Positions 1-41,965 of a stretch of DNA of 41,965 nucleotides are shown here, piece after piece. This stretch comes from Paracoccaceae bacterium. GTDB taxonomy: Bacteria; Pseudomonadota; Alphaproteobacteria; Rhodobacterales; Rhodobacteraceae. The stretch covers positions 16,733-58,697 of the forward strand of contig PAQV01000023.1 of the NCBI GenBank assembly GCA_002709405.1, written 5' to 3'. Each line of letters starts with the position of its first letter. Positions within the stretch are counted from its first letter, which is position 1. The notes beneath the pieces were generated by a model. It had not been told where the DNA came from. It saw only the letters and a list, made by a program, of their open reading frames with translations, and searched no databases. The translations under genes were made by a program, and so were the position numbers.

Positions 1-828
1 GACACCATCATGCACCTGGCCGCCGAATCCCATGTCGACCGGTCGATCGACGGGCCGGGCGATTTCATCCGCACCAACGTGACCGGCACCTACACCCTGC
101 TGGAAGCCGCCCGGAAATACTGGACGGACATGGGCAAGCCCGACGGCTTCCGCTTTCACCACATTTCCACCGACGAGGTCTTTGGCTCGCTGCCCAATGA
201 TCCCAGCGTGCAGTTCACCGAAGACACGCCCTACGACCCGCGCTCGCCCTATTCGGCCTCGAAGGCCAGTTCAGACCACCTGGTGCGGGCCTGGCACGAA
301 ACCTACGGCCTGCCCGTCGTGCTGACCAATTGTTCCAACAATTACGGGCCCTACCATTTCCCCGAAAAGCTGATCCCGGTGATCATCCTGAACGCGCTGG
401 CCGGCAAGCCGCTGCCGATCTACGGCGACGGGTCCAACATCCGCGACTGGCTGTTCGTCGAAGACCATGCCGACGCGCTGCTGCTGGTGATGGAAAAGGG
501 CGAGCTGGGCCGGTCCTACAATATCGGCGGCGAGAACGAGCGCACCAACCTGGAACTGGTCCGCACGCTGTGCGCGATCCTCGACAAGCTGAAACCGGCG
601 AAGACGCCCTATGGCGACCTGATCACCTTTGTGACCGACCGGCCCGGGCATGATGCGCGCTATGCCATCGACCCGACCCGCATCCGCGAGGAACTGGGCT
701 GGCGGCCGTCGGTGACGGTTGAAGAAGGTCTTGAGAAAACAGTGCAATGGTATCTTGATAACGAAACCTGGTGGCGGGCCTTGCAGGACCGTGCCGGTGT
801 CGGCCAACGTCTGGGCAAGACCGGATGA
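1..828 (+). CDS. rfbB: dTDP-glucose 4,6-dehydratase, 5' end missing
   Basis: This enzyme converts dTDP-glucose to dTDP-4-keto-6-deoxyglucose, the second step of dTDP-L-rhamnose synthesis in the cytoplasm. The reading frame is open from base 1, so about 70 N-terminal residues, including the Rossmann glycine motif, lie outside the window. The 275 residues present carry the family's AAESHVDRS segment, the STDEVFG motif with the catalytic Asp-Glu pair, the YSASK catalytic Tyr/Lys pair, and the [14 protein letters not shown] segment. The ATG at base 10 is internal and is not a start. It leads a plus-strand run with rfbD and rfbA, which fixes the pathway. RfbC (3,5-epimerase) is not in the window and may lie upstream. 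Confidence 0.96.
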
Positions 829-928
829 GGACCGGTTAGGGATATGAGCGTGCGGCAGGGGGGTAAAGGGAGGCCCGCCTGCCGGGGGGGCTGCAGGGAT
901 GGGCCCGTAACAATTGGCAGGGAGGCGC

Positions 929-2239
929 ATGACGTCCGGCATGACGACAGGGATAGGAACTGGGGCACGTACTGGGATAGCGACAGGGATACATTCGGGG
1001 CCACATGCGGGGCCGGTTTCGGGGCCAGAGACCGGGGCTCGATCCGGTCCAGGTCCAGGTCCTGAAACCACACCCGCCAGGGCAGGGGGCTCGGGAGGAC
1101 GCAGCCTGCGCTGGCTGGTCTCGACCCACCACCTGCACGTCTGGGCCGGATCCGAGGTGGTCACGCTGGAAATGCTGCAGGCGCTGAAAGAGCGCGGCCA
1201 CCAGGTGACCTTCTACTGCCGTTTTCCCGGCGGCCAGCTACTGGAGGCCTCGGGCCTGGGCAAGCTGCCGGTGATCACCGACCCCGCCTGGATCCGGCTG
1301 GAAGATTACGACGTGGTCTATTCGCATCACCAGACCCCCACCGCCTTCCTGGCCCGCCAGGACCCCGATGTCCTGCTGGGGGAAAACCGGCCGGTGTTCA
1401 TCTACAACCACCTGTCGCCGTTCGAGCCGTTCGAGTTCCCCTCGCCCTTCAGCGAGGCGGTGATGGCCGACATCATCCTGGCCAACTCGCCCGAGACCCG
1501 GACCAAGCTGGCCGGCTTCGGGCCCGAGTTCGCCGATGCCACCCTGTTTCCCAACCCCGCGCCCCGGGGCTTTGCCGCGCCGCAGCCGGAACTGGACCCG
1601 ACCTGGATGACCCGGGTGCTGTCGGTGTCCAACCACCTGCCCGACGAGCTGGCCCATGCCTTCCGCATTCTCGAAGGCCAGGGTGTGCAGGTCACCCGGC
1701 TGGGGGTGGACGGCGAGGCCCGCCGGGTCACGCCCGCCGACATCCAGACCCATGACGCGGTGGTGACCATCGGCAAGACGGTGCAATATGCCATGCGCTC
1801 GCACCGGCCGGTGTTCTGCTACGACCAGTTCGGCGGGCCCGGCTGGCTGTTGCCCGAGCGCATGCGCGCGGCGGCGGCGGCGAATTTCTCGGGCCGCTGC
1901 ACGCCGGGGCCCCGCAGCCCCGAGGCGCTGGCCCGCGAGCTGGCCCGGGGCTTTCCCGAGGCCGCCCGCCAGCTGCCCGATCCCACGCCCTACCGGCTGG
2001 AAGACCATCTGGACCGGCTGGAGGCCCGCATCGCCAAGCTGCGCGCCGGCCGCTCGCGCCCGCGGGTCGATCCCGACCTGTTCATGGTCCAGTGCCAGCG
2101 CGAGGAACAGTTCTACGGGCTGCTGGACCGCCAGTATGCCCATGGCCGCGGGCTGGAGGAAAAGGTCCGCGCCCAGGGCGACCGGCTGCGCGGCTACGAG
2201 GAAACCCTGGGCATCCGCCCGATGGCGGCAGGGGCCTGA
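929..2239 (+). CDS. GT4-like glycosyltransferase with a repeat-expanded N-terminus
   Basis: The protein (about 436 residues) looks like a cytoplasmic nucleotide-sugar glycosyltransferase with a GT-B fold. After residue ~58 it starts with a typical first beta strand (LRWLVSTHH) followed by a Gly/Ser-containing loop (WAGSEVVTLEML) and a helix. Later segments (IILANSPETRTKL, LFPNPAP, VLSVSNHLPDELAHA) resemble GT4 acceptor/donor boundary regions. I do not see the full E-x7-E motif, so the family call is moderate. The first ~50 residues are low-complexity Gly/Thr/Pro units encoded by a 12-bp tandem array. The start is uncertain: ATG 929 has GGGAGG only 3 bases upstream, and TTG 914 and ATG 941 are alternatives. 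It lies between rfbB and a sulfotransferase gene. Confidence 0.72.
   Translation: MTSGMTTGIGTGARTGIATGIHSGPHAGPVSGPETGARSGPGPGPETTPARAGGSGGRSLRWLVSTHHLHVWAGSEVVTLEMLQALKERGHQVTFYCRFPGGQLLEASGLGKLPVITDPAWIRLEDYDVVYSHHQTPTAFLARQDPDVLLGENRPVFIYNHLSPFEPFEFPSPFSEAVMADIILANSPETRTKLAGFGPEFADATLFPNPAPRGFAAPQPELDPTWMTRVLSVSNHLPDELAHAFRILEGQGVQVTRLGVDGEARRVTPADIQTHDAVVTIGKTVQYAMRSHRPVFCYDQFGGPGWLLPERMRAAAAANFSGRCTPGPRSPEALARELARGFPEAARQLPDPTPYRLEDHLDRLEARIAKLRAGRSRPRVDPDLFMVQCQREEQFYGLLDRQYAHGRGLEEKVRAQGDRLRGYEETLGIRPMAAGA
950..1069 (+). repeat. Ten-copy 12-bp degenerate tandem array (in frame)
   Basis: Ten consecutive 12-base units, most beginning GGG or GGGG (for example GGGATAGGAACT, GGGCCGGTTTCG), run without a register slip. 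They encode four-residue units such as TGIG, TGIA, SGPH, SGPE and PGPE at the N-terminus of the glycosyltransferase. The units are diverged from one another, which suggests an old expansion. Confidence 0.9.
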
Positions 2240-2243
2240 GCCG

Positions 2244-3026
2244 ATGCCGATCACGCGGATCTCGGGCAAGCTGGTGTGTTTCCTGCACGTGCCGCGCTGT
2301 GGCGGCACCTCGATGGAACATTACCTGGTCGCGCGCTTCGGCCCGCTGGCCTTCCGCGATCCGCGCTACCTGGAACAGCCCGGCCCCGCCCGCTGGACCC
2401 GCACCGCGCCCCAGCACGTGGCCGCCGCCGACCTGGAGCGGCTGTTCCCGCCGGGCTTCCTGGACGAAAGCTTTGCCATCGTGCGCGACCCGCTGGCCCG
2501 GCTGACCAGCGTCTTCCGCTTCCAGCGCGACGTCGAAGAGCGCATCAGCCGGGGCCGCAGCTTCGAGGCCTGGCTGGACAACCAGGTCGAGAAGATGGCC
2601 CAGCAGCGCTTCGTGTTGGACAACCATGTCCGCCCGATGACCGAGATGGTCCCCGAGGGCGCCCGCATCTTCCACCTGGAACAGGGCATGGACCCGGTGA
2701 TCGCCTGGCTGGACGCGTTGGCCGGGGATACCGCGCCCGAGGTGGTGCTGAAGGAAAAGAACAACTACGCCAAGCGCCTGGACTGGGCGGGGATCGAACC
2801 GGGCCCGGCCCCGGTGATCACCGACCACGTGCGCGCGATCCTGGCCGAGGTCTATGCCGGGGATTACGACCGGTTCGGCTATGCGCCGGACACGGCAGAG
2901 GATGGCCCCCGCGGCGGAGGAGGGCGCGGGGGCCAATCTGATACGGCGTCCGATAAGCCGTCCGATACGCCGCCTGATACGTCGTCTGACACACAGGCCG
3001 CAAAGAACCCCGCTACACAGCCCTGA
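2244..3026 (+). CDS. Sulfotransferase family 2 protein
   Basis: Predicted PAPS-dependent sulfotransferase that would place sulfate on a sugar hydroxyl. The 5'-phosphosulfate loop is PRCGGTS at residues 17-23, directly after a hydrophobic strand. The 3'-phosphate motif is RDPLARLTS at residues 81-89, followed by FRFQ, as in the Sulfotransfer_2 family. Length is 260 residues, normal for bacterial members. The ATG at 2244 lies 4 bases after the stop of the glycosyltransferase, so the two are probably cotranscribed. The C-terminal tail (about residue 215 onward) is disordered and carries a 12-bp in-frame repeat. The acceptor cannot be told from the sequence. A rhamnan- or mannan-type sulfation is an inference from the neighbours. 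Confidence 0.85.
   Translation: MPITRISGKLVCFLHVPRCGGTSMEHYLVARFGPLAFRDPRYLEQPGPARWTRTAPQHVAAADLERLFPPGFLDESFAIVRDPLARLTSVFRFQRDVEERISRGRSFEAWLDNQVEKMAQQRFVLDNHVRPMTEMVPEGARIFHLEQGMDPVIAWLDALAGDTAPEVVLKEKNNYAKRLDWAGIEPGPAPVITDHVRAILAEVYAGDYDRFGYAPDTAEDGPRGGGGRGGQSDTASDKPSDTPPDTSSDTQAAKNPATQP
2937..2996 (+). repeat. Five-copy 12-bp tandem array in a sulfotransferase tail
   Basis: Five 12-base units in frame encode SDTA, SDKP, SDTP, PDTS and SDTQ. They lie in the last 30 residues of the sulfotransferase, after its catalytic domain. Confidence 0.9.
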
Positions 3027-3062
3027 ACGAACGCAAAGACCACAGATCGGAGAGCCCTCCTC

Positions 3063-3932
3063 ATGAACATTCTCGTCTTCGGCCACACCGGCCAGGTGGC
3101 CACGGAACTTGCCGCCGCCGGTGACCTGGGCTTTGACCTGGTCGACGAGGTGACCTGCCTCAACCGCGACCTGGTGGACCTGCAAAGCCCCAAGTCCTGC
3201 GCCGATGCCATCACCCAGCGCAAGCCCGACGCGGTGATCAACGCCGCCGCCTATACCGCCGTCGACCGGGCCGAGGACGAAGAAGACCTGGCCGGGGTCA
3301 TCAACGGCGACGCGCCGGGCGCCATGGCCCAGGCCTGCGCCGCGCTTGGCATCCCCTTCGTGCATATTTCCACCGATTACGTCTTTGCCGGCGACGGCAC
3401 CGACCCCTGGACCCCCGATCACCCCACCGCCCCCCTGGGCGCCTATGGCCGCACCAAGCTGGCCGGCGAACAGGCGGTGGCCGCGGCGGGCGGGACCCAT
3501 GCGATCCTGCGCACGTCCTGGGTGTTCTCGGCCCATGGCAACAACTTCCTGAAAACCATGCTGCGCCTTGGCGAAAGCCGGGACAAGCTGACCATCGTGG
3601 CCGACCAGATCGGCGGGCCCACGCCTGCGCGCGCCATCGCCGAGGCCTGCCTGACCATGGCCACCGGCCTCGTGGGGCATCCGGAAAAGTCCGGCATCTA
3701 CCATTTCTCGGGCGCGCCGGACGCCAGCTGGGCCGATTTCGCCCGCGAGATCTTTGCCGTCGCGGGCATCACCTGCGAGGTCGAGGACATCCCCTCCAGC
3801 GCCTACCCGACGCCCGCCGCCCGGCCGCTGAACTCGCGGATGGATTGCGCCTCGCTGGAGGCGGCCTTCGGCGTGGCCCGGCCCGACTGGCGCGCGGCCA
3901 CGGCCCAGGTGGTGACGGCTCTCAAGGGCTGA
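3063..3932 (+). CDS. rfbD: dTDP-4-dehydrorhamnose reductase
   Basis: Performs the last step of dTDP-L-rhamnose synthesis, the NAD(P)H-dependent reduction of the 4-keto group. The 289-residue protein has the RmlD-type nucleotide motif GHTGQVA at residues 7-13, the STDYVF(A)GDG segment, the catalytic YGRTK pair, and the R-T-SWVFS and NSRMD segments typical of RmlD. A purine-rich GGAGAG lies about 10 bases before the ATG. It sits in the same plus-strand run as rfbB and rfbA, but sulfotransferase and glycosyltransferase genes are inserted between them, so the rml genes are not contiguous. Confidence 0.96.
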   Translation: MNILVFGHTGQVATELAAAGDLGFDLVDEVTCLNRDLVDLQSPKSCADAITQRKPDAVINAAAYTAVDRAEDEEDLAGVINGDAPGAMAQACAALGIPFVHISTDYVFAGDGTDPWTPDHPTAPLGAYGRTKLAGEQAVAAAGGTHAILRTSWVFSAHGNNFLKTMLRLGESRDKLTIVADQIGGPTPARAIAEACLTMATGLVGHPEKSGIYHFSGAPDASWADFAREIFAVAGITCEVEDIPSSAYPTPAARPLNSRMDCASLEAAFGVARPDWRAATAQVVTALKG

Positions 3933-3945
3933 GGCCCCAACCGCG

Positions 3946-4764
3946 GTGACCCCGATGCGTGTCTCGGCCAGCTACAATTACTTCAACGGGGACGAGCACC
4001 TGCTCGCCTCGTTGCGGACCCTGCGCGGGGCTGTCGAACACGTGTCGCTGGTCTGGCAAGAGCTGTCCAACGCCGGCGAGCCGATCGCCGCATCCGCCCG
4101 GGCCGCACTTGAAACCGCCCGGGCCGAGGGGCTGGTCGACGAGGTCATCGCCTATGCGCCCGACCTGGGCCGGCCGCGCGGAGCCAACGAACGGGCCAAG
4201 CGCGCCCTGGGCCTGCAGGCCGCGCGCCGGGCGGGGGCCAGCCATTTCCTGTCTATGGATGCCGATGAATTCTACCGCCCCGGGGAAATCGCCGAGGCCC
4301 GCCGGCAGATCGCCGCCCATGGCTGGCGCTCGACCTCGGTCGACAGCTTCCTGCACGTGCGCCGCCCGGTCTGGCGGGCCCATGACAGCACGCGCTGCTG
4401 TTTCCTGACAGAAATCGGGCCGGACACGCAGATCGGCGTGGAGGCCTTTCCCAGCCCGCGGGTGGACCCGACCCGGCGGATGACAGCCGATCCGGCCCAC
4501 CATCACCATTTTGACGCGCCCACGGTGGCCATGTACCACATGAACCTGGTGCGGCGGGACATGGATCAGAAATTGCGCAACTCGACGACAACCGACCGGG
4601 CCTTCCTGGACGAGGTCGCCCGCGCCGTGGCGGCCTGGACGCCGGGCGGTCCGCTGGCCTTTCCCCGCAAGGGAGACATCACCCCGCGCCCGGTGCGCAA
4701 CGAATTCGCCACCTGGGATCCGGGTGACATGCCTGCCGCTCCGCCGGATCCCGCCGGCGCCTGA
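3946..4764 (+). CDS. GT2-like glycosyltransferase
   Basis: The protein (about 270 residues) has the style of GT-A enzymes of the glycosyltransferase 2/92-like group. A short N-terminal strand (RVSASYNYFNGDEHL) is followed, near residue 104, by MDADEFY, a DxD metal/nucleotide-sugar motif with the trailing acidic residue seen in this group. A His-rich stretch (AHHHHFD, MYHMN) follows in the acceptor half. The GTG at 3946 or the ATG at 3955 may be the start. The gene follows rfbD by 13 bases and is in the same operon. The donor is unknown, and rhamnose is plausible only from context. Confidence 0.75.
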   Translation: MTPMRVSASYNYFNGDEHLLASLRTLRGAVEHVSLVWQELSNAGEPIAASARAALETARAEGLVDEVIAYAPDLGRPRGANERAKRALGLQAARRAGASHFLSMDADEFYRPGEIAEARRQIAAHGWRSTSVDSFLHVRRPVWRAHDSTRCCFLTEIGPDTQIGVEAFPSPRVDPTRRMTADPAHHHHFDAPTVAMYHMNLVRRDMDQKLRNSTTTDRAFLDEVARAVAAWTPGGPLAFPRKGDITPRPVRNEFATWDPGDMPAAPPDPAGA

Positions 4765-4791
4765 CCTCTTGCAACCCAAGGCCTATTCCCC

Positions 4792-5706
4792 GTGACCCAT
4801 CCCCGCCTCCTGCGCTACGCCGGGCTCAGCCGCAAGACGCTTGCCGCCAATGCCGAACACGGCTTTGCCGCGCGCTATGCCCTGTGCCATTTCGGGGCCA
4901 ACGCGGTCTACAGCTTCATCCCCAAGAACGCCTGTTCGACCCTGCGCGTCAGCCTGGCCCTGGCCAACGGGGCGATTGGCGGGCTGGAGCAATGGACCTG
5001 GATCCACCACAACAACCCCACCTTCCGGGCCAGCCTGCGCGACCTGGCCACGGCGCGGTTCACCTTCGTCATCCTGCGCTGCCCCCATGCCCGGCTGGCC
5101 TCGGTCTTCCTGAACAAGATCGTCGGGCGACAGCCGGAATACTGGCAGCTGTTCCGGGCCCTGGGCGACGGGATCGATCCGGCCAGCTTCACCTTTCGCG
5201 ATTTCGTCGAGATGGTGACCGGCGACAAAGACGATGATGCGGACGAGACGGGCAAAGACGCCATGGACGACCCCATGGACGACCCCATGGACGGGGGCGC
5301 GGGCCTGCGCCTGAACGAACATTGGTGCCCGCAGACCGACTTCCTGGTCTATGAAAACTACGATGCCTGGTACGCGGTGGAACGGATGGCCGAGGCCCGG
5401 GCCGACCTGGCCGACAGGATCGGGCTGGACCTGGTCGACGCCCGCCCGCTGACCCGCCATGGCACCGACCGGTTCACGCTGCTTGATGCAGCCCCCGGGG
5501 GCGGCTCCTTCGCCGACATGTCCCTGGCCGAGCTGGCCGGGCTGCAGGCCCGGGGCCAGGCCCCGGCCCATGCGGCGCTTTACGACGACACCCTGGCCCG
5601 CGCGGTGGCGCGGACCTATGCCGAGGACCTGGCGCTTTACGCGTCCAGGATCGGCCCCGACACCCTGACATTTCCAACCATAGAAATTGACCCCAAGGAG
5701 ATCTGA
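4792..5706 (+). CDS. Carbohydrate sulfotransferase-like protein
   Basis: A second predicted PAPS-dependent sulfotransferase, different in type from the one at 2244. IPKNACST at residues 43-50 is the 5'-phosphosulfate loop and LRCPHARLAS at 95-104 corresponds to the 3'-phosphate motif, with Cys where Asp is more usual. NEHWCPQ at 175-181 matches the H-W-x-P-Q signature of chondroitin/dermatan-type (CHST8-14) sulfotransferases, so the acceptor is likely a polysaccharide. An Asp/Met-rich insertion at residues ~145-170 contains a 12-bp repeat and appears to be an expansion in a loop. The GTG start gives 304 residues. Its last codons overlap the ribosome site of rfbA. Confidence 0.82.
   Translation: MTHPRLLRYAGLSRKTLAANAEHGFAARYALCHFGANAVYSFIPKNACSTLRVSLALANGAIGGLEQWTWIHHNNPTFRASLRDLATARFTFVILRCPHARLASVFLNKIVGRQPEYWQLFRALGDGIDPASFTFRDFVEMVTGDKDDDADETGKDAMDDPMDDPMDGGAGLRLNEHWCPQTDFLVYENYDAWYAVERMAEARADLADRIGLDLVDARPLTRHGTDRFTLLDAAPGGGSFADMSLAELAGLQARGQAPAHAALYDDTLARAVARTYAEDLALYASRIGPDTLTFPTIEIDPKEI
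5260..5295 (+). repeat. Three-copy 12-bp tandem array in a sulfotransferase loop
   Basis: Three near-identical 12-base units with core CCATGGACGAC encode the acidic MDDP repeats in a presumed loop just before the HWCPQ motif. The preceding bases (Asp/Lys-rich) may be older decayed units. Confidence 0.85.
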
Positions 5707-5709
5707 ACC

Positions 5710-6582
5710 ATGACCCAGCGCAAGGGCATCATCCTGGCCGGCGGTTCCGGCACGCGGCTTTACCCCATCACGGTGGGCGTGTCGAAACAGCTGCTGCCGA
5801 TCTACGACAAGCCGATGATCTACTACCCGATCTCGGTGCTGATGCTGGCCGGCATCCGCGAGATCTGCATGATCACCACCCCCCAGGACCAGGACCAGTT
5901 CCAGCGCACCCTGGGCGACGGCAGCCAGTGGGGCATCGAGATCACCTACGTCGTCCAGCCCTCGCCCGACGGGCTGGCCCAGGCCTATATCCTGGCCGAG
6001 GATTTCCTGGACGGCGCGCCCTCGGCGATGGTGCTGGGCGACAACATCTTCTTCGGCCACGGCCTGCCCGAGATCATGGCGGCGGCCGATGCCAAGACGG
6101 TGGGCGGCACGGTCTTCGGCTACCACGTGGCCGACCCCGAGCGCTACGGCGTGGTGGCCTTCGGCGAGGACGGAGAGGTCACCCAGATCATCGAAAAGCC
6201 CGAGGTCCCGCCCTCGAACTACGCGGTGACCGGGCTTTACTTCCTCGACGGCACCGCCCCGGCCCGCGCGCGCGAGGTCAAGCCCTCGGACCGCGGCGAG
6301 GTCGAGATCACGACGCTCCTGGAAATGTACCTGGCCGACGGCACGCTGGACGTGCAGCGGATGGGGCGCGGCTATGCCTGGCTCGACACCGGCACCCACG
6401 CCTCGCTGCTGGACGCGGGCAACTTCGTGCGCACGCTGGAAACCCGCCAGGGCCTGCAGACCGGCTGCTTGGAGGAAATCGCCTACCAGCAGGGCTGGAT
6501 CGATGACAAGGCGCTGCGCGAACAGGCCGAGAAATACCGCAAGAACCGCTATGGCGCCTACCTGATGGGCCTTCTGGGGTAG
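5710..6582 (+). CDS. rfbA: Glucose-1-phosphate thymidylyltransferase
   Basis: Activates glucose-1-phosphate with dTTP to dTDP-glucose, the first step of the rhamnose pathway. The 290-residue protein is full length and opens with the canonical nucleotidyltransferase motif [14 protein letters not shown] followed by [16 protein letters not shown]. The LGDNIFFGH and [12 protein letters not shown] segments are also characteristic. AAGGAG lies 9 bases before the ATG and overlaps the end of the preceding sulfotransferase gene, so translation is probably coupled. It is the last gene of the plus-strand operon and is followed by a strong inverted repeat. Confidence 0.97.
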
Positions 6583-6625
6583 GCGGCACCCATTTCTGGC
6601 GGCATCGCGGAAGGGTGCCGTCAGG

Positions 6626-6696
6626 CCGGGGTATTTTCAAAGAGAAAGAAGCAGCACGTGCGCCCTGCTGCTTCTTTCTCTTTCCAAATACCCCGG
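6626..6696. terminator. Long inverted repeat, bidirectional terminator (copy 1)
   Basis: Two 29-base arms (6626-6654 and 6668-6696) pair with two mismatches around a 13-base loop. The core is GGGGTATTT, two or three variable bases, then AAAGAGAAAGAAGC. It lies between convergent rfbA and the Wza-like gene, so it can stop transcription from both sides. A second copy with the same arms is at 9614-9719. Short GC hairpins follow to about 6732. Confidence 0.8.
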
Positions 6697-6747
6697 GGGA
6701 GTCCTCCGAAGGAGGGCGGGGGCAGCGCCCCCGTTACCCGGTCCGGA

Positions 6748-7863
6748 TCAGAGCGAGTTCGCCGCGTTGAAGACCCCGAAGAACTGGCCGAAGATCTGCG
6801 AGATGGTCAGGACGTCGTTGATCGGCGATTCGGTGGCGATGACCACGTCCCCGGAATTCACCGGGAAGTTCCGGGCCGAGAACAGGCCGTCGAAATTGGT
6901 CAGGTCGACCGAGAAGACCACCCGCGTGTTGCGCGGCCCGCGCACGCCGGGGCTGACCGCCGAGCCGGGATATTCGCGCAGGATCAGCAGGCCGCGGGGA
7001 TCGGCCGTGCGCGAATCCACGCCGCCGATGATCGACACCGCGTCCATCGCCGACACGTCGTCCTTGGGGAAGGTGTGCAGGGCCTCGGTGCCGGTGGCGC
7101 CGAAGGACAGGAAATAGCGGGTGTCGTCCTCGACAAAGACCTTGTCTCCGCCGCGCAGCAGGGTGTCGTAGCTGGGGTTGTCGAGCAGCCGCTCGACCGA
7201 GGTGCCATAGATCGACGACCCCCGCACCAGGCGGATCTGCGGGTTGTTGAGCGTGCCGGACACCCCGCCGCCGGCGGCGACCAGGCTCAGCACGGAATAG
7301 TTGCGGTCGGGCATCGGGTAGGTGCCGGGGGCGCCGACGCCGCCGATCAGCTCGACCGAGTTGCCCCGGCCTTCGACCATCGACAGCTGGACCTGGGCCG
7401 AGGGCACGATGGCCTCCAGCTGGGCCTGGATTTCACGCCGGGCGAGGTCGGGGGTCAGGCCGATCACGCTGACATCGCCGATATAGGGCACGAAGACGGT
7501 GCCGTCGGGGGCGACGCGGACATTGCCCAGCTGCACGGCCCGTTCCTCGGTGGCGGTCAGCAGCGAGTTTTCCGAGCTGTCCCAGATGGTCATGTTCAGG
7601 TCGTCGCCGGACTGGATGATCTGGCTGCGCGCACCGGTGGTCTTGCCGATCCAGCCCAGCCGTTCGGTGGCGCCGGTGACCGGCCATTGCTGGACCGTGG
7701 GCAGGAAGGACCGGTTCACCTGGTAGAGGGCAAATTCGTTGTTGTCCCGGCTGACCTGGTTCAGGATCTCGTTGCTGGCCGGCCCGCTGGCGGGCAGGCG
7801 GCCACAGGCGGCGAGCCCCAGGCAGAGAAGAACGAGCAGACAGGAACGGATCGGGTGGATCAT
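6748..7863 (-). CDS. Wza-like polysaccharide export lipoprotein
   Basis: Outer-membrane polysaccharide export protein of the Wza/ExoF/KpsD family. The N-terminus is a lipoprotein signal peptide ending in the lipobox LAAC with Cys at residue 20. A polysaccharide-export domain follows at about residues 80-180 (GDDLNMTIWD, VAPDGTVFVPYIGDV, GLTPDLARREIQAQL). SLBB-like segments follow (ELIGGVGAPGTYPMPD, YSVLSLVAAGGGV, LLRGGDKVFVEDD). At 371 residues it is the size of Wza. It stands alone on the minus strand, divergent from the SDR gene and convergent with rfbA. No Wzc/Wzb kinase or phosphatase gene is in the window. Confidence 0.93.
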   Translation of the reverse strand: MIHPIRSCLLVLLCLGLAACGRLPASGPASNEILNQVSRDNNEFALYQVNRSFLPTVQQWPVTGATERLGWIGKTTGARSQIIQSGDDLNMTIWDSSENSLLTATEERAVQLGNVRVAPDGTVFVPYIGDVSVIGLTPDLARREIQAQLEAIVPSAQVQLSMVEGRGNSVELIGGVGAPGTYPMPDRNYSVLSLVAAGGGVSGTLNNPQIRLVRGSSIYGTSVERLLDNPSYDTLLRGGDKVFVEDDTRYFLSFGATGTEALHTFPKDDVSAMDAVSIIGGVDSRTADPRGLLILREYPGSAVSPGVRGPRNTRVVFSVDLTNFDGLFSARNFPVNSGDVVIATESPINDVLTISQIFGQFFGVFNAANSL

Positions 7864-7905
7864 GGGAAGCGGCAGCCTGTATTTCTATAGCGAGATGCGC
7901 GGTTG

Positions 7906-7934
7906 TTAATGGCCGCGCACCGGAAGAGGGTCAA
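7906..7934 (-). promoter_or_regulatory. Possible sigma-70-type promoter of the Wza-like gene
   Basis: On the minus strand TTGACC (7934-7929) and CATTAA (7911-7906) are separated by 17 bases and lie about 45 bases upstream of the ATG. The -35 match is good and the -10 match is poor (3 of 6). The 89-base divergent gap makes a promoter here necessary, but the exact position is tentative. Confidence 0.35.
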
Positions 7935-7952
7935 ACAATTCTGCCACCAGAC

Positions 7953-8834
7953 ATGCAAATTCCCGCCACATTCGTCATGGGCGCAACAGGTCGCCTGGGT
8001 CATGTGCTGCGCCGGCACTGGGCTGGTTCCGCCCCCGGGATCGGGGGGGGAATCGGGGGGGGACCTGTCCTCTGGGGCGCGCGTGAGCCGGGGCCGGGGC
8101 TGACCCGCTGCGATCCGCTGGGCGATCCGGCCGGCCTGGCCCGGGCGGCGGGGGGCGCGCGGGCGCTGCTCTGCCTGGCCGGGATCACCCCGGCGGCGGC
8201 CGCGCGGGGCGCCGATTTCGGCGATGATGCCCGGCTGGCCCTGGCCGCGCTTGGGGCGGCCGAAACGGTGGGCGCGCATGCCTTCGTCTGTTCCTCGGCC
8301 GCCGTCTATGGCCGGGCCAGCGGTACCGGAGGGCTCTTGCGAGAGGATGACGCCCTTACCCCCGCCGCGCCTTACGGAGAGGCCAAGGCCGCGATGGAAG
8401 CTGCGGTGCTGGAGCGCGCGGCGCGGACGGGGCAGGGGGTGACCATCCTGCGCATCGGCAACGTGGCCGGGGCCGATGCGGCCCTGGGAGGCTGGCGGCC
8501 GGGCTTCACGCTGGATGCCTTCCCCGATGGCACGACGCCGGCGCGCAGCTATATCGGCCCGGGTATGCTGGCCTCCGTGCTGGGGGCCTTGATGGGGGCC
8601 CTGATGGAGGCAAGGGATCTGCCCCAGGTGCTCAACATCGCCCAGCCGGGGGCCGTGGAGATGGGCGCCCTGCTGACGGCTGCCGGTCTGCCCTGGGCCA
8701 CCCGGCCCGCGCCCGAAACGGCCATCGCCCGGGTGGCCTTCGAAACCGGCCGGCTGACCGCACTGGTGCCGGTGCCTCCGGCCACGCCACAAGGGCTCGT
8801 GGCGGATTGGCGGGCGGACCAGGCAATTGGCTGA
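7953..8834 (+). CDS. Extended SDR, UDP-sugar epimerase/4-ketoreductase-like
   Basis: NAD(P)-dependent sugar-nucleotide short-chain dehydrogenase. GATGRLG at residues 10-16 is the cofactor motif, SSAAVYG supplies the catalytic Ser, and YGEAK (Tyr141, Lys145) is the catalytic pair. At 293 residues it fits the WbpV/WreQ group of 4-ketoreductases better than the longer epimerases. The gene is followed by a small initiating sugar-phosphate transferase, and that pairing is typical for reduction of a 4-keto-6-deoxy-HexNAc. A Gly-rich insertion at residues 29-38 is coded by a G-run repeat and falls just after the first helix. No Shine-Dalgarno sequence is evident. GalE-type epimerase is the alternative. 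Confidence 0.82.
   Translation: MQIPATFVMGATGRLGHVLRRHWAGSAPGIGGGIGGGPVLWGAREPGPGLTRCDPLGDPAGLARAAGGARALLCLAGITPAAAARGADFGDDARLALAALGAAETVGAHAFVCSSAAVYGRASGTGGLLREDDALTPAAPYGEAKAAMEAAVLERAARTGQGVTILRIGNVAGADAALGGWRPGFTLDAFPDGTTPARSYIGPGMLASVLGALMGALMEARDLPQVLNIAQPGAVEMGALLTAAGLPWATRPAPETAIARVAFETGRLTALVPVPPATPQGLVADWRADQAIG
8036..8072 (+). repeat. G-run repeat coding a Gly-rich insertion
   Basis: Two GGGATCGGGG-like units separated by about 15 bases encode GIGGGIGGGP inside the SDR, in a position where family members have a short loop. It is in frame, like the other intragenic arrays of the window. Confidence 0.6.
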
Positions 8835-8958
8835 CGCCAGCCGCCTGGTCGTTCTGCTGGCCGGCGACGGGCCGGTTTCCGCGCGTGGCGACAGGGGAAA
8901 CCGGCGCCCTTGCGGCTGGGCTCTTGCGCCTCGGGCGGCAGCACGCCATGAACCCTGC

Positions 8959-9573
8959 ATGACACCTGCCAAGCGCCTGCTCGACCTGTTCTTCGCGGCC
9001 CTGCTGGTCGTGCTCCTGGGGCCGATCATGCTGGGGCTCCTGGTGTGGCTCTGGATCAAGCAGGGCCGGCCGCTTTTCTACGTGGCCGAGCGGATGAAGA
9101 CCCCGGACCAGCCCTTCATGCTGTGGAAGCTCAGGACGATGACCGTCGTCGACGAGGATGCCGGCGTCTCGGGCGGGGACAAGGCCAGGCGCGTCACCCC
9201 CGAGGGCGCATGGCTCAGGGCCAAGCGGCTGGATGAATTCCCGCAGCTGTGGAACATCATCCGCGGCGACCTGAGTTTCGTCGGCCCGCGCCCGCCGCTG
9301 CGCGAATATGTCGAACGCTTTCCGGGCATCTACGCGCAGGTGCTGAAATCGCGCCCCGGGGTGACCGGGCTGGCGACCATCGTCTACCACAAGCACGAAA
9401 CCGCCCTGCTGGAGCGCTGCGAGACCCCCGAGGACACCGACGCAGTCTATGCCCGCAACTGCGTGCCCCGCAAGGCCCGGCTGGACCTGATCTACCAGAA
9501 GCACCGCACCATCTGTGCCGATTTCGACATCGTCTTCCAGACCATCGGAAACCTGATCCGACGCAACGGATAA
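8959..9573 (+). CDS. Initiating sugar-phosphate transferase (PglC/WreU type)
   Basis: Transfers a sugar-1-phosphate from a UDP-sugar to undecaprenyl phosphate at the inner face of the membrane, starting each glycan repeat. The protein of 204 residues is the small monotopic form. It has KRLLDLFFAALLVVLLGP as the single membrane segment, GRPLFYVAERM, LWKLRTM, the catalytic DE..P(Q)LWN region (RLDEFPQLWNIIRGDLSFVGPRPPL), and LKSRPGVTGLATI. The ATG at 8959 begins exactly at the conserved KR(L/F)D start. The frame is open back to 8827, so a longer form beginning at TTG is formally possible but has no homologous content. It probably shares a transcript with the SDR gene. Confidence 0.92.
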   Translation: MTPAKRLLDLFFAALLVVLLGPIMLGLLVWLWIKQGRPLFYVAERMKTPDQPFMLWKLRTMTVVDEDAGVSGGDKARRVTPEGAWLRAKRLDEFPQLWNIIRGDLSFVGPRPPLREYVERFPGIYAQVLKSRPGVTGLATIVYHKHETALLERCETPEDTDAVYARNCVPRKARLDLIYQKHRTICADFDIVFQTIGNLIRRNG

Positions 9574-9613
9574 GGCCCGCCCTTACCGGAAGGACGGACC
9601 TGCTGACAGGTGT

Positions 9614-9719
9614 GGCCGGGGTATTTGGAAAGAGAAAGAAGCAGGTGGGGGGATCGGTGCGGACCCGGGCTCTTGCTGCGCAGGTCTGTTGCTTCTTTCT
9701 CTTTAAAAATACCCCGGCC
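9614..9719. terminator. Long inverted repeat, bidirectional terminator (copy 2)
   Basis: Arms 9614-9643 and 9690-9719 (30 bases, two mismatches) carry the same GGGGTATTT-AAAGAGAAAGAAGCA core as the element at 6626-6696. The loop here is 46 bases instead of 13 and unrelated in sequence. It again lies between convergent genes (sugar transferase and RTX gene). Confidence 0.8.
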
Positions 9720-9742
9720 GTCGGTTTCCAGAGGCGCTGGCC

Positions 9743-12139
9743 TCACAGAAAGTAGAGATCCCCGGCCAGGCCGTCGGTGGTCGTCATGCCTTCGATCAGC
9801 AGCGAGGCGCCGGCGCTGAAGCTCAGCAGCACCCCGGTCTCGGTCACCGTGGCGAACTGGCTGACCACCTGGCTGGTGGACAGGGTGCCGGCCCAGAGCG
9901 CCTCGGCGTCGAGGTGGATGGTTTCGATGCCGGGCCGGAAGTCGGTGATCTGGTCGTGGCCGGCGCCGAAGGCGAAGGCATCGTGGTGGCCGCCGCCGGT
10001 CAGGATGTCGTTGCCCGCGCCGCCGTCCAGCCAGTCCTCGCCGTGGCTGCCGTAGATCGTGTCGTTGCCGCCCCGGCCGTAGACCTCGTCATTGCCTTCG
10101 CGGCCCCAGAGCTTGTTGGATGCGTCGTCGCCGAAGATGAAATCGTCCGACCGGCCGCCGACCATTTCTTCCATGTCGACATAGACGTCGCCGGCGGCCT
10201 CGCCGGTGTTGCGCTCGGGGTTGGCCAGGTCGGCGATCAGCGGATCGACCGCGCGCTTGTACATCACCCGGTCATTGCCTTCGCCGCCGATCAGGGTGTC
10301 CGCGCCCAGACCGCCTTCCAGCTTGTCGTCGTCCGCCCCGCCGTCCAGCCGGTCGTCGCCCTTGCGGCCGATCAGCGAGTCCTTGTTGTTGCCGCCCGAG
10401 ATGAAGTTGTCCTCGGTGTTGCCCTTGAAGATGTCGCGGCCGTCGCTGCCGATCAGGTTCTCGATGCTGTCGTAGGTGTCGCCGATGGCCACGCCCTTGT
10501 TGTCCTCGGGCTTGTTCAGGTCGACCACCAGCTGGCCGGTGCTTTCGGAATAGACCGCCGTGTCGATGCCTGCCCCGCCGATCAGCGCGTCGCCGCCGCC
10601 CAGGCCCTGCAGGAAGTCGTCGCCCGCTCCGCCCTGCAGCGTGTCGTTGCCATCGGTGCCGGTCAGGACCAGGCCCTCGGCGGTGGTCGAGGTGACCGGG
10701 GTGTGGATCAGGCTGCCCGGGGTCATGGCCGCGCGGATGTCGGCTTCGGACAGGCTGGTGCCATCGGCCGAGAAGACCTGGAGCGTTTCCTCGGCATAGG
10801 TCAGCTGGATGCCGTTCGACAGCACCGTGAAACCGATCTGGTCGGCGCTGCGCAGCATGGTCCAGCCCGACAGGTCCAGCGTGTCGGTGCCGGCCTGGAA
10901 ATCCATCACCTTGTCCAGCGCGCCATCGCCCATGTCGAAGACGAAGACGTCGGCCCCGTCGCCACCGCGCAGCTGGTCGGCGCCCTGGCCACCGACCAGG
11001 ATGTCGTCGCCCGCCCCGCCGGTCAGCACGTCGTTGCCCGCGGTTCCGACCAGCGTGACGGCCGTGCCCAGGGCATAGGACAGCTGGGTCACGCCGCCTT
11101 CGGTGCCCGAGCCCACGAAGATATCCAGCACGCCGTTCTGGCCGGCCAGGGCCAGGCAGTCGACGGCATCGAGCCCCATCTCCAGGGTGTCGGCGATGGT
11201 GTCCAGCACGACCAGGCGGCCGGTGGGCAGCAGGCTCATCAGGGTCAGCCCGTCATCGCCCCCGGCGGCCACCACGAAGGCCCGGCCGTCGACCACCGTC
11301 GCGGCCAGCGCGCTGGCGCCCTGGAACCGGGTGTCGAGGCTGTCGACCACGTGGTCGGTGGCGGTCATCCGGCCCTCGTCGATGGACACGACGCTCAGCG
11401 AGGACGACCCGGCGGCGCCGGCGATGACGAAGGGCTGGCCGTCGAGGGTGACGGTGGCCATCACCGCGGGAGAGTTGATGCCCAGCCCGTCGGCCACGCC
11501 GATCGAATCCTCCTGGCGCAGCGAGCCGTCGTTGTTCACCCGGTAGCACTGCAGCACGTCCTGGGTGGCCGAGGCCAGCACCAGGTAGCCGGCGGCCCCG
11601 TCCATCACGGTGACCATGGCGGCGATATCGGCGGGCTTGCCGGTGGGCGGGACCGGGTTCTGGACCAGGGTCATGGAGCCATCGGCATGGGTCTGGTAGG
11701 TGCCCAGGCGGCCGGCGGCTTCGGTGGCGGCGAAGAAATAGGTGCCCGTGGCCAGCGTGATCGAGGCCGAGGCCCAGACCGGCCCGGCCAGCCCGCTGGC
11801 ATCGTGATCGGTCTGGCCGTTGATCGCCCCGTCGGTGCCAAGCGCGTAGGCCGGCAGGCCGGTGGTGCTGCCGGCCAGGGTCACCATCTGGGTGGTGTCG
11901 CCGAACTCGACCAGCGTCACGTCCAGGCCGCCCAGCTGGTTGATGTCGCCGGGCAGGGCCTGGCTGTCCACCTGAGCGGGGGTTCCGCCCGACACGTCAT
12001 AGGCGCTGACCGTGCCGGTGACCTGGCAGGTCGCGTACAGCACCGGGCCGGTATCGGTCCACAGGATGTCCAGATCCGTCACCGCTCCGGTGGCTTCCAG
12101 ATCGCTTCCCAACGTCGTCACATAAATGATCTCGGCCAT
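9743..12139 (-). CDS. RTX calcium-binding protein with N-terminal beta-propeller-like region
   Basis: Predicted extracellular protein of 798 residues, probably exported by a type I secretion system. There is no signal peptide. Residues ~1-385 hold repeated strand segments (LYATCQVTGTVSAYDV, YFFAATEAAGRLGTYQ, YLVLASATQDVLQCYRV, PFVIAGAAGSSSLSVVS) that look like blades of a beta propeller. Two blocks of RTX nonapeptides follow (about 387-430, AGNDVLTGGAGDDILVGG; about 525-750, for example GGAGNDILTGG), then a hydrophobic C-terminus ending DLYFL, as in type I substrates. No type I transporter is in the window. The ATG at 12139 is chosen over an upstream start at 12193 because it begins the ordered sequence. 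It may bind or anchor the polysaccharide, which is an inference from position. Confidence 0.88.
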   Translation of the reverse strand: MAEIIYVTTLGSDLEATGAVTDLDILWTDTGPVLYATCQVTGTVSAYDVSGGTPAQVDSQALPGDINQLGGLDVTLVEFGDTTQMVTLAGSTTGLPAYALGTDGAINGQTDHDASGLAGPVWASASITLATGTYFFAATEAAGRLGTYQTHADGSMTLVQNPVPPTGKPADIAAMVTVMDGAAGYLVLASATQDVLQCYRVNNDGSLRQEDSIGVADGLGINSPAVMATVTLDGQPFVIAGAAGSSSLSVVSIDEGRMTATDHVVDSLDTRFQGASALAATVVDGRAFVVAAGGDDGLTLMSLLPTGRLVVLDTIADTLEMGLDAVDCLALAGQNGVLDIFVGSGTEGGVTQLSYALGTAVTLVGTAGNDVLTGGAGDDILVGGQGADQLRGGDGADVFVFDMGDGALDKVMDFQAGTDTLDLSGWTMLRSADQIGFTVLSNGIQLTYAEETLQVFSADGTSLSEADIRAAMTPGSLIHTPVTSTTAEGLVLTGTDGNDTLQGGAGDDFLQGLGGGDALIGGAGIDTAVYSESTGQLVVDLNKPEDNKGVAIGDTYDSIENLIGSDGRDIFKGNTEDNFISGGNNKDSLIGRKGDDRLDGGADDDKLEGGLGADTLIGGEGNDRVMYKRAVDPLIADLANPERNTGEAAGDVYVDMEEMVGGRSDDFIFGDDASNKLWGREGNDEVYGRGGNDTIYGSHGEDWLDGGAGNDILTGGGHHDAFAFGAGHDQITDFRPGIETIHLDAEALWAGTLSTSQVVSQFATVTETGVLLSFSAGASLLIEGMTTTDGLAGDLYFL

Positions 12140-12611
12140 GTCCCGCACCCTTTGTCTGAATGGCCCCCCCGGGCCGATGAGCGGACCATGCAAAGGGCCG
12201 GGGACGGGAACCGGCGCAGGAATGTGGCCGCCTGGCGGCGCTTCGCTCGGGTTTGTCGTGAATTGTTTGGGCCAGAATCAGGGGCCTGAATCGGGGCCGG
12301 GTGTGGGGCCAGAATCGGGGCAGACCCGGGAATGGCCATGAGACGGGCCGGGCAAGAGCGGGGCAGGGCAGGGGGCACGCCCGGCGCGCAGGATCCCATG
12401 CCGCCGGGGGGCCGCTTTCAGCCCCGCCTTTGCCTTCTGCGAGGCGCGGGGGGCACGGCCGCGCACGCTTTCCGGGTCATTCGATCAGGGGAATATGGAA
12501 ACGGTGTCCGGATTGTGTCTAAGGTATTGAGGACAGTGGGAGGCTTCCGGTCATTCATCCGGGCGTGTCGTAACGATCAAAACGAATAGAAGCGGGGACC
12601 GCCGGAGTATT
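12140..12611. other. Divergent intergenic region with a 12-bp array
   Basis: This 472-base stretch separates the RTX gene (minus) from the wbqC-like gene (plus). It contains no convincing gene. Bases 12269-12328 are a tandem array, and 12337-12440 is G-rich. Bases 12475-12600 are less GC-rich and should hold the wbqC promoter. I cannot place -35/-10 boxes with confidence. Confidence 0.6.
12269..12328. repeat. Five-copy 12-bp tandem array, intergenic
   Basis: Five 12-base units of the type GGGGCCNGAATC follow without register change. They lie 130 bases upstream of the RTX start codon, outside any gene I can support. This is a noncoding array whose period is nevertheless a multiple of three. 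Confidence 0.85.
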
Positions 12612-13295
12612 ATGGGCCGGATCGCAATCATGCAGCCGTATTTGCTGCCGTATCTGGGGTATTTTCGGCTTCTGGTGGATGTCGACGCCCTTGTTCTGGG
12701 GGATGTGCAACAATTTCCCCGCCGTGGCTGGGTGAATCGCAACCGGCTGTTCGACGACCGGGGCCAGCTGGGCTGGCTGACCCTGCCGCTTGCCCCCGCG
12801 CCGCTGTGCTCCCGGGTGAGCGAGATCCGCCTGGCCCAGAATGCCCAGCTCACGCTGGACCGCAACATGGCCCGATTCCATGCCTGCCGCTGCCCCAACC
12901 CGGTCACCGCCCCGATCCTGAAGACCCTGACCGACCTGCAGGACACCCCTCTCGACGTGATCGAACGGCTTTTGGTCCAGGTCTCGGGCGCGCTTGGGCT
13001 GTCGACCCCGATCCTGCGGCAATCGTCCTTCCACGATGCCGATTACGCCGCCGGGCTGACGGCCACCGAACAGATCGCCGAGGTCTGCCAGGCCCTGGGC
13101 GCGCGCGAATATGTCAATGCTCCGGGCGGGCGGGCGCTGTACCAGGCGGCCGATTTCGAGCGCCACGGGCTGACGCTGCTGTTCCACGATCCCTACCCGG
13201 GGCCGGTGGTCAGCGTGCTGCAACGGCTGGCCGACGATCCGATCGAGGACCTGCGCCGCGAGGTGGTCGAGACCACCACGGTCCAGCCGGGATGA
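12612..13295 (+). CDS. WbqC-like family protein
   Basis: Member of the WbqC family, found in O-antigen and polysaccharide loci and thought to act in amino-sugar modification. The family's biochemical role is not settled. The protein is 227 residues and begins with the diagnostic IAIMQPYLLPYLGYFRLL. Further typical segments are DVQQFPRRGWVNRN(R)L and SVLQRLADDP. GGAG precedes the ATG by 4 bases. The stop codon overlaps the start of the DegT-like gene (ATGA), so the two products are made together and probably act on the same sugar. Confidence 0.88.
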   Translation: MGRIAIMQPYLLPYLGYFRLLVDVDALVLGDVQQFPRRGWVNRNRLFDDRGQLGWLTLPLAPAPLCSRVSEIRLAQNAQLTLDRNMARFHACRCPNPVTAPILKTLTDLQDTPLDVIERLLVQVSGALGLSTPILRQSSFHDADYAAGLTATEQIAEVCQALGAREYVNAPGGRALYQAADFERHGLTLLFHDPYPGPVVSVLQRLADDPIEDLRREVVETTTVQPG

Positions 13296-14521
13296 GCGGC
13301 CCAGTCGGTCAGGATCCGCCAGGTGAAGATCAGGCGTGTGAAGATCGGGCGGACAAAGATCGGGGCCCGGATCAACCGAACCAGGATCGGGCGCCCTTGC
13401 TGGGCGGCTTCTTCGGGCTGGAGCTGCCGGACCCGGACCGGACCGGCGACGCGGGCGGGCTGTGGCGGCACTGGCGGGCGGATGAGGGCCGGGCCTTTGC
13501 CAATGCCAGCTCGGCCCTGGCGGCGCTGATCACGCATCTGCAGCCGGGCGCGGTCTGGTTCCCGGCGTTCCTCTGCGCCGAATTCGCGGGGGCCGCCGCG
13601 CCCGGGCTGCGGCGCTTCTTTGCCCTGGATGACGACCTGGCCCCCGATCCGGCCACGCTGAGCCCCGCGCCGGGGGACCTGGTGGTGGCGGTCGATTACT
13701 TTGGCCGGGCCCCGGGGGAATGTACGGGAGAAGGTTCGGGAGAAGCTTCGGGGGGCTGTTCGGGCACGACCTGGCGGGACTTCGTCGCCGCCCATCCACA
13801 GGTCACCTTCGTCGAGGATTGCGCCCAGGCCATCGACACCGGCCAGCCGCCCTGGGGGGACTGGCGGCTTTACAGCCCGCGCAAGATCGCCGGCATTCCC
13901 GATGGTGGGATCCTGGTGCCGATGCGCGGCCAGGCCCTGCCGCCCGCGCCCGTGCCCCCTGCCTTCGCCCAGGTCCAGGCCGCGCTGGCCCCGAAACTGG
14001 CCCGGCTGGAAGCGCCGGCCCAGAATGCCCTGTGGCACCCGCTGAACCAGGCCCACGAGGCCGCCCATGCGGTGACCGACCTGGGCATGAGCACCTTTTC
14101 CCGGCGGCTGGCCGGGCTGATCGACGTGCAGGCCATCTCGGCCCGGCGCCACGCCAATTTCCGCGCCCTGGCCGGGCCTCTGGCCGATTGGGCGGTGATC
14201 GCCGATCCCGATCCGGGCTTCGTGCCCTTCGGCTTTCCGGTGCGCCTGGCCCCGGGGCAGCGCGATGCGGTGGCCGGCGCGCTTTACGCCCGGGGCATCT
14301 TTCCGGCCGTCCACTGGCGCGACCTGCCGGTGCCCCGGGACCCGGGCGGGCCCGCAGGTCGGACAGCAGATTGGACGGCGGATTGGATGGCGGATTGGAC
14401 GGCGGATTGGACGAGGGCCGACACCTTCCTGACCCTGCCCTGCGATCAGCGCTGGTCCGTCTCTGACATGGGCCGGATGGTCGATGCCTTCACCGCAGCA
14501 TTGGACACACGCCTTGGTTGA
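13292..14521 (+). CDS. DegT/DnrJ/EryC1/StrS-like PLP aminotransferase family protein
   Basis: Likely pyridoxal-phosphate sugar aminotransferase or a relative. Family-like parts of the 409 residues are NASSALAALITHL, PGAVWFPAFLCAEFA, FVEDCAQAID with the cofactor Asp176, and SPRKIAGIPDGG with the candidate PLP Lys198. The usual His/Tyr-rich context before the lysine is altered, so activity is not certain. The start overlaps the wbqC stop. Three in-frame tandem arrays enlarge the protein: an N-terminal Asp/Glu/Arg-rich extension, a Gly/Ser insertion around residues 143-158, and four ADWT units near residues 359-374. Outside these, the length matches the family. Confidence 0.72.
   Translation: MSGPVGQDPPGEDQACEDRADKDRGPDQPNQDRAPLLGGFFGLELPDPDRTGDAGGLWRHWRADEGRAFANASSALAALITHLQPGAVWFPAFLCAEFAGAAAPGLRRFFALDDDLAPDPATLSPAPGDLVVAVDYFGRAPGECTGEGSGEASGGCSGTTWRDFVAAHPQVTFVEDCAQAIDTGQPPWGDWRLYSPRKIAGIPDGGILVPMRGQALPPAPVPPAFAQVQAALAPKLARLEAPAQNALWHPLNQAHEAAHAVTDLGMSTFSRRLAGLIDVQAISARRHANFRALAGPLADWAVIADPDPGFVPFGFPVRLAPGQRDAVAGALYARGIFPAVHWRDLPVPRDPGGPAGRTADWTADWMADWTADWTRADTFLTLPCDQRWSVSDMGRMVDAFTAALDTRLG
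13308..13388 (+). repeat. Degenerate 15-bp array at the N-terminus of the DegT-like gene
   Basis: About five imperfect 15-base units with core AAGATCGGGC encode charged units (GEDQ, CEDR, DKDR, PDQP, NQDR). They lie before the first conserved segment of the enzyme, so they look like an extension. The register is less regular than in the 12-bp arrays. Confidence 0.65.
13718..13765 (+). repeat. Four-copy 12-bp tandem array in the DegT-like gene
   Basis: Four 12-base units of the type GAAGNTTCGGGA encode GECT, GEGS, GEAS and GGCS. They sit in a loop between two conserved segments (VAVDYFG and VTFVEDCAQA). Confidence 0.88.
14366..14413 (+). repeat. Four-copy 12-bp tandem array coding ADWT units
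   Basis: Four units GC(A/G)GATTGGA(C/T)G are nearly identical, so this is one of the youngest arrays here. They encode ADWT, ADWM, ADWT and ADWT near the C-terminus of the DegT-like protein. Confidence 0.93.
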
Positions 14522-14748
14522 CCGCCTGCCCCGGTCAGTGCTTAACATCGCAATTGGGTCCGGCCCGTGTCATGGCAGCTTTTGTCATGGCGGCCCGTGA
14601 TCCTGGTCTGGACTATCCCGGGGTATCCCGGAAAACATAAGTATAACTAGTTATTTACATGGAATCGCGCCGCAGGGGCGGCAGGGGCGGGGCGTAGGAT
14701 GGCCGCCCGTGTCCTCTGCGTGTCCCCGGTGCGCGAGGAGGATTTCCA

Positions 14749-15660
14749 ATGAAGATTGCCGCCTGGTTGGGCAACAAGGACGAATCCGAGCTTCTGCCCC
14801 ACAGCATCGCGCACCTGCGGTCCATCGGGGTCGATCATATCTATGCGGTCGACGTCATGTCGACCGACGACAGCCGCGAGATCCTGGCCGCCGAGGCGGG
14901 CAAGGGCGACCTGGAGATGCTGGATCTCGACATCAACACCGGCGACCCCGAGGCCGAGCACCGCGCCGCCGCCGAGGTCATGGACCGGGCCCGGGCGCGG
15001 GGGATGGACTGGCTGCTGTTCTGCGATGCCGACGAATTTCCGCTGCCCCGGACGGGCCGGCTGCAGGACATGGCCGAGCTGTCGGACCCGGCCTGCGATG
15101 CGATTGCCATGCCGCGCTACAACGTGGTGCTGGGCCCCGGCGGGCCCTGCATGGAGTTCCCGCTTGGCCCTGCGAGCTATGACCGGATCATCGTGCATTA
15201 CGCCCCGCCCGAGGGCCAGCGCTGGCGCAAGATGCTGCAGGACGATCCCGACATGCCCTGGATCCACGTGGTGCCGAACCCCAAGCTGATGATCCGGCTG
15301 GACCGGGTCACGTCCGTGCAGGCCGGCCACCATGCCCTGGCCGGCGAGAGGGCGGGCAACAAGGAAGACGACGGCGGCCGCACGCTGCGCGCCCGCGACC
15401 TGGTGGTGGCGCATCTGCCGTTTTCCACCCTGCCGCGCTTTGCCACCAAGATCGCCAACATCATCGAGCTGCACGAGGAGACCGGCACGCCCTGGCCCCC
15501 CGGTCAGGCTTGGCACTGGCGGATGTTCCAGGACAATGCCGCCGCCGGCGGGATCAAGGCCGAGTTCGCCCGCAACGTCACCAACCAGCAGGAGATGATG
15601 CGCCTGCAAAGCGCGGGCGGGCTGCGCCGGGTGTCCGATTTCTTTGACGACGAGACGTGA
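14749..15660 (+). CDS. GT2/GT92-like glycosyltransferase
   Basis: A 303-residue GT-A-type glycosyltransferase. It opens with KIAAWLGNKDESELLPHSIAHLRSIGVDHIY, the pattern of enzymes that start with an acceptor-independent nucleotide strand and a short helix. It has STDDS at about residues 43-47 and LLFCDADEFPLP with the metal-binding DxD near residue 93. The C-terminal half (KTENDGG-like and HLPFS segments) fits the same group. A strong GAGGAGG lies 6 bases before the ATG. The upstream 227 bases include a short AT-rich stretch (14634-14660) that may be the promoter. Donor and acceptor are unknown. Confidence 0.82.
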   Translation: MKIAAWLGNKDESELLPHSIAHLRSIGVDHIYAVDVMSTDDSREILAAEAGKGDLEMLDLDINTGDPEAEHRAAAEVMDRARARGMDWLLFCDADEFPLPRTGRLQDMAELSDPACDAIAMPRYNVVLGPGGPCMEFPLGPASYDRIIVHYAPPEGQRWRKMLQDDPDMPWIHVVPNPKLMIRLDRVTSVQAGHHALAGERAGNKEDDGGRTLRARDLVVAHLPFSTLPRFATKIANIIELHEETGTPWPPGQAWHWRMFQDNAAAGGIKAEFARNVTNQQEMMRLQSAGGLRRVSDFFDDET

Positions 15661-15699
15661 TCGGGGGATGACAGGGGACTAATCGGGGACTGATCGGGG
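15656..15699 (+). repeat. Four-copy 11-bp array starting at a stop codon
   Basis: Four 11-base units of the type ACTGATCGGGG begin on the last codon of the glycosyltransferase and repeat its stop. TGA or TAA occurs at 15658, 15669, 15680 and 15691, which covers all three reading frames. Confidence 0.9.
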
Positions 15700-15740
15700 C
15701 GGCCCGATGGGCGACCTGGTGGGTGGCCCCGGTTGGGGGA

Positions 15741-16706
15741 TCAGACCCGGTAGGGCGGGAACCGGCCCGGGGCCAAGCGGTCCCCGGCCGCGGCACACAG
15801 CGCGTCAAAGGCGCCCTGGTCATAGACCTGGCGCAGCGACAGCAGCGGGAATTCATCGGCGTTGAACCGGCGCTTGGACCGGTGGATGCCGTCGTTTTCC
15901 GTCTTGTAGCCCCCGATGTTCAGGTAGCGCACGCCTTGCGGGCGCAGGTGCTCGGTGGCCTGCCAGAACAGCCAGTTGGTCAGCTCGCGGCCGGGTTCGG
16001 AGGTGGCGACCAGGGGGATCTCGGCCTGGATCCCGTGCGTCCGGACCAGCTGGACGGCCTCGATCCGGCCGTCGATCTCGGCGCCCAGCAGCTGCACGGC
16101 GGGGTCCTGGAACCAGTGCGCGAAACAGCCCGGAGGAAAGACCGATGCCGCGCCCAGCCGTGTCATGGCCGGGTAATGCAGGTCGAGAAAGGTCTGGCCC
16201 AGCCGGGCCGTGCCGGTCACCAGCACCGCGCCCATCCGGTCTCCGGCCCGGATCGTCCAGCGCCGTTTCTTGCGGACCGAGGTGTCGAACGCCCATCGCT
16301 CCAGGTCGAAGCGGAACATCACGTTGTGGGCCCGGATATGCGCGGGGTCCAGGGCCTGCAGCCCGTGATTGGCCACCGCCAGCTGGATGTAGCCGCTGAC
16401 CCAGCCCCGGTCCCTTGCGTAATCGCTCCAGGCGGCGAAGGGGGCCAGGCTGTCGGGGGTCACCCCGGCGCCCGACAGGCCGGGCAGGGTGGCGATGTCG
16501 GTCCGGTCGTGGCCCGGGATGGGGCGCTCGAAGAAGGGCAGCAGCAGCCGCGCGCCGCCGGCCTCGACCACGGCCAGCCGCGGGTCGATCCCGGTCTCGG
16601 CCAGGCCCCGGGCATAGGCCCAGGACTGCGAGGGCAGGCCGGCCTCGGCATGGGCGGCGTCCCAGGGGGCGCGGTCGGCCAGGGTGAGGACCGTGACCGA
16701 TGTCAT
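15741..16706 (-). CDS. FemAB-like GNAT acyltransferase
   Basis: The 321-residue protein resembles the FemAB/BioF2-like acetyltransferase group, which has two GNAT-type halves. The C-terminal half has typical segments: TNWLFWQATEHLRPQGVRYL, then NIGGYKTENDGIHRSKRRF and a final FPLLSLRQVYD. The N-terminal SQSWAYARGLAETG matches the family's entry helix. Such proteins in polysaccharide clusters acylate an amino sugar or transfer an amino acid. It is read against its neighbours, convergent with the GT2 gene and divergent from the methyltransferase gene, so it has its own promoter in 16707-16870. The substrate is unknown. Confidence 0.82.
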   Translation of the reverse strand: MTSVTVLTLADRAPWDAAHAEAGLPSQSWAYARGLAETGIDPRLAVVEAGGARLLLPFFERPIPGHDRTDIATLPGLSGAGVTPDSLAPFAAWSDYARDRGWVSGYIQLAVANHGLQALDPAHIRAHNVMFRFDLERWAFDTSVRKKRRWTIRAGDRMGAVLVTGTARLGQTFLDLHYPAMTRLGAASVFPPGCFAHWFQDPAVQLLGAEIDGRIEAVQLVRTHGIQAEIPLVATSEPGRELTNWLFWQATEHLRPQGVRYLNIGGYKTENDGIHRSKRRFNADEFPLLSLRQVYDQGAFDALCAAAGDRLAPGRFPPYRV

Positions 16707-16726
16707 GCGGGGGCCATGGCGGAGGA

Positions 16727-16762
16727 GTGATCGGGGGGCAAATCGGGGCGCATCAGGGGGGC
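16727..16762. repeat. Short degenerate ATCGGGG repeat
   Basis: Three ATC(G/A)GGG-containing units spaced 10-12 bases lie in the divergent region upstream of the acyltransferase. They resemble, but do not copy, the array at 15656-15699. Confidence 0.6.
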
Positions 16763-16870
16763 GTCGAAGCGAGGCCGCGCGGCAGGGGGTTGTCTTTCAA
16801 AGCGCGTTCCCTCGATAAAAGACAGGCATGTTCGGCGGGCCCCCGGGGGTCCCCAATCGGAGGGTTCAGA

Positions 16871-17665
16871 GTGCAAGAGACCACGGTGACCAGCTGGGAT
16901 CAAGGCTGGGCCCCGCTATACGATGCGGCCGACACCATGCGGATGATGCAGGATTACCTGGATTTCTACGCGGGCCTTGTGACCCCCGGCACGGCCAGCC
17001 TGCTGGACCTGGGCTGCGGCACCGGGTCGGTCACCGTGGCGGTGGCCGAGGCCATGCGCGCGCACCATCCCGACGCTCCGGCCCTGGGCATCGACCTGGC
17101 CCCGGCGATGATCGACATTGCCGCCGCGCGGGATGGCTCGATCGGCTGGGCGGTGGGCGACATCTGCGACCCGCCGGTCACCGACCGCTACGACCTGGTG
17201 ATCTGCTGTTTCCACACCCTGCAGCTGCTGCCCGACGATGCCGCCCTGGGCCAGGCCCTGGCCGCCGCGCGCCGGGCGATGGCCCCGGGCGCGCGGCTGG
17301 CCTTCGACATCTACCAGCCCAACCTCGATTTCCTGAAGATGGCCGCCGCCGGCGGGCTGGAGCCGGGCCGCATCGTGCGCCGCTTCCCCGACCGCACCGG
17401 GCGCGAGCTGATCGTGCGCGAGGAGGCGGTCTGCGATCCCGACACCCTGACCTATTCCGGCACCTGGTTCCTGCACGATGCCGAAACCGATGCCCGCCTG
17501 CCGGTCGATCCGATGGTGCAGACCCTGCGCCAGATCTACCCCGAGGACCTGGCCCGCCACATGGCCGCCACCGGCCTGGCGATGGTCGAGCGCTACGGCG
17601 ACCTGGACGGATCGAATTTCACCCCGGACTCGAAGCGCCAGGTGGTGATCTGCGCGCCCGCGTGA
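16871..17665 (+). CDS. Class I SAM-dependent methyltransferase
   Basis: Small-molecule or sugar methyltransferase of 264 residues with a Rossmann-like fold. Motif I is LDLGCGTGS at residues 45-53. An acidic residue after the next strand (GIDLAPAMIDIA) would bind the ribose of SAM, and YDLVICCFHTLQLL is motif II. The tail FTPDSKRQVVICAP is typical of the group with TSERQ-like ends. The GTG start at 16871 is chosen because GGAGG lies 7 bases upstream. The frame is open further upstream without homologous content. In this cluster it probably O-methylates a sugar. Confidence 0.88.
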   Translation: MQETTVTSWDQGWAPLYDAADTMRMMQDYLDFYAGLVTPGTASLLDLGCGTGSVTVAVAEAMRAHHPDAPALGIDLAPAMIDIAAARDGSIGWAVGDICDPPVTDRYDLVICCFHTLQLLPDDAALGQALAAARRAMAPGARLAFDIYQPNLDFLKMAAAGGLEPGRIVRRFPDRTGRELIVREEAVCDPDTLTYSGTWFLHDAETDARLPVDPMVQTLRQIYPEDLARHMAATGLAMVERYGDLDGSNFTPDSKRQVVICAPA

Positions 17666-17742
17666 CGGGGCCTGATGAACGGGGCCTCGCTAGTGATGGG
17701 GCCTAATGACGCGACCGAGTGACGCGACCGAGTGACGGGCCC
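17660..17742 (+). repeat. Six-unit array with nine stop codons
   Basis: Units of 13, 14, 17, 13, 13 and 13 bases, each ending GGGGCC or GCGACC, begin at the methyltransferase stop. TGA, TAG or TAA occurs at 17663, 17673, 17676, 17691, 17694, 17704, 17707, 17720 and 17733, in all three frames. It runs into the convergent end of the GT61 gene. Confidence 0.88.
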
Positions 17743-17785
17743 CGCGCTGGCCCGAAGGCGCGCCAGTCCAGTACCAGGTCCTGCA

Positions 17786-19117
17786 TCAATCCCGGGCCCC
17801 GGCCAGCACCTCGTCCAGCACCCGGGTAAACAGAGCGGGGTCGATCCGGTAGCTGACGTTATGGGCAAAGCGCGTGTCGTCGCCGTCCTGCGGGCCGGTG
17901 ATCACGGTGGCCGCCAGCCCGTAGTGTTCCAGCGCGGCCGACATCGTCGCCAGCCCCTCGGTATGTTCATGGTTCAGCAGGATGCCGGTGGTGCCCGGCC
18001 GGCAGAACATGCCCAGCATCATCGAGGACCCTTCCGGCCCGACCATCACCCGCGCCCCGCGCATCAGCCGCACCTGCTCGGCAAAGCCCAGCGTTTCCGG
18101 CTGCACGATGGCAAAGCCGGCGGCCCGGGCGATGTCCTCGATCTCGTCGGCATTGACCAGCGCCCGGCGGCCGAAGGCCCGGCGCGACAGGTAGACCTTG
18201 TCGGGCCCGCCGGTGACCGGCCCCAGGACCCGGTCCATCCGGACGGCCATCTCGGTCACCGCCGCCGACAACAGGGCCGGATCGACGGCCAGCTGGTCAT
18301 TGGTCACCGCGTCGCTTTGCGGGGCCAGCACCGCGTAATTGAGCGTCGACACCACCTCCAGCCGGTCCACCTTCAGCGCCGAGAACCGGGGCACCACGTG
18401 CAGCTCGGCCCCGTCGGGCGCCAGCATCTTCAGGGCCTGGTAATGGCTGTCGGGCATGAAATCGTCGACCAGCAGCACCCGGGGATTGGCGCCATGGGCC
18501 AGGGCCAGGGCAAAGCGGGGCAGGTATTCCAGCATCCAGTGGCCGAAATGCCCGGTGCTCCAGCCCAGCAGGGAAAAGGCCTCGGGGATCGACGGCGCAT
18601 CGGCGGCGGTCACCGCATGGGCGGTGGCCCCGGCGGGGGCGCGGGTGACGATGGCGGGATCGAGGTCGATGGCATCGTCGGTGCGCGCGATCTCGTCGCC
18701 CTCGGCGTCGTAGACCAGCTGCCCCCCGGCCAGGATCGCGCCCGAGGCCCCGCGCACGACGGCCCCGTCCAGCCGCCCGGTATAGACCGCGCGGCCGGTG
18801 TTGTGCAGCACCCGGTGGTTGCCCGGGCCGATGACCTTGGGGGGATGCGCCTCGATCGGCCGGCCGGCGGGGGCGATGAGCGTCTGCGCGTGGGCGGCCT
18901 GCGCCATCCCGGCCAGGGGCATCGCGGCCAGGCCGCTGCCGGCGGGAAAGACGCCTTCGGGCGCGACATCCAGCCAGGCCGCAAAGCCCGCCTCGGGGCC
19001 CAGCCGGGCGACCAGGGACCGGCGCAGTTCGAACAGCGGCCGAAGGTTGTAACCCTGCCCCTTCAGCGCCCGGTCCAGCTTGGCCTGCTCCTGTTTCTCG
19101 AGCACGATGTCGGTCAT
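17786..19117 (-). CDS. GT61-family (DUF563) glycosyltransferase
   Basis: Predicted glycosyltransferase of the GT61/DUF563 family, about 443 residues. Characteristic segments are STGHFGHWMLEYLPR (matching the family's N-F-x-H-W-L-x-E motif), VYLSRR..GRRALVN(A)DEIE, and VMVGPEGSSMMLGMFCRPGT in place of the usual HGAG. The ATG at 19117 has AGGAG 8 bases upstream. A frame extension to 19186 adds no conserved sequence. It is convergent with the methyltransferase. The upstream 526 bases are shared with the metallopeptidase. The sugar transferred is unknown. The Glu in GPEGS in place of the usual His-Gly may reflect a different donor. Confidence 0.85.
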   Translation of the reverse strand: MTDIVLEKQEQAKLDRALKGQGYNLRPLFELRRSLVARLGPEAGFAAWLDVAPEGVFPAGSGLAAMPLAGMAQAAHAQTLIAPAGRPIEAHPPKVIGPGNHRVLHNTGRAVYTGRLDGAVVRGASGAILAGGQLVYDAEGDEIARTDDAIDLDPAIVTRAPAGATAHAVTAADAPSIPEAFSLLGWSTGHFGHWMLEYLPRFALALAHGANPRVLLVDDFMPDSHYQALKMLAPDGAELHVVPRFSALKVDRLEVVSTLNYAVLAPQSDAVTNDQLAVDPALLSAAVTEMAVRMDRVLGPVTGGPDKVYLSRRAFGRRALVNADEIEDIARAAGFAIVQPETLGFAEQVRLMRGARVMVGPEGSSMMLGMFCRPGTTGILLNHEHTEGLATMSAALEHYGLAATVITGPQDGDDTRFAHNVSYRIDPALFTRVLDEVLAGARD

Positions 19118-19643
19118 GGGCCAGGCTCCTGCGGTGCGGGGATCGGGTGGGTATGGGGCCATCACTGGACCCTGCCGGAGGTACACCGGATGCGGGGCGG
19201 TGCCTAGGGGGAGGGGGCCGGGGCGTGTTGAAGCAGGCGTCGTTTGGCAAGCTTATGCCAGGAACGGGTCGAAAGTTACGCCGCGCAATAGGGAAAAGCA
19301 CGTCTGAAAACTGGACCGAAACAGACATGCCGCATTGAAATTGCATGCGAAATCAAGTGGCGTGAGAGAATTCTATTACCCCGGCGCATCCCTTCTTGCG
19401 CGACTCTTCTCAATTTAATGTGGGAAATTGGCCCCGAATGAATTATGGTAATTCCATATTTTTCAGATGATTCACGCCGCAGGGTGCATTTCATTTCATT
19501 AAATCGATTTGCGCACTGGCCAGAGCGGGCAGGCGGGAAGATCTCTGGACCTTCAAGGATGAAAGCGGAAAGGGCCTGGGCACGGGGAAACCTTATCCGG
19601 GGTGTCGAATTTGTTTGGATAAGCATAAAACGGGGAGATTGAA
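19118..19643. other. Divergent intergenic region with an AT-rich segment
   Basis: No gene is supported here. Bases 19118-19260 are GC-rich like the rest. From about 19265 to 19640 the DNA turns AT-rich (runs such as TTCATTTCATTAAATCG) and continues into the low-GC gene at 19644. It probably carries the promoters of both flanking genes, but I cannot fix the boxes. Confidence 0.6.
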
Positions 19644-20345
19644 ATGGCATTGGTGAGAGTCGATAACCTGGCAGGAGTTCCCCTGTTCTACGACCGTTTC
19701 AAGAGTGGTTCATATGGTGTGGAAGCCGTTTCGATGAAGCCCTTCATCGACGACAAGTTCCATGCGTTGTGCGAAACCGCTTTTGCGAACATCCAGTCGG
19801 TCTTCTCGAAATCCGGCTATGAGATCACGCAGATCTGGAGCGGCGGGGTCGGACGCTCGGGGACCGGAAAGTCCTTTCACCATACCAACCGGGCCTTCGA
19901 CCTCGATGCGCTAGTTTTCGACAACAAGCCGATGTGGGTTGCGATCACCTTCCCACAGCGCCCCTTCCTTTACCTGGCCATCGAAGCCTGTCTTCGCCTG
20001 GAATTCGGCACGGTACTGAATTACGATTACAATTCCGCCCACGAAGACCACTTTCACTTCGACAACGGGACGAGTCCCGGTTTCAAGCGGCACGCCAAAA
20101 GCCATGTCCTGTTCCTGCAGCACTGCCTGCAAAAGCTGTTCAATCAGAGCGTGGGGTCCTCTGGTGTCGATGGCGTGATGGGCGGAGATACCGATGCCGC
20201 ATTGCGCCAGGCACTCAAGGAGTTGGGAATCGGGGGACTTTCTGACAAGCAGAACTGGAAGCAGTTCCTGCAGGTCTGCGCCGAAACCGCTCTTGATTTC
20301 GAAAATTCCCTTGTCTCCGCTCCGGGCACATCCAGCCTGCCATAA
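19644..20345 (+). CDS. Extensin-like C-domain metallopeptidase with peptidoglycan-binding-like segment
   Basis: The 233-residue protein has a domain resembling the extensin-like C family (VanY/M15-type zinc peptidases). SFHHTNRAFDLDAL at residues 77-90 supplies a His and Asp, and FGTVLNYDYNSAHEDHFHFD at 121-140 supplies the H-x-H ligands (His136, His138). Residues ~174-195 (GVDGVMGGDTDAALRQAL) look like a peptidoglycan-binding repeat of the PG_binding_1 type. There is no signal peptide or membrane segment. GGGAG lies 6 bases before the ATG. Base composition and codon use (more A/T third positions) differ clearly from the neighbours, which suggests later acquisition. It may cut peptide cross-links of peptidoglycan, but how it reaches the periplasm is not visible. 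Confidence 0.75.
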   Translation: MALVRVDNLAGVPLFYDRFKSGSYGVEAVSMKPFIDDKFHALCETAFANIQSVFSKSGYEITQIWSGGVGRSGTGKSFHHTNRAFDLDALVFDNKPMWVAITFPQRPFLYLAIEACLRLEFGTVLNYDYNSAHEDHFHFDNGTSPGFKRHAKSHVLFLQHCLQKLFNQSVGSSGVDGVMGGDTDAALRQALKELGIGGLSDKQNWKQFLQVCAETALDFENSLVSAPGTSSLP

Positions 20346-20569
20346 TCCAATCAATTCCCAAGGTCCGCATGTGCACCTGGAAATCGATAGATCCCCGCCG
20401 TACTAATCTGCAGTATATTTCGGGATGGGGGCTCTGAGTACATTTCCGGACACCGTTCTGACCGTCCAAAGGATGGGCTCCGGACCCTTCTGCAGACCCA
20501 CATACTTACCATAACCAAGATTAGCAGAATGATTGACGTGGGCCGGGCGGATGGATCGGGGGACCCGGT
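20346..20569. other. Low-GC convergent gap
   Basis: Bases 20346-20540 keep the lower GC content of the metallopeptidase gene. I see no terminator with a clear stem and T-run, no insertion-sequence ends and no coding frame that I can support. Confidence 0.5.
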
Positions 20570-22207
20570 TCAGCGGGTGTAGACGGCGATGCGGCCGTCG
20601 TTGATATGGCCGTGCAACCGGTAGTCCGGGGATCGGGACAGGCAGGCCTCGGCGAAGGCGCTCAGGGTCGGGCCGGCGAAGATGACCGGGGGGCCGTCCT
20701 GGGTGAGGGCTGTGCAATAGCCCCCCGCCGTGACCGGGTGGGCGAAGTGGGCGGGCATGTCGACGGCGCTCCACCAGCCCAGGTTGATGACCTGGTAGCT
20801 GTTGGCCGCATGGGGAAAGCCGTGGCGGGGCGCGTGCAGGCGCCAGTGCGGGGCCATGTCGTCGAGGAACAGGAACGCCCGGCGGTCCTCGGGGAGATCG
20901 GCCAGGGCCGCGGCCACGGCCTCGGTTGTTCGCGCGCCGGGGGCGGGGGCGCGCGGGCCTGTGGCCACGGCCAGGTCGGCCAGAAGGGCGGGCACCGCGA
21001 AGATCAGCGCCGTGGCCAGCACCAACCCGCCGCCCAGGCGCCGGTAATGGGGGGTCTCGCGGGTCACGATGTCGCGCAGCAGGACGGCGAAGACGGCCAG
21101 GCCGAGGCCGAGGAACGGGCTGAACATCTGCAGGTAATGGGCCCAGAAATGGCGCTGCAGGATGGCCAGCAGCAACAGGGCGGGAAGGCAGAAGACCAGG
21201 ACGGCGGTGTCCAGGCACAGCCTGCGGTGCGCGGCTGTTGGGGGCGGCGCGGAGAGGGGCGCCTCGGAGGGGGGCGGAGACAGGCGGCGGCCGGCCAGCA
21301 CCGTGTAGACAGCGTAGAAACAGGCGGCCGCGGCCAGCAGGATCATTTCGGACAGGGGCGATGGCAGGCGGGCCACGGCCAGGCGAAGCTCGTGCAGGGT
21401 GTCGGCCGTTGTCTGCGGGTTCAGCGTCTGGCCGAACATGGCCATCCCGGCAAAGAAGGCGTCCGTCTGGCCGAGCGCGACATAGGGCACGAAGTTCACC
21501 AGCAGGCCCCAGGCCCCGACCAGGCCAGTCCATATGGCGGTCAAGGCGACGGGCCAGATGGCGACCCGCACGAGGCTGCGCAGGGGAGTGTCGCGCAGGC
21601 AGATCCAGCCGGCCCCCAGGACCAGGGGCAGCAGGAAATAGGGCCGCATGCCGATGGCCAGGCTGGCGGCGAAGGCCGAGACCGCAAAGAGCAGCGCGCC
21701 GCCCCTGCCCTTGCGGGTCCAGATCCGCCCGGACTGAACACGCCGCGACTGGATCAGCAGCGACAGGGCGGTGATCGCGCAGGCGGCGGCCGGGGCGTTG
21801 ATGTGGTGGATCCCCCCGGGCATGAAGGTCGCGGCATAAAGGCTGGTCACGGCGGCCAGGGCCCCATAGCGCCGCCGGTCGCCCGCCGCCTGCATCCCGC
21901 CGCGCCGCGCCATGTCGTCCATCACGTGCCAGGTGGCCGCCGCCCCCATGACCATCAGGGCCAGGGCCATCCAACGCCAGGCGGCGACGCTGCCAACAGC
22001 CGCCGGAAGGGCGAACAGGATCTGCAGCACCGGCAGCTTGTCGTCGAACTCCCGCGTCCAGTGGAACTCGCCCGCCAGCAGGCGGTCCCCGAAATACATC
22101 ATGTGGTCGATGTCCCAATCCCAGGGCCCGACGGCCTGGGACAGCCATTCGCCCAGGGTGACGGCCGCAAGCAGGGCCACCACCACGTCGAGGATCCGGA
22201 TCTTCAT
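20570..22207 (-). CDS. GT-C-type membrane glycosyltransferase-like protein
   Basis: Integral membrane protein of 545 residues with about ten hydrophobic segments (for example VVALLAAVTL, LFAVSAFAASLAIG, ALTAIWTGLVGAWGLL, LVFCLPALLLLAIL). An early periplasmic loop holds WDWDIDHMMYFGDRLLAGEFHWTREFDDKLP. The acidic residues after the first membrane helix and a C-terminal soluble domain are the pattern of GT39/GT-C transferases that use polyprenyl-phosphate sugars. ATG 22207 is used here. GTG 22228 would overlap the preceding stop (GTGA) and is equally possible. It is the last gene of a three-gene minus-strand operon. Confidence 0.75.
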   Translation of the reverse strand: MKIRILDVVVALLAAVTLGEWLSQAVGPWDWDIDHMMYFGDRLLAGEFHWTREFDDKLPVLQILFALPAAVGSVAAWRWMALALMVMGAAATWHVMDDMARRGGMQAAGDRRRYGALAAVTSLYAATFMPGGIHHINAPAAACAITALSLLIQSRRVQSGRIWTRKGRGGALLFAVSAFAASLAIGMRPYFLLPLVLGAGWICLRDTPLRSLVRVAIWPVALTAIWTGLVGAWGLLVNFVPYVALGQTDAFFAGMAMFGQTLNPQTTADTLHELRLAVARLPSPLSEMILLAAAACFYAVYTVLAGRRLSPPPSEAPLSAPPPTAAHRRLCLDTAVLVFCLPALLLLAILQRHFWAHYLQMFSPFLGLGLAVFAVLLRDIVTRETPHYRRLGGGLVLATALIFAVPALLADLAVATGPRAPAPGARTTEAVAAALADLPEDRRAFLFLDDMAPHWRLHAPRHGFPHAANSYQVINLGWWSAVDMPAHFAHPVTAGGYCTALTQDGPPVIFAGPTLSAFAEACLSRSPDYRLHGHINDGRIAVYTR

Positions 22208-22224
22208 GGCCCCGGCCGGACGGA

Positions 22225-23661
22225 TCACGCCTGCGCGGTCGCGCCCACGGGAGCCGCCACGGGGTCTGGCACGGGGGCCGGGCTGTCCTGCAGGATGCGG
22301 GCGGCCATCTTGCGGCCCTCGCGGATGGCGTAATTGGTGCCCCGGTCCTCGGGGTAGATCTGGGCCATCGAGCAGACGTGGAAGCCGGGCTGCGGCCCGT
22401 CGCTGTCGGGGATCAGGCGCGAGTAATGCTTGCTGACGACCGGCTGCGACCAGCGCGCCCGCCAGACGTGGAACCGGCGCACCCAGTCCGGGCTGAACTG
22501 GGGGAACATGCGCTGCAGGTGGGGGATGGAAAAGGCCATCACCTCGTCGTCGCTCATCCGGTAGAGCTCATCGGTGTGGGGCAGGTATTTCGACAGGTAG
22601 ACCACGTGGTCGCCCGCATAGCTGTCGGCGCTTTCGAAATTGGTGTGCTCGATCACGCCGACATAGGGAAAGGACGGGTCGTTGACGTTCAGCCAGTAGG
22701 TCGACGACAGCGACCGGTCCAGCCGCAGCACCAGGCAGATGTTGGCCAGGTAGTCGATGCCCCGCAGCTGGTCCAGGTAGGGGGCCGGGGCCCAGTCCTG
22801 CACCATGTCGGCGATCAGCGGCAGGGCGGTGGTGGCCACCACCCGGTCCGAGACCACCTCTCCCCAGGGGCCCGAGCAGACCCAGGTGCCGTCCGGGGCC
22901 CGGGTGATCCGCTCGACCGGGGCGCCGGTGCGCACGCGCCCGCCGGCGGCCTCGATCCCGGCCGCGCTGGTTTCGGCCAGGCGGGCGAAGCTGCCCTTGA
23001 GATAGGCCAGCCGTTCCTCGCCGCCCTTGCCCCGGCTGCCGCCGCGCAGCTTCAGCTTGTTCCAGAACCACACCGCCGAGACGCTGTCGGCATAGGGGCC
23101 GAACTTGCCCTGCAGAAGCGGCTGCCAGACCACGCGAAAGACCGTGTCCCCGCCCAGCCGGCGCAGCCAGTCGGCGGCGGTTTCGTGTTCCAGCGCGCGC
23201 CAGTCCTCGACCCGGCGGGCGCGCAGGGTCAGCAGGCCCAGGCGGATGCGGTCCCAGAACGGCAGGGCGGTGAATTTCAGAAGGTCCAGCGGGGTCGACA
23301 GCTTGAAGATCTTGTTGGCGTAGAAGACGCCGGTGTTCGTCGGGTTGGTGACCACCTGGTCGGACAGGCCCAGGTCGTCGATCAGGCCCATGACCTCCAG
23401 GTCGTTGGTGAACCAGTGGTGATAGAACCGGTCCAGCCGCTCGCCTTCGGTGTCAAAGGCCCCGGCCAGCCCGCCCACGGTGGGGGCGGCCTCCAGCACG
23501 GTGACGTCGTGGCCTGCCCGGGCCAGGTCGAAGGCGCAGGACAGGCCCGCGAAGCCCGCCCCGATGACGGTCGTGCGCGGGGCCTGGCCCGGGACGTTCG
23601 AAGGAGTGGTGGTCGAAGGAGTGGTGGTCAGCATGTCGGTGTCGAACATCGTGTCTTTCAT
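22225..23661 (-). CDS. FAD-dependent amine-oxidase-like oxidoreductase
   Basis: Flavoprotein of 478 residues in the NAD(P)-binding/amine-oxidase superfamily (protoporphyrinogen oxidase/UDP-galactopyranose mutase-like). The dinucleotide motif is VIGAGFAGLSCA at residues 33-43, with the ribose-binding Glu57 at the end of strand 2, and the FAD loop GGLAGAFDTEGERLDRFYHHWF follows. The C-terminal YAIREGRKMAARIL closes the FAD site. The start ATG overlaps the stop of the upstream membrane-protein gene (ATGA), and AGAAGG lies 9 bases upstream. The N-terminal tail has a perfect 15-bp duplication (TTTPS twice). The substrate may be a sugar nucleotide or a polyprenyl-linked sugar. This is inference from the flanking membrane genes. 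Confidence 0.8.
   Translation of the reverse strand: MKDTMFDTDMLTTTPSTTTPSNVPGQAPRTTVIGAGFAGLSCAFDLARAGHDVTVLEAAPTVGGLAGAFDTEGERLDRFYHHWFTNDLEVMGLIDDLGLSDQVVTNPTNTGVFYANKIFKLSTPLDLLKFTALPFWDRIRLGLLTLRARRVEDWRALEHETAADWLRRLGGDTVFRVVWQPLLQGKFGPYADSVSAVWFWNKLKLRGGSRGKGGEERLAYLKGSFARLAETSAAGIEAAGGRVRTGAPVERITRAPDGTWVCSGPWGEVVSDRVVATTALPLIADMVQDWAPAPYLDQLRGIDYLANICLVLRLDRSLSSTYWLNVNDPSFPYVGVIEHTNFESADSYAGDHVVYLSKYLPHTDELYRMSDDEVMAFSIPHLQRMFPQFSPDWVRRFHVWRARWSQPVVSKHYSRLIPDSDGPQPGFHVCSMAQIYPEDRGTNYAIREGRKMAARILQDSPAPVPDPVAAPVGATAQA
23600..23629 (-). repeat. Perfect 15-bp direct duplication in the N-terminal codons
   Basis: The plus-strand unit GAAGGAGTGGTGGTC occurs twice head to tail and encodes TTTPS twice near residue 15 of the flavoprotein. 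Identity of the two copies suggests a recent event. Confidence 0.9.
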
Positions 23662-24944
23662 CGGGTCGGGCCTTCTGTCGGGGGCTTTGCCGGGCAATCG
23701 GTGGGGCCTGCGGTAGGATGTACGGTAGGATGTACGGCGGGCTGTACGTCTGGCCGTGCGCCCGGCTGGCGGCCGATCCGGCCCGAGATCATCCAGCAGA
23801 CAAAGCAGGCCCCGCCCCACAGCGTGGCCGGGATATACAGGGCCAGGTGAACGAGAACCGCAAAGGCCACGGCGGCCAGTTCGGGATTTCCGAAGGCCTG
23901 GGCCGTCTGCATGACGAAGTAATGGAAGGTGCCGATATAGCCCGGGGTCGAGGGCAGCATGGTCGACAGCGTGCCCACCGGCATGGCCACCCAGGCGGCC
24001 ATCGGGGCGGTGATGTCGGGCAGGGCCCGGGCGATGGCATAGAAGACGCAGGCCTCGAAGGTCCAGGCCAGCAGCGACCAGCCCATCAGCCTCAGCATGC
24101 GCGCCCGGTCCGACAGGGTGGCCAGGGTCTGGAAGACATGGGCGACCTGCGGGCGCAGGCGGTCGGTCAGGCCGGGCGCGCGGCCGGCAAGCTGGCGCAG
24201 CAGCCACAGGACGGGCGGTTCGAACAGGCCGGGCAACAGCAGGACCAGGGCCACGGCGCAGGCCACCAGGGCCAGGATCCCGGCGCTGGCCCCCGACAGG
24301 GCGTGCAGGCCGGCCGGTCCGGTGGGGACCAGGGTCGCGGCAATACCCAGGGCAAAGGCCAGGGCGACGATCAGCGACAGCAGGTCCAGCAGCCGTTCGA
24401 CCAGCAGCGTGGCCAGCACGCGGGCCGTCGGCACGCCCAGCCAGCGGGAAAAGGCCACCCCGCGCAGCACGTCTCCGGCCCGGAAGGGCAGCACGTTGTT
24501 GGCCGCGATCGAGGTCATGAACGGCACCGAGCAGCGTGCCCAGCCCAGGTCCGGGTTGTGGCAGGCCAGCATCAGCCGCCAGCGCCAGATCCGGCAGGCA
24601 AAGGCCAGCCCGAAGGCGCCCACCGCGGCCAGCACCCAGCGGGCATCGGCCCGGCCCACCGCCGCGCGGAAATCGTCCAGGGGGATCGACCGGAAGACCA
24701 GCCACAGGAACAGCGCCGACAGGGCCAGGCCCAGCACCAGCCCCACCGCCTTGCGGGGGACAGCCGGGGAGGCGGGCAAGAGAGACGCGGCAGGACCTGC
24801 CCCCATATCGGGGCCCAGATCAGGGCCCAGATCTGGGATGGCACCAGGACCACCCGGCACCCCGGACAGCGCGCCCGCCGAAGCATACGGCAGGGCGGCG
24901 CGGGCAAACGGCCGGGCGGCGAAAGGGCTGGTGACCTTGATCAT
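23658..24944 (-). CDS. LPG-synthase TM-region-like (UPF0104) membrane protein
   Basis: Multi-pass inner-membrane protein of about 428 residues related to the lysylphosphatidylglycerol synthase transmembrane region (flippase-like, UPF0104). Diagnostic segments are RIWRWRLML, NNVLPFRAGDVLRG, LATLLVERLLDLLSL and the late PVGTLSTMLPSTPGYIGTFHYFV. There are about eight membrane helices. Such proteins often accompany membrane glycosyltransferases and are thought to move lipid-linked substrates. The start is uncertain: ATG 24944, 24977 and 25046 are all in frame. The N-terminal cytoplasmic part (PDLGPDLGPDMG) and the C-terminal tail are both built of 12-bp tandem units. It heads the three-gene operon. 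Confidence 0.82.
   Translation of the reverse strand: MIKVTSPFAARPFARAALPYASAGALSGVPGGPGAIPDLGPDLGPDMGAGPAASLLPASPAVPRKAVGLVLGLALSALFLWLVFRSIPLDDFRAAVGRADARWVLAAVGAFGLAFACRIWRWRLMLACHNPDLGWARCSVPFMTSIAANNVLPFRAGDVLRGVAFSRWLGVPTARVLATLLVERLLDLLSLIVALAFALGIAATLVPTGPAGLHALSGASAGILALVACAVALVLLLPGLFEPPVLWLLRQLAGRAPGLTDRLRPQVAHVFQTLATLSDRARMLRLMGWSLLAWTFEACVFYAIARALPDITAPMAAWVAMPVGTLSTMLPSTPGYIGTFHYFVMQTAQAFGNPELAAVAFAVLVHLALYIPATLWGGACFVCWMISGRIGRQPGARPDVQPAVHPTVHPTAGPTDCPAKPPTEGPTR
23667..23750 (-). repeat. Seven-unit 12-bp array coding the membrane protein's C-terminal tail
   Basis: Seven four-residue units (DVQP, AVHP, TVHP, TAGP, TDCP, AKPP, TEGP) form the last 30 residues after the final membrane helix. 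The middle units are close copies and the outer ones are diverged. Confidence 0.85.
24803..24838 (-). repeat. Three-unit 12-bp array near the membrane protein's N-terminus
   Basis: Three 12-base units of the type CCAGATC(A/T)GGGC encode PDLG, PDLG and PDMG before the first membrane helix. Confidence 0.8.
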
Positions 24945-25343
24945 GGGTCCGGTCTGCCGCAACAGCCGGTCCCGCATCGGGCCCATTTGGGGTATTTTTG
25001 GGGCGCGTCCCAAATCAGGCCCCAAATCGGGTCCCCAACCCGACATCAGGCCACCCCCGAACACACACCCCGACCCCAGCCCCGAACCCAGCCCGGCCCC
25101 CGTTTTTCCGGCCCCCGTTTTCCAACTGCCAGCGGGTCCGTCCCGGCAACATTCCCCGCCCCCGGGCGGAATTGGCCGTCTCTTGTGCAGGGTCGGGAAA
25201 CATCCTAGGACTCTCTGACGGATGCACTTGGACATGGCCGGATATTGGGATACTGCCTGACCCGGCCGCCAGATGTCGTGTGACTGCATCCCGGCGAACG
25301 TACGAGTGGGCACAGAGAACTGAAGACAGGCGAAAGTACTCCC
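24945..25343. other. Divergent intergenic region with tandem units
   Basis: This region lies between the membrane-protein gene (minus) and a sulfotransferase gene (plus). Bases 25007-25042 are three 12-base units (GNCCCAAATC(A/G)G), and 25089-25125 is a C-rich 15-16 bp duplication. GGGGTATTT at 24989-24998 matches part of the terminator core, without the paired arm. A possible promoter for the sulfotransferase is at 25228-25255. No gene is supported. Confidence 0.55.
25228..25255 (+). promoter_or_regulatory. Possible promoter of the sulfotransferase at 25344
   Basis: TTGGAC at 25228-25233 and ATACTG at 25250-25255 are spaced 16 bases apart in a locally AT-richer stretch, about 90 bases before the ATG. 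The -10 match is weak, so the call is tentative. Confidence 0.3.
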
Positions 25344-26054
25344 ATGAGCAGGACTGTCATCCTCCATTACCACCTGTTCAAGAACGCCGGGACGTCGCTT
25401 GACCAGGTGCTCAAGCGCAATTTCGGACCGAAGTGGGTGACCCGGGAATTCCCGATGACCACCGACGACAACACCGACCAGGTGACCGAGTGGATCCGCT
25501 CGGAACCCGAGGCCGTGGCCTTTTCGACCCATACCGCCCTTGGCCCGATCCCCGAGATCGAGGGCGTGAAGATCATCACCGTGATGCTGCTGCGCGACCC
25601 GCTCGCGCGGATCCGCTCGGCCTACCGGTTCGAGCGCAAGCAGGACGCCGAAACCTGGGGCGCGGAACTGGCCAAGCAATACGACCTGGAGGGCTATGTC
25701 CGGGCCCGGCTGCAACGGCCCAAGGACCGCCAGTGCCGCAACTTCCAGACCCACCGGCTGGCCACGCTGGCCCCCGGCGACGGGACGGAACTGGACCGCG
25801 CCCTGGAGGGCCTGCGCCGGCTGAGCGTCGTCGGGCTGGTCGAGGGCTTCGACGACACCCTGTCGCGCCTGGCCGACCTGATCCGGCCGGCCTATCCCGA
25901 TTTCACCTGGGCCAGCGTGCGGGCCAACACCACCTCGGGCGACCGCAAGGAGCGGAGCGAACAGGACCGCATCGTCGATGCGCTGCTGCTTGGCCACAAC
26001 CGGGACGATCTCGACGTGCTGCGCGCCGCCACGGAGCTGACCACCAAGGTCTGA
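25344..26054 (+). CDS. Sulfotransferase family 2 protein
   Basis: Third predicted PAPS-dependent sulfotransferase, 236 residues. FKNAGTS at residues 12-18 is the 5'-phosphosulfate loop after the strand VILHYHL, and LRDPLARIRSAYRF at about 83-96 is the 3'-phosphate motif. VGLVEGFDDTLSRL toward the C-terminus is a common family segment. Only a weak purine-rich stretch precedes the ATG. It runs in the same direction as the next sulfotransferase, 160 bases downstream, and both are divergent from the membrane-protein operon. Confidence 0.87.
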   Translation: MSRTVILHYHLFKNAGTSLDQVLKRNFGPKWVTREFPMTTDDNTDQVTEWIRSEPEAVAFSTHTALGPIPEIEGVKIITVMLLRDPLARIRSAYRFERKQDAETWGAELAKQYDLEGYVRARLQRPKDRQCRNFQTHRLATLAPGDGTELDRALEGLRRLSVVGLVEGFDDTLSRLADLIRPAYPDFTWASVRANTTSGDRKERSEQDRIVDALLLGHNRDDLDVLRAATELTTKV

Positions 26055-26100
26055 CCCGGATGGGCCGGCGCGGGGCTGACAAGAAGGGACTGGCGGGGGA
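26051..26100 (+). repeat. Decayed 25-bp duplication with stops in three frames
   Basis: Two 25-base segments beginning CTGAC match at about 17 of 25 positions and start on the sulfotransferase stop codon. TGA occurs at 26052, 26077 and 26102, one in each frame. The similarity is modest, so this is the least certain of the stop-codon arrays. Confidence 0.5.
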
Positions 26101-26216
26101 CTGACGACGGCCCCGAGGTCCGGCAAGTCGCCCCCCAAAATCATCCTGGGGCCCCAAGGGGCCCCGAGATCCCCACCAAGACCCACCCAAGATCCTACAG
26201 TCCCGAGTACCCAACC

Positions 26217-27212
26217 ATGTCCCGCGAGATCGTCCTGCACATCGGCCGCCACAAGTCCGGCACCTCGTCGCTTCAGCACTTCCTGGGACCGCGGCGGCCC
26301 TATCTTGAACGGCTGGGCATCCTGTACCCCTGGACCGGCTGCGAGAACCGCATCGCCCACCATGCCCTGGCCGATGCCTGCAATCCCAAGCGCACCGACG
26401 ACTCCGCCATCGGGCCGATCATCGACGGGCTGCGGCTGGAAATGGGCCTGCAGCACCACATGGTGCTGCTGTCCAGCGAGGCGTTCCAGAACATCGGCGA
26501 CCTGTCCCGCCTGGCCACGGTGATCGAGGCCCTGGGCATCACGCGGATCCGCGTCATCTGCTACGTGCGCGAACACCTGGATTACGCCATCTCGGGCTAT
26601 CGCCAGATGGTGCACAACCAGAAGCGCTTCATGACCTTCGACACCTATGCCCGGCGCTTCCCCGATCCCGGCGGCTTCATCCGGCGCTGGCAGGACCTGG
26701 GCGAGATGACCCTGAAGTGGTACGACCGCGACAAGCTGAAGGACGGCGACGTGATCGCCGATTTCTGCGAGCTGGCGGGGATCGAACCGGGCGAGATCCC
26801 GCAGGGCGACCGCAACCCCTCGATCGGGGGCAACCTGCTGATCTACAAGCTGGCGACGAACCGGCTGGACATGGATGCGGGGGGCTATGACCTGCTGCGC
26901 ACCCTGGCCAGCGACCATGCCCCGTTCCGCAGCGCCTTCCACGTGTCCGATGCCGCGGCCGAGGACCTGCGGGCCGACAGCGCCTACAATGCGCGGCTGT
27001 TCGGATTGCTGGGCAAGACCGCCCTGAAATCCTGGGCCGGCTCCCCTGCCCTGCCCGACATGGACACGCTGGAAAGCGACCTGAAGACGATCATCAAGGC
27101 CCTGCCCGCCGCCCGCCGGCCGAATGCCAAGGCCCGCGCGGCGCTGATGGCCGAAATGGAAGGGGCCGAGGACTGGCTGCGCCTGGCCGAGCCGGACGAC
27201 ATGCCCGCCTGA
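26217..27212 (+). CDS. Sulfotransferase-like protein
   Basis: Predicted sulfotransferase or P-loop relative of 331 residues. HIGRHKSGTSSLQHFL (HKSGTSS at 12-18) matches the 5'-phosphosulfate loop, and YVREHLDYAISGYRQ at about 116-130 fits the 3'-phosphate motif with Glu in place of the usual Asp. FDTYARRFPDPGGF and WYDRDKLKDGDVIADFCELAGI match the C-terminal part found in sulfotransferases of polysaccharide loci. No clear ribosome site precedes the ATG. The stop codon starts an 11-bp tandem array. It is convergent with the GT61 gene at 27348. Confidence 0.8.
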   Translation: MSREIVLHIGRHKSGTSSLQHFLGPRRPYLERLGILYPWTGCENRIAHHALADACNPKRTDDSAIGPIIDGLRLEMGLQHHMVLLSSEAFQNIGDLSRLATVIEALGITRIRVICYVREHLDYAISGYRQMVHNQKRFMTFDTYARRFPDPGGFIRRWQDLGEMTLKWYDRDKLKDGDVIADFCELAGIEPGEIPQGDRNPSIGGNLLIYKLATNRLDMDAGGYDLLRTLASDHAPFRSAFHVSDAAAEDLRADSAYNARLFGLLGKTALKSWAGSPALPDMDTLESDLKTIIKALPAARRPNAKARAALMAEMEGAEDWLRLAEPDDMPA

Positions 27213-27271
27213 ACAGGGCCTGAAACCCGCCTGAACGGCGTCTGAGCAGCACCTGAAACACGGCTGTTCGG
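27206..27271 (+). repeat. Six-copy 11-bp array starting at a stop codon
   Basis: Six exact-length 11-base units of the type CGCCTGAACAG begin in the last codons of the sulfotransferase. TGA lies at 27210, 27221, 27232, 27243 and 27254, so all three reading frames are closed within 25 bases. The sixth unit has lost the TGA. Confidence 0.92.
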
Positions 27272-27347
27272 GGGCAAGGTCAGGGACAGCGGTCGGGGCC
27301 GGCCTCTGCCGCCCCCGATCATTCAGTCAGATCCATTCAGCCCGGCC

Positions 27348-28598
27348 TTATTCCGCCAGCGCGGCGTCCAGCTGGTCGATCGGCACCACCACGTCGCGCC
27401 GGTTCTGCGAGCCGTCGTGCTTCAGCCCGGCGGCATCGACCACGCCCAGTTCCGGATCGTGGCAGGTGATGGCGTCATAGCGCTGGCCCTGGGCCCCGGC
27501 CATGATCCAGTAGGCCCGCGTCGCACACAACGGCGGCAGAAGCTCGATCACCCGCGCGCCCCGGGGCTGGTAGGACAGGTTGGTCAGCCCCGCCCCGTGC
27601 ACGCCGATCAGCAGGTCCACATGGGCAAACAGCATCAGCTGCTCGCGGGTCGACAGGGTCGCCGGATCGCCCAGGGTCACGTTGCGGGCCTCGAGCAGTT
27701 TGACCACCTCGTCGCGGTTGGTGATGTTGCGCGGCAGGCCCGGCGCCCGGTCCAGCATGTAGCGCCGGGGCGCATCCGGCCCGGCCGGGCCGGCCAGGTC
27801 GTAGATCCGCTGGCGCAGGGTATCCAGCGCGGCCACGTGGGCCGGGCCGCCCATCATGCCGGGGTGGCCCGGCTTGTTGAAGGAATTGGCATAGACCACC
27901 ACGTCCTTCAGCCGCACGGTGCCCCGCTTGGCCTTGGCCGCCAGCGCGGTCATCGGGATGTCGAGGATGCCCAGCACCTCACGCGCATAGGTGAAATCCT
28001 GGAACAGCAGCGCCTCGCGCGGGCCGAATTCCGGGGCGGCCACGGCCACCCGGGGCATCTTGTCGTACAGGAAATGACAGATGTTCGGCTTGACGAAGAG
28101 ATCGTCGATCAGGACCGAGGGCGCCTCGACCGTGCCCATTTCCGGATCCAGGAACGGCTGGGCCCCGAAGAACATCCCGTTGATCAGCCGCTTCTTGCTG
28201 TCGAACAGGTAGAATTCGCGCCGGGCGTCGCGGGTGACGTCGAAGGACAGGTAGACGTCCTCGAACCGGTGCAGGACCATCGCCGGCCGGAAATCGACCG
28301 GCAGGGAGAACATGTAATGGGCCGCCCCCTTGGGCGGCTTGGGCAGCACCACCTGGGCCCGGCTGCTGCGCGACTTGGCCGTCGACGCCGCATCGGGAGA
28401 CACCACGTCGAACCGGTTGACCGGCACGTCATGGGCTTCGAGCAGGTCCATGATCTTGGTCATGTCCTGCACGCCCTTGGTGCGGATCAGCCGGGCCACG
28501 TCGCCCTGGCGCGAGCCGGCGCGGAACCGGGTGGCCAGCAGCTCGACATCCTCGCGGGTGATGTCAGAGGCGGATTTGCGGGTGAACATCTTCATCAT
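27348..28598 (-). CDS. GT61-family (DUF563) glycosyltransferase
   Basis: Second GT61 enzyme, 416 residues. The family's C-terminal signature LLIGVHGAGLTNLSYQPRGARVIELLPP is intact, NICHFLYDKMPRVAV takes the place of the H-W motif, and RNITNRDEVVKLLEARNV precedes the donor region. AGAAGG lies 5 bases before the ATG. Its start is only 16 bases after the stop of the sulfotransferase gene at 28615-29247, so they form one transcript together with manC upstream. The transferred sugar is unknown; GT61 members include xylosyl- and GlcNAc-transferases. Confidence 0.88.
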   Translation of the reverse strand: MMKMFTRKSASDITREDVELLATRFRAGSRQGDVARLIRTKGVQDMTKIMDLLEAHDVPVNRFDVVSPDAASTAKSRSSRAQVVLPKPPKGAAHYMFSLPVDFRPAMVLHRFEDVYLSFDVTRDARREFYLFDSKKRLINGMFFGAQPFLDPEMGTVEAPSVLIDDLFVKPNICHFLYDKMPRVAVAAPEFGPREALLFQDFTYAREVLGILDIPMTALAAKAKRGTVRLKDVVVYANSFNKPGHPGMMGGPAHVAALDTLRQRIYDLAGPAGPDAPRRYMLDRAPGLPRNITNRDEVVKLLEARNVTLGDPATLSTREQLMLFAHVDLLIGVHGAGLTNLSYQPRGARVIELLPPLCATRAYWIMAGAQGQRYDAITCHDPELGVVDAAGLKHDGSQNRRDVVVPIDQLDAALAE

Positions 28599-28614
28599 GT
28601 TGCCTTCTGGCCGG

Positions 28615-29247
28615 TCAGGTCTTGCCGACCGTCTTCCATTTCTCGGCCTTCAGGGGGATCCCGATCAGGTCCGACAGCCGGTCGAAATCGGGGCGCTCGA
28701 TGTCCCAGATGAACAGCTGGTCGCGCCGCTCGCCCGAGAAGAACTCGACCACCTCCAGGTTATGCCGGAACCAGTCGATGCGCCAGCGGTCGAAGACCTC
28801 CTGGTCGGCCTTCACCTTGTAATGGCGGCGGTAGGTGTTGACGTAGCCGCCCTCGCCGTGGCGCGACCGGCTGCGGATCCAGGCCTCGACGTTGCGGGTG
28901 TTCAGGATGAACAGCGCGCCGGGATAGGCCGCGTGGATCTCGCGGAAATAGCGGTAGCCCTCGATCACCGTGTTGCCGCGCACGTATTCCATGTCGGAAA
29001 AGACGGTGACATCGGGCCAGGCTTCCAGCGGCTTGCGGCCCGCTTCGACCGAGGCCTTGATGTCCTGCGCCAGCTCGCCCTTGGCCCAGTCGGCCGTGGT
29101 CAGGTTGTGGCGGTGGAAGAAACGGCTGATCGCGCGGGTGGCGCATTTGTTGAAGCCGATCTGGAAGATCTTGTCATAGGCGATCTTCGGGGCCGGGCCG
29201 GCCGGTTTGCCGGCAGCGGAGGTGGCGGCTTCGGTCTGTGCACTCAT
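28615..29247 (-). CDS. Sulfotransferase family protein
   Basis: Fifth predicted sulfotransferase, 210 residues, of a divergent (Sulfotransfer_4-like) type. FQIGFNKCATRAISRFF (FNKCATRA at 32-39) is the phosphosulfate loop, and ILNTRNVEAWIRSRSRHG (117-126) is the 3'-phosphate motif. WRIDWFRHNLEVVEFFSGERRDQLFIWDI is the usual C-terminal pattern of the group. GGAG lies 7 bases before the ATG. It is downstream of manC after a 299-base gap that holds another repeat, and directly upstream of the GT61 gene. Confidence 0.85.
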   Translation of the reverse strand: MSAQTEAATSAAGKPAGPAPKIAYDKIFQIGFNKCATRAISRFFHRHNLTTADWAKGELAQDIKASVEAGRKPLEAWPDVTVFSDMEYVRGNTVIEGYRYFREIHAAYPGALFILNTRNVEAWIRSRSRHGEGGYVNTYRRHYKVKADQEVFDRWRIDWFRHNLEVVEFFSGERRDQLFIWDIERPDFDRLSDLIGIPLKAEKWKTVGKT

Positions 29248-29546
29248 GCGGGACTCCGGGTCAGGAATTGTCGCCGAAAACGGCGTGGTATCTGGGGTGG
29301 ATCAGGACAGGAGCGCGGCGGTCATACACGGCGCGGCGCGGCGCCGCCGCCCTGCGGTCGATGCGGGCGGCCGGTGTCATGACGTCTGCCGTCGCGCTGT
29401 CCAGGGTGGCATGACTATGGCCATCCATGGCCCGTCCTTCTTGTCGTTGGCCGTCTCGTCGGCCGTCTTGTCGTTGGCCCCTGGGGGCCGGAAACACGCG
29501 GGCCGTGCCGGGGGCATTCCCGGGACGGCCGGGGGCAGGCCGGGGC
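29248..29546. other. Gap between manC and the sulfotransferase
   Basis: About 300 bases without a supported gene. It contains a short repeat at 29431-29476 and GC-rich self-complementary stretches (near 29320-29345 and 29520-29560) that may act as hairpins after manC. Confidence 0.5.
29431..29476. repeat. Degenerate CTTGTCGTTGGCCGT repeat
   Basis: Three units of 12-16 bases with core GTCGTTGGCCGT lie head to tail in the gap downstream of manC. Confidence 0.75.
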
Positions 29547-31007
29547 CTAGCCCCGGGCGCCCTGCCCGCGCGCGTATTTATCCTCGTAGCGGATGATGTC
29601 ATCCTCGCCAAGATAGGACCCGGTCTGCACCTCGATCAGGACCATGTCGATCTTGCCGGGGTTTTCCATCCGGTGGACGGCGCCCAGCGGGATGTAGACC
29701 GACTGGTTTTCCGTCACCAGCTTGACCTGGTCGTCGATCGTCACCTTGGCGGTGCCTTCCACCACGATCCAGTGCTCGGCCCGGTGGTGGTGGCTTTGCA
29801 ACGACAGGCTGGCGCCCGGCTTGACGTGGATGCGCTTGACCTGGAAGCGCTCGCGCAGGATCAGGGTTTCGAAATGGCCCCAGGGCCGGAAGTCGACCGG
29901 CAGGGCGGTGGCCTGGCTGGCCCCCTTGTCCTTGAGCGCGGTCACGGCGGTCTTGACGTCCTGCGCGCGGCTGGCATCGGCCACCAGCACGGCATCGCCC
30001 ATGGCCACGGCGACGATGTTCTCGACCCCCAGGCCGACCAGCTGCAGCCCCGGCGTTTCCGAGCGCAGCAGCGAATTGCGGCAGTCGATCGCGGTCACGT
30101 CGCCCGACACCGCCACGCCGTTTTCGTCCGGGTTGCCCAGTTCCTGCACCGCGGTCCAGCTGCCCAGGTCGGACCAGCCGCCCGAATAGGGCACCACCGA
30201 CAGGTTGTCGGCCCGTTCCATCACGGCGTAATCCAGCGAGATGTCCTCGACCCCGGCCCAGGCGGTGGGGTCAAGCCGCAGGAAGCCCAGGTCGGCCTCG
30301 GCCTTGTCGACGGCGGTGCGCACCGGGGCCAGCAGGGTCGGCGCATGGGCTTCGAAGGCGGCGATGATGTCCTTGGCCGCAAACAGGAAGATGCCCGCGT
30401 TCCACAGGTAGGTGCCGGCGTCCAGCATCGACCGGGCGGTGTCCAGGTCGGGCTTTTCGACGAAGCCCGCCAGCGGCGTGGCCTCGCCCGAGCCGTTCGG
30501 CCGGGCGTCCAGGCGCAGGTAGCCATAGCCGGTTTCGGGCCGGTCCGGGGTGATGCCGAAGGTGACCAGGTGGCCCTTGGTCTTCACCGCTTCCATGCCC
30601 CGGGCGACCGCGTCGCAGAAGGCCTGGCTGTCGGGCACCACGTGGTCCGAGGGTGCCACCAGCATCACCGCCTCGGGATCCCGGGCGGCCAGGTGCAGGG
30701 CGGCGGCCAGCACGGCCGGCGCGGTGTTGCGGCCCTCGGGCTCGATCAGCACCGGGCCGGGGTCGATGCCCACGTCGGTCAGCTGCTCGGTCACGACAAA
30801 GCGGAAATCGGCATTGGTCAGCACTGCGGGGGCGGCAAAGGACAGGGTCGCGGCGCTGTCCTGGCCGGTCAGGCGCAGGGCCGAGGCCTGGAACAGGCTG
30901 GTGTCTCCGGTCAGCCGGGTGAACTGCTTGGGGTAGCTCTTGCGCGACAGGGGCCACAGCCGTGTGCCCGAGCCGCCGCAAAGAATGACCGGTGTGACGA
31001 TATTCAT
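29547..31007 (-). CDS. manC: Mannose-1-phosphate guanylyltransferase / mannose-6-phosphate isomerase
   Basis: Bifunctional ManC/CpsB-type enzyme of 486 residues that makes GDP-mannose from mannose-1-phosphate and supplies mannose-6-phosphate from fructose-6-phosphate. The N-terminal nucleotidyltransferase opens PVILCGGSGTRLWPLSRKSYPKQF. It carries VAPSDHVV and GYLRLD..(N)G motifs and FVEKPD. The C-terminal cupin (RPWGHFETL, HHHRAEHWIVVEGTA, IPLGAVHRMENPG) is the type II phosphomannose isomerase domain. AGGAG lies 10 bases before the ATG. It is divergent from the GT2-GT4 fusion gene. GDP-mannose may feed mannosyl units or GDP-6-deoxyhexoses. Confidence 0.96.
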   Translation of the reverse strand: MNIVTPVILCGGSGTRLWPLSRKSYPKQFTRLTGDTSLFQASALRLTGQDSAATLSFAAPAVLTNADFRFVVTEQLTDVGIDPGPVLIEPEGRNTAPAVLAAALHLAARDPEAVMLVAPSDHVVPDSQAFCDAVARGMEAVKTKGHLVTFGITPDRPETGYGYLRLDARPNGSGEATPLAGFVEKPDLDTARSMLDAGTYLWNAGIFLFAAKDIIAAFEAHAPTLLAPVRTAVDKAEADLGFLRLDPTAWAGVEDISLDYAVMERADNLSVVPYSGGWSDLGSWTAVQELGNPDENGVAVSGDVTAIDCRNSLLRSETPGLQLVGLGVENIVAVAMGDAVLVADASRAQDVKTAVTALKDKGASQATALPVDFRPWGHFETLILRERFQVKRIHVKPGASLSLQSHHHRAEHWIVVEGTAKVTIDDQVKLVTENQSVYIPLGAVHRMENPGKIDMVLIEVQTGSYLGEDDIIRYEDKYARGQGARG

Positions 31008-31276
31008 GGGCTCAAATGTCTCCTGTCCGAAATCCGGGTAGGGGGCGGTGTGCGCCCCGAAGGGTCTCAATGCCATCTGTATCCGCGCTCGCGGCCCCGA
31101 GATCAACCGCCCCGCGTATGCCATGCGCGAAAATGCGGCGATGCAGCGCCGCTTTGCGCATGATGCATTTTAGGGACTCCCAGCCTCTGGTATCTGCGGC
31201 TAAGAAAAGGCATCGCAGCCCCGTCGGCGTCATCTTTTGGCCGGGCCATTTGCGTGTGAAGATAAGGACAAGTGAT
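31008..31276. other. Divergent promoter region of manC and the fusion glycosyltransferase
   Basis: 269 bases without a supported gene. The part at 31150-31215 is AT-richer (TGCATTTTAGGG, TAAGAAAAGG) and is the likeliest place for promoters. I cannot assign boxes. Confidence 0.45.
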
Positions 31277-34200
31277 TTGAACAAGACGATAGATCTCCCC
31301 GACAGTGTGGCGCAGATTGTTGTGTCGAACGGTACCGTTCTGGCCAATGTCACCGAGGACCTCCTGGACAGCGGCCTGGGCCTGGGCATCGGCACCGACC
31401 AGCTGCGTTTCGAACCCGTGGCCGAGGACGACAAGGATCTTCCCGATCTGATGGTCGAGTTCCGCCCCCGGTTCGACCCCGAGGACATGGCCGAGACGCT
31501 GGAACCGGCCGGCATGCCCGTGCAGAAACTGTGCGGCGTCTTCGTCAACAAGATGAAGGACTGGGCGCTGGCCAACCGCAATACCGTGCAGCTGGCCTTC
31601 ATGACCCCCGACCAGCCCTGCGAGATCGCGCTGAAGGCCGGCATGCGCCTGCCCGCCCATACCGCCCCGCTGACCTTCCGCGCGGGCCTGGCCATCCACC
31701 GCGCCGCCGGCCGGCTGATCCTGCGCCTGCACGACCTGAAAAGCGGCAAGACCGACACCCGCAGCTTCGCCTTCGATCCCACCCGGATCGGCGGGGCCGA
31801 GATGAACAAGTATCTCAACGTCGAGCACACGATCCCGGCGACGTCGTCCGAGGTCGAGGTCTCGCTGTCGGTGGCCTTCGATTCCTTCCAGGGCACCGAG
31901 CCGGGCCAGACCGCCTTCTTCTTCATCGCCGACCCCCACATCAGCCGGACGGTGCGCGAAGAGGACCTGGAAGGCGCGCTGATCCTCGAAGGCCCGGGCA
32001 CCGCGGCCGGCACCTACGTCTGGGCCAAGGCCCCGATGCCCGGCTACCTGGCCGGCAATTCGGAAATGACGCTGCTGGACGGCGATGACAGCTATCCCCT
32101 GGTCGCCGGGTCCGGCCGCCGGGTCAACGTGACCGAGGATTACGGCCACACGCTGATCATGACCGCCTCGGAGGCCGGCAATTACCGCTTCCTGATCGAC
32201 GGCCAGTTCGCCTTTACCCAGCACCTGGGCCCCGATCCCGCCCCGGTGCGGATGCCGGCCCAGTTCCTGACCGGCGCCACCCGCTGGCTGGTCGTCACCG
32301 ACCCCGCCGGCACCGAGCAGCTGTACGCCAACACCATCCTGCTGCCGCGCATGCTGACCCCGCATGACGTGCTCAAGACCGAAAGCTCGGCCCCCTTCCC
32401 CGGCCCGCTCTTCGCCGCCGCCAGCCACCGCTATGCCGCCCTGCGCGCCCAGCTGGCCGCCGGCCTCACCGCCGAGGAACAGGCCCAGGTGGCCTATTGC
32501 CTCGACGTGGTCGAGGGCGGGTTCGAGAACGTCAAGCTCAAGCCCCTGGCCTTCCCCGAATACGACACCCCCGACGTGTCGATCGTGATCCCGGCCCACA
32601 ACAAGGTCGAGGTCACCTACCTGGCCCTGGCCTCGCTGCTGCTGGCCCATAACGAGGCCAGCTTCGAGGTCATCGTGGTCGACGACGCCTCGACCGACGA
32701 GACCACCGAGCTGGAAGAGATCGTGTCCGGCATCACGGTGATCCACAACGCCCAGGCCCAGCGGTTCATCCGCGCCTGCAACGCTGGCGCCGCCCAGGCG
32801 CGCGGCAAGTACGTGATGCTGCTGAACAACGACGTCGAGGTCACCAACGGCTTCCTCGACGCGCTGATCGACGCCTTCGACCGGTTCCCCAAGGTGGGGC
32901 TGGTGGGCTCGAAGCTGCTGTATCCCGACGGCCGCCTGCAGGATGCCGGGGGCATCATCTGGGGCACCGGCAACCCGTGGAACTACGGCAACGGCCAGAA
33001 CCCCTGGGATCCGCGCTTCTGCTATGCCCGCCAGGCCGATTACCTGACCGGCGCGGCGATGATGACCACCAAGGAGCTTTGGGACCAGGTCGGCGGCCTG
33101 TCGTCCTACCTTGAACCGATGTATTTCGAGGACACCGATTTCTCGTTCAAGATCCGCGAGGCGGGCTATCGCACCTACTTCGTGCCGTCCTCGATCGTCT
33201 ACCATTTCGAGGGCATGACCTCGGGCACCGACACCTCGTCGGGCTTCAAGCGCTACCAGGAGGTCAACCGGCCCAAGTTCAAGCGCCGCTGGGCCGCCGC
33301 CTATGCCCGGTTCGGCGACCAGGGCGTCAAGCCGGACCTGGAAAAGGACCGCGGCATCACCGGCCGGGTGCTGTTCATCGACTATGCCACCCCGCGCCCC
33401 GACCGCGACGCCGGATCCTACGCGGCGATCCAGGAAATCAAGCTGGTGCAAAGCCTGGGCTACAAGGTCAGCTTCCTGCCCCGCAACCTGGCGCACCTGG
33501 GCAGCTATACCGAGGAGCTGGAAAAGATGGGGGTCGAGATGATCTATGCCCCCTTCTACCTGTCGGTGGACGAATACCTCGACAAGCACGCCAAGGATTT
33601 CGACGCCTTCTTCATCACCCGGTTCTACGTCGCCCGCGACGTGATCGGGCGGCTGCGCCGGCTGGCGCCGCAGACCCGGATCCTGTTCAACAACGCCGAC
33701 CTGCACTTCCTGCGGGAACTGCGCGCGGGCCTGGCCAATGACGATCCCGCCCGGATCGAGGCCGCCCGCCAGACCCGCGAGATCGAGCTGGACGTGATGA
33801 CCCAGGCCGACGTGGTGCTGTCCTACAACGACACCGAACACGCGGTGATCCAGTCCCATACCGACGGGGCGGTGAAGATCGCCAAGTGCCCCTGGGTCGT
33901 GGAAATGCCCGACAGCACCCCCCCGCGCGAAGGCCGGGCCGGGCTGTCCTTCCTGGGCAATTACCACCACCACCCCAACACCGAGGCAGTGATGTGGTTC
34001 GCCCGCCAGGTGATGCCGCTGCTGCAGCCGGGCCATCCGGATCTTGAATTCATCATGTATGGCTCGGCCATGCCGGACGAGGTCAAGGGCCTGGCCAACG
34101 AGCAGATCAAGGCAGAGGGCTTCGTCAAGGAGATCTCGGACGCCTATGACCAGCACCTGATCTTCGTGGCGCCGCTGCTGTCGGGCGCGGGCATCAAGGG

Positions 34201-34477
34201 CAAGGTGCTGGCCGCCCTGGCCCATGGCGTGCCCTGCGTGCTGACGCCGACGGCGGCCGAGGGCATCGGCGTGCGTCACGAGCACGACTGCATGATCGCC
34301 ACCTCGGCGATGGAATGGTGCGACGCGATCGACGCGCTGGTCAACGATCCCGAGCTGTGGCAGCGCATGTCCGACAATGCCCGGGCCTACGTGGGCCACA
34401 CCTTCTCGTTCGAGACCGGGCGCAGCCTGATGCGCACCGCCTTCGAAACGGTGGACCTGTACTCGCCCGAGATCTGA
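31277..34477 (+). CDS. Large bifunctional GT2-GT4 glycosyltransferase
   Basis: A 1066-residue protein joining two catalytic modules. Residues 1-430 are of unknown, beta-rich character (FRAGLAIHRAAGRLIL, ETYGHTLIMTASEAGNYRFL-like strands) and may bind glycan. Residues ~433-690 are a GT2 domain (VSIVIPAHNK, VDDASTDETTE, LLNNDVEV as the DxD-like site, FEDTDFSFKIREAGY). Residues ~695-1066 are a GT-B/GT4 domain (FLGNYHHHPNTEAV, APLLSGAGIKGKVLAALAHGVPCV, GIGV, with Glu in the family position). The TTG at 31277 has AAGGA 8 bases upstream and is the best start; GTG 31256 has no such site. Two sugars may be added in succession. No other gene follows closely. Confidence 0.87.
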   Translation: MNKTIDLPDSVAQIVVSNGTVLANVTEDLLDSGLGLGIGTDQLRFEPVAEDDKDLPDLMVEFRPRFDPEDMAETLEPAGMPVQKLCGVFVNKMKDWALANRNTVQLAFMTPDQPCEIALKAGMRLPAHTAPLTFRAGLAIHRAAGRLILRLHDLKSGKTDTRSFAFDPTRIGGAEMNKYLNVEHTIPATSSEVEVSLSVAFDSFQGTEPGQTAFFFIADPHISRTVREEDLEGALILEGPGTAAGTYVWAKAPMPGYLAGNSEMTLLDGDDSYPLVAGSGRRVNVTEDYGHTLIMTASEAGNYRFLIDGQFAFTQHLGPDPAPVRMPAQFLTGATRWLVVTDPAGTEQLYANTILLPRMLTPHDVLKTESSAPFPGPLFAAASHRYAALRAQLAAGLTAEEQAQVAYCLDVVEGGFENVKLKPLAFPEYDTPDVSIVIPAHNKVEVTYLALASLLLAHNEASFEVIVVDDASTDETTELEEIVSGITVIHNAQAQRFIRACNAGAAQARGKYVMLLNNDVEVTNGFLDALIDAFDRFPKVGLVGSKLLYPDGRLQDAGGIIWGTGNPWNYGNGQNPWDPRFCYARQADYLTGAAMMTTKELWDQVGGLSSYLEPMYFEDTDFSFKIREAGYRTYFVPSSIVYHFEGMTSGTDTSSGFKRYQEVNRPKFKRRWAAAYARFGDQGVKPDLEKDRGITGRVLFIDYATPRPDRDAGSYAAIQEIKLVQSLGYKVSFLPRNLAHLGSYTEELEKMGVEMIYAPFYLSVDEYLDKHAKDFDAFFITRFYVARDVIGRLRRLAPQTRILFNNADLHFLRELRAGLANDDPARIEAARQTREIELDVMTQADVVLSYNDTEHAVIQSHTDGAVKIAKCPWVVEMPDSTPPREGRAGLSFLGNYHHHPNTEAVMWFARQVMPLLQPGHPDLEFIMYGSAMPDEVKGLANEQIKAEGFVKEISDAYDQHLIFVAPLLSGAGIKGKVLAALAHGVPCVLTPTAAEGIGVRHEHDCMIATSAMEWCDAIDALVNDPELWQRMSDNARAYVGHTFSFETGRSLMRTAFETVDLYSPEI

Positions 34478-34492
34478 CGGGGTCTGACGGGG
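34473..34492 (+). repeat. Perfect 10-bp duplication on the stop codon
   Basis: TCTGACGGGG occurs twice in a row, the first copy containing the stop of the fusion gene. TGA at 34475 and 34485 falls in two different frames. Confidence 0.85.
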
Positions 34493-34590
34493 GATCCAGG
34501 GGGGCCAGGGGAGGGCCGGTCTTACGGGGCTGGATCCACCCCGCCCCCTCGATGCCCCCACCCAATGACTCCCGATGACACCGGACAACG

Positions 34591-34619
34591 AAAAAGGCGC
34601 CCTTGAAGGGGCGCCTTTC
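34591..34619. terminator. Rho-independent-type hairpin, probably bidirectional
   Basis: AAAGGCGCCCC-type arms pair around a short loop (TTGAA) and are flanked by an A-run on the left and TTT on the right. It is placed between the fusion glycosyltransferase (plus) and the YjbE-like gene (minus), so it can serve both. Confidence 0.85.
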
Positions 34620-34742
34620 CTGTCTCTACCACCCGCTATTGCGGGCCGTATCTGTCGTGGCCCGGCGTGGGGACAATACCCACCTGTTCCGTCACACCGT
34701 CACGCCCGGGCCGGTCGTCCGGCCGGGCGCCGCATCATCCGG

Positions 34743-35000
34743 TCAGTTGGCCGGAGCGCTGGTGGTGGTCGTGGTGGTGGTCGTGCTGTCGTCGTCGCCA
34801 CCGGTGGCGATCACGACGATCAGGAAGCCGGCCGCCGTTGCACCGATCACGGTGCCCGCGCTCAGCCCGTCAAGACCCTGGCCCGACAGCGGGGCCGGCA
34901 CGGTCGGTGCGGGCGCAGGCGTCGGGGTGGCTTGTGCGGCGGCAAGCGACGGAAGGGCTGCCATGGCAGCGGCGGCGATAATCGCGGATATCGTCTTCAT
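34743..35000 (-). CDS. YjbE/GfcA-like small exported Thr-rich protein (copy 1)
   Basis: An 85-residue protein with a Sec signal peptide (MKTISAIIAAAAMAALPSLAAAQ). A Pro/Ala linker and a second hydrophobic helix (GTVIGATAAGFLIVVIA) follow, then GGDDD and a run of eight Thr. This build matches the YjbE/GfcA proteins encoded with YjbF and YjbH in exopolysaccharide operons. Their role is undefined. The ATG at 35000 has GGAG about 9 bases upstream, which is better than the in-frame ATG at 35015. It is preceded by its own intergenic region with a TTAAC pair, so it may have a separate promoter. Copy 2 lies just upstream. Confidence 0.85.
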   Translation of the reverse strand: MKTISAIIAAAAMAALPSLAAAQATPTPAPAPTVPAPLSGQGLDGLSAGTVIGATAAGFLIVVIATGGDDDSTTTTTTTTSAPAN

Positions 35001-35024
35001 GCTCGAAATCTCCAAAAGGCATGC

Positions 35025-35039
35025 TTAACACAGATTAAC
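35025..35039 (-). promoter_or_regulatory. TTAAC direct repeat, 10-bp spacing
   Basis: TTAAC at 35025-35029 and 35035-35039 lies about 25-39 bases upstream of the copy 1 start. The 10-bp spacing places both on one face of the helix. CtrA sites (TTAA-N7-TTAA) have one more base between half-sites, so this is not an exact CtrA box. Confidence 0.4.
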
Positions 35040-35172
35040 AGAAGGTAGCCCGAGTCTCAAAGAGACCAAGTCCGCGCATGCGAAAACACCGGCGACTTCC
35101 CGCCGCCCCGCGCATAATAGCACGGAAAACCGGCAGGGTCCGGATCCTGGAGACAATCGTCAGGAAGACCGA

Positions 35173-35198
35173 AAGGCAGGCTGGTGTCAGCCTGCCTT
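35173..35198 (-). terminator. Hairpin terminator after YjbE-like copy 2
   Basis: An 11-base perfect stem (AAGGCAGGCTG/CAGCCTGCCTT) with a 4-base loop lies about 40-60 bases past the stop of copy 2. A second GC hairpin (35210-35229, loop CGAA) is nearer the stop. It would separate the two yjbE-like genes into different transcripts, at least in part. Confidence 0.75.
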
Positions 35199-35235
35199 GA
35201 CCGTGTCAGGCGCGGCCCGAAGGCCGCGCGCCACC

Positions 35236-35484
35236 TCAGTTGGTGGTGGTCGTCGTGGTCGTGGTGGTGGTGCTGTCGTCGTCACCGCCAGTTGCGACAA
35301 CCACGATCAGGAAGCCGGCCGCGGTCACACCCAGCACGGTGCCGGCGGTCAGACCGCCAAGACCTGCGCCCGACAGCGGAGCCGGAACGGTCGGCGCGGG
35401 AGCCGGTGCAGGGGTCTGCGCGGCAGCAAGCGTCGGAAGTGCTGCGATGGAGGCAGCGGCGAACAGAGCCGTGAGGGTTTTCAT
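35236..35484 (-). CDS. YjbE/GfcA-like small exported Thr-rich protein (copy 2)
   Basis: An 82-residue paralogue of the protein at 34743-35000. The signal peptide is MKTLTALFAAASIAALPTLAAAQ. The PAPAPAPTVPAPLSG linker and hydrophobic helix GTVLGVTAAGFLIVVVA are nearly the same, and the end is GGDDD plus ten Thr and Asn. AAGGAG lies about 11 bases before the ATG. It follows the yjbF-like gene by 176 bases, a gap that contains a strong inverted repeat. The close similarity of the copies indicates tandem gene duplication. Thr-tract length differs between the copies (8 versus 10). Confidence 0.86.
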   Translation of the reverse strand: MKTLTALFAAASIAALPTLAAAQTPAPAPAPTVPAPLSGAGLGGLTAGTVLGVTAAGFLIVVVATGGDDDSTTTTTTTTTTN

Positions 35485-35566
35485 GCTCCAAATCTCCTTG
35501 GGGGTCATTTGATCCAGACCTACCTTGGACCATGTTCAATTTCAACGGGATCCGGTCCGATCCTCG

Positions 35567-35598
35567 TGCAATGCGGCACGTTTTTGCGCTGCATTGCA
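35567..35598. promoter_or_regulatory. Inverted repeat TGCAATGCGGC / GCTGCATTGCA
   Basis: 11-base arms at 35567-35577 and 35588-35598 pair at 10 of 11 positions, with a 10-base AT-containing loop. It lies about 85-115 bases upstream of the copy 2 start and 60 bases past the yjbF-like stop. It may be an operator or an attenuator-like hairpin. There is no T-run after it on the minus strand, so a simple terminator is less likely. Confidence 0.55.
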
Positions 35599-35660
35599 GA
35601 AATGTCGCCATTTTGGCTGCCCAGAACCTGCACAGGACCTGCCGCGGGGGCAGGCCCGGA

Positions 35661-36395
35661 CTACGGGGTCAGTTTCTCGACCGTGACATAGCCGATATAG
35701 GGCCCCGCCCATTGCCGCGACTTCCAGACCGTCGATCCGCGCGAATCGACCCAGTAGTCGTTGACCACCGTGCCATCCGCCAGCGCGCAGGTTTCGCGCA
35801 GGTGACGGGTGCCGTGGCGGCGTTCGACGATGACGATGGTTTCCGCCCCCAGGTCATCGACCTCGCAGGCAAAGTTCATCACCACCGGCTTGTTGTCCAG
35901 CGCGCTGTAGACCTGCCGTTTCAGCCCCTGGGACGCGCCCCGGCTGCGCACCGCGGCCAGCGCCGGACCGCCCTGGGCGGACACCAGGTCTCCGCCCAGG
36001 CCCCGGGTGCCGACCAGCACGCCGTCGCGCAGGGTCAGCGAGACATCGTTTTCCGTGCGCCAGACCAGCAGCCGCCCGCCCTCGGATCCGGCGGCCCGGC
36101 CCTGGCGCTCGGCCGAGATATACATGAAGGCCCGGCTGCCGGTCTTTTCGACCTCGGCCAGGACGAATTCGCCGTCGACCGTGTTCAGCACGGCCCGGGT
36201 CAGCTGCGGGCCCGCGGGGGCGGGATCGCCGCTCGTGGCCCGGCTTGCCGCGGCCTGGATGGCGGCCAGCGTCTTCAGCGTGGCGCTGGTTTCATCGCCC
36301 CGGTTGGAACAGCCCGCCAGGGCCGCGACCAGCGCAAGCGGAAGGGCCCAGGACAGTCGGGACAGCCGGGACCCGGAAAATCGTGTACGGATCAT
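35661..36395 (-). CDS. YjbF/GfcB-like lipoprotein
   Basis: Predicted periplasm-facing lipoprotein of 244 residues with signal sequence and lipobox LAGC, Cys at residue 29. The body fits the YjbF family: segments such as VWRTENDVSLTLRDGVLVGTRGLGGDL and the C-terminal RQWAGPYIGYVTVEKL. Members act with YjbH in exopolysaccharide secretion. The start codon overlaps the stop of the yjbH-like gene (ATGA), so the two are translationally coupled. A YjbG/GfcC gene, present between the equivalents in Escherichia coli, is absent here. Confidence 0.88.
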   Translation of the reverse strand: MIRTRFSGSRLSRLSWALPLALVAALAGCSNRGDETSATLKTLAAIQAAASRATSGDPAPAGPQLTRAVLNTVDGEFVLAEVEKTGSRAFMYISAERQGRAAGSEGGRLLVWRTENDVSLTLRDGVLVGTRGLGGDLVSAQGGPALAAVRSRGASQGLKRQVYSALDNKPVVMNFACEVDDLGAETIVIVERRHGTRHLRETCALADGTVVNDYWVDSRGSTVWKSRQWAGPYIGYVTVEKLTP

Positions 36396-38758
36396 TGCCA
36401 GAACCTCACCGACTGGTCGTCGAGCGCCTTCTTGTGGGCCGCCCGGATCTGCGGATAAAGCCGGCCCGGCACAACCAGCCGCTGGCCGCCATCGCGGGTG
36501 ATCGGCGTGATCGTGGTGCCGACGGTCTGGCGGCTGGGCTGGCCCAGGACCCAGTTGACCGGGATCGAGAAGCGGATGCCCTTGTCGAACGAGCCTTCGC
36601 CGAAATCCTCGGCCGAGACATTGGTCAGCGTGAAGAACGCGCCCACCCGCCAGCCGTTGTCGAAGATCCGGTCCATCGAGAAGGTCGCCCCCCAGTCGCC
36701 GGCCAGGTAGCGCCCGGCGTCGACCTGGCCGATCAGGCCCGGTCCGAACTCGTAATAGGCCGAGGCATGGCCGGTGGCGATCTGGTAGTCGTACTGGCCG
36801 AAGCCGAACCGCTGGTCCTGGTCCCGCTGGGCCACGTAGTTGGCTTCAATCCCCAGCCCCAGCGGGCTGTTGACCGGCTTCCACAGCAGTTCCGTCGAGA
36901 TCCCGCCGAACATCTGTTCCAGGTAGCCAAAGGTCGCCCGGGCATACAGATCCTTGCCCGGCCGCCATTGCTTGGCCACGTAGAGGTTGCGCATGGTCAG
37001 GTCGTACTGGGCATATTCCGCCCAGTCGGACCGCACGTGCGGCAGGACCGAGTTCGAGGGCCGCCCGCCGTCGAGATCCCCGAACAGCTTGTAGCGCAGC
37101 GCGCCCGACGCGATCCAGCCGGGGGCCGGGCGGTAGGTGCCGTTCAGCTCCAGGCCCACGTCCAGGCGGATCGGCTTGTCGGGGTCAAAGTAGCTGGGCT
37201 CGAAATAGGGTTGCAGCGAGTAGGAAAAGCGCGGGAACAGCGCCTCGTTGCTGACCGCCTCGAGGCTGAGCGGCGGCGCGTCGGAATAGCCGATCAGCGC
37301 GGTCATCGCCCCGGTGGCATCGGTTTCGTATTCGACCACTTCCAGGTCCGAGCGCCGGATCGTCGCCCGGTTCACGGCCATGCCATTGGACTGGGGCACG
37401 ATGTGGAAGGTTTCGACCGACGGCGGCAGGGTCTGGGCCATGGCCCGGGCGACCCGGCCGATGGCGTTCATCTCGGGCCAGTAGCGCCGGTTGTTGTAGC
37501 GGACCTCGGCGGTGTGGGCCGAAACGGTGAAGGTCTCGACCGTGATGCCCTGGGGATCAAGCACGCCGATCAGGTTGTCGCGCAGCGCCGGGGGCACCTC
37601 GCGGCTGCCGGCCCAGGATGTCGACCAGGCCTCGGGATTGGTGCGCGGATCCTGGCGCACCAGCACCGGCTGCGGGGCCGGCACGGCGACGGGCACCGGC
37701 GGGGCCTTGGGGTTGCCCTGGATCTGGATGTTGAAACCCACTTCCGAGCCGTACAGGTAGTACCCGCCGATGCGGATCGCGTTGTTGACCTTGTATTCGA
37801 CGCCGAAGTTGATCGGCGAGCGGCGGTCGAGGATGCCCATGTCCTGGACCTCGGTCACGTAGGCATCCGAGGAATATTCGACCTTCACGCCGAACGTGTC
37901 GTTGGGCCGCCACTCGATCCCCGCGAAGGGCGCAAAGGGGCCGCGGAACCACTGGTCATAGGCCACCTGGCCGCCGGTCGAGCTGGGGTCATAGGCCGGC
38001 CGGTCGCCGTAGCCGTTGATCGATCCGTAAGATCCCAGACGGCCCCAGCCCAGGCCGCCGGTGACCTTCAGCGTGCCGCTGCCCCCCAGCCGCGAGGGCG
38101 GCAGGGAAAAGGTCTTGGTGGCGGCGATGTATTCGCCGGCCGAAATCCCGGTGCCCACGAAATCCTGCAGGCCCAAGGTCACCGCCGGCAGCCGGTCGGT
38201 TTCCTTCAGCAGGCGGAAGCGCAGGTCGAAGCTGCGGTCGTAATAGGTCTCGAAGCCCGAGAAGTTCGCATTGGCGAAGGAATTGTAGCGGAAGCTGCCC
38301 GACACCCAGGGCAGGGCCTGGAAGGTCAGGGTATAGCGCCCGATGCCCCCGAACCAGGACACCCCGGCATTGAACTGGCCATCCGGCGCGGCCTCGCCCG
38401 AGGGCATGTCGATCAGGCCCGGCGCGCTGTAGAAGTTGAAGCTGGGGCCATCGGGATATTGCGCGATGGTCGGCGCCGCTTCGGGCGTGCCCGGCAGGGC
38501 CAGCGGATCGGTCGGCCCGGTCACGTAGGCCGTGGGGTCGGTTTCCCAGCCCAGCTGGGCCTGCGCCCCGGTGCCCATCACGCCGACGGCTGCCGAACAC
38601 AGGCCCACCGAACATAAAGCAGTCGTGCGCAAGATCGCGCGCAAACCTGTCGTACACAACGTCGTGCGCAAACCTGTCGTGCGCACAATCGCGCGCATAC
38701 TTGTCGTACGCAGGGCGGCCATCCATCCGGCCCCGTGCCCGACCCTGTGCCCGGTCAT
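36392..38758 (-). CDS. YjbH/GfcD-like outer-membrane exopolysaccharide protein
   Basis: Predicted outer-membrane beta-barrel protein of about 788 residues for polysaccharide export. YjbH-type segments are SAPGLIDMPSGEAAPDGQFNAGV, PWVSGSFRYNSF, LGWGRLGSYGSI, YKVNNAIRIGGYYLYGSEVG and the final WVLGQP/RDGG barrel strands. The start is uncertain: ATG 38758, 38722 and 38698 and GTG 38809 are in frame. The signal-peptide region is enlarged by a 27-bp repeat (RTTGLR-type units), yet still ends in a cleavable-looking GTGAQA|Q. It heads the yjbH-yjbF-yjbE order, reversed relative to E. coli yjbEFGH. Confidence 0.87.
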   Translation of the reverse strand: MTGHRVGHGAGWMAALRTTSMRAIVRTTGLRTTLCTTGLRAILRTTALCSVGLCSAAVGVMGTGAQAQLGWETDPTAYVTGPTDPLALPGTPEAAPTIAQYPDGPSFNFYSAPGLIDMPSGEAAPDGQFNAGVSWFGGIGRYTLTFQALPWVSGSFRYNSFANANFSGFETYYDRSFDLRFRLLKETDRLPAVTLGLQDFVGTGISAGEYIAATKTFSLPPSRLGGSGTLKVTGGLGWGRLGSYGSINGYGDRPAYDPSSTGGQVAYDQWFRGPFAPFAGIEWRPNDTFGVKVEYSSDAYVTEVQDMGILDRRSPINFGVEYKVNNAIRIGGYYLYGSEVGFNIQIQGNPKAPPVPVAVPAPQPVLVRQDPRTNPEAWSTSWAGSREVPPALRDNLIGVLDPQGITVETFTVSAHTAEVRYNNRRYWPEMNAIGRVARAMAQTLPPSVETFHIVPQSNGMAVNRATIRRSDLEVVEYETDATGAMTALIGYSDAPPLSLEAVSNEALFPRFSYSLQPYFEPSYFDPDKPIRLDVGLELNGTYRPAPGWIASGALRYKLFGDLDGGRPSNSVLPHVRSDWAEYAQYDLTMRNLYVAKQWRPGKDLYARATFGYLEQMFGGISTELLWKPVNSPLGLGIEANYVAQRDQDQRFGFGQYDYQIATGHASAYYEFGPGLIGQVDAGRYLAGDWGATFSMDRIFDNGWRVGAFFTLTNVSAEDFGEGSFDKGIRFSIPVNWVLGQPSRQTVGTTITPITRDGGQRLVVPGRLYPQIRAAHKKALDDQSVRFWQ
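38622..38717 (-). repeat. Three-and-a-half-copy 27-bp array in a signal peptide
   Basis: Units at 38622-38648, 38649-38675, 38676-38702 and a partial unit to 38717 each consist of a 12-base and a 15-base subunit starting (G/A)TCG(T/C). On the minus strand they code nine-residue units of the type RTTGLRAIL, directly before and into the hydrophobic core of the YjbH-like signal sequence. Confidence 0.9.
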
Positions 38759-39065
38759 ACGTTCCGTGCGTGGAAGCGCACTCTGATTTCGCTGAAGTCT
38801 GCTGCTCACGCGTGCCCCGTCCAGTCGTCCTTGCGGCCTTGTTCTTATCGGCCTTAGACCACGGCCGCCCCGCCGCGATCAATTGTCACCGGGCCACGCC
38901 CGGCGCTCCGTGATGAAAAAGTCCCGCCCTGCGGCCTTCCTGCCGCGGTTTCGTGCGAGGGGGCCCTGAAACGGTCCGGTCACCGGATGTCACCGGCCCG
39001 CGATGTCCTGCGATGTCCCGGCCCGTGTGTTGGCCCGTGTGTTGGCCCGGCCGGGACGGATCCCG
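38759..39065. other. Gap between capD-like and yjbH-like genes
   Basis: 307 bases without a supported gene. At 39023-39050 a 12-base unit with CGTGTGTTGGCC is duplicated, and GATGTC recurs three times between 38976 and 39018. AT-richer bases around 38870-38930 could hold the yjbH promoter. Confidence 0.5.
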
Positions 39066-40952
39066 TCAGGAGGGGCGTCCGCCGGTGGCGGTTTCCGCCA
39101 CGGCCAGCCGGTAGCCTTCGACCCAGCGGGTCACCACCGCCCGGGCCGCGTCCTCGTCGCTGGCCGCCAGCGCATGGCGCAGGCCGCGCAGGACCGAGGC
39201 GACCTCGATTTCCGACAGCTTTTCCTCGCGGGCACAGAAGATCTTCTGGTGCCGGGTGCCGATCAGGTCGCCGGTGATCGTCAACTCTTCGGACAGCTTT
39301 TCGCCCGGGCGCAGACCGGTGATCTCGATCTCGATGTCGCCCTCGGGATTGTGTTCGTCCCGCACGGTGTAGCCCGCGCTTTCGATGACCTGGCGGGCCA
39401 GGCGCATGATCGGCACCGGTTCGCCCATGTCCAGCACGAAGACCTCGCCACCCTTGGCCTCGGCCCCGGCCTTCAGCACCAGCTGCACGGCCTCGCGGAT
39501 GGTCATGAAATAGCGCTTCACCCGCCGGTCGGTCACGGTGACCGGGCCGCCGCGCGACACCTGGTCCTGGAACAGCGGCACGACCGAGCCGGACGATCCC
39601 AGCACGTTGCCGAAGCGGACCATGGTGAAGACCGTCTCGTCGAAACGGGTGGCCAGGTCCTGGATCACCAGTTCAGCCAGGCGCTTGGAGGCGCCCATGA
39701 CATTGGTCGGGCGCACGGCCTTGTCCGAGGACACCAGGATGAACCGTTCGACCCCGGTTTCGGCGGCCTCGCGGGCCAGCGTCTGGGTGCCGAAGACATT
39801 GTTGGCCAGGCCCGGCAGCGGGTTCGATTCGACCAGCGGCACGTGCTTGTAGGCGGCGGCGTGCAGCACGACCTTCACGTCGTGATCGGCCAGCACCTTC
39901 TTGACCTGGCGCGGATCGGTGACCGACCCCAGCACCGGCACCAGGTCGATGCGCGTGCCCTCGACCAGCTGCGACAATTCCTGGTGCACCGTGTAAAGCG
40001 CCAGTTCCGACAATTCGTACAGCACCAGCTTCGCCGGCCGGCACGACAGCACCTGGCGGCACAGTTCCGAACCGATGGACCCGCCAGCCCCCGAGACCAG
40101 CACGACCTTGTCCCGGTAGCTGTCGCAGGCGTCGCCCAGCGACACGTCGCAGGCCGCGCGGCCCAGGAAGTTCTGCGGGGCCACCGGGGCCAGCTTGTCG
40201 ATCAGGGCTTCCTCGCCGATCAGCTGGGCAAAGCTGGGCAGGGCCTGGACCTCGAGCCCCATCTTCTGCAGGTGGCGGGCGATCTGGGCCTGCTTGGGCT
40301 GGCTCAGCGAGGGCATGGCCAGCAGCACGCGGTCGACGCGGCGTTCCTTGACCAGCTCGGCGATGCGCGCGGGCGGGCAGACCGGCAGACCGGCCAGCAT
40401 CATGCCCTGCAGCGAGGTATTGTCGTCGACAAAGGCCACCGGGTCGATGGTCTGGTGCGGCTTGAGCGCCGTGGCCAGCTGCATGCCCGTCGTGCCGGCA
40501 CCGTAGATCAGCACCCGGCAGCGCGGCTTGGCCGAGGTATAGACGGCCATGACCACCTGGTAGAGCACGGCGCGCGAGGCCACGGCGAAGAGGAAGTAGA
40601 TGATGCCGAACATCACGTGGGTGCCCGGCGGGAAGGGCAGCGCCCAGAGCGCCGAGAGCACCGCCGAGGCGCCGGCGGTCAGCAGGGCGAAGATCGCGGT
40701 CAGCCCGATGGCATGGCGTTCATAGGCATTGAGCTGGATCTGGGGGATGCCCAGCCACAGCGACAGCCCGGCCCACGAAGCCACCAGGTAGGGCAGGATC
40801 GGCCCCGTTTCCCACAGGGCCGCAATCGGGCTCATCGGCAGGGATTGGACGACAAAGGTAAACAGCAGGGCGACCGGTATGAGCGCCAGGTCTATGCCGA
40901 GAAAGACATAGCCCTTTTGGCGGCGGCTCAGGGCATTGAGAAAACTCAGCAT
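39066..40952 (-). CDS. UDP-sugar 4,6-dehydratase (CapD/WbpM/FlaA1 family), membrane-bound
   Basis: Long-form nucleoside-diphosphate-sugar 4,6-dehydratase of 628 residues. The N-terminus has four membrane helices (about 15-130). A first Rossmann motif VLIYGAGTTGMQLA is near 148-160, and the catalytic SDR domain begins at VVLVSGAGGSIGSEL (GAGGSIG at 288-294). Conserved segments follow: HAAAYKHVPLVE, FILVSSDKAVRPTNVMGASKRLAE, and the C-terminal GLRPGEKLSEEL. It typically converts UDP-GlcNAc to a 4-keto-6-deoxy sugar for QuiNAc or related sugars. The ATG at 40952 begins the conserved region. The open frame to 41186 includes no homologous sequence. Confidence 0.95.
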   Translation of the reverse strand: MLSFLNALSRRQKGYVFLGIDLALIPVALLFTFVVQSLPMSPIAALWETGPILPYLVASWAGLSLWLGIPQIQLNAYERHAIGLTAIFALLTAGASAVLSALWALPFPPGTHVMFGIIYFLFAVASRAVLYQVVMAVYTSAKPRCRVLIYGAGTTGMQLATALKPHQTIDPVAFVDDNTSLQGMMLAGLPVCPPARIAELVKERRVDRVLLAMPSLSQPKQAQIARHLQKMGLEVQALPSFAQLIGEEALIDKLAPVAPQNFLGRAACDVSLGDACDSYRDKVVLVSGAGGSIGSELCRQVLSCRPAKLVLYELSELALYTVHQELSQLVEGTRIDLVPVLGSVTDPRQVKKVLADHDVKVVLHAAAYKHVPLVESNPLPGLANNVFGTQTLAREAAETGVERFILVSSDKAVRPTNVMGASKRLAELVIQDLATRFDETVFTMVRFGNVLGSSGSVVPLFQDQVSRGGPVTVTDRRVKRYFMTIREAVQLVLKAGAEAKGGEVFVLDMGEPVPIMRLARQVIESAGYTVRDEHNPEGDIEIEITGLRPGEKLSEELTITGDLIGTRHQKIFCAREEKLSEIEVASVLRGLRHALAASDEDAARAVVTRWVEGYRLAVAETATGGRPS

Positions 40953-41391
40953 AGTCAGGTCTCTGCCCCCGGAAGAGCGTTGGCTTTGCCCCGGGCGTCC
41001 CGTTCGGGGCGAGAGGGCGTCGAGTGGGAATTCACACAGGTCAATGCAGTAAAAACAAGCATGTGTACAAATAGCACGCAGATTCGTCTTACCCCAAGTT
41101 AAGACATCCACCAAAGACAATTTATGCGCATGCAGCATGGGGCGCGGTTTGGCCGGTCTTTTGGGCGGAACCTCGCCGGTTTGCAAGCGCAGCCATCAGG
41201 GTTGCGCCCGATCCTGTTGCAAAAGAGTGCTTTTTGCCGCGCCCGGAAAGGCCGGTACGCGCCCCGGCCAACCGTGATCACAACCCGTGATCACACGGCG
41301 TGATCACACCCCGGCCAGGGCCTGCCCGGCCATGTGATCACGGCGTCACGGGGGCCCCATGCGCGCCGTCGCAGCCCCCGCGTGGGCCGGC
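40953..41391. other. Intergenic region with AT-rich segment and GTGATCAC sites
   Basis: This 439-base stretch holds no supported gene. Bases 41030-41125 are AT-richer, with the imperfect palindrome CTTACCCCAAGTTAAG at 41089-41104, and are the likeliest promoter for the capD-like gene. Four GTGATCAC sites lie at 41274-41341, downstream of the ABC ATPase gene. Confidence 0.55.
41274..41341. repeat. Four GTGATCAC palindromes, spacing 13, 13 and 34 bp
   Basis: Perfect 8-base palindromes at 41274-41281, 41287-41294, 41300-41307 and 41334-41341. The first three form a 13-bp tandem array, which fits the style of the other arrays, but the palindrome could also bind a dimeric regulator. Confidence 0.75.
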
Positions 41392-41965
41392 TCAGCTGCG
41401 ACCCGCGCGGGCGCGGGTGGCGCTGACCATCTTGTCGATCGTCGCCCGGGTGGCCCGGCGCATGTTGTTCTCATGGGCGGCGATGGCCTCGTCGAGATCC
41501 TCGTAATAGGTGGGCTGGCCGCCTTCCAGCACGACCCCCACGTCGCACAATTCGCGGATCATCGTCATGGAATGGTTCACCACCACCGCCCCGGAATGTT
41601 TCATCCGGGCCAGGAACAGCGCATTGGCCTTTTCGCGAAAGGCCCCGTCGCCGGCGGCCGTGGTCTCGTCGACCAGGTAGGTGTCGAACTGAAAGGCCAT
41701 CGACAGGCCGAAGGCCAGCCGCCCGCGCATGCCCGAGGAATAGGTGCGCACGGGCATGTGGAAATGCTCGCCCAGGTCGGCGAATTCCTCGACGAAATCG
41801 CGGGTCTCGTCGGTATCTGCGCCATAGACCCGGGCCACGAACTTGACGTTCTGCGCCCCGGTCATGTCGCCGCTGAAGGACCCGGCAAAGCCCACCGGCC
41901 AGGACATCGACCCGGTGGTGATGACCTCTCCGGAGGTCGGCGGCACCAGGCCCGAGATCATGTTC
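41392..41965 (-). CDS. KpsT/Wzt-like ABC transporter ATP-binding protein, 5' end missing
   Basis: ATPase subunit of a polysaccharide ABC exporter; 191 residues are in the window. The Walker A region is beyond the right edge, since the frame is open to base 41965. Visible parts are ISGLVPPTSGEV, the signature loop TYSSGMRGRLAFGLSMAFQF, Walker B with YLVDETTAAGD, and the switch His in VVNHSMTMI. The G-x-R-G and FxFD(T)YLVDE pattern is that of the KpsT/BexA/CtrD group rather than of lipid exporters. The permease should lie to the right. The ATG at 41961 is internal. Confidence 0.92.
   Translation of the reverse strand, partial: NMISGLVPPTSGEVITTGSMSWPVGFAGSFSGDMTGAQNVKFVARVYGADTDETRDFVEEFADLGEHFHMPVRTYSSGMRGRLAFGLSMAFQFDTYLVDETTAAGDGAFREKANALFLARMKHSGAVVVNHSMTMIRELCDVGVVLEGGQPTYYEDLDEAIAAHENNMRRATRATIDKMVSATRARAGRS

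Follow-up and report, generated by a model that had tools for sequence, protein, structure and literature searches.

An excess of 10–16 bp tandem duplications in samples of two Marinibacterium species, with a hotspot on a plasmid-type polysaccharide contig

Tandem arrays in a polysaccharide locus

Why would one bacterial locus hold so many short tandem arrays whose units are unrelated to each other? The window, which is the whole stretch of 41,965 nucleotides that we analyzed, is part of a 58.7-kb draft contig (C22) from a Marinibacterium genome (G000). C22 is a plasmid-type contig: rfbC/B/D/A and other polysaccharide genes, with glycosyltransferases and sulfotransferases among them, are found together with RepA, ParA, and ParB-like genes. 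RepA (PF10134), ParA, RfbC, and RfbB were identified with Pfam, RfbD and RfbA were named from their translations and from matches to annotated plasmids, and the ParB-like gene has a ParB_N score of 23.8, which is under the curated cut-off of 26.3. We compared G000, which represents the window's own species, to G001, which matches M. anthonyi, and to a third species, G002. The counterpart of C22 in M. anthonyi was deposited as a plasmid, and the counterpart in G002 is circular, as judged by an alignment that wraps around.

A sequence-only reading of the window had listed arrays at 18 positions. With a minimum score of 30, TRF found an array for each of these 18 positions, either exactly there or no more than about 60 bp away; the score was at least 40 for 17 of them and was 39 for the remaining one, at 16730. 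The periods need one correction: the array listed at 27206 is at 27204 and has a period of 22, and the arrays with period 27 are at 24240 and 38622. In the window as a whole, TRF reports 35 non-redundant arrays with a period of at least 8 at a score of 40, or 21 at a score of 50.

As the sequence-only reading expected, the arrays far exceed those in dinucleotide-shuffled sequence. The window has 13 near-exact tracts at a lag of 12 (and 5 each at periods of 9 and 15), versus means of 0.15 across 40 dinucleotide shuffles and 0.55 across 40 local triplet shuffles. The shuffles reject chance as the source of the arrays, and the local triplet shuffles also reject composition alone, though GC content explains a large part of how TRF density varies. 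Furthermore, among 28 arrays that we picked from the TRF list, 12 of the 378 pairs have a 9-mer in common; random segments of matching lengths give a mean of 10.3. This bears out the earlier view that the arrays share no sequence and reflect local duplication, and it rejects a shared motif or a family of interspersed repeats.

The main features are as follows (coordinates within the window; strand as + or −, or a dot where none is assigned; score, TRF score; interval, the aligned interval compared to a relative's):

991..1062 (.): 12-bp array (ACATTCGGGGCC-like) and GGTCCA repeats; they lie either upstream of a GT4-like glycosyltransferase or at its N-terminus; scores 46 and 34; interval 95 bp longer than in G001
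2937..2989 (+): 12-bp array, SDTx tail of a sulfotransferase, outside the Pfam domain; score 64; interval 75 bp longer than in G002
5257..5293 (+): 12-bp array (DDPM repeats), an insertion within the Sulfotransfer_2 envelope; score 67; perfect duplication; interval longer by 54 bp (relative to G001) and by 69 bp (relative to G002)
8040..8063 (+): perfect 12-bp duplication, N-terminal part of an epimerase-like gene; TRF and perfect-duplication count; interval just 3–6 bp longer than in relatives
8581..8611 (+): 12-bp duplication (GALMGALM) in the same epimerase-like gene; 12 bp longer than in G001 and in G002
12269..12321 (.): degenerate 12-bp array, intergenic by our gene calls; score 55
13323..13351 (.): 15-bp duplication, either in the gap between two called genes or N-terminal in the second one; score 51; interval 75 bp longer than in G002
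13713..13752 (+): 12-bp array, GEGS-like loop; score 52; interval 25 bp longer than in G002
14361..14413 (+): 12-bp array, TADW repeats; score 85; no counterpart in the G002 alignment
15674..15699 (.): 11-bp intergenic array; score 45; the aligned place in G002 has a different, 12-bp duplication
17707..17737 (.): perfect 13-bp intergenic duplication; score 62
23598..23629 (−): perfect 15-bp duplication, N-terminal in an amine-oxidase-like gene and not within its domain; TRF, perfect-duplication count, and Pfam
23711..23748 (−): 12-bp array, C-terminal tail of an LPG_synthase_TM protein; TRF, perfect-duplication count, and Pfam
24802..25121 (.): four arrays (12, 12, 12, and 15 bp) upstream of the gene called as LPG_synthase_TM; TRF
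27204..27245 (.): 22-bp duplication at a gene's stop codon; score 63
29439..29545 (.): a 12-bp and an 11-bp array in a gap between genes; scores 54 and 43
34473..34492 (.): 10-bp duplication, perfect, located at a stop codon; TRF and perfect-duplication count; interval 68 bp longer than in G001
34760..34785 (−): TGG-rich, perfect 12-bp duplication within a small predicted ORF whose tail is rich in Thr; a comparable TGG-rich stretch is present at this place in G001
38622..38753 (−): 27-bp and 12-bp arrays, 5' end of a yjbH-like gene, upstream of the Pfam YjbH domain (which begins at residue 124); scores 112 and 40; interval 125–227 bp longer than in G001, G002, and G007
39000..39049 (.): 10-bp and perfect 12-bp duplications between genes; the interval with the 12-bp one is of nearly equal length in G001
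41272..41313 (.): 13-bp intergenic array (CCGTGATCACACC); score 63

By our gene calls, 16 of the 35 arrays are intergenic. The idea that arrays never lie in a catalytic core was too strong, as the strong array at 5257–5293 is within the Sulfotransfer_2 envelope, and weaker arrays at 12785, 24240, 29819, and 37241 are within Pfam envelopes as well. Where relatives could be aligned, length changed by at most 1 bp at 12785, 29819, and 37241, so these three arrays may be due to chance or may be old.

A size class and a frame filter

To describe the duplications more precisely, we consider perfect tandem duplications across the sampled genus. The intergenic ones range from 10 to 16 bp (11 of 10 bp, 7 of 11 bp, 7 of 12 bp, 4 of 13 bp, 2 of 14 bp, 5 of 15 bp, and 1 of 16 bp), which is broader than the uniform 11–13 bp that was first proposed. 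Perfect duplications longer than 16 bp are few: just 2 of 17–26 bp were found in 1.30 Mb. Within genes, 19 of 24 are 12 bp long, and 21 of 24 are multiples of three, versus 12 of 37 outside of genes (p = 2e-5). This frame filter agrees with the proposal that tolerance for the arrays is set by selection.

For 55 of the 61 duplications, the match extends past the two copies by a mean of 2.0 nt, versus 0.76 nt by chance (the other 6, with at least 8 nt, were set aside). There is no extension for 17 of the 61, and later slippage could also lengthen the match.

Excess over controls

In stretches with GC of at least 0.62, we found 44 perfect 10–16 bp duplications in 1.144 Mb of Marinibacterium versus 15 in 1.769 Mb of controls, while perfect 6–9 bp duplications were about equally frequent (988 versus 1,076 per Mb). 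The excess has p = 9e-9 (Fisher test; 58 Marinibacterium loci versus 74 control loci of similar GC), with the size class picked after looking at the data. A permutation of 10-kb pieces (112 versus 154) gave p = 1 in 20,001, which is the floor. These p-values are optimistic because the 10–16 bp class was chosen from the spectra of the same data. Outside of genes, there were 176 such duplications per Mb in the genus versus 34 in the controls, and within genes, 16.2 versus 4.6.

The densities are 19 per 544 kb for the rest of G000, 25 per 500 kb for G001, and 8.5 per Mb for the controls, so the G000 and G001 samples have about 4–6 times the control density, with no excess at 6–9 bp. A 100-kb sample of the G002 chromosome had no perfect 10–16 bp duplications.

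Several choices define these comparisons. The controls are thin per genome. Stretches with GC below 0.62 were dropped on both sides for the permutation and the Fisher count, and C22, C79, and the homologous plasmids, C8 and C14, were excluded from the non-EPS sets, including the Fisher sample. G007 is absent from the controls for the permutation and for the comparison of C22 to the rest, and was added to the Fisher count where its GC allowed. Named loci under 8 kb were left out of the perfect-duplication counts, and those under 10 kb were left out of the TRF densities. For the wider family set, we did not use the split into coding and noncoding because the gene caller is unreliable in low-GC genomes. 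Locus L084 (contig C11 of G000, related to the hotspot plasmid, with 3 duplications) is out of the permutation and was kept in the Fisher count and in the comparison of C22 to the rest. Keeping it there slightly favors the explanation that we prefer below.

A hotspot on C22

The sequence-only reading suggested a general process, but density is not uniform across G000. TRF arrays are 3.4 times as dense in the window as in the rest of the sampled genome, and C22 has 10 perfect 10–16 bp duplications (6 coding and 4 noncoding) in 58.7 kb versus 20 in 622 kb sampled elsewhere in G000 (5.3-fold, p = 1.3e-4). This local excess rejects a uniform density and indicates a hotspot instead.

The homologous plasmid of M. 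anthonyi is not hot (1 perfect 10–16 bp duplication in 80 kb). The plasmid of G002 has 5 in 61 kb, which is not significant relative to the pooled genus (p = 0.08). Nor is a high density a general trait of polysaccharide loci (18.0 arrays per 100 kb in 20 YjbH loci from the family versus 19.5 in 20 chromosomal stretches) or of rhamnose plasmids (1 perfect 10–16 bp duplication in 338 kb of PLSDB plasmids from seven other genera). A difference between plasmids and chromosomes as such is not supported, as stretches of 20 kb from seven other contigs of M. anthonyi range from 0 to 45 TRF arrays per 100 kb. A first scan of contigs with the YjbH-like protein did not confirm a relative.

In all of the samples, TRF density climbs with GC (rho = 0.69); an Ancylobacter locus reaches 93 arrays per 100 kb, and the GC-rich polysaccharide loci L190 and L165 are also dense.

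Length differences between species

Many of the arrays fall at places where this lineage carries additional length. Intervals that are at least 9 bp longer in C22 account for 6 of 12 anchored TRF arrays relative to G001 and 9 of 18 relative to G002 (2 of these 9 fall in one interval), versus 12–13% of control intervals. For the perfect duplications, 24 bracketed comparisons gave 9 intervals that were longer by at least 9 bp, 11 that differed by at most 8 bp, and 4 that were shorter by at least 9 bp. One perfect duplication is common to G000 and G001. Recent gain is partly shown and the evidence for gain of the perfect duplications is mixed, which lowers our confidence in the explanation favored below and raises the standing of ordinary slippage.

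Alignable blocks have 1.5–1.8 indels of at least 6 bp per kb on the plasmid versus 0–2.5 on the chromosome, so indels are not raised on the plasmid. Only 0–2 of these per comparison look tandem, and at 16–21% divergence the indel spectrum is uninformative. C22 and C79 are 98.1% identical over 13 kb, with the differences at the ends; from 1 to 12 kb there are about 5 substitutions and no indel, and with so few substitutions the lack of indels says nothing.

Repair genes

The sequence-only reading raised the possibility of an unusual set of polymerase or mismatch-repair genes, yet each of the three species has all five functions that we considered (MutS, MutL, RecJ, the large subunit of ExoVII, and Pol I). 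In particular, MutS_V and MutL_C were found in G000, G001, and G002, which argues against a hypermutator that is deficient in mismatch repair. Among these five functions and Ku, we did not find a gene responsible for the excess. Ku (PF02735) was not found in G000 or G001, the genomes with the excess; it was found in G002 and in the control genomes G049, G052, and G053, which have a single perfect 10–16 bp duplication in 100 kb (G049) and none in the 20 kb of G052 or the 100 kb of G053.

Possible explanations

On balance, we favor independent tandem duplications of 10–16 nt, by slippage assisted by microhomology, at a rate that is raised in the lineage and is higher still on the plasmid, followed by selection. 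A mutational process would double a stretch of 10–16 nt, probably by slipped-strand or flap/template misalignment, with 0–5 nt of microhomology helping, and repeated rounds of duplication would give arrays of 3–4 copies. The process would be raised in two species (G000 and G001) and would act several times more on the rhamnose/exopolysaccharide plasmid of G000, and perhaps on that of G002; as to why the plasmid would be hotter, we can but infer. Selection would retain multiples of three within genes, often in tails or loops, and any length between genes.

Ordinary replication slippage at a normal rate, with arrays surviving under the weak constraint of a fast-evolving polysaccharide plasmid, is possible but in our view unlikely. 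It would explain why array density follows GC in all samples, with L190 and L165 also dense, and why many arrays are in tails and gaps. Also, where plasmid DNA can be aligned, substitutions and indels occur at levels similar to those of the chromosome. However, perfect noncoding 10–16 bp duplications reach 452 per Mb on C22 (4 events), compared to 176 in the remainder of the genus and 34 for the controls, while the 6–9 bp class is not raised in the genus; and the rhamnose-gene plasmids of the other seven genera are nearly free of such duplications. Selection for hypervariability, with contingency-like length variants that diversify the enzymes of a surface polysaccharide, would fit a hotspot on a plasmid of glycosyltransferase and sulfotransferase genes and lengths that are specific to each species. 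We consider it improbable, as the copies are few and often imperfect, the units are unrelated, many arrays are intergenic, and the same size class is raised outside of the plasmid too.

Fill-in end joining, in which staggered breaks with overhangs of 10–16 nt are filled and joined, seems more improbable still. The size class does match short overhangs or patches, and mouse stem cells offer a precedent (PMC8355091). But Ku is absent from our searches of G000 and G001 and present in the low-count genomes, so we reject Ku joining for these two genomes; Ku-dependent joining is largely refuted, and a Ku-independent pathway is possible. We give the least credence to arrays of binding sites (iterons or regulator sites with a spacing of about one helical turn) or a family of mobile repeats. 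A period of 10–13 bp is near one helical turn and several arrays are upstream of genes, yet units share 9-mers at the random level (12 versus 10.3 pairs), an aligned intergenic site has different units in two species (15674 in the window and 44976 in G002), and arrays are found inside genes as well.

We also considered a bolder version of the favored explanation: a mutational process that is specific to Marinibacterium, or to two of its species, measures about 10–16 nt with a molecular ruler, and prefers one replicon. We are doubtful of this. Such a process would be distinct from ordinary slippage because 6–9 bp duplications are not raised. The ruler might be, for example, a repair patch, a primer, or a flap that is re-used as a template. 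The excision patch of UvrABC is roughly 12–13 nt and the DnaG primer is roughly 11 nt, and either would fit. If there is a ruler, then array density would read out where the process acts.

Comparison with known systems

Among the sources of small insertions, short tandem duplications are an important one. We know of no bacterial lineage described as producing a single narrow size class of duplications in excess, and a search of the open-licence literature, by titles and the openings of abstracts, found no bacterial paper on such a class. Our data hint at a size-limited copying error that hits the C22 plasmid hardest. If the counts hold across whole genomes, then comparing Marinibacterium to its close relatives could help to trace which gene or condition determines the length of 10–16 nt, and would give a view of in-frame tetrapeptide tails and loops entering polysaccharide enzymes.

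In eukaryotes, small tandem duplications reportedly arise by fill-in end joining or patch repair (Vaughn and Bennetzen, 2014). Those in mouse stem cells involve fill-in and Ku80-dependent joining (PMC8355091). Like ours, the eukaryotic duplications are short and perfect, and they sometimes have microhomology, as ours may. In contrast to end-joining duplications, those in Marinibacterium occur in two genomes in which Ku was not found. As for the replicon, C22 resembles the RepA biofilm plasmids of Roseobacter, which have a rhamnose operon, in its RepA, ParA, ParB-like, rfbC/B/D/A, and polysaccharide genes, and it is unlike the rhamnose-gene plasmid stretches from seven other genera in its density of perfect 10–16 bp duplications. 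The closest likeness of the arrays themselves is to bacterial minisatellites (VNTRs), which arise by slipped-strand mispairing: both have head-to-tail copies above chance, multiples of three in genes, perhaps some microhomology, and lengths that differ between species (our comparisons are between species only). Unlike minisatellites, these are many unrelated arrays of 2–4 copies in one size class, raised in the samples from two species with no rise at 6–9 bp and concentrated on one plasmid.

A plasmid-type contig with rhamnose and exopolysaccharide genes

The window is bases 16733-58697 of contig C22 (58,697 bases), from a draft Marinibacterium assembly (G000; 103 contigs, 5.39 Mb in total). 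The nearest named record that we found for C22 is plasmid CP031592.1 of Marinibacterium anthonyi; below, M. anthonyi also stands for genome G001, which we take to be this species. C22 is a contig of the rhamnose/exopolysaccharide plasmid type. Its gene content is as follows (some of the window's gene names are our reading of the translations and of matches to CP031592.1):

Left part of C22: RepA (PF10134), ParA- and ParB-like genes, rfbC
Window: rfbB, rfbD, rfbA, a Wza-like gene, glycosyltransferases, sulfotransferases, ManC, a YjbH-like protein, a polysaccharide epimerase

In a third species of the genus (G002), the counterpart of C22 is a syntenic 61-kb contig. This contig is probably circular, because the alignment continues across its ends. 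Contig C79 of G000 matches C22:6-13133 at 98%, and within this match the two are almost identical across 1-12 kb; its matches to parts of C22:56531-58697 are at 86-89%. Contig C11 of the same genome matches further parts of C22 at 75-89%. These matches suggest that G000 may carry two related exopolysaccharide plasmids (contigs C22, C79, and C11; sampled loci L070, the window, L105-L106, and L084).

C22 is a hotspot for tandem arrays

A sequence-only reading had listed short arrays of unrelated units across the window, and these are real: TRF reports an array at or near all 18 listed positions (with a score of at least 40 at 17 of them), period-12 tracts number 13 vs. 0.15 or 0.55 expected, and sequence sharing between units is not above chance. 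The claim that arrays are absent from catalytic cores goes too far, as some fall inside Pfam domain envelopes. The size range also needs correcting, from 11-13 bp to 10-16 bp.

At a TRF score of 40 and periods of 9-30, the density in C22 is 83.5 arrays per 100 kb, vs. 24.7 in the rest of G000 (622 kb sampled) and 26.0 in the M. anthonyi chromosome (400 kb). The G002 plasmid has 66.7 and the M. anthonyi version of the plasmid has 31.2 (80 kb). Across the family, polysaccharide samples have 18.0 and chromosomal samples 19.5 (400 kb each). A separate set of ManC loci has 15.1 (71 named loci of at least 10 kb, out of 80 retrieved). Density rises with GC content (rho = 0.69, 170 stretches outside C22); at a GC of 0.66-0.70, the three pieces of C22 are at 80-91, vs. 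a mean of 31 and a highest value of 70 for the 58 other stretches. Since a ManC locus from another GC-rich alphaproteobacterium, Ancylobacter vacuolatus (L190; GC 0.701), reaches 93, on par with the window, TRF density alone cannot single out the window.

A second dense stretch of G000 (L082; G000:C9:1-20000), at 65 arrays per 100 kb, holds 44-bp and 14-bp arrays; by our reading, its genes resemble hydantoinase and ABC-transporter genes. On another M. anthonyi contig (L111, 14342-16075), the N-terminus of a protein is a tetrapeptide array (DPRTDPRTDPR), and this 12-bp repeat is of the same kind as in the window.

Perfect duplications of 10-16 bp

Because TRF scores favor longer periods and mix old and young arrays, we also took counts of tandem duplications with perfect copies. 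Within intergenic sequence of the genus, these exceed shuffles at 9-16 bp and are absent at 17-26 bp; the 7-8 bp classes are close to expectation, with a high shuffle background that could hide a small excess. C22 has 10 perfect duplications of 10-16 bp in 58.7 kb, which is 5.3 times the rest of G000 (p = 1.3e-4, although the size class was set from these same spectra, so this and other p-values are optimistic). Six are in genes (120 per Mb) and four are between genes (452 per Mb). The G002 plasmid has five in 61 kb, the M. anthonyi plasmid has one in 80 kb, and plasmid stretches with rhamnose genes from seven other genera have one in 338 kb.

Leaving out C22, C79, and two plasmid contigs (C8 from M. 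anthonyi and C14, a further homologue), 58 Marinibacterium loci with GC of at least 0.62 contain 44 such duplications in 1.144 Mb, vs. 15 in 1.769 Mb for 74 control loci. The rates are 176 vs. 34 per Mb between genes and 16.2 vs. 4.6 within genes (all gene calls in this analysis are from our own simple hexamer caller). Duplications of 6-9 bp are similarly frequent (988 vs. 1076 per Mb), so the excess is specific to size. Two genomes account for it, G000 (19 in 544 kb) and M. anthonyi (25 in 500 kb), and there are no such duplications in five G002 chromosomal stretches (100 kb). The samples amount to about 706 kb for G000, 660 kb for M. anthonyi, and 161 kb for G002, and about 8-140 kb for each control genome, so the control counts cannot show the spread between single genomes. 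The 10-kb permutation treats pieces as exchangeable.

The lengths of perfect duplications are multiples of three in 21 of 24 cases in genes and 12 of 37 between genes. Mutation yields lengths of 10-16 bp, and of these, selection for an intact reading frame retains 12 and 15 bp in genes, which is why 12 bp had seemed so uniform.

Length differences between species

Aligned sequence brackets the TRF arrays of C22 at 12 of 32 places in M. anthonyi and 18 of 32 in G002. The bracketing interval is longer in C22 by at least 9 bp at 6 of the 12 and 9 of the 18 (two of these nine fall in one interval), vs. 12-13% of random intervals, and is shorter by at least 9 bp at none and three. At a 12-bp duplication at 8581, C22 is longer than both relatives by exactly 12 bp. 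For perfect duplications from plasmid and chromosome, the evidence for gain is mixed: by our count of 24 bracketed comparisons, nine are longer by at least 9 bp, 11 differ by at most 8 bp, and four are shorter by at least 9 bp. One 12-bp coding pair (GATGCCCAGCAG) is common to G000 and M. anthonyi. An intergenic site that aligns between G000 and G002 holds an 11-bp array in the former and a different, 12-bp duplication in the latter.

How the duplications might form

In 55 of 61 duplications, the match extends a mean of 2.0 nt past two full copies, vs. 0.76 by chance (six near-third copies, with extensions of at least 8 nt, were set aside). This mean is as expected if short homologies help; 17 of the 61 have no extension. 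All five repair functions that we tested are present: MutS, MutL, RecJ, the large subunit of ExoVII, and Pol I. (Two contig ends of G000, C4:1-518 [L013] and the end of C52 [L247], hold overlapping polA 5'-exonuclease stretches; these are 89% identical over 518 bp, ungapped, and we found a single polymerase domain. This could reflect a quirk of the assembly, a gene fragment, or an additional copy.)

We also considered that the duplications might be made by Ku-dependent fill-in joining, such as PMC8355091 describes in mouse stem cells. However, our searches found Ku in G002 but not in G000 or M. anthonyi, which argues against this. Given the short-homology extension, the repair functions present, and the Ku result, we favor slipped-strand or flap/template misalignment, which would act under a size limit and would be raised in this lineage. 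One candidate for what sets this limit would be a patch made in repair, or a primer, of about 11-13 nt.
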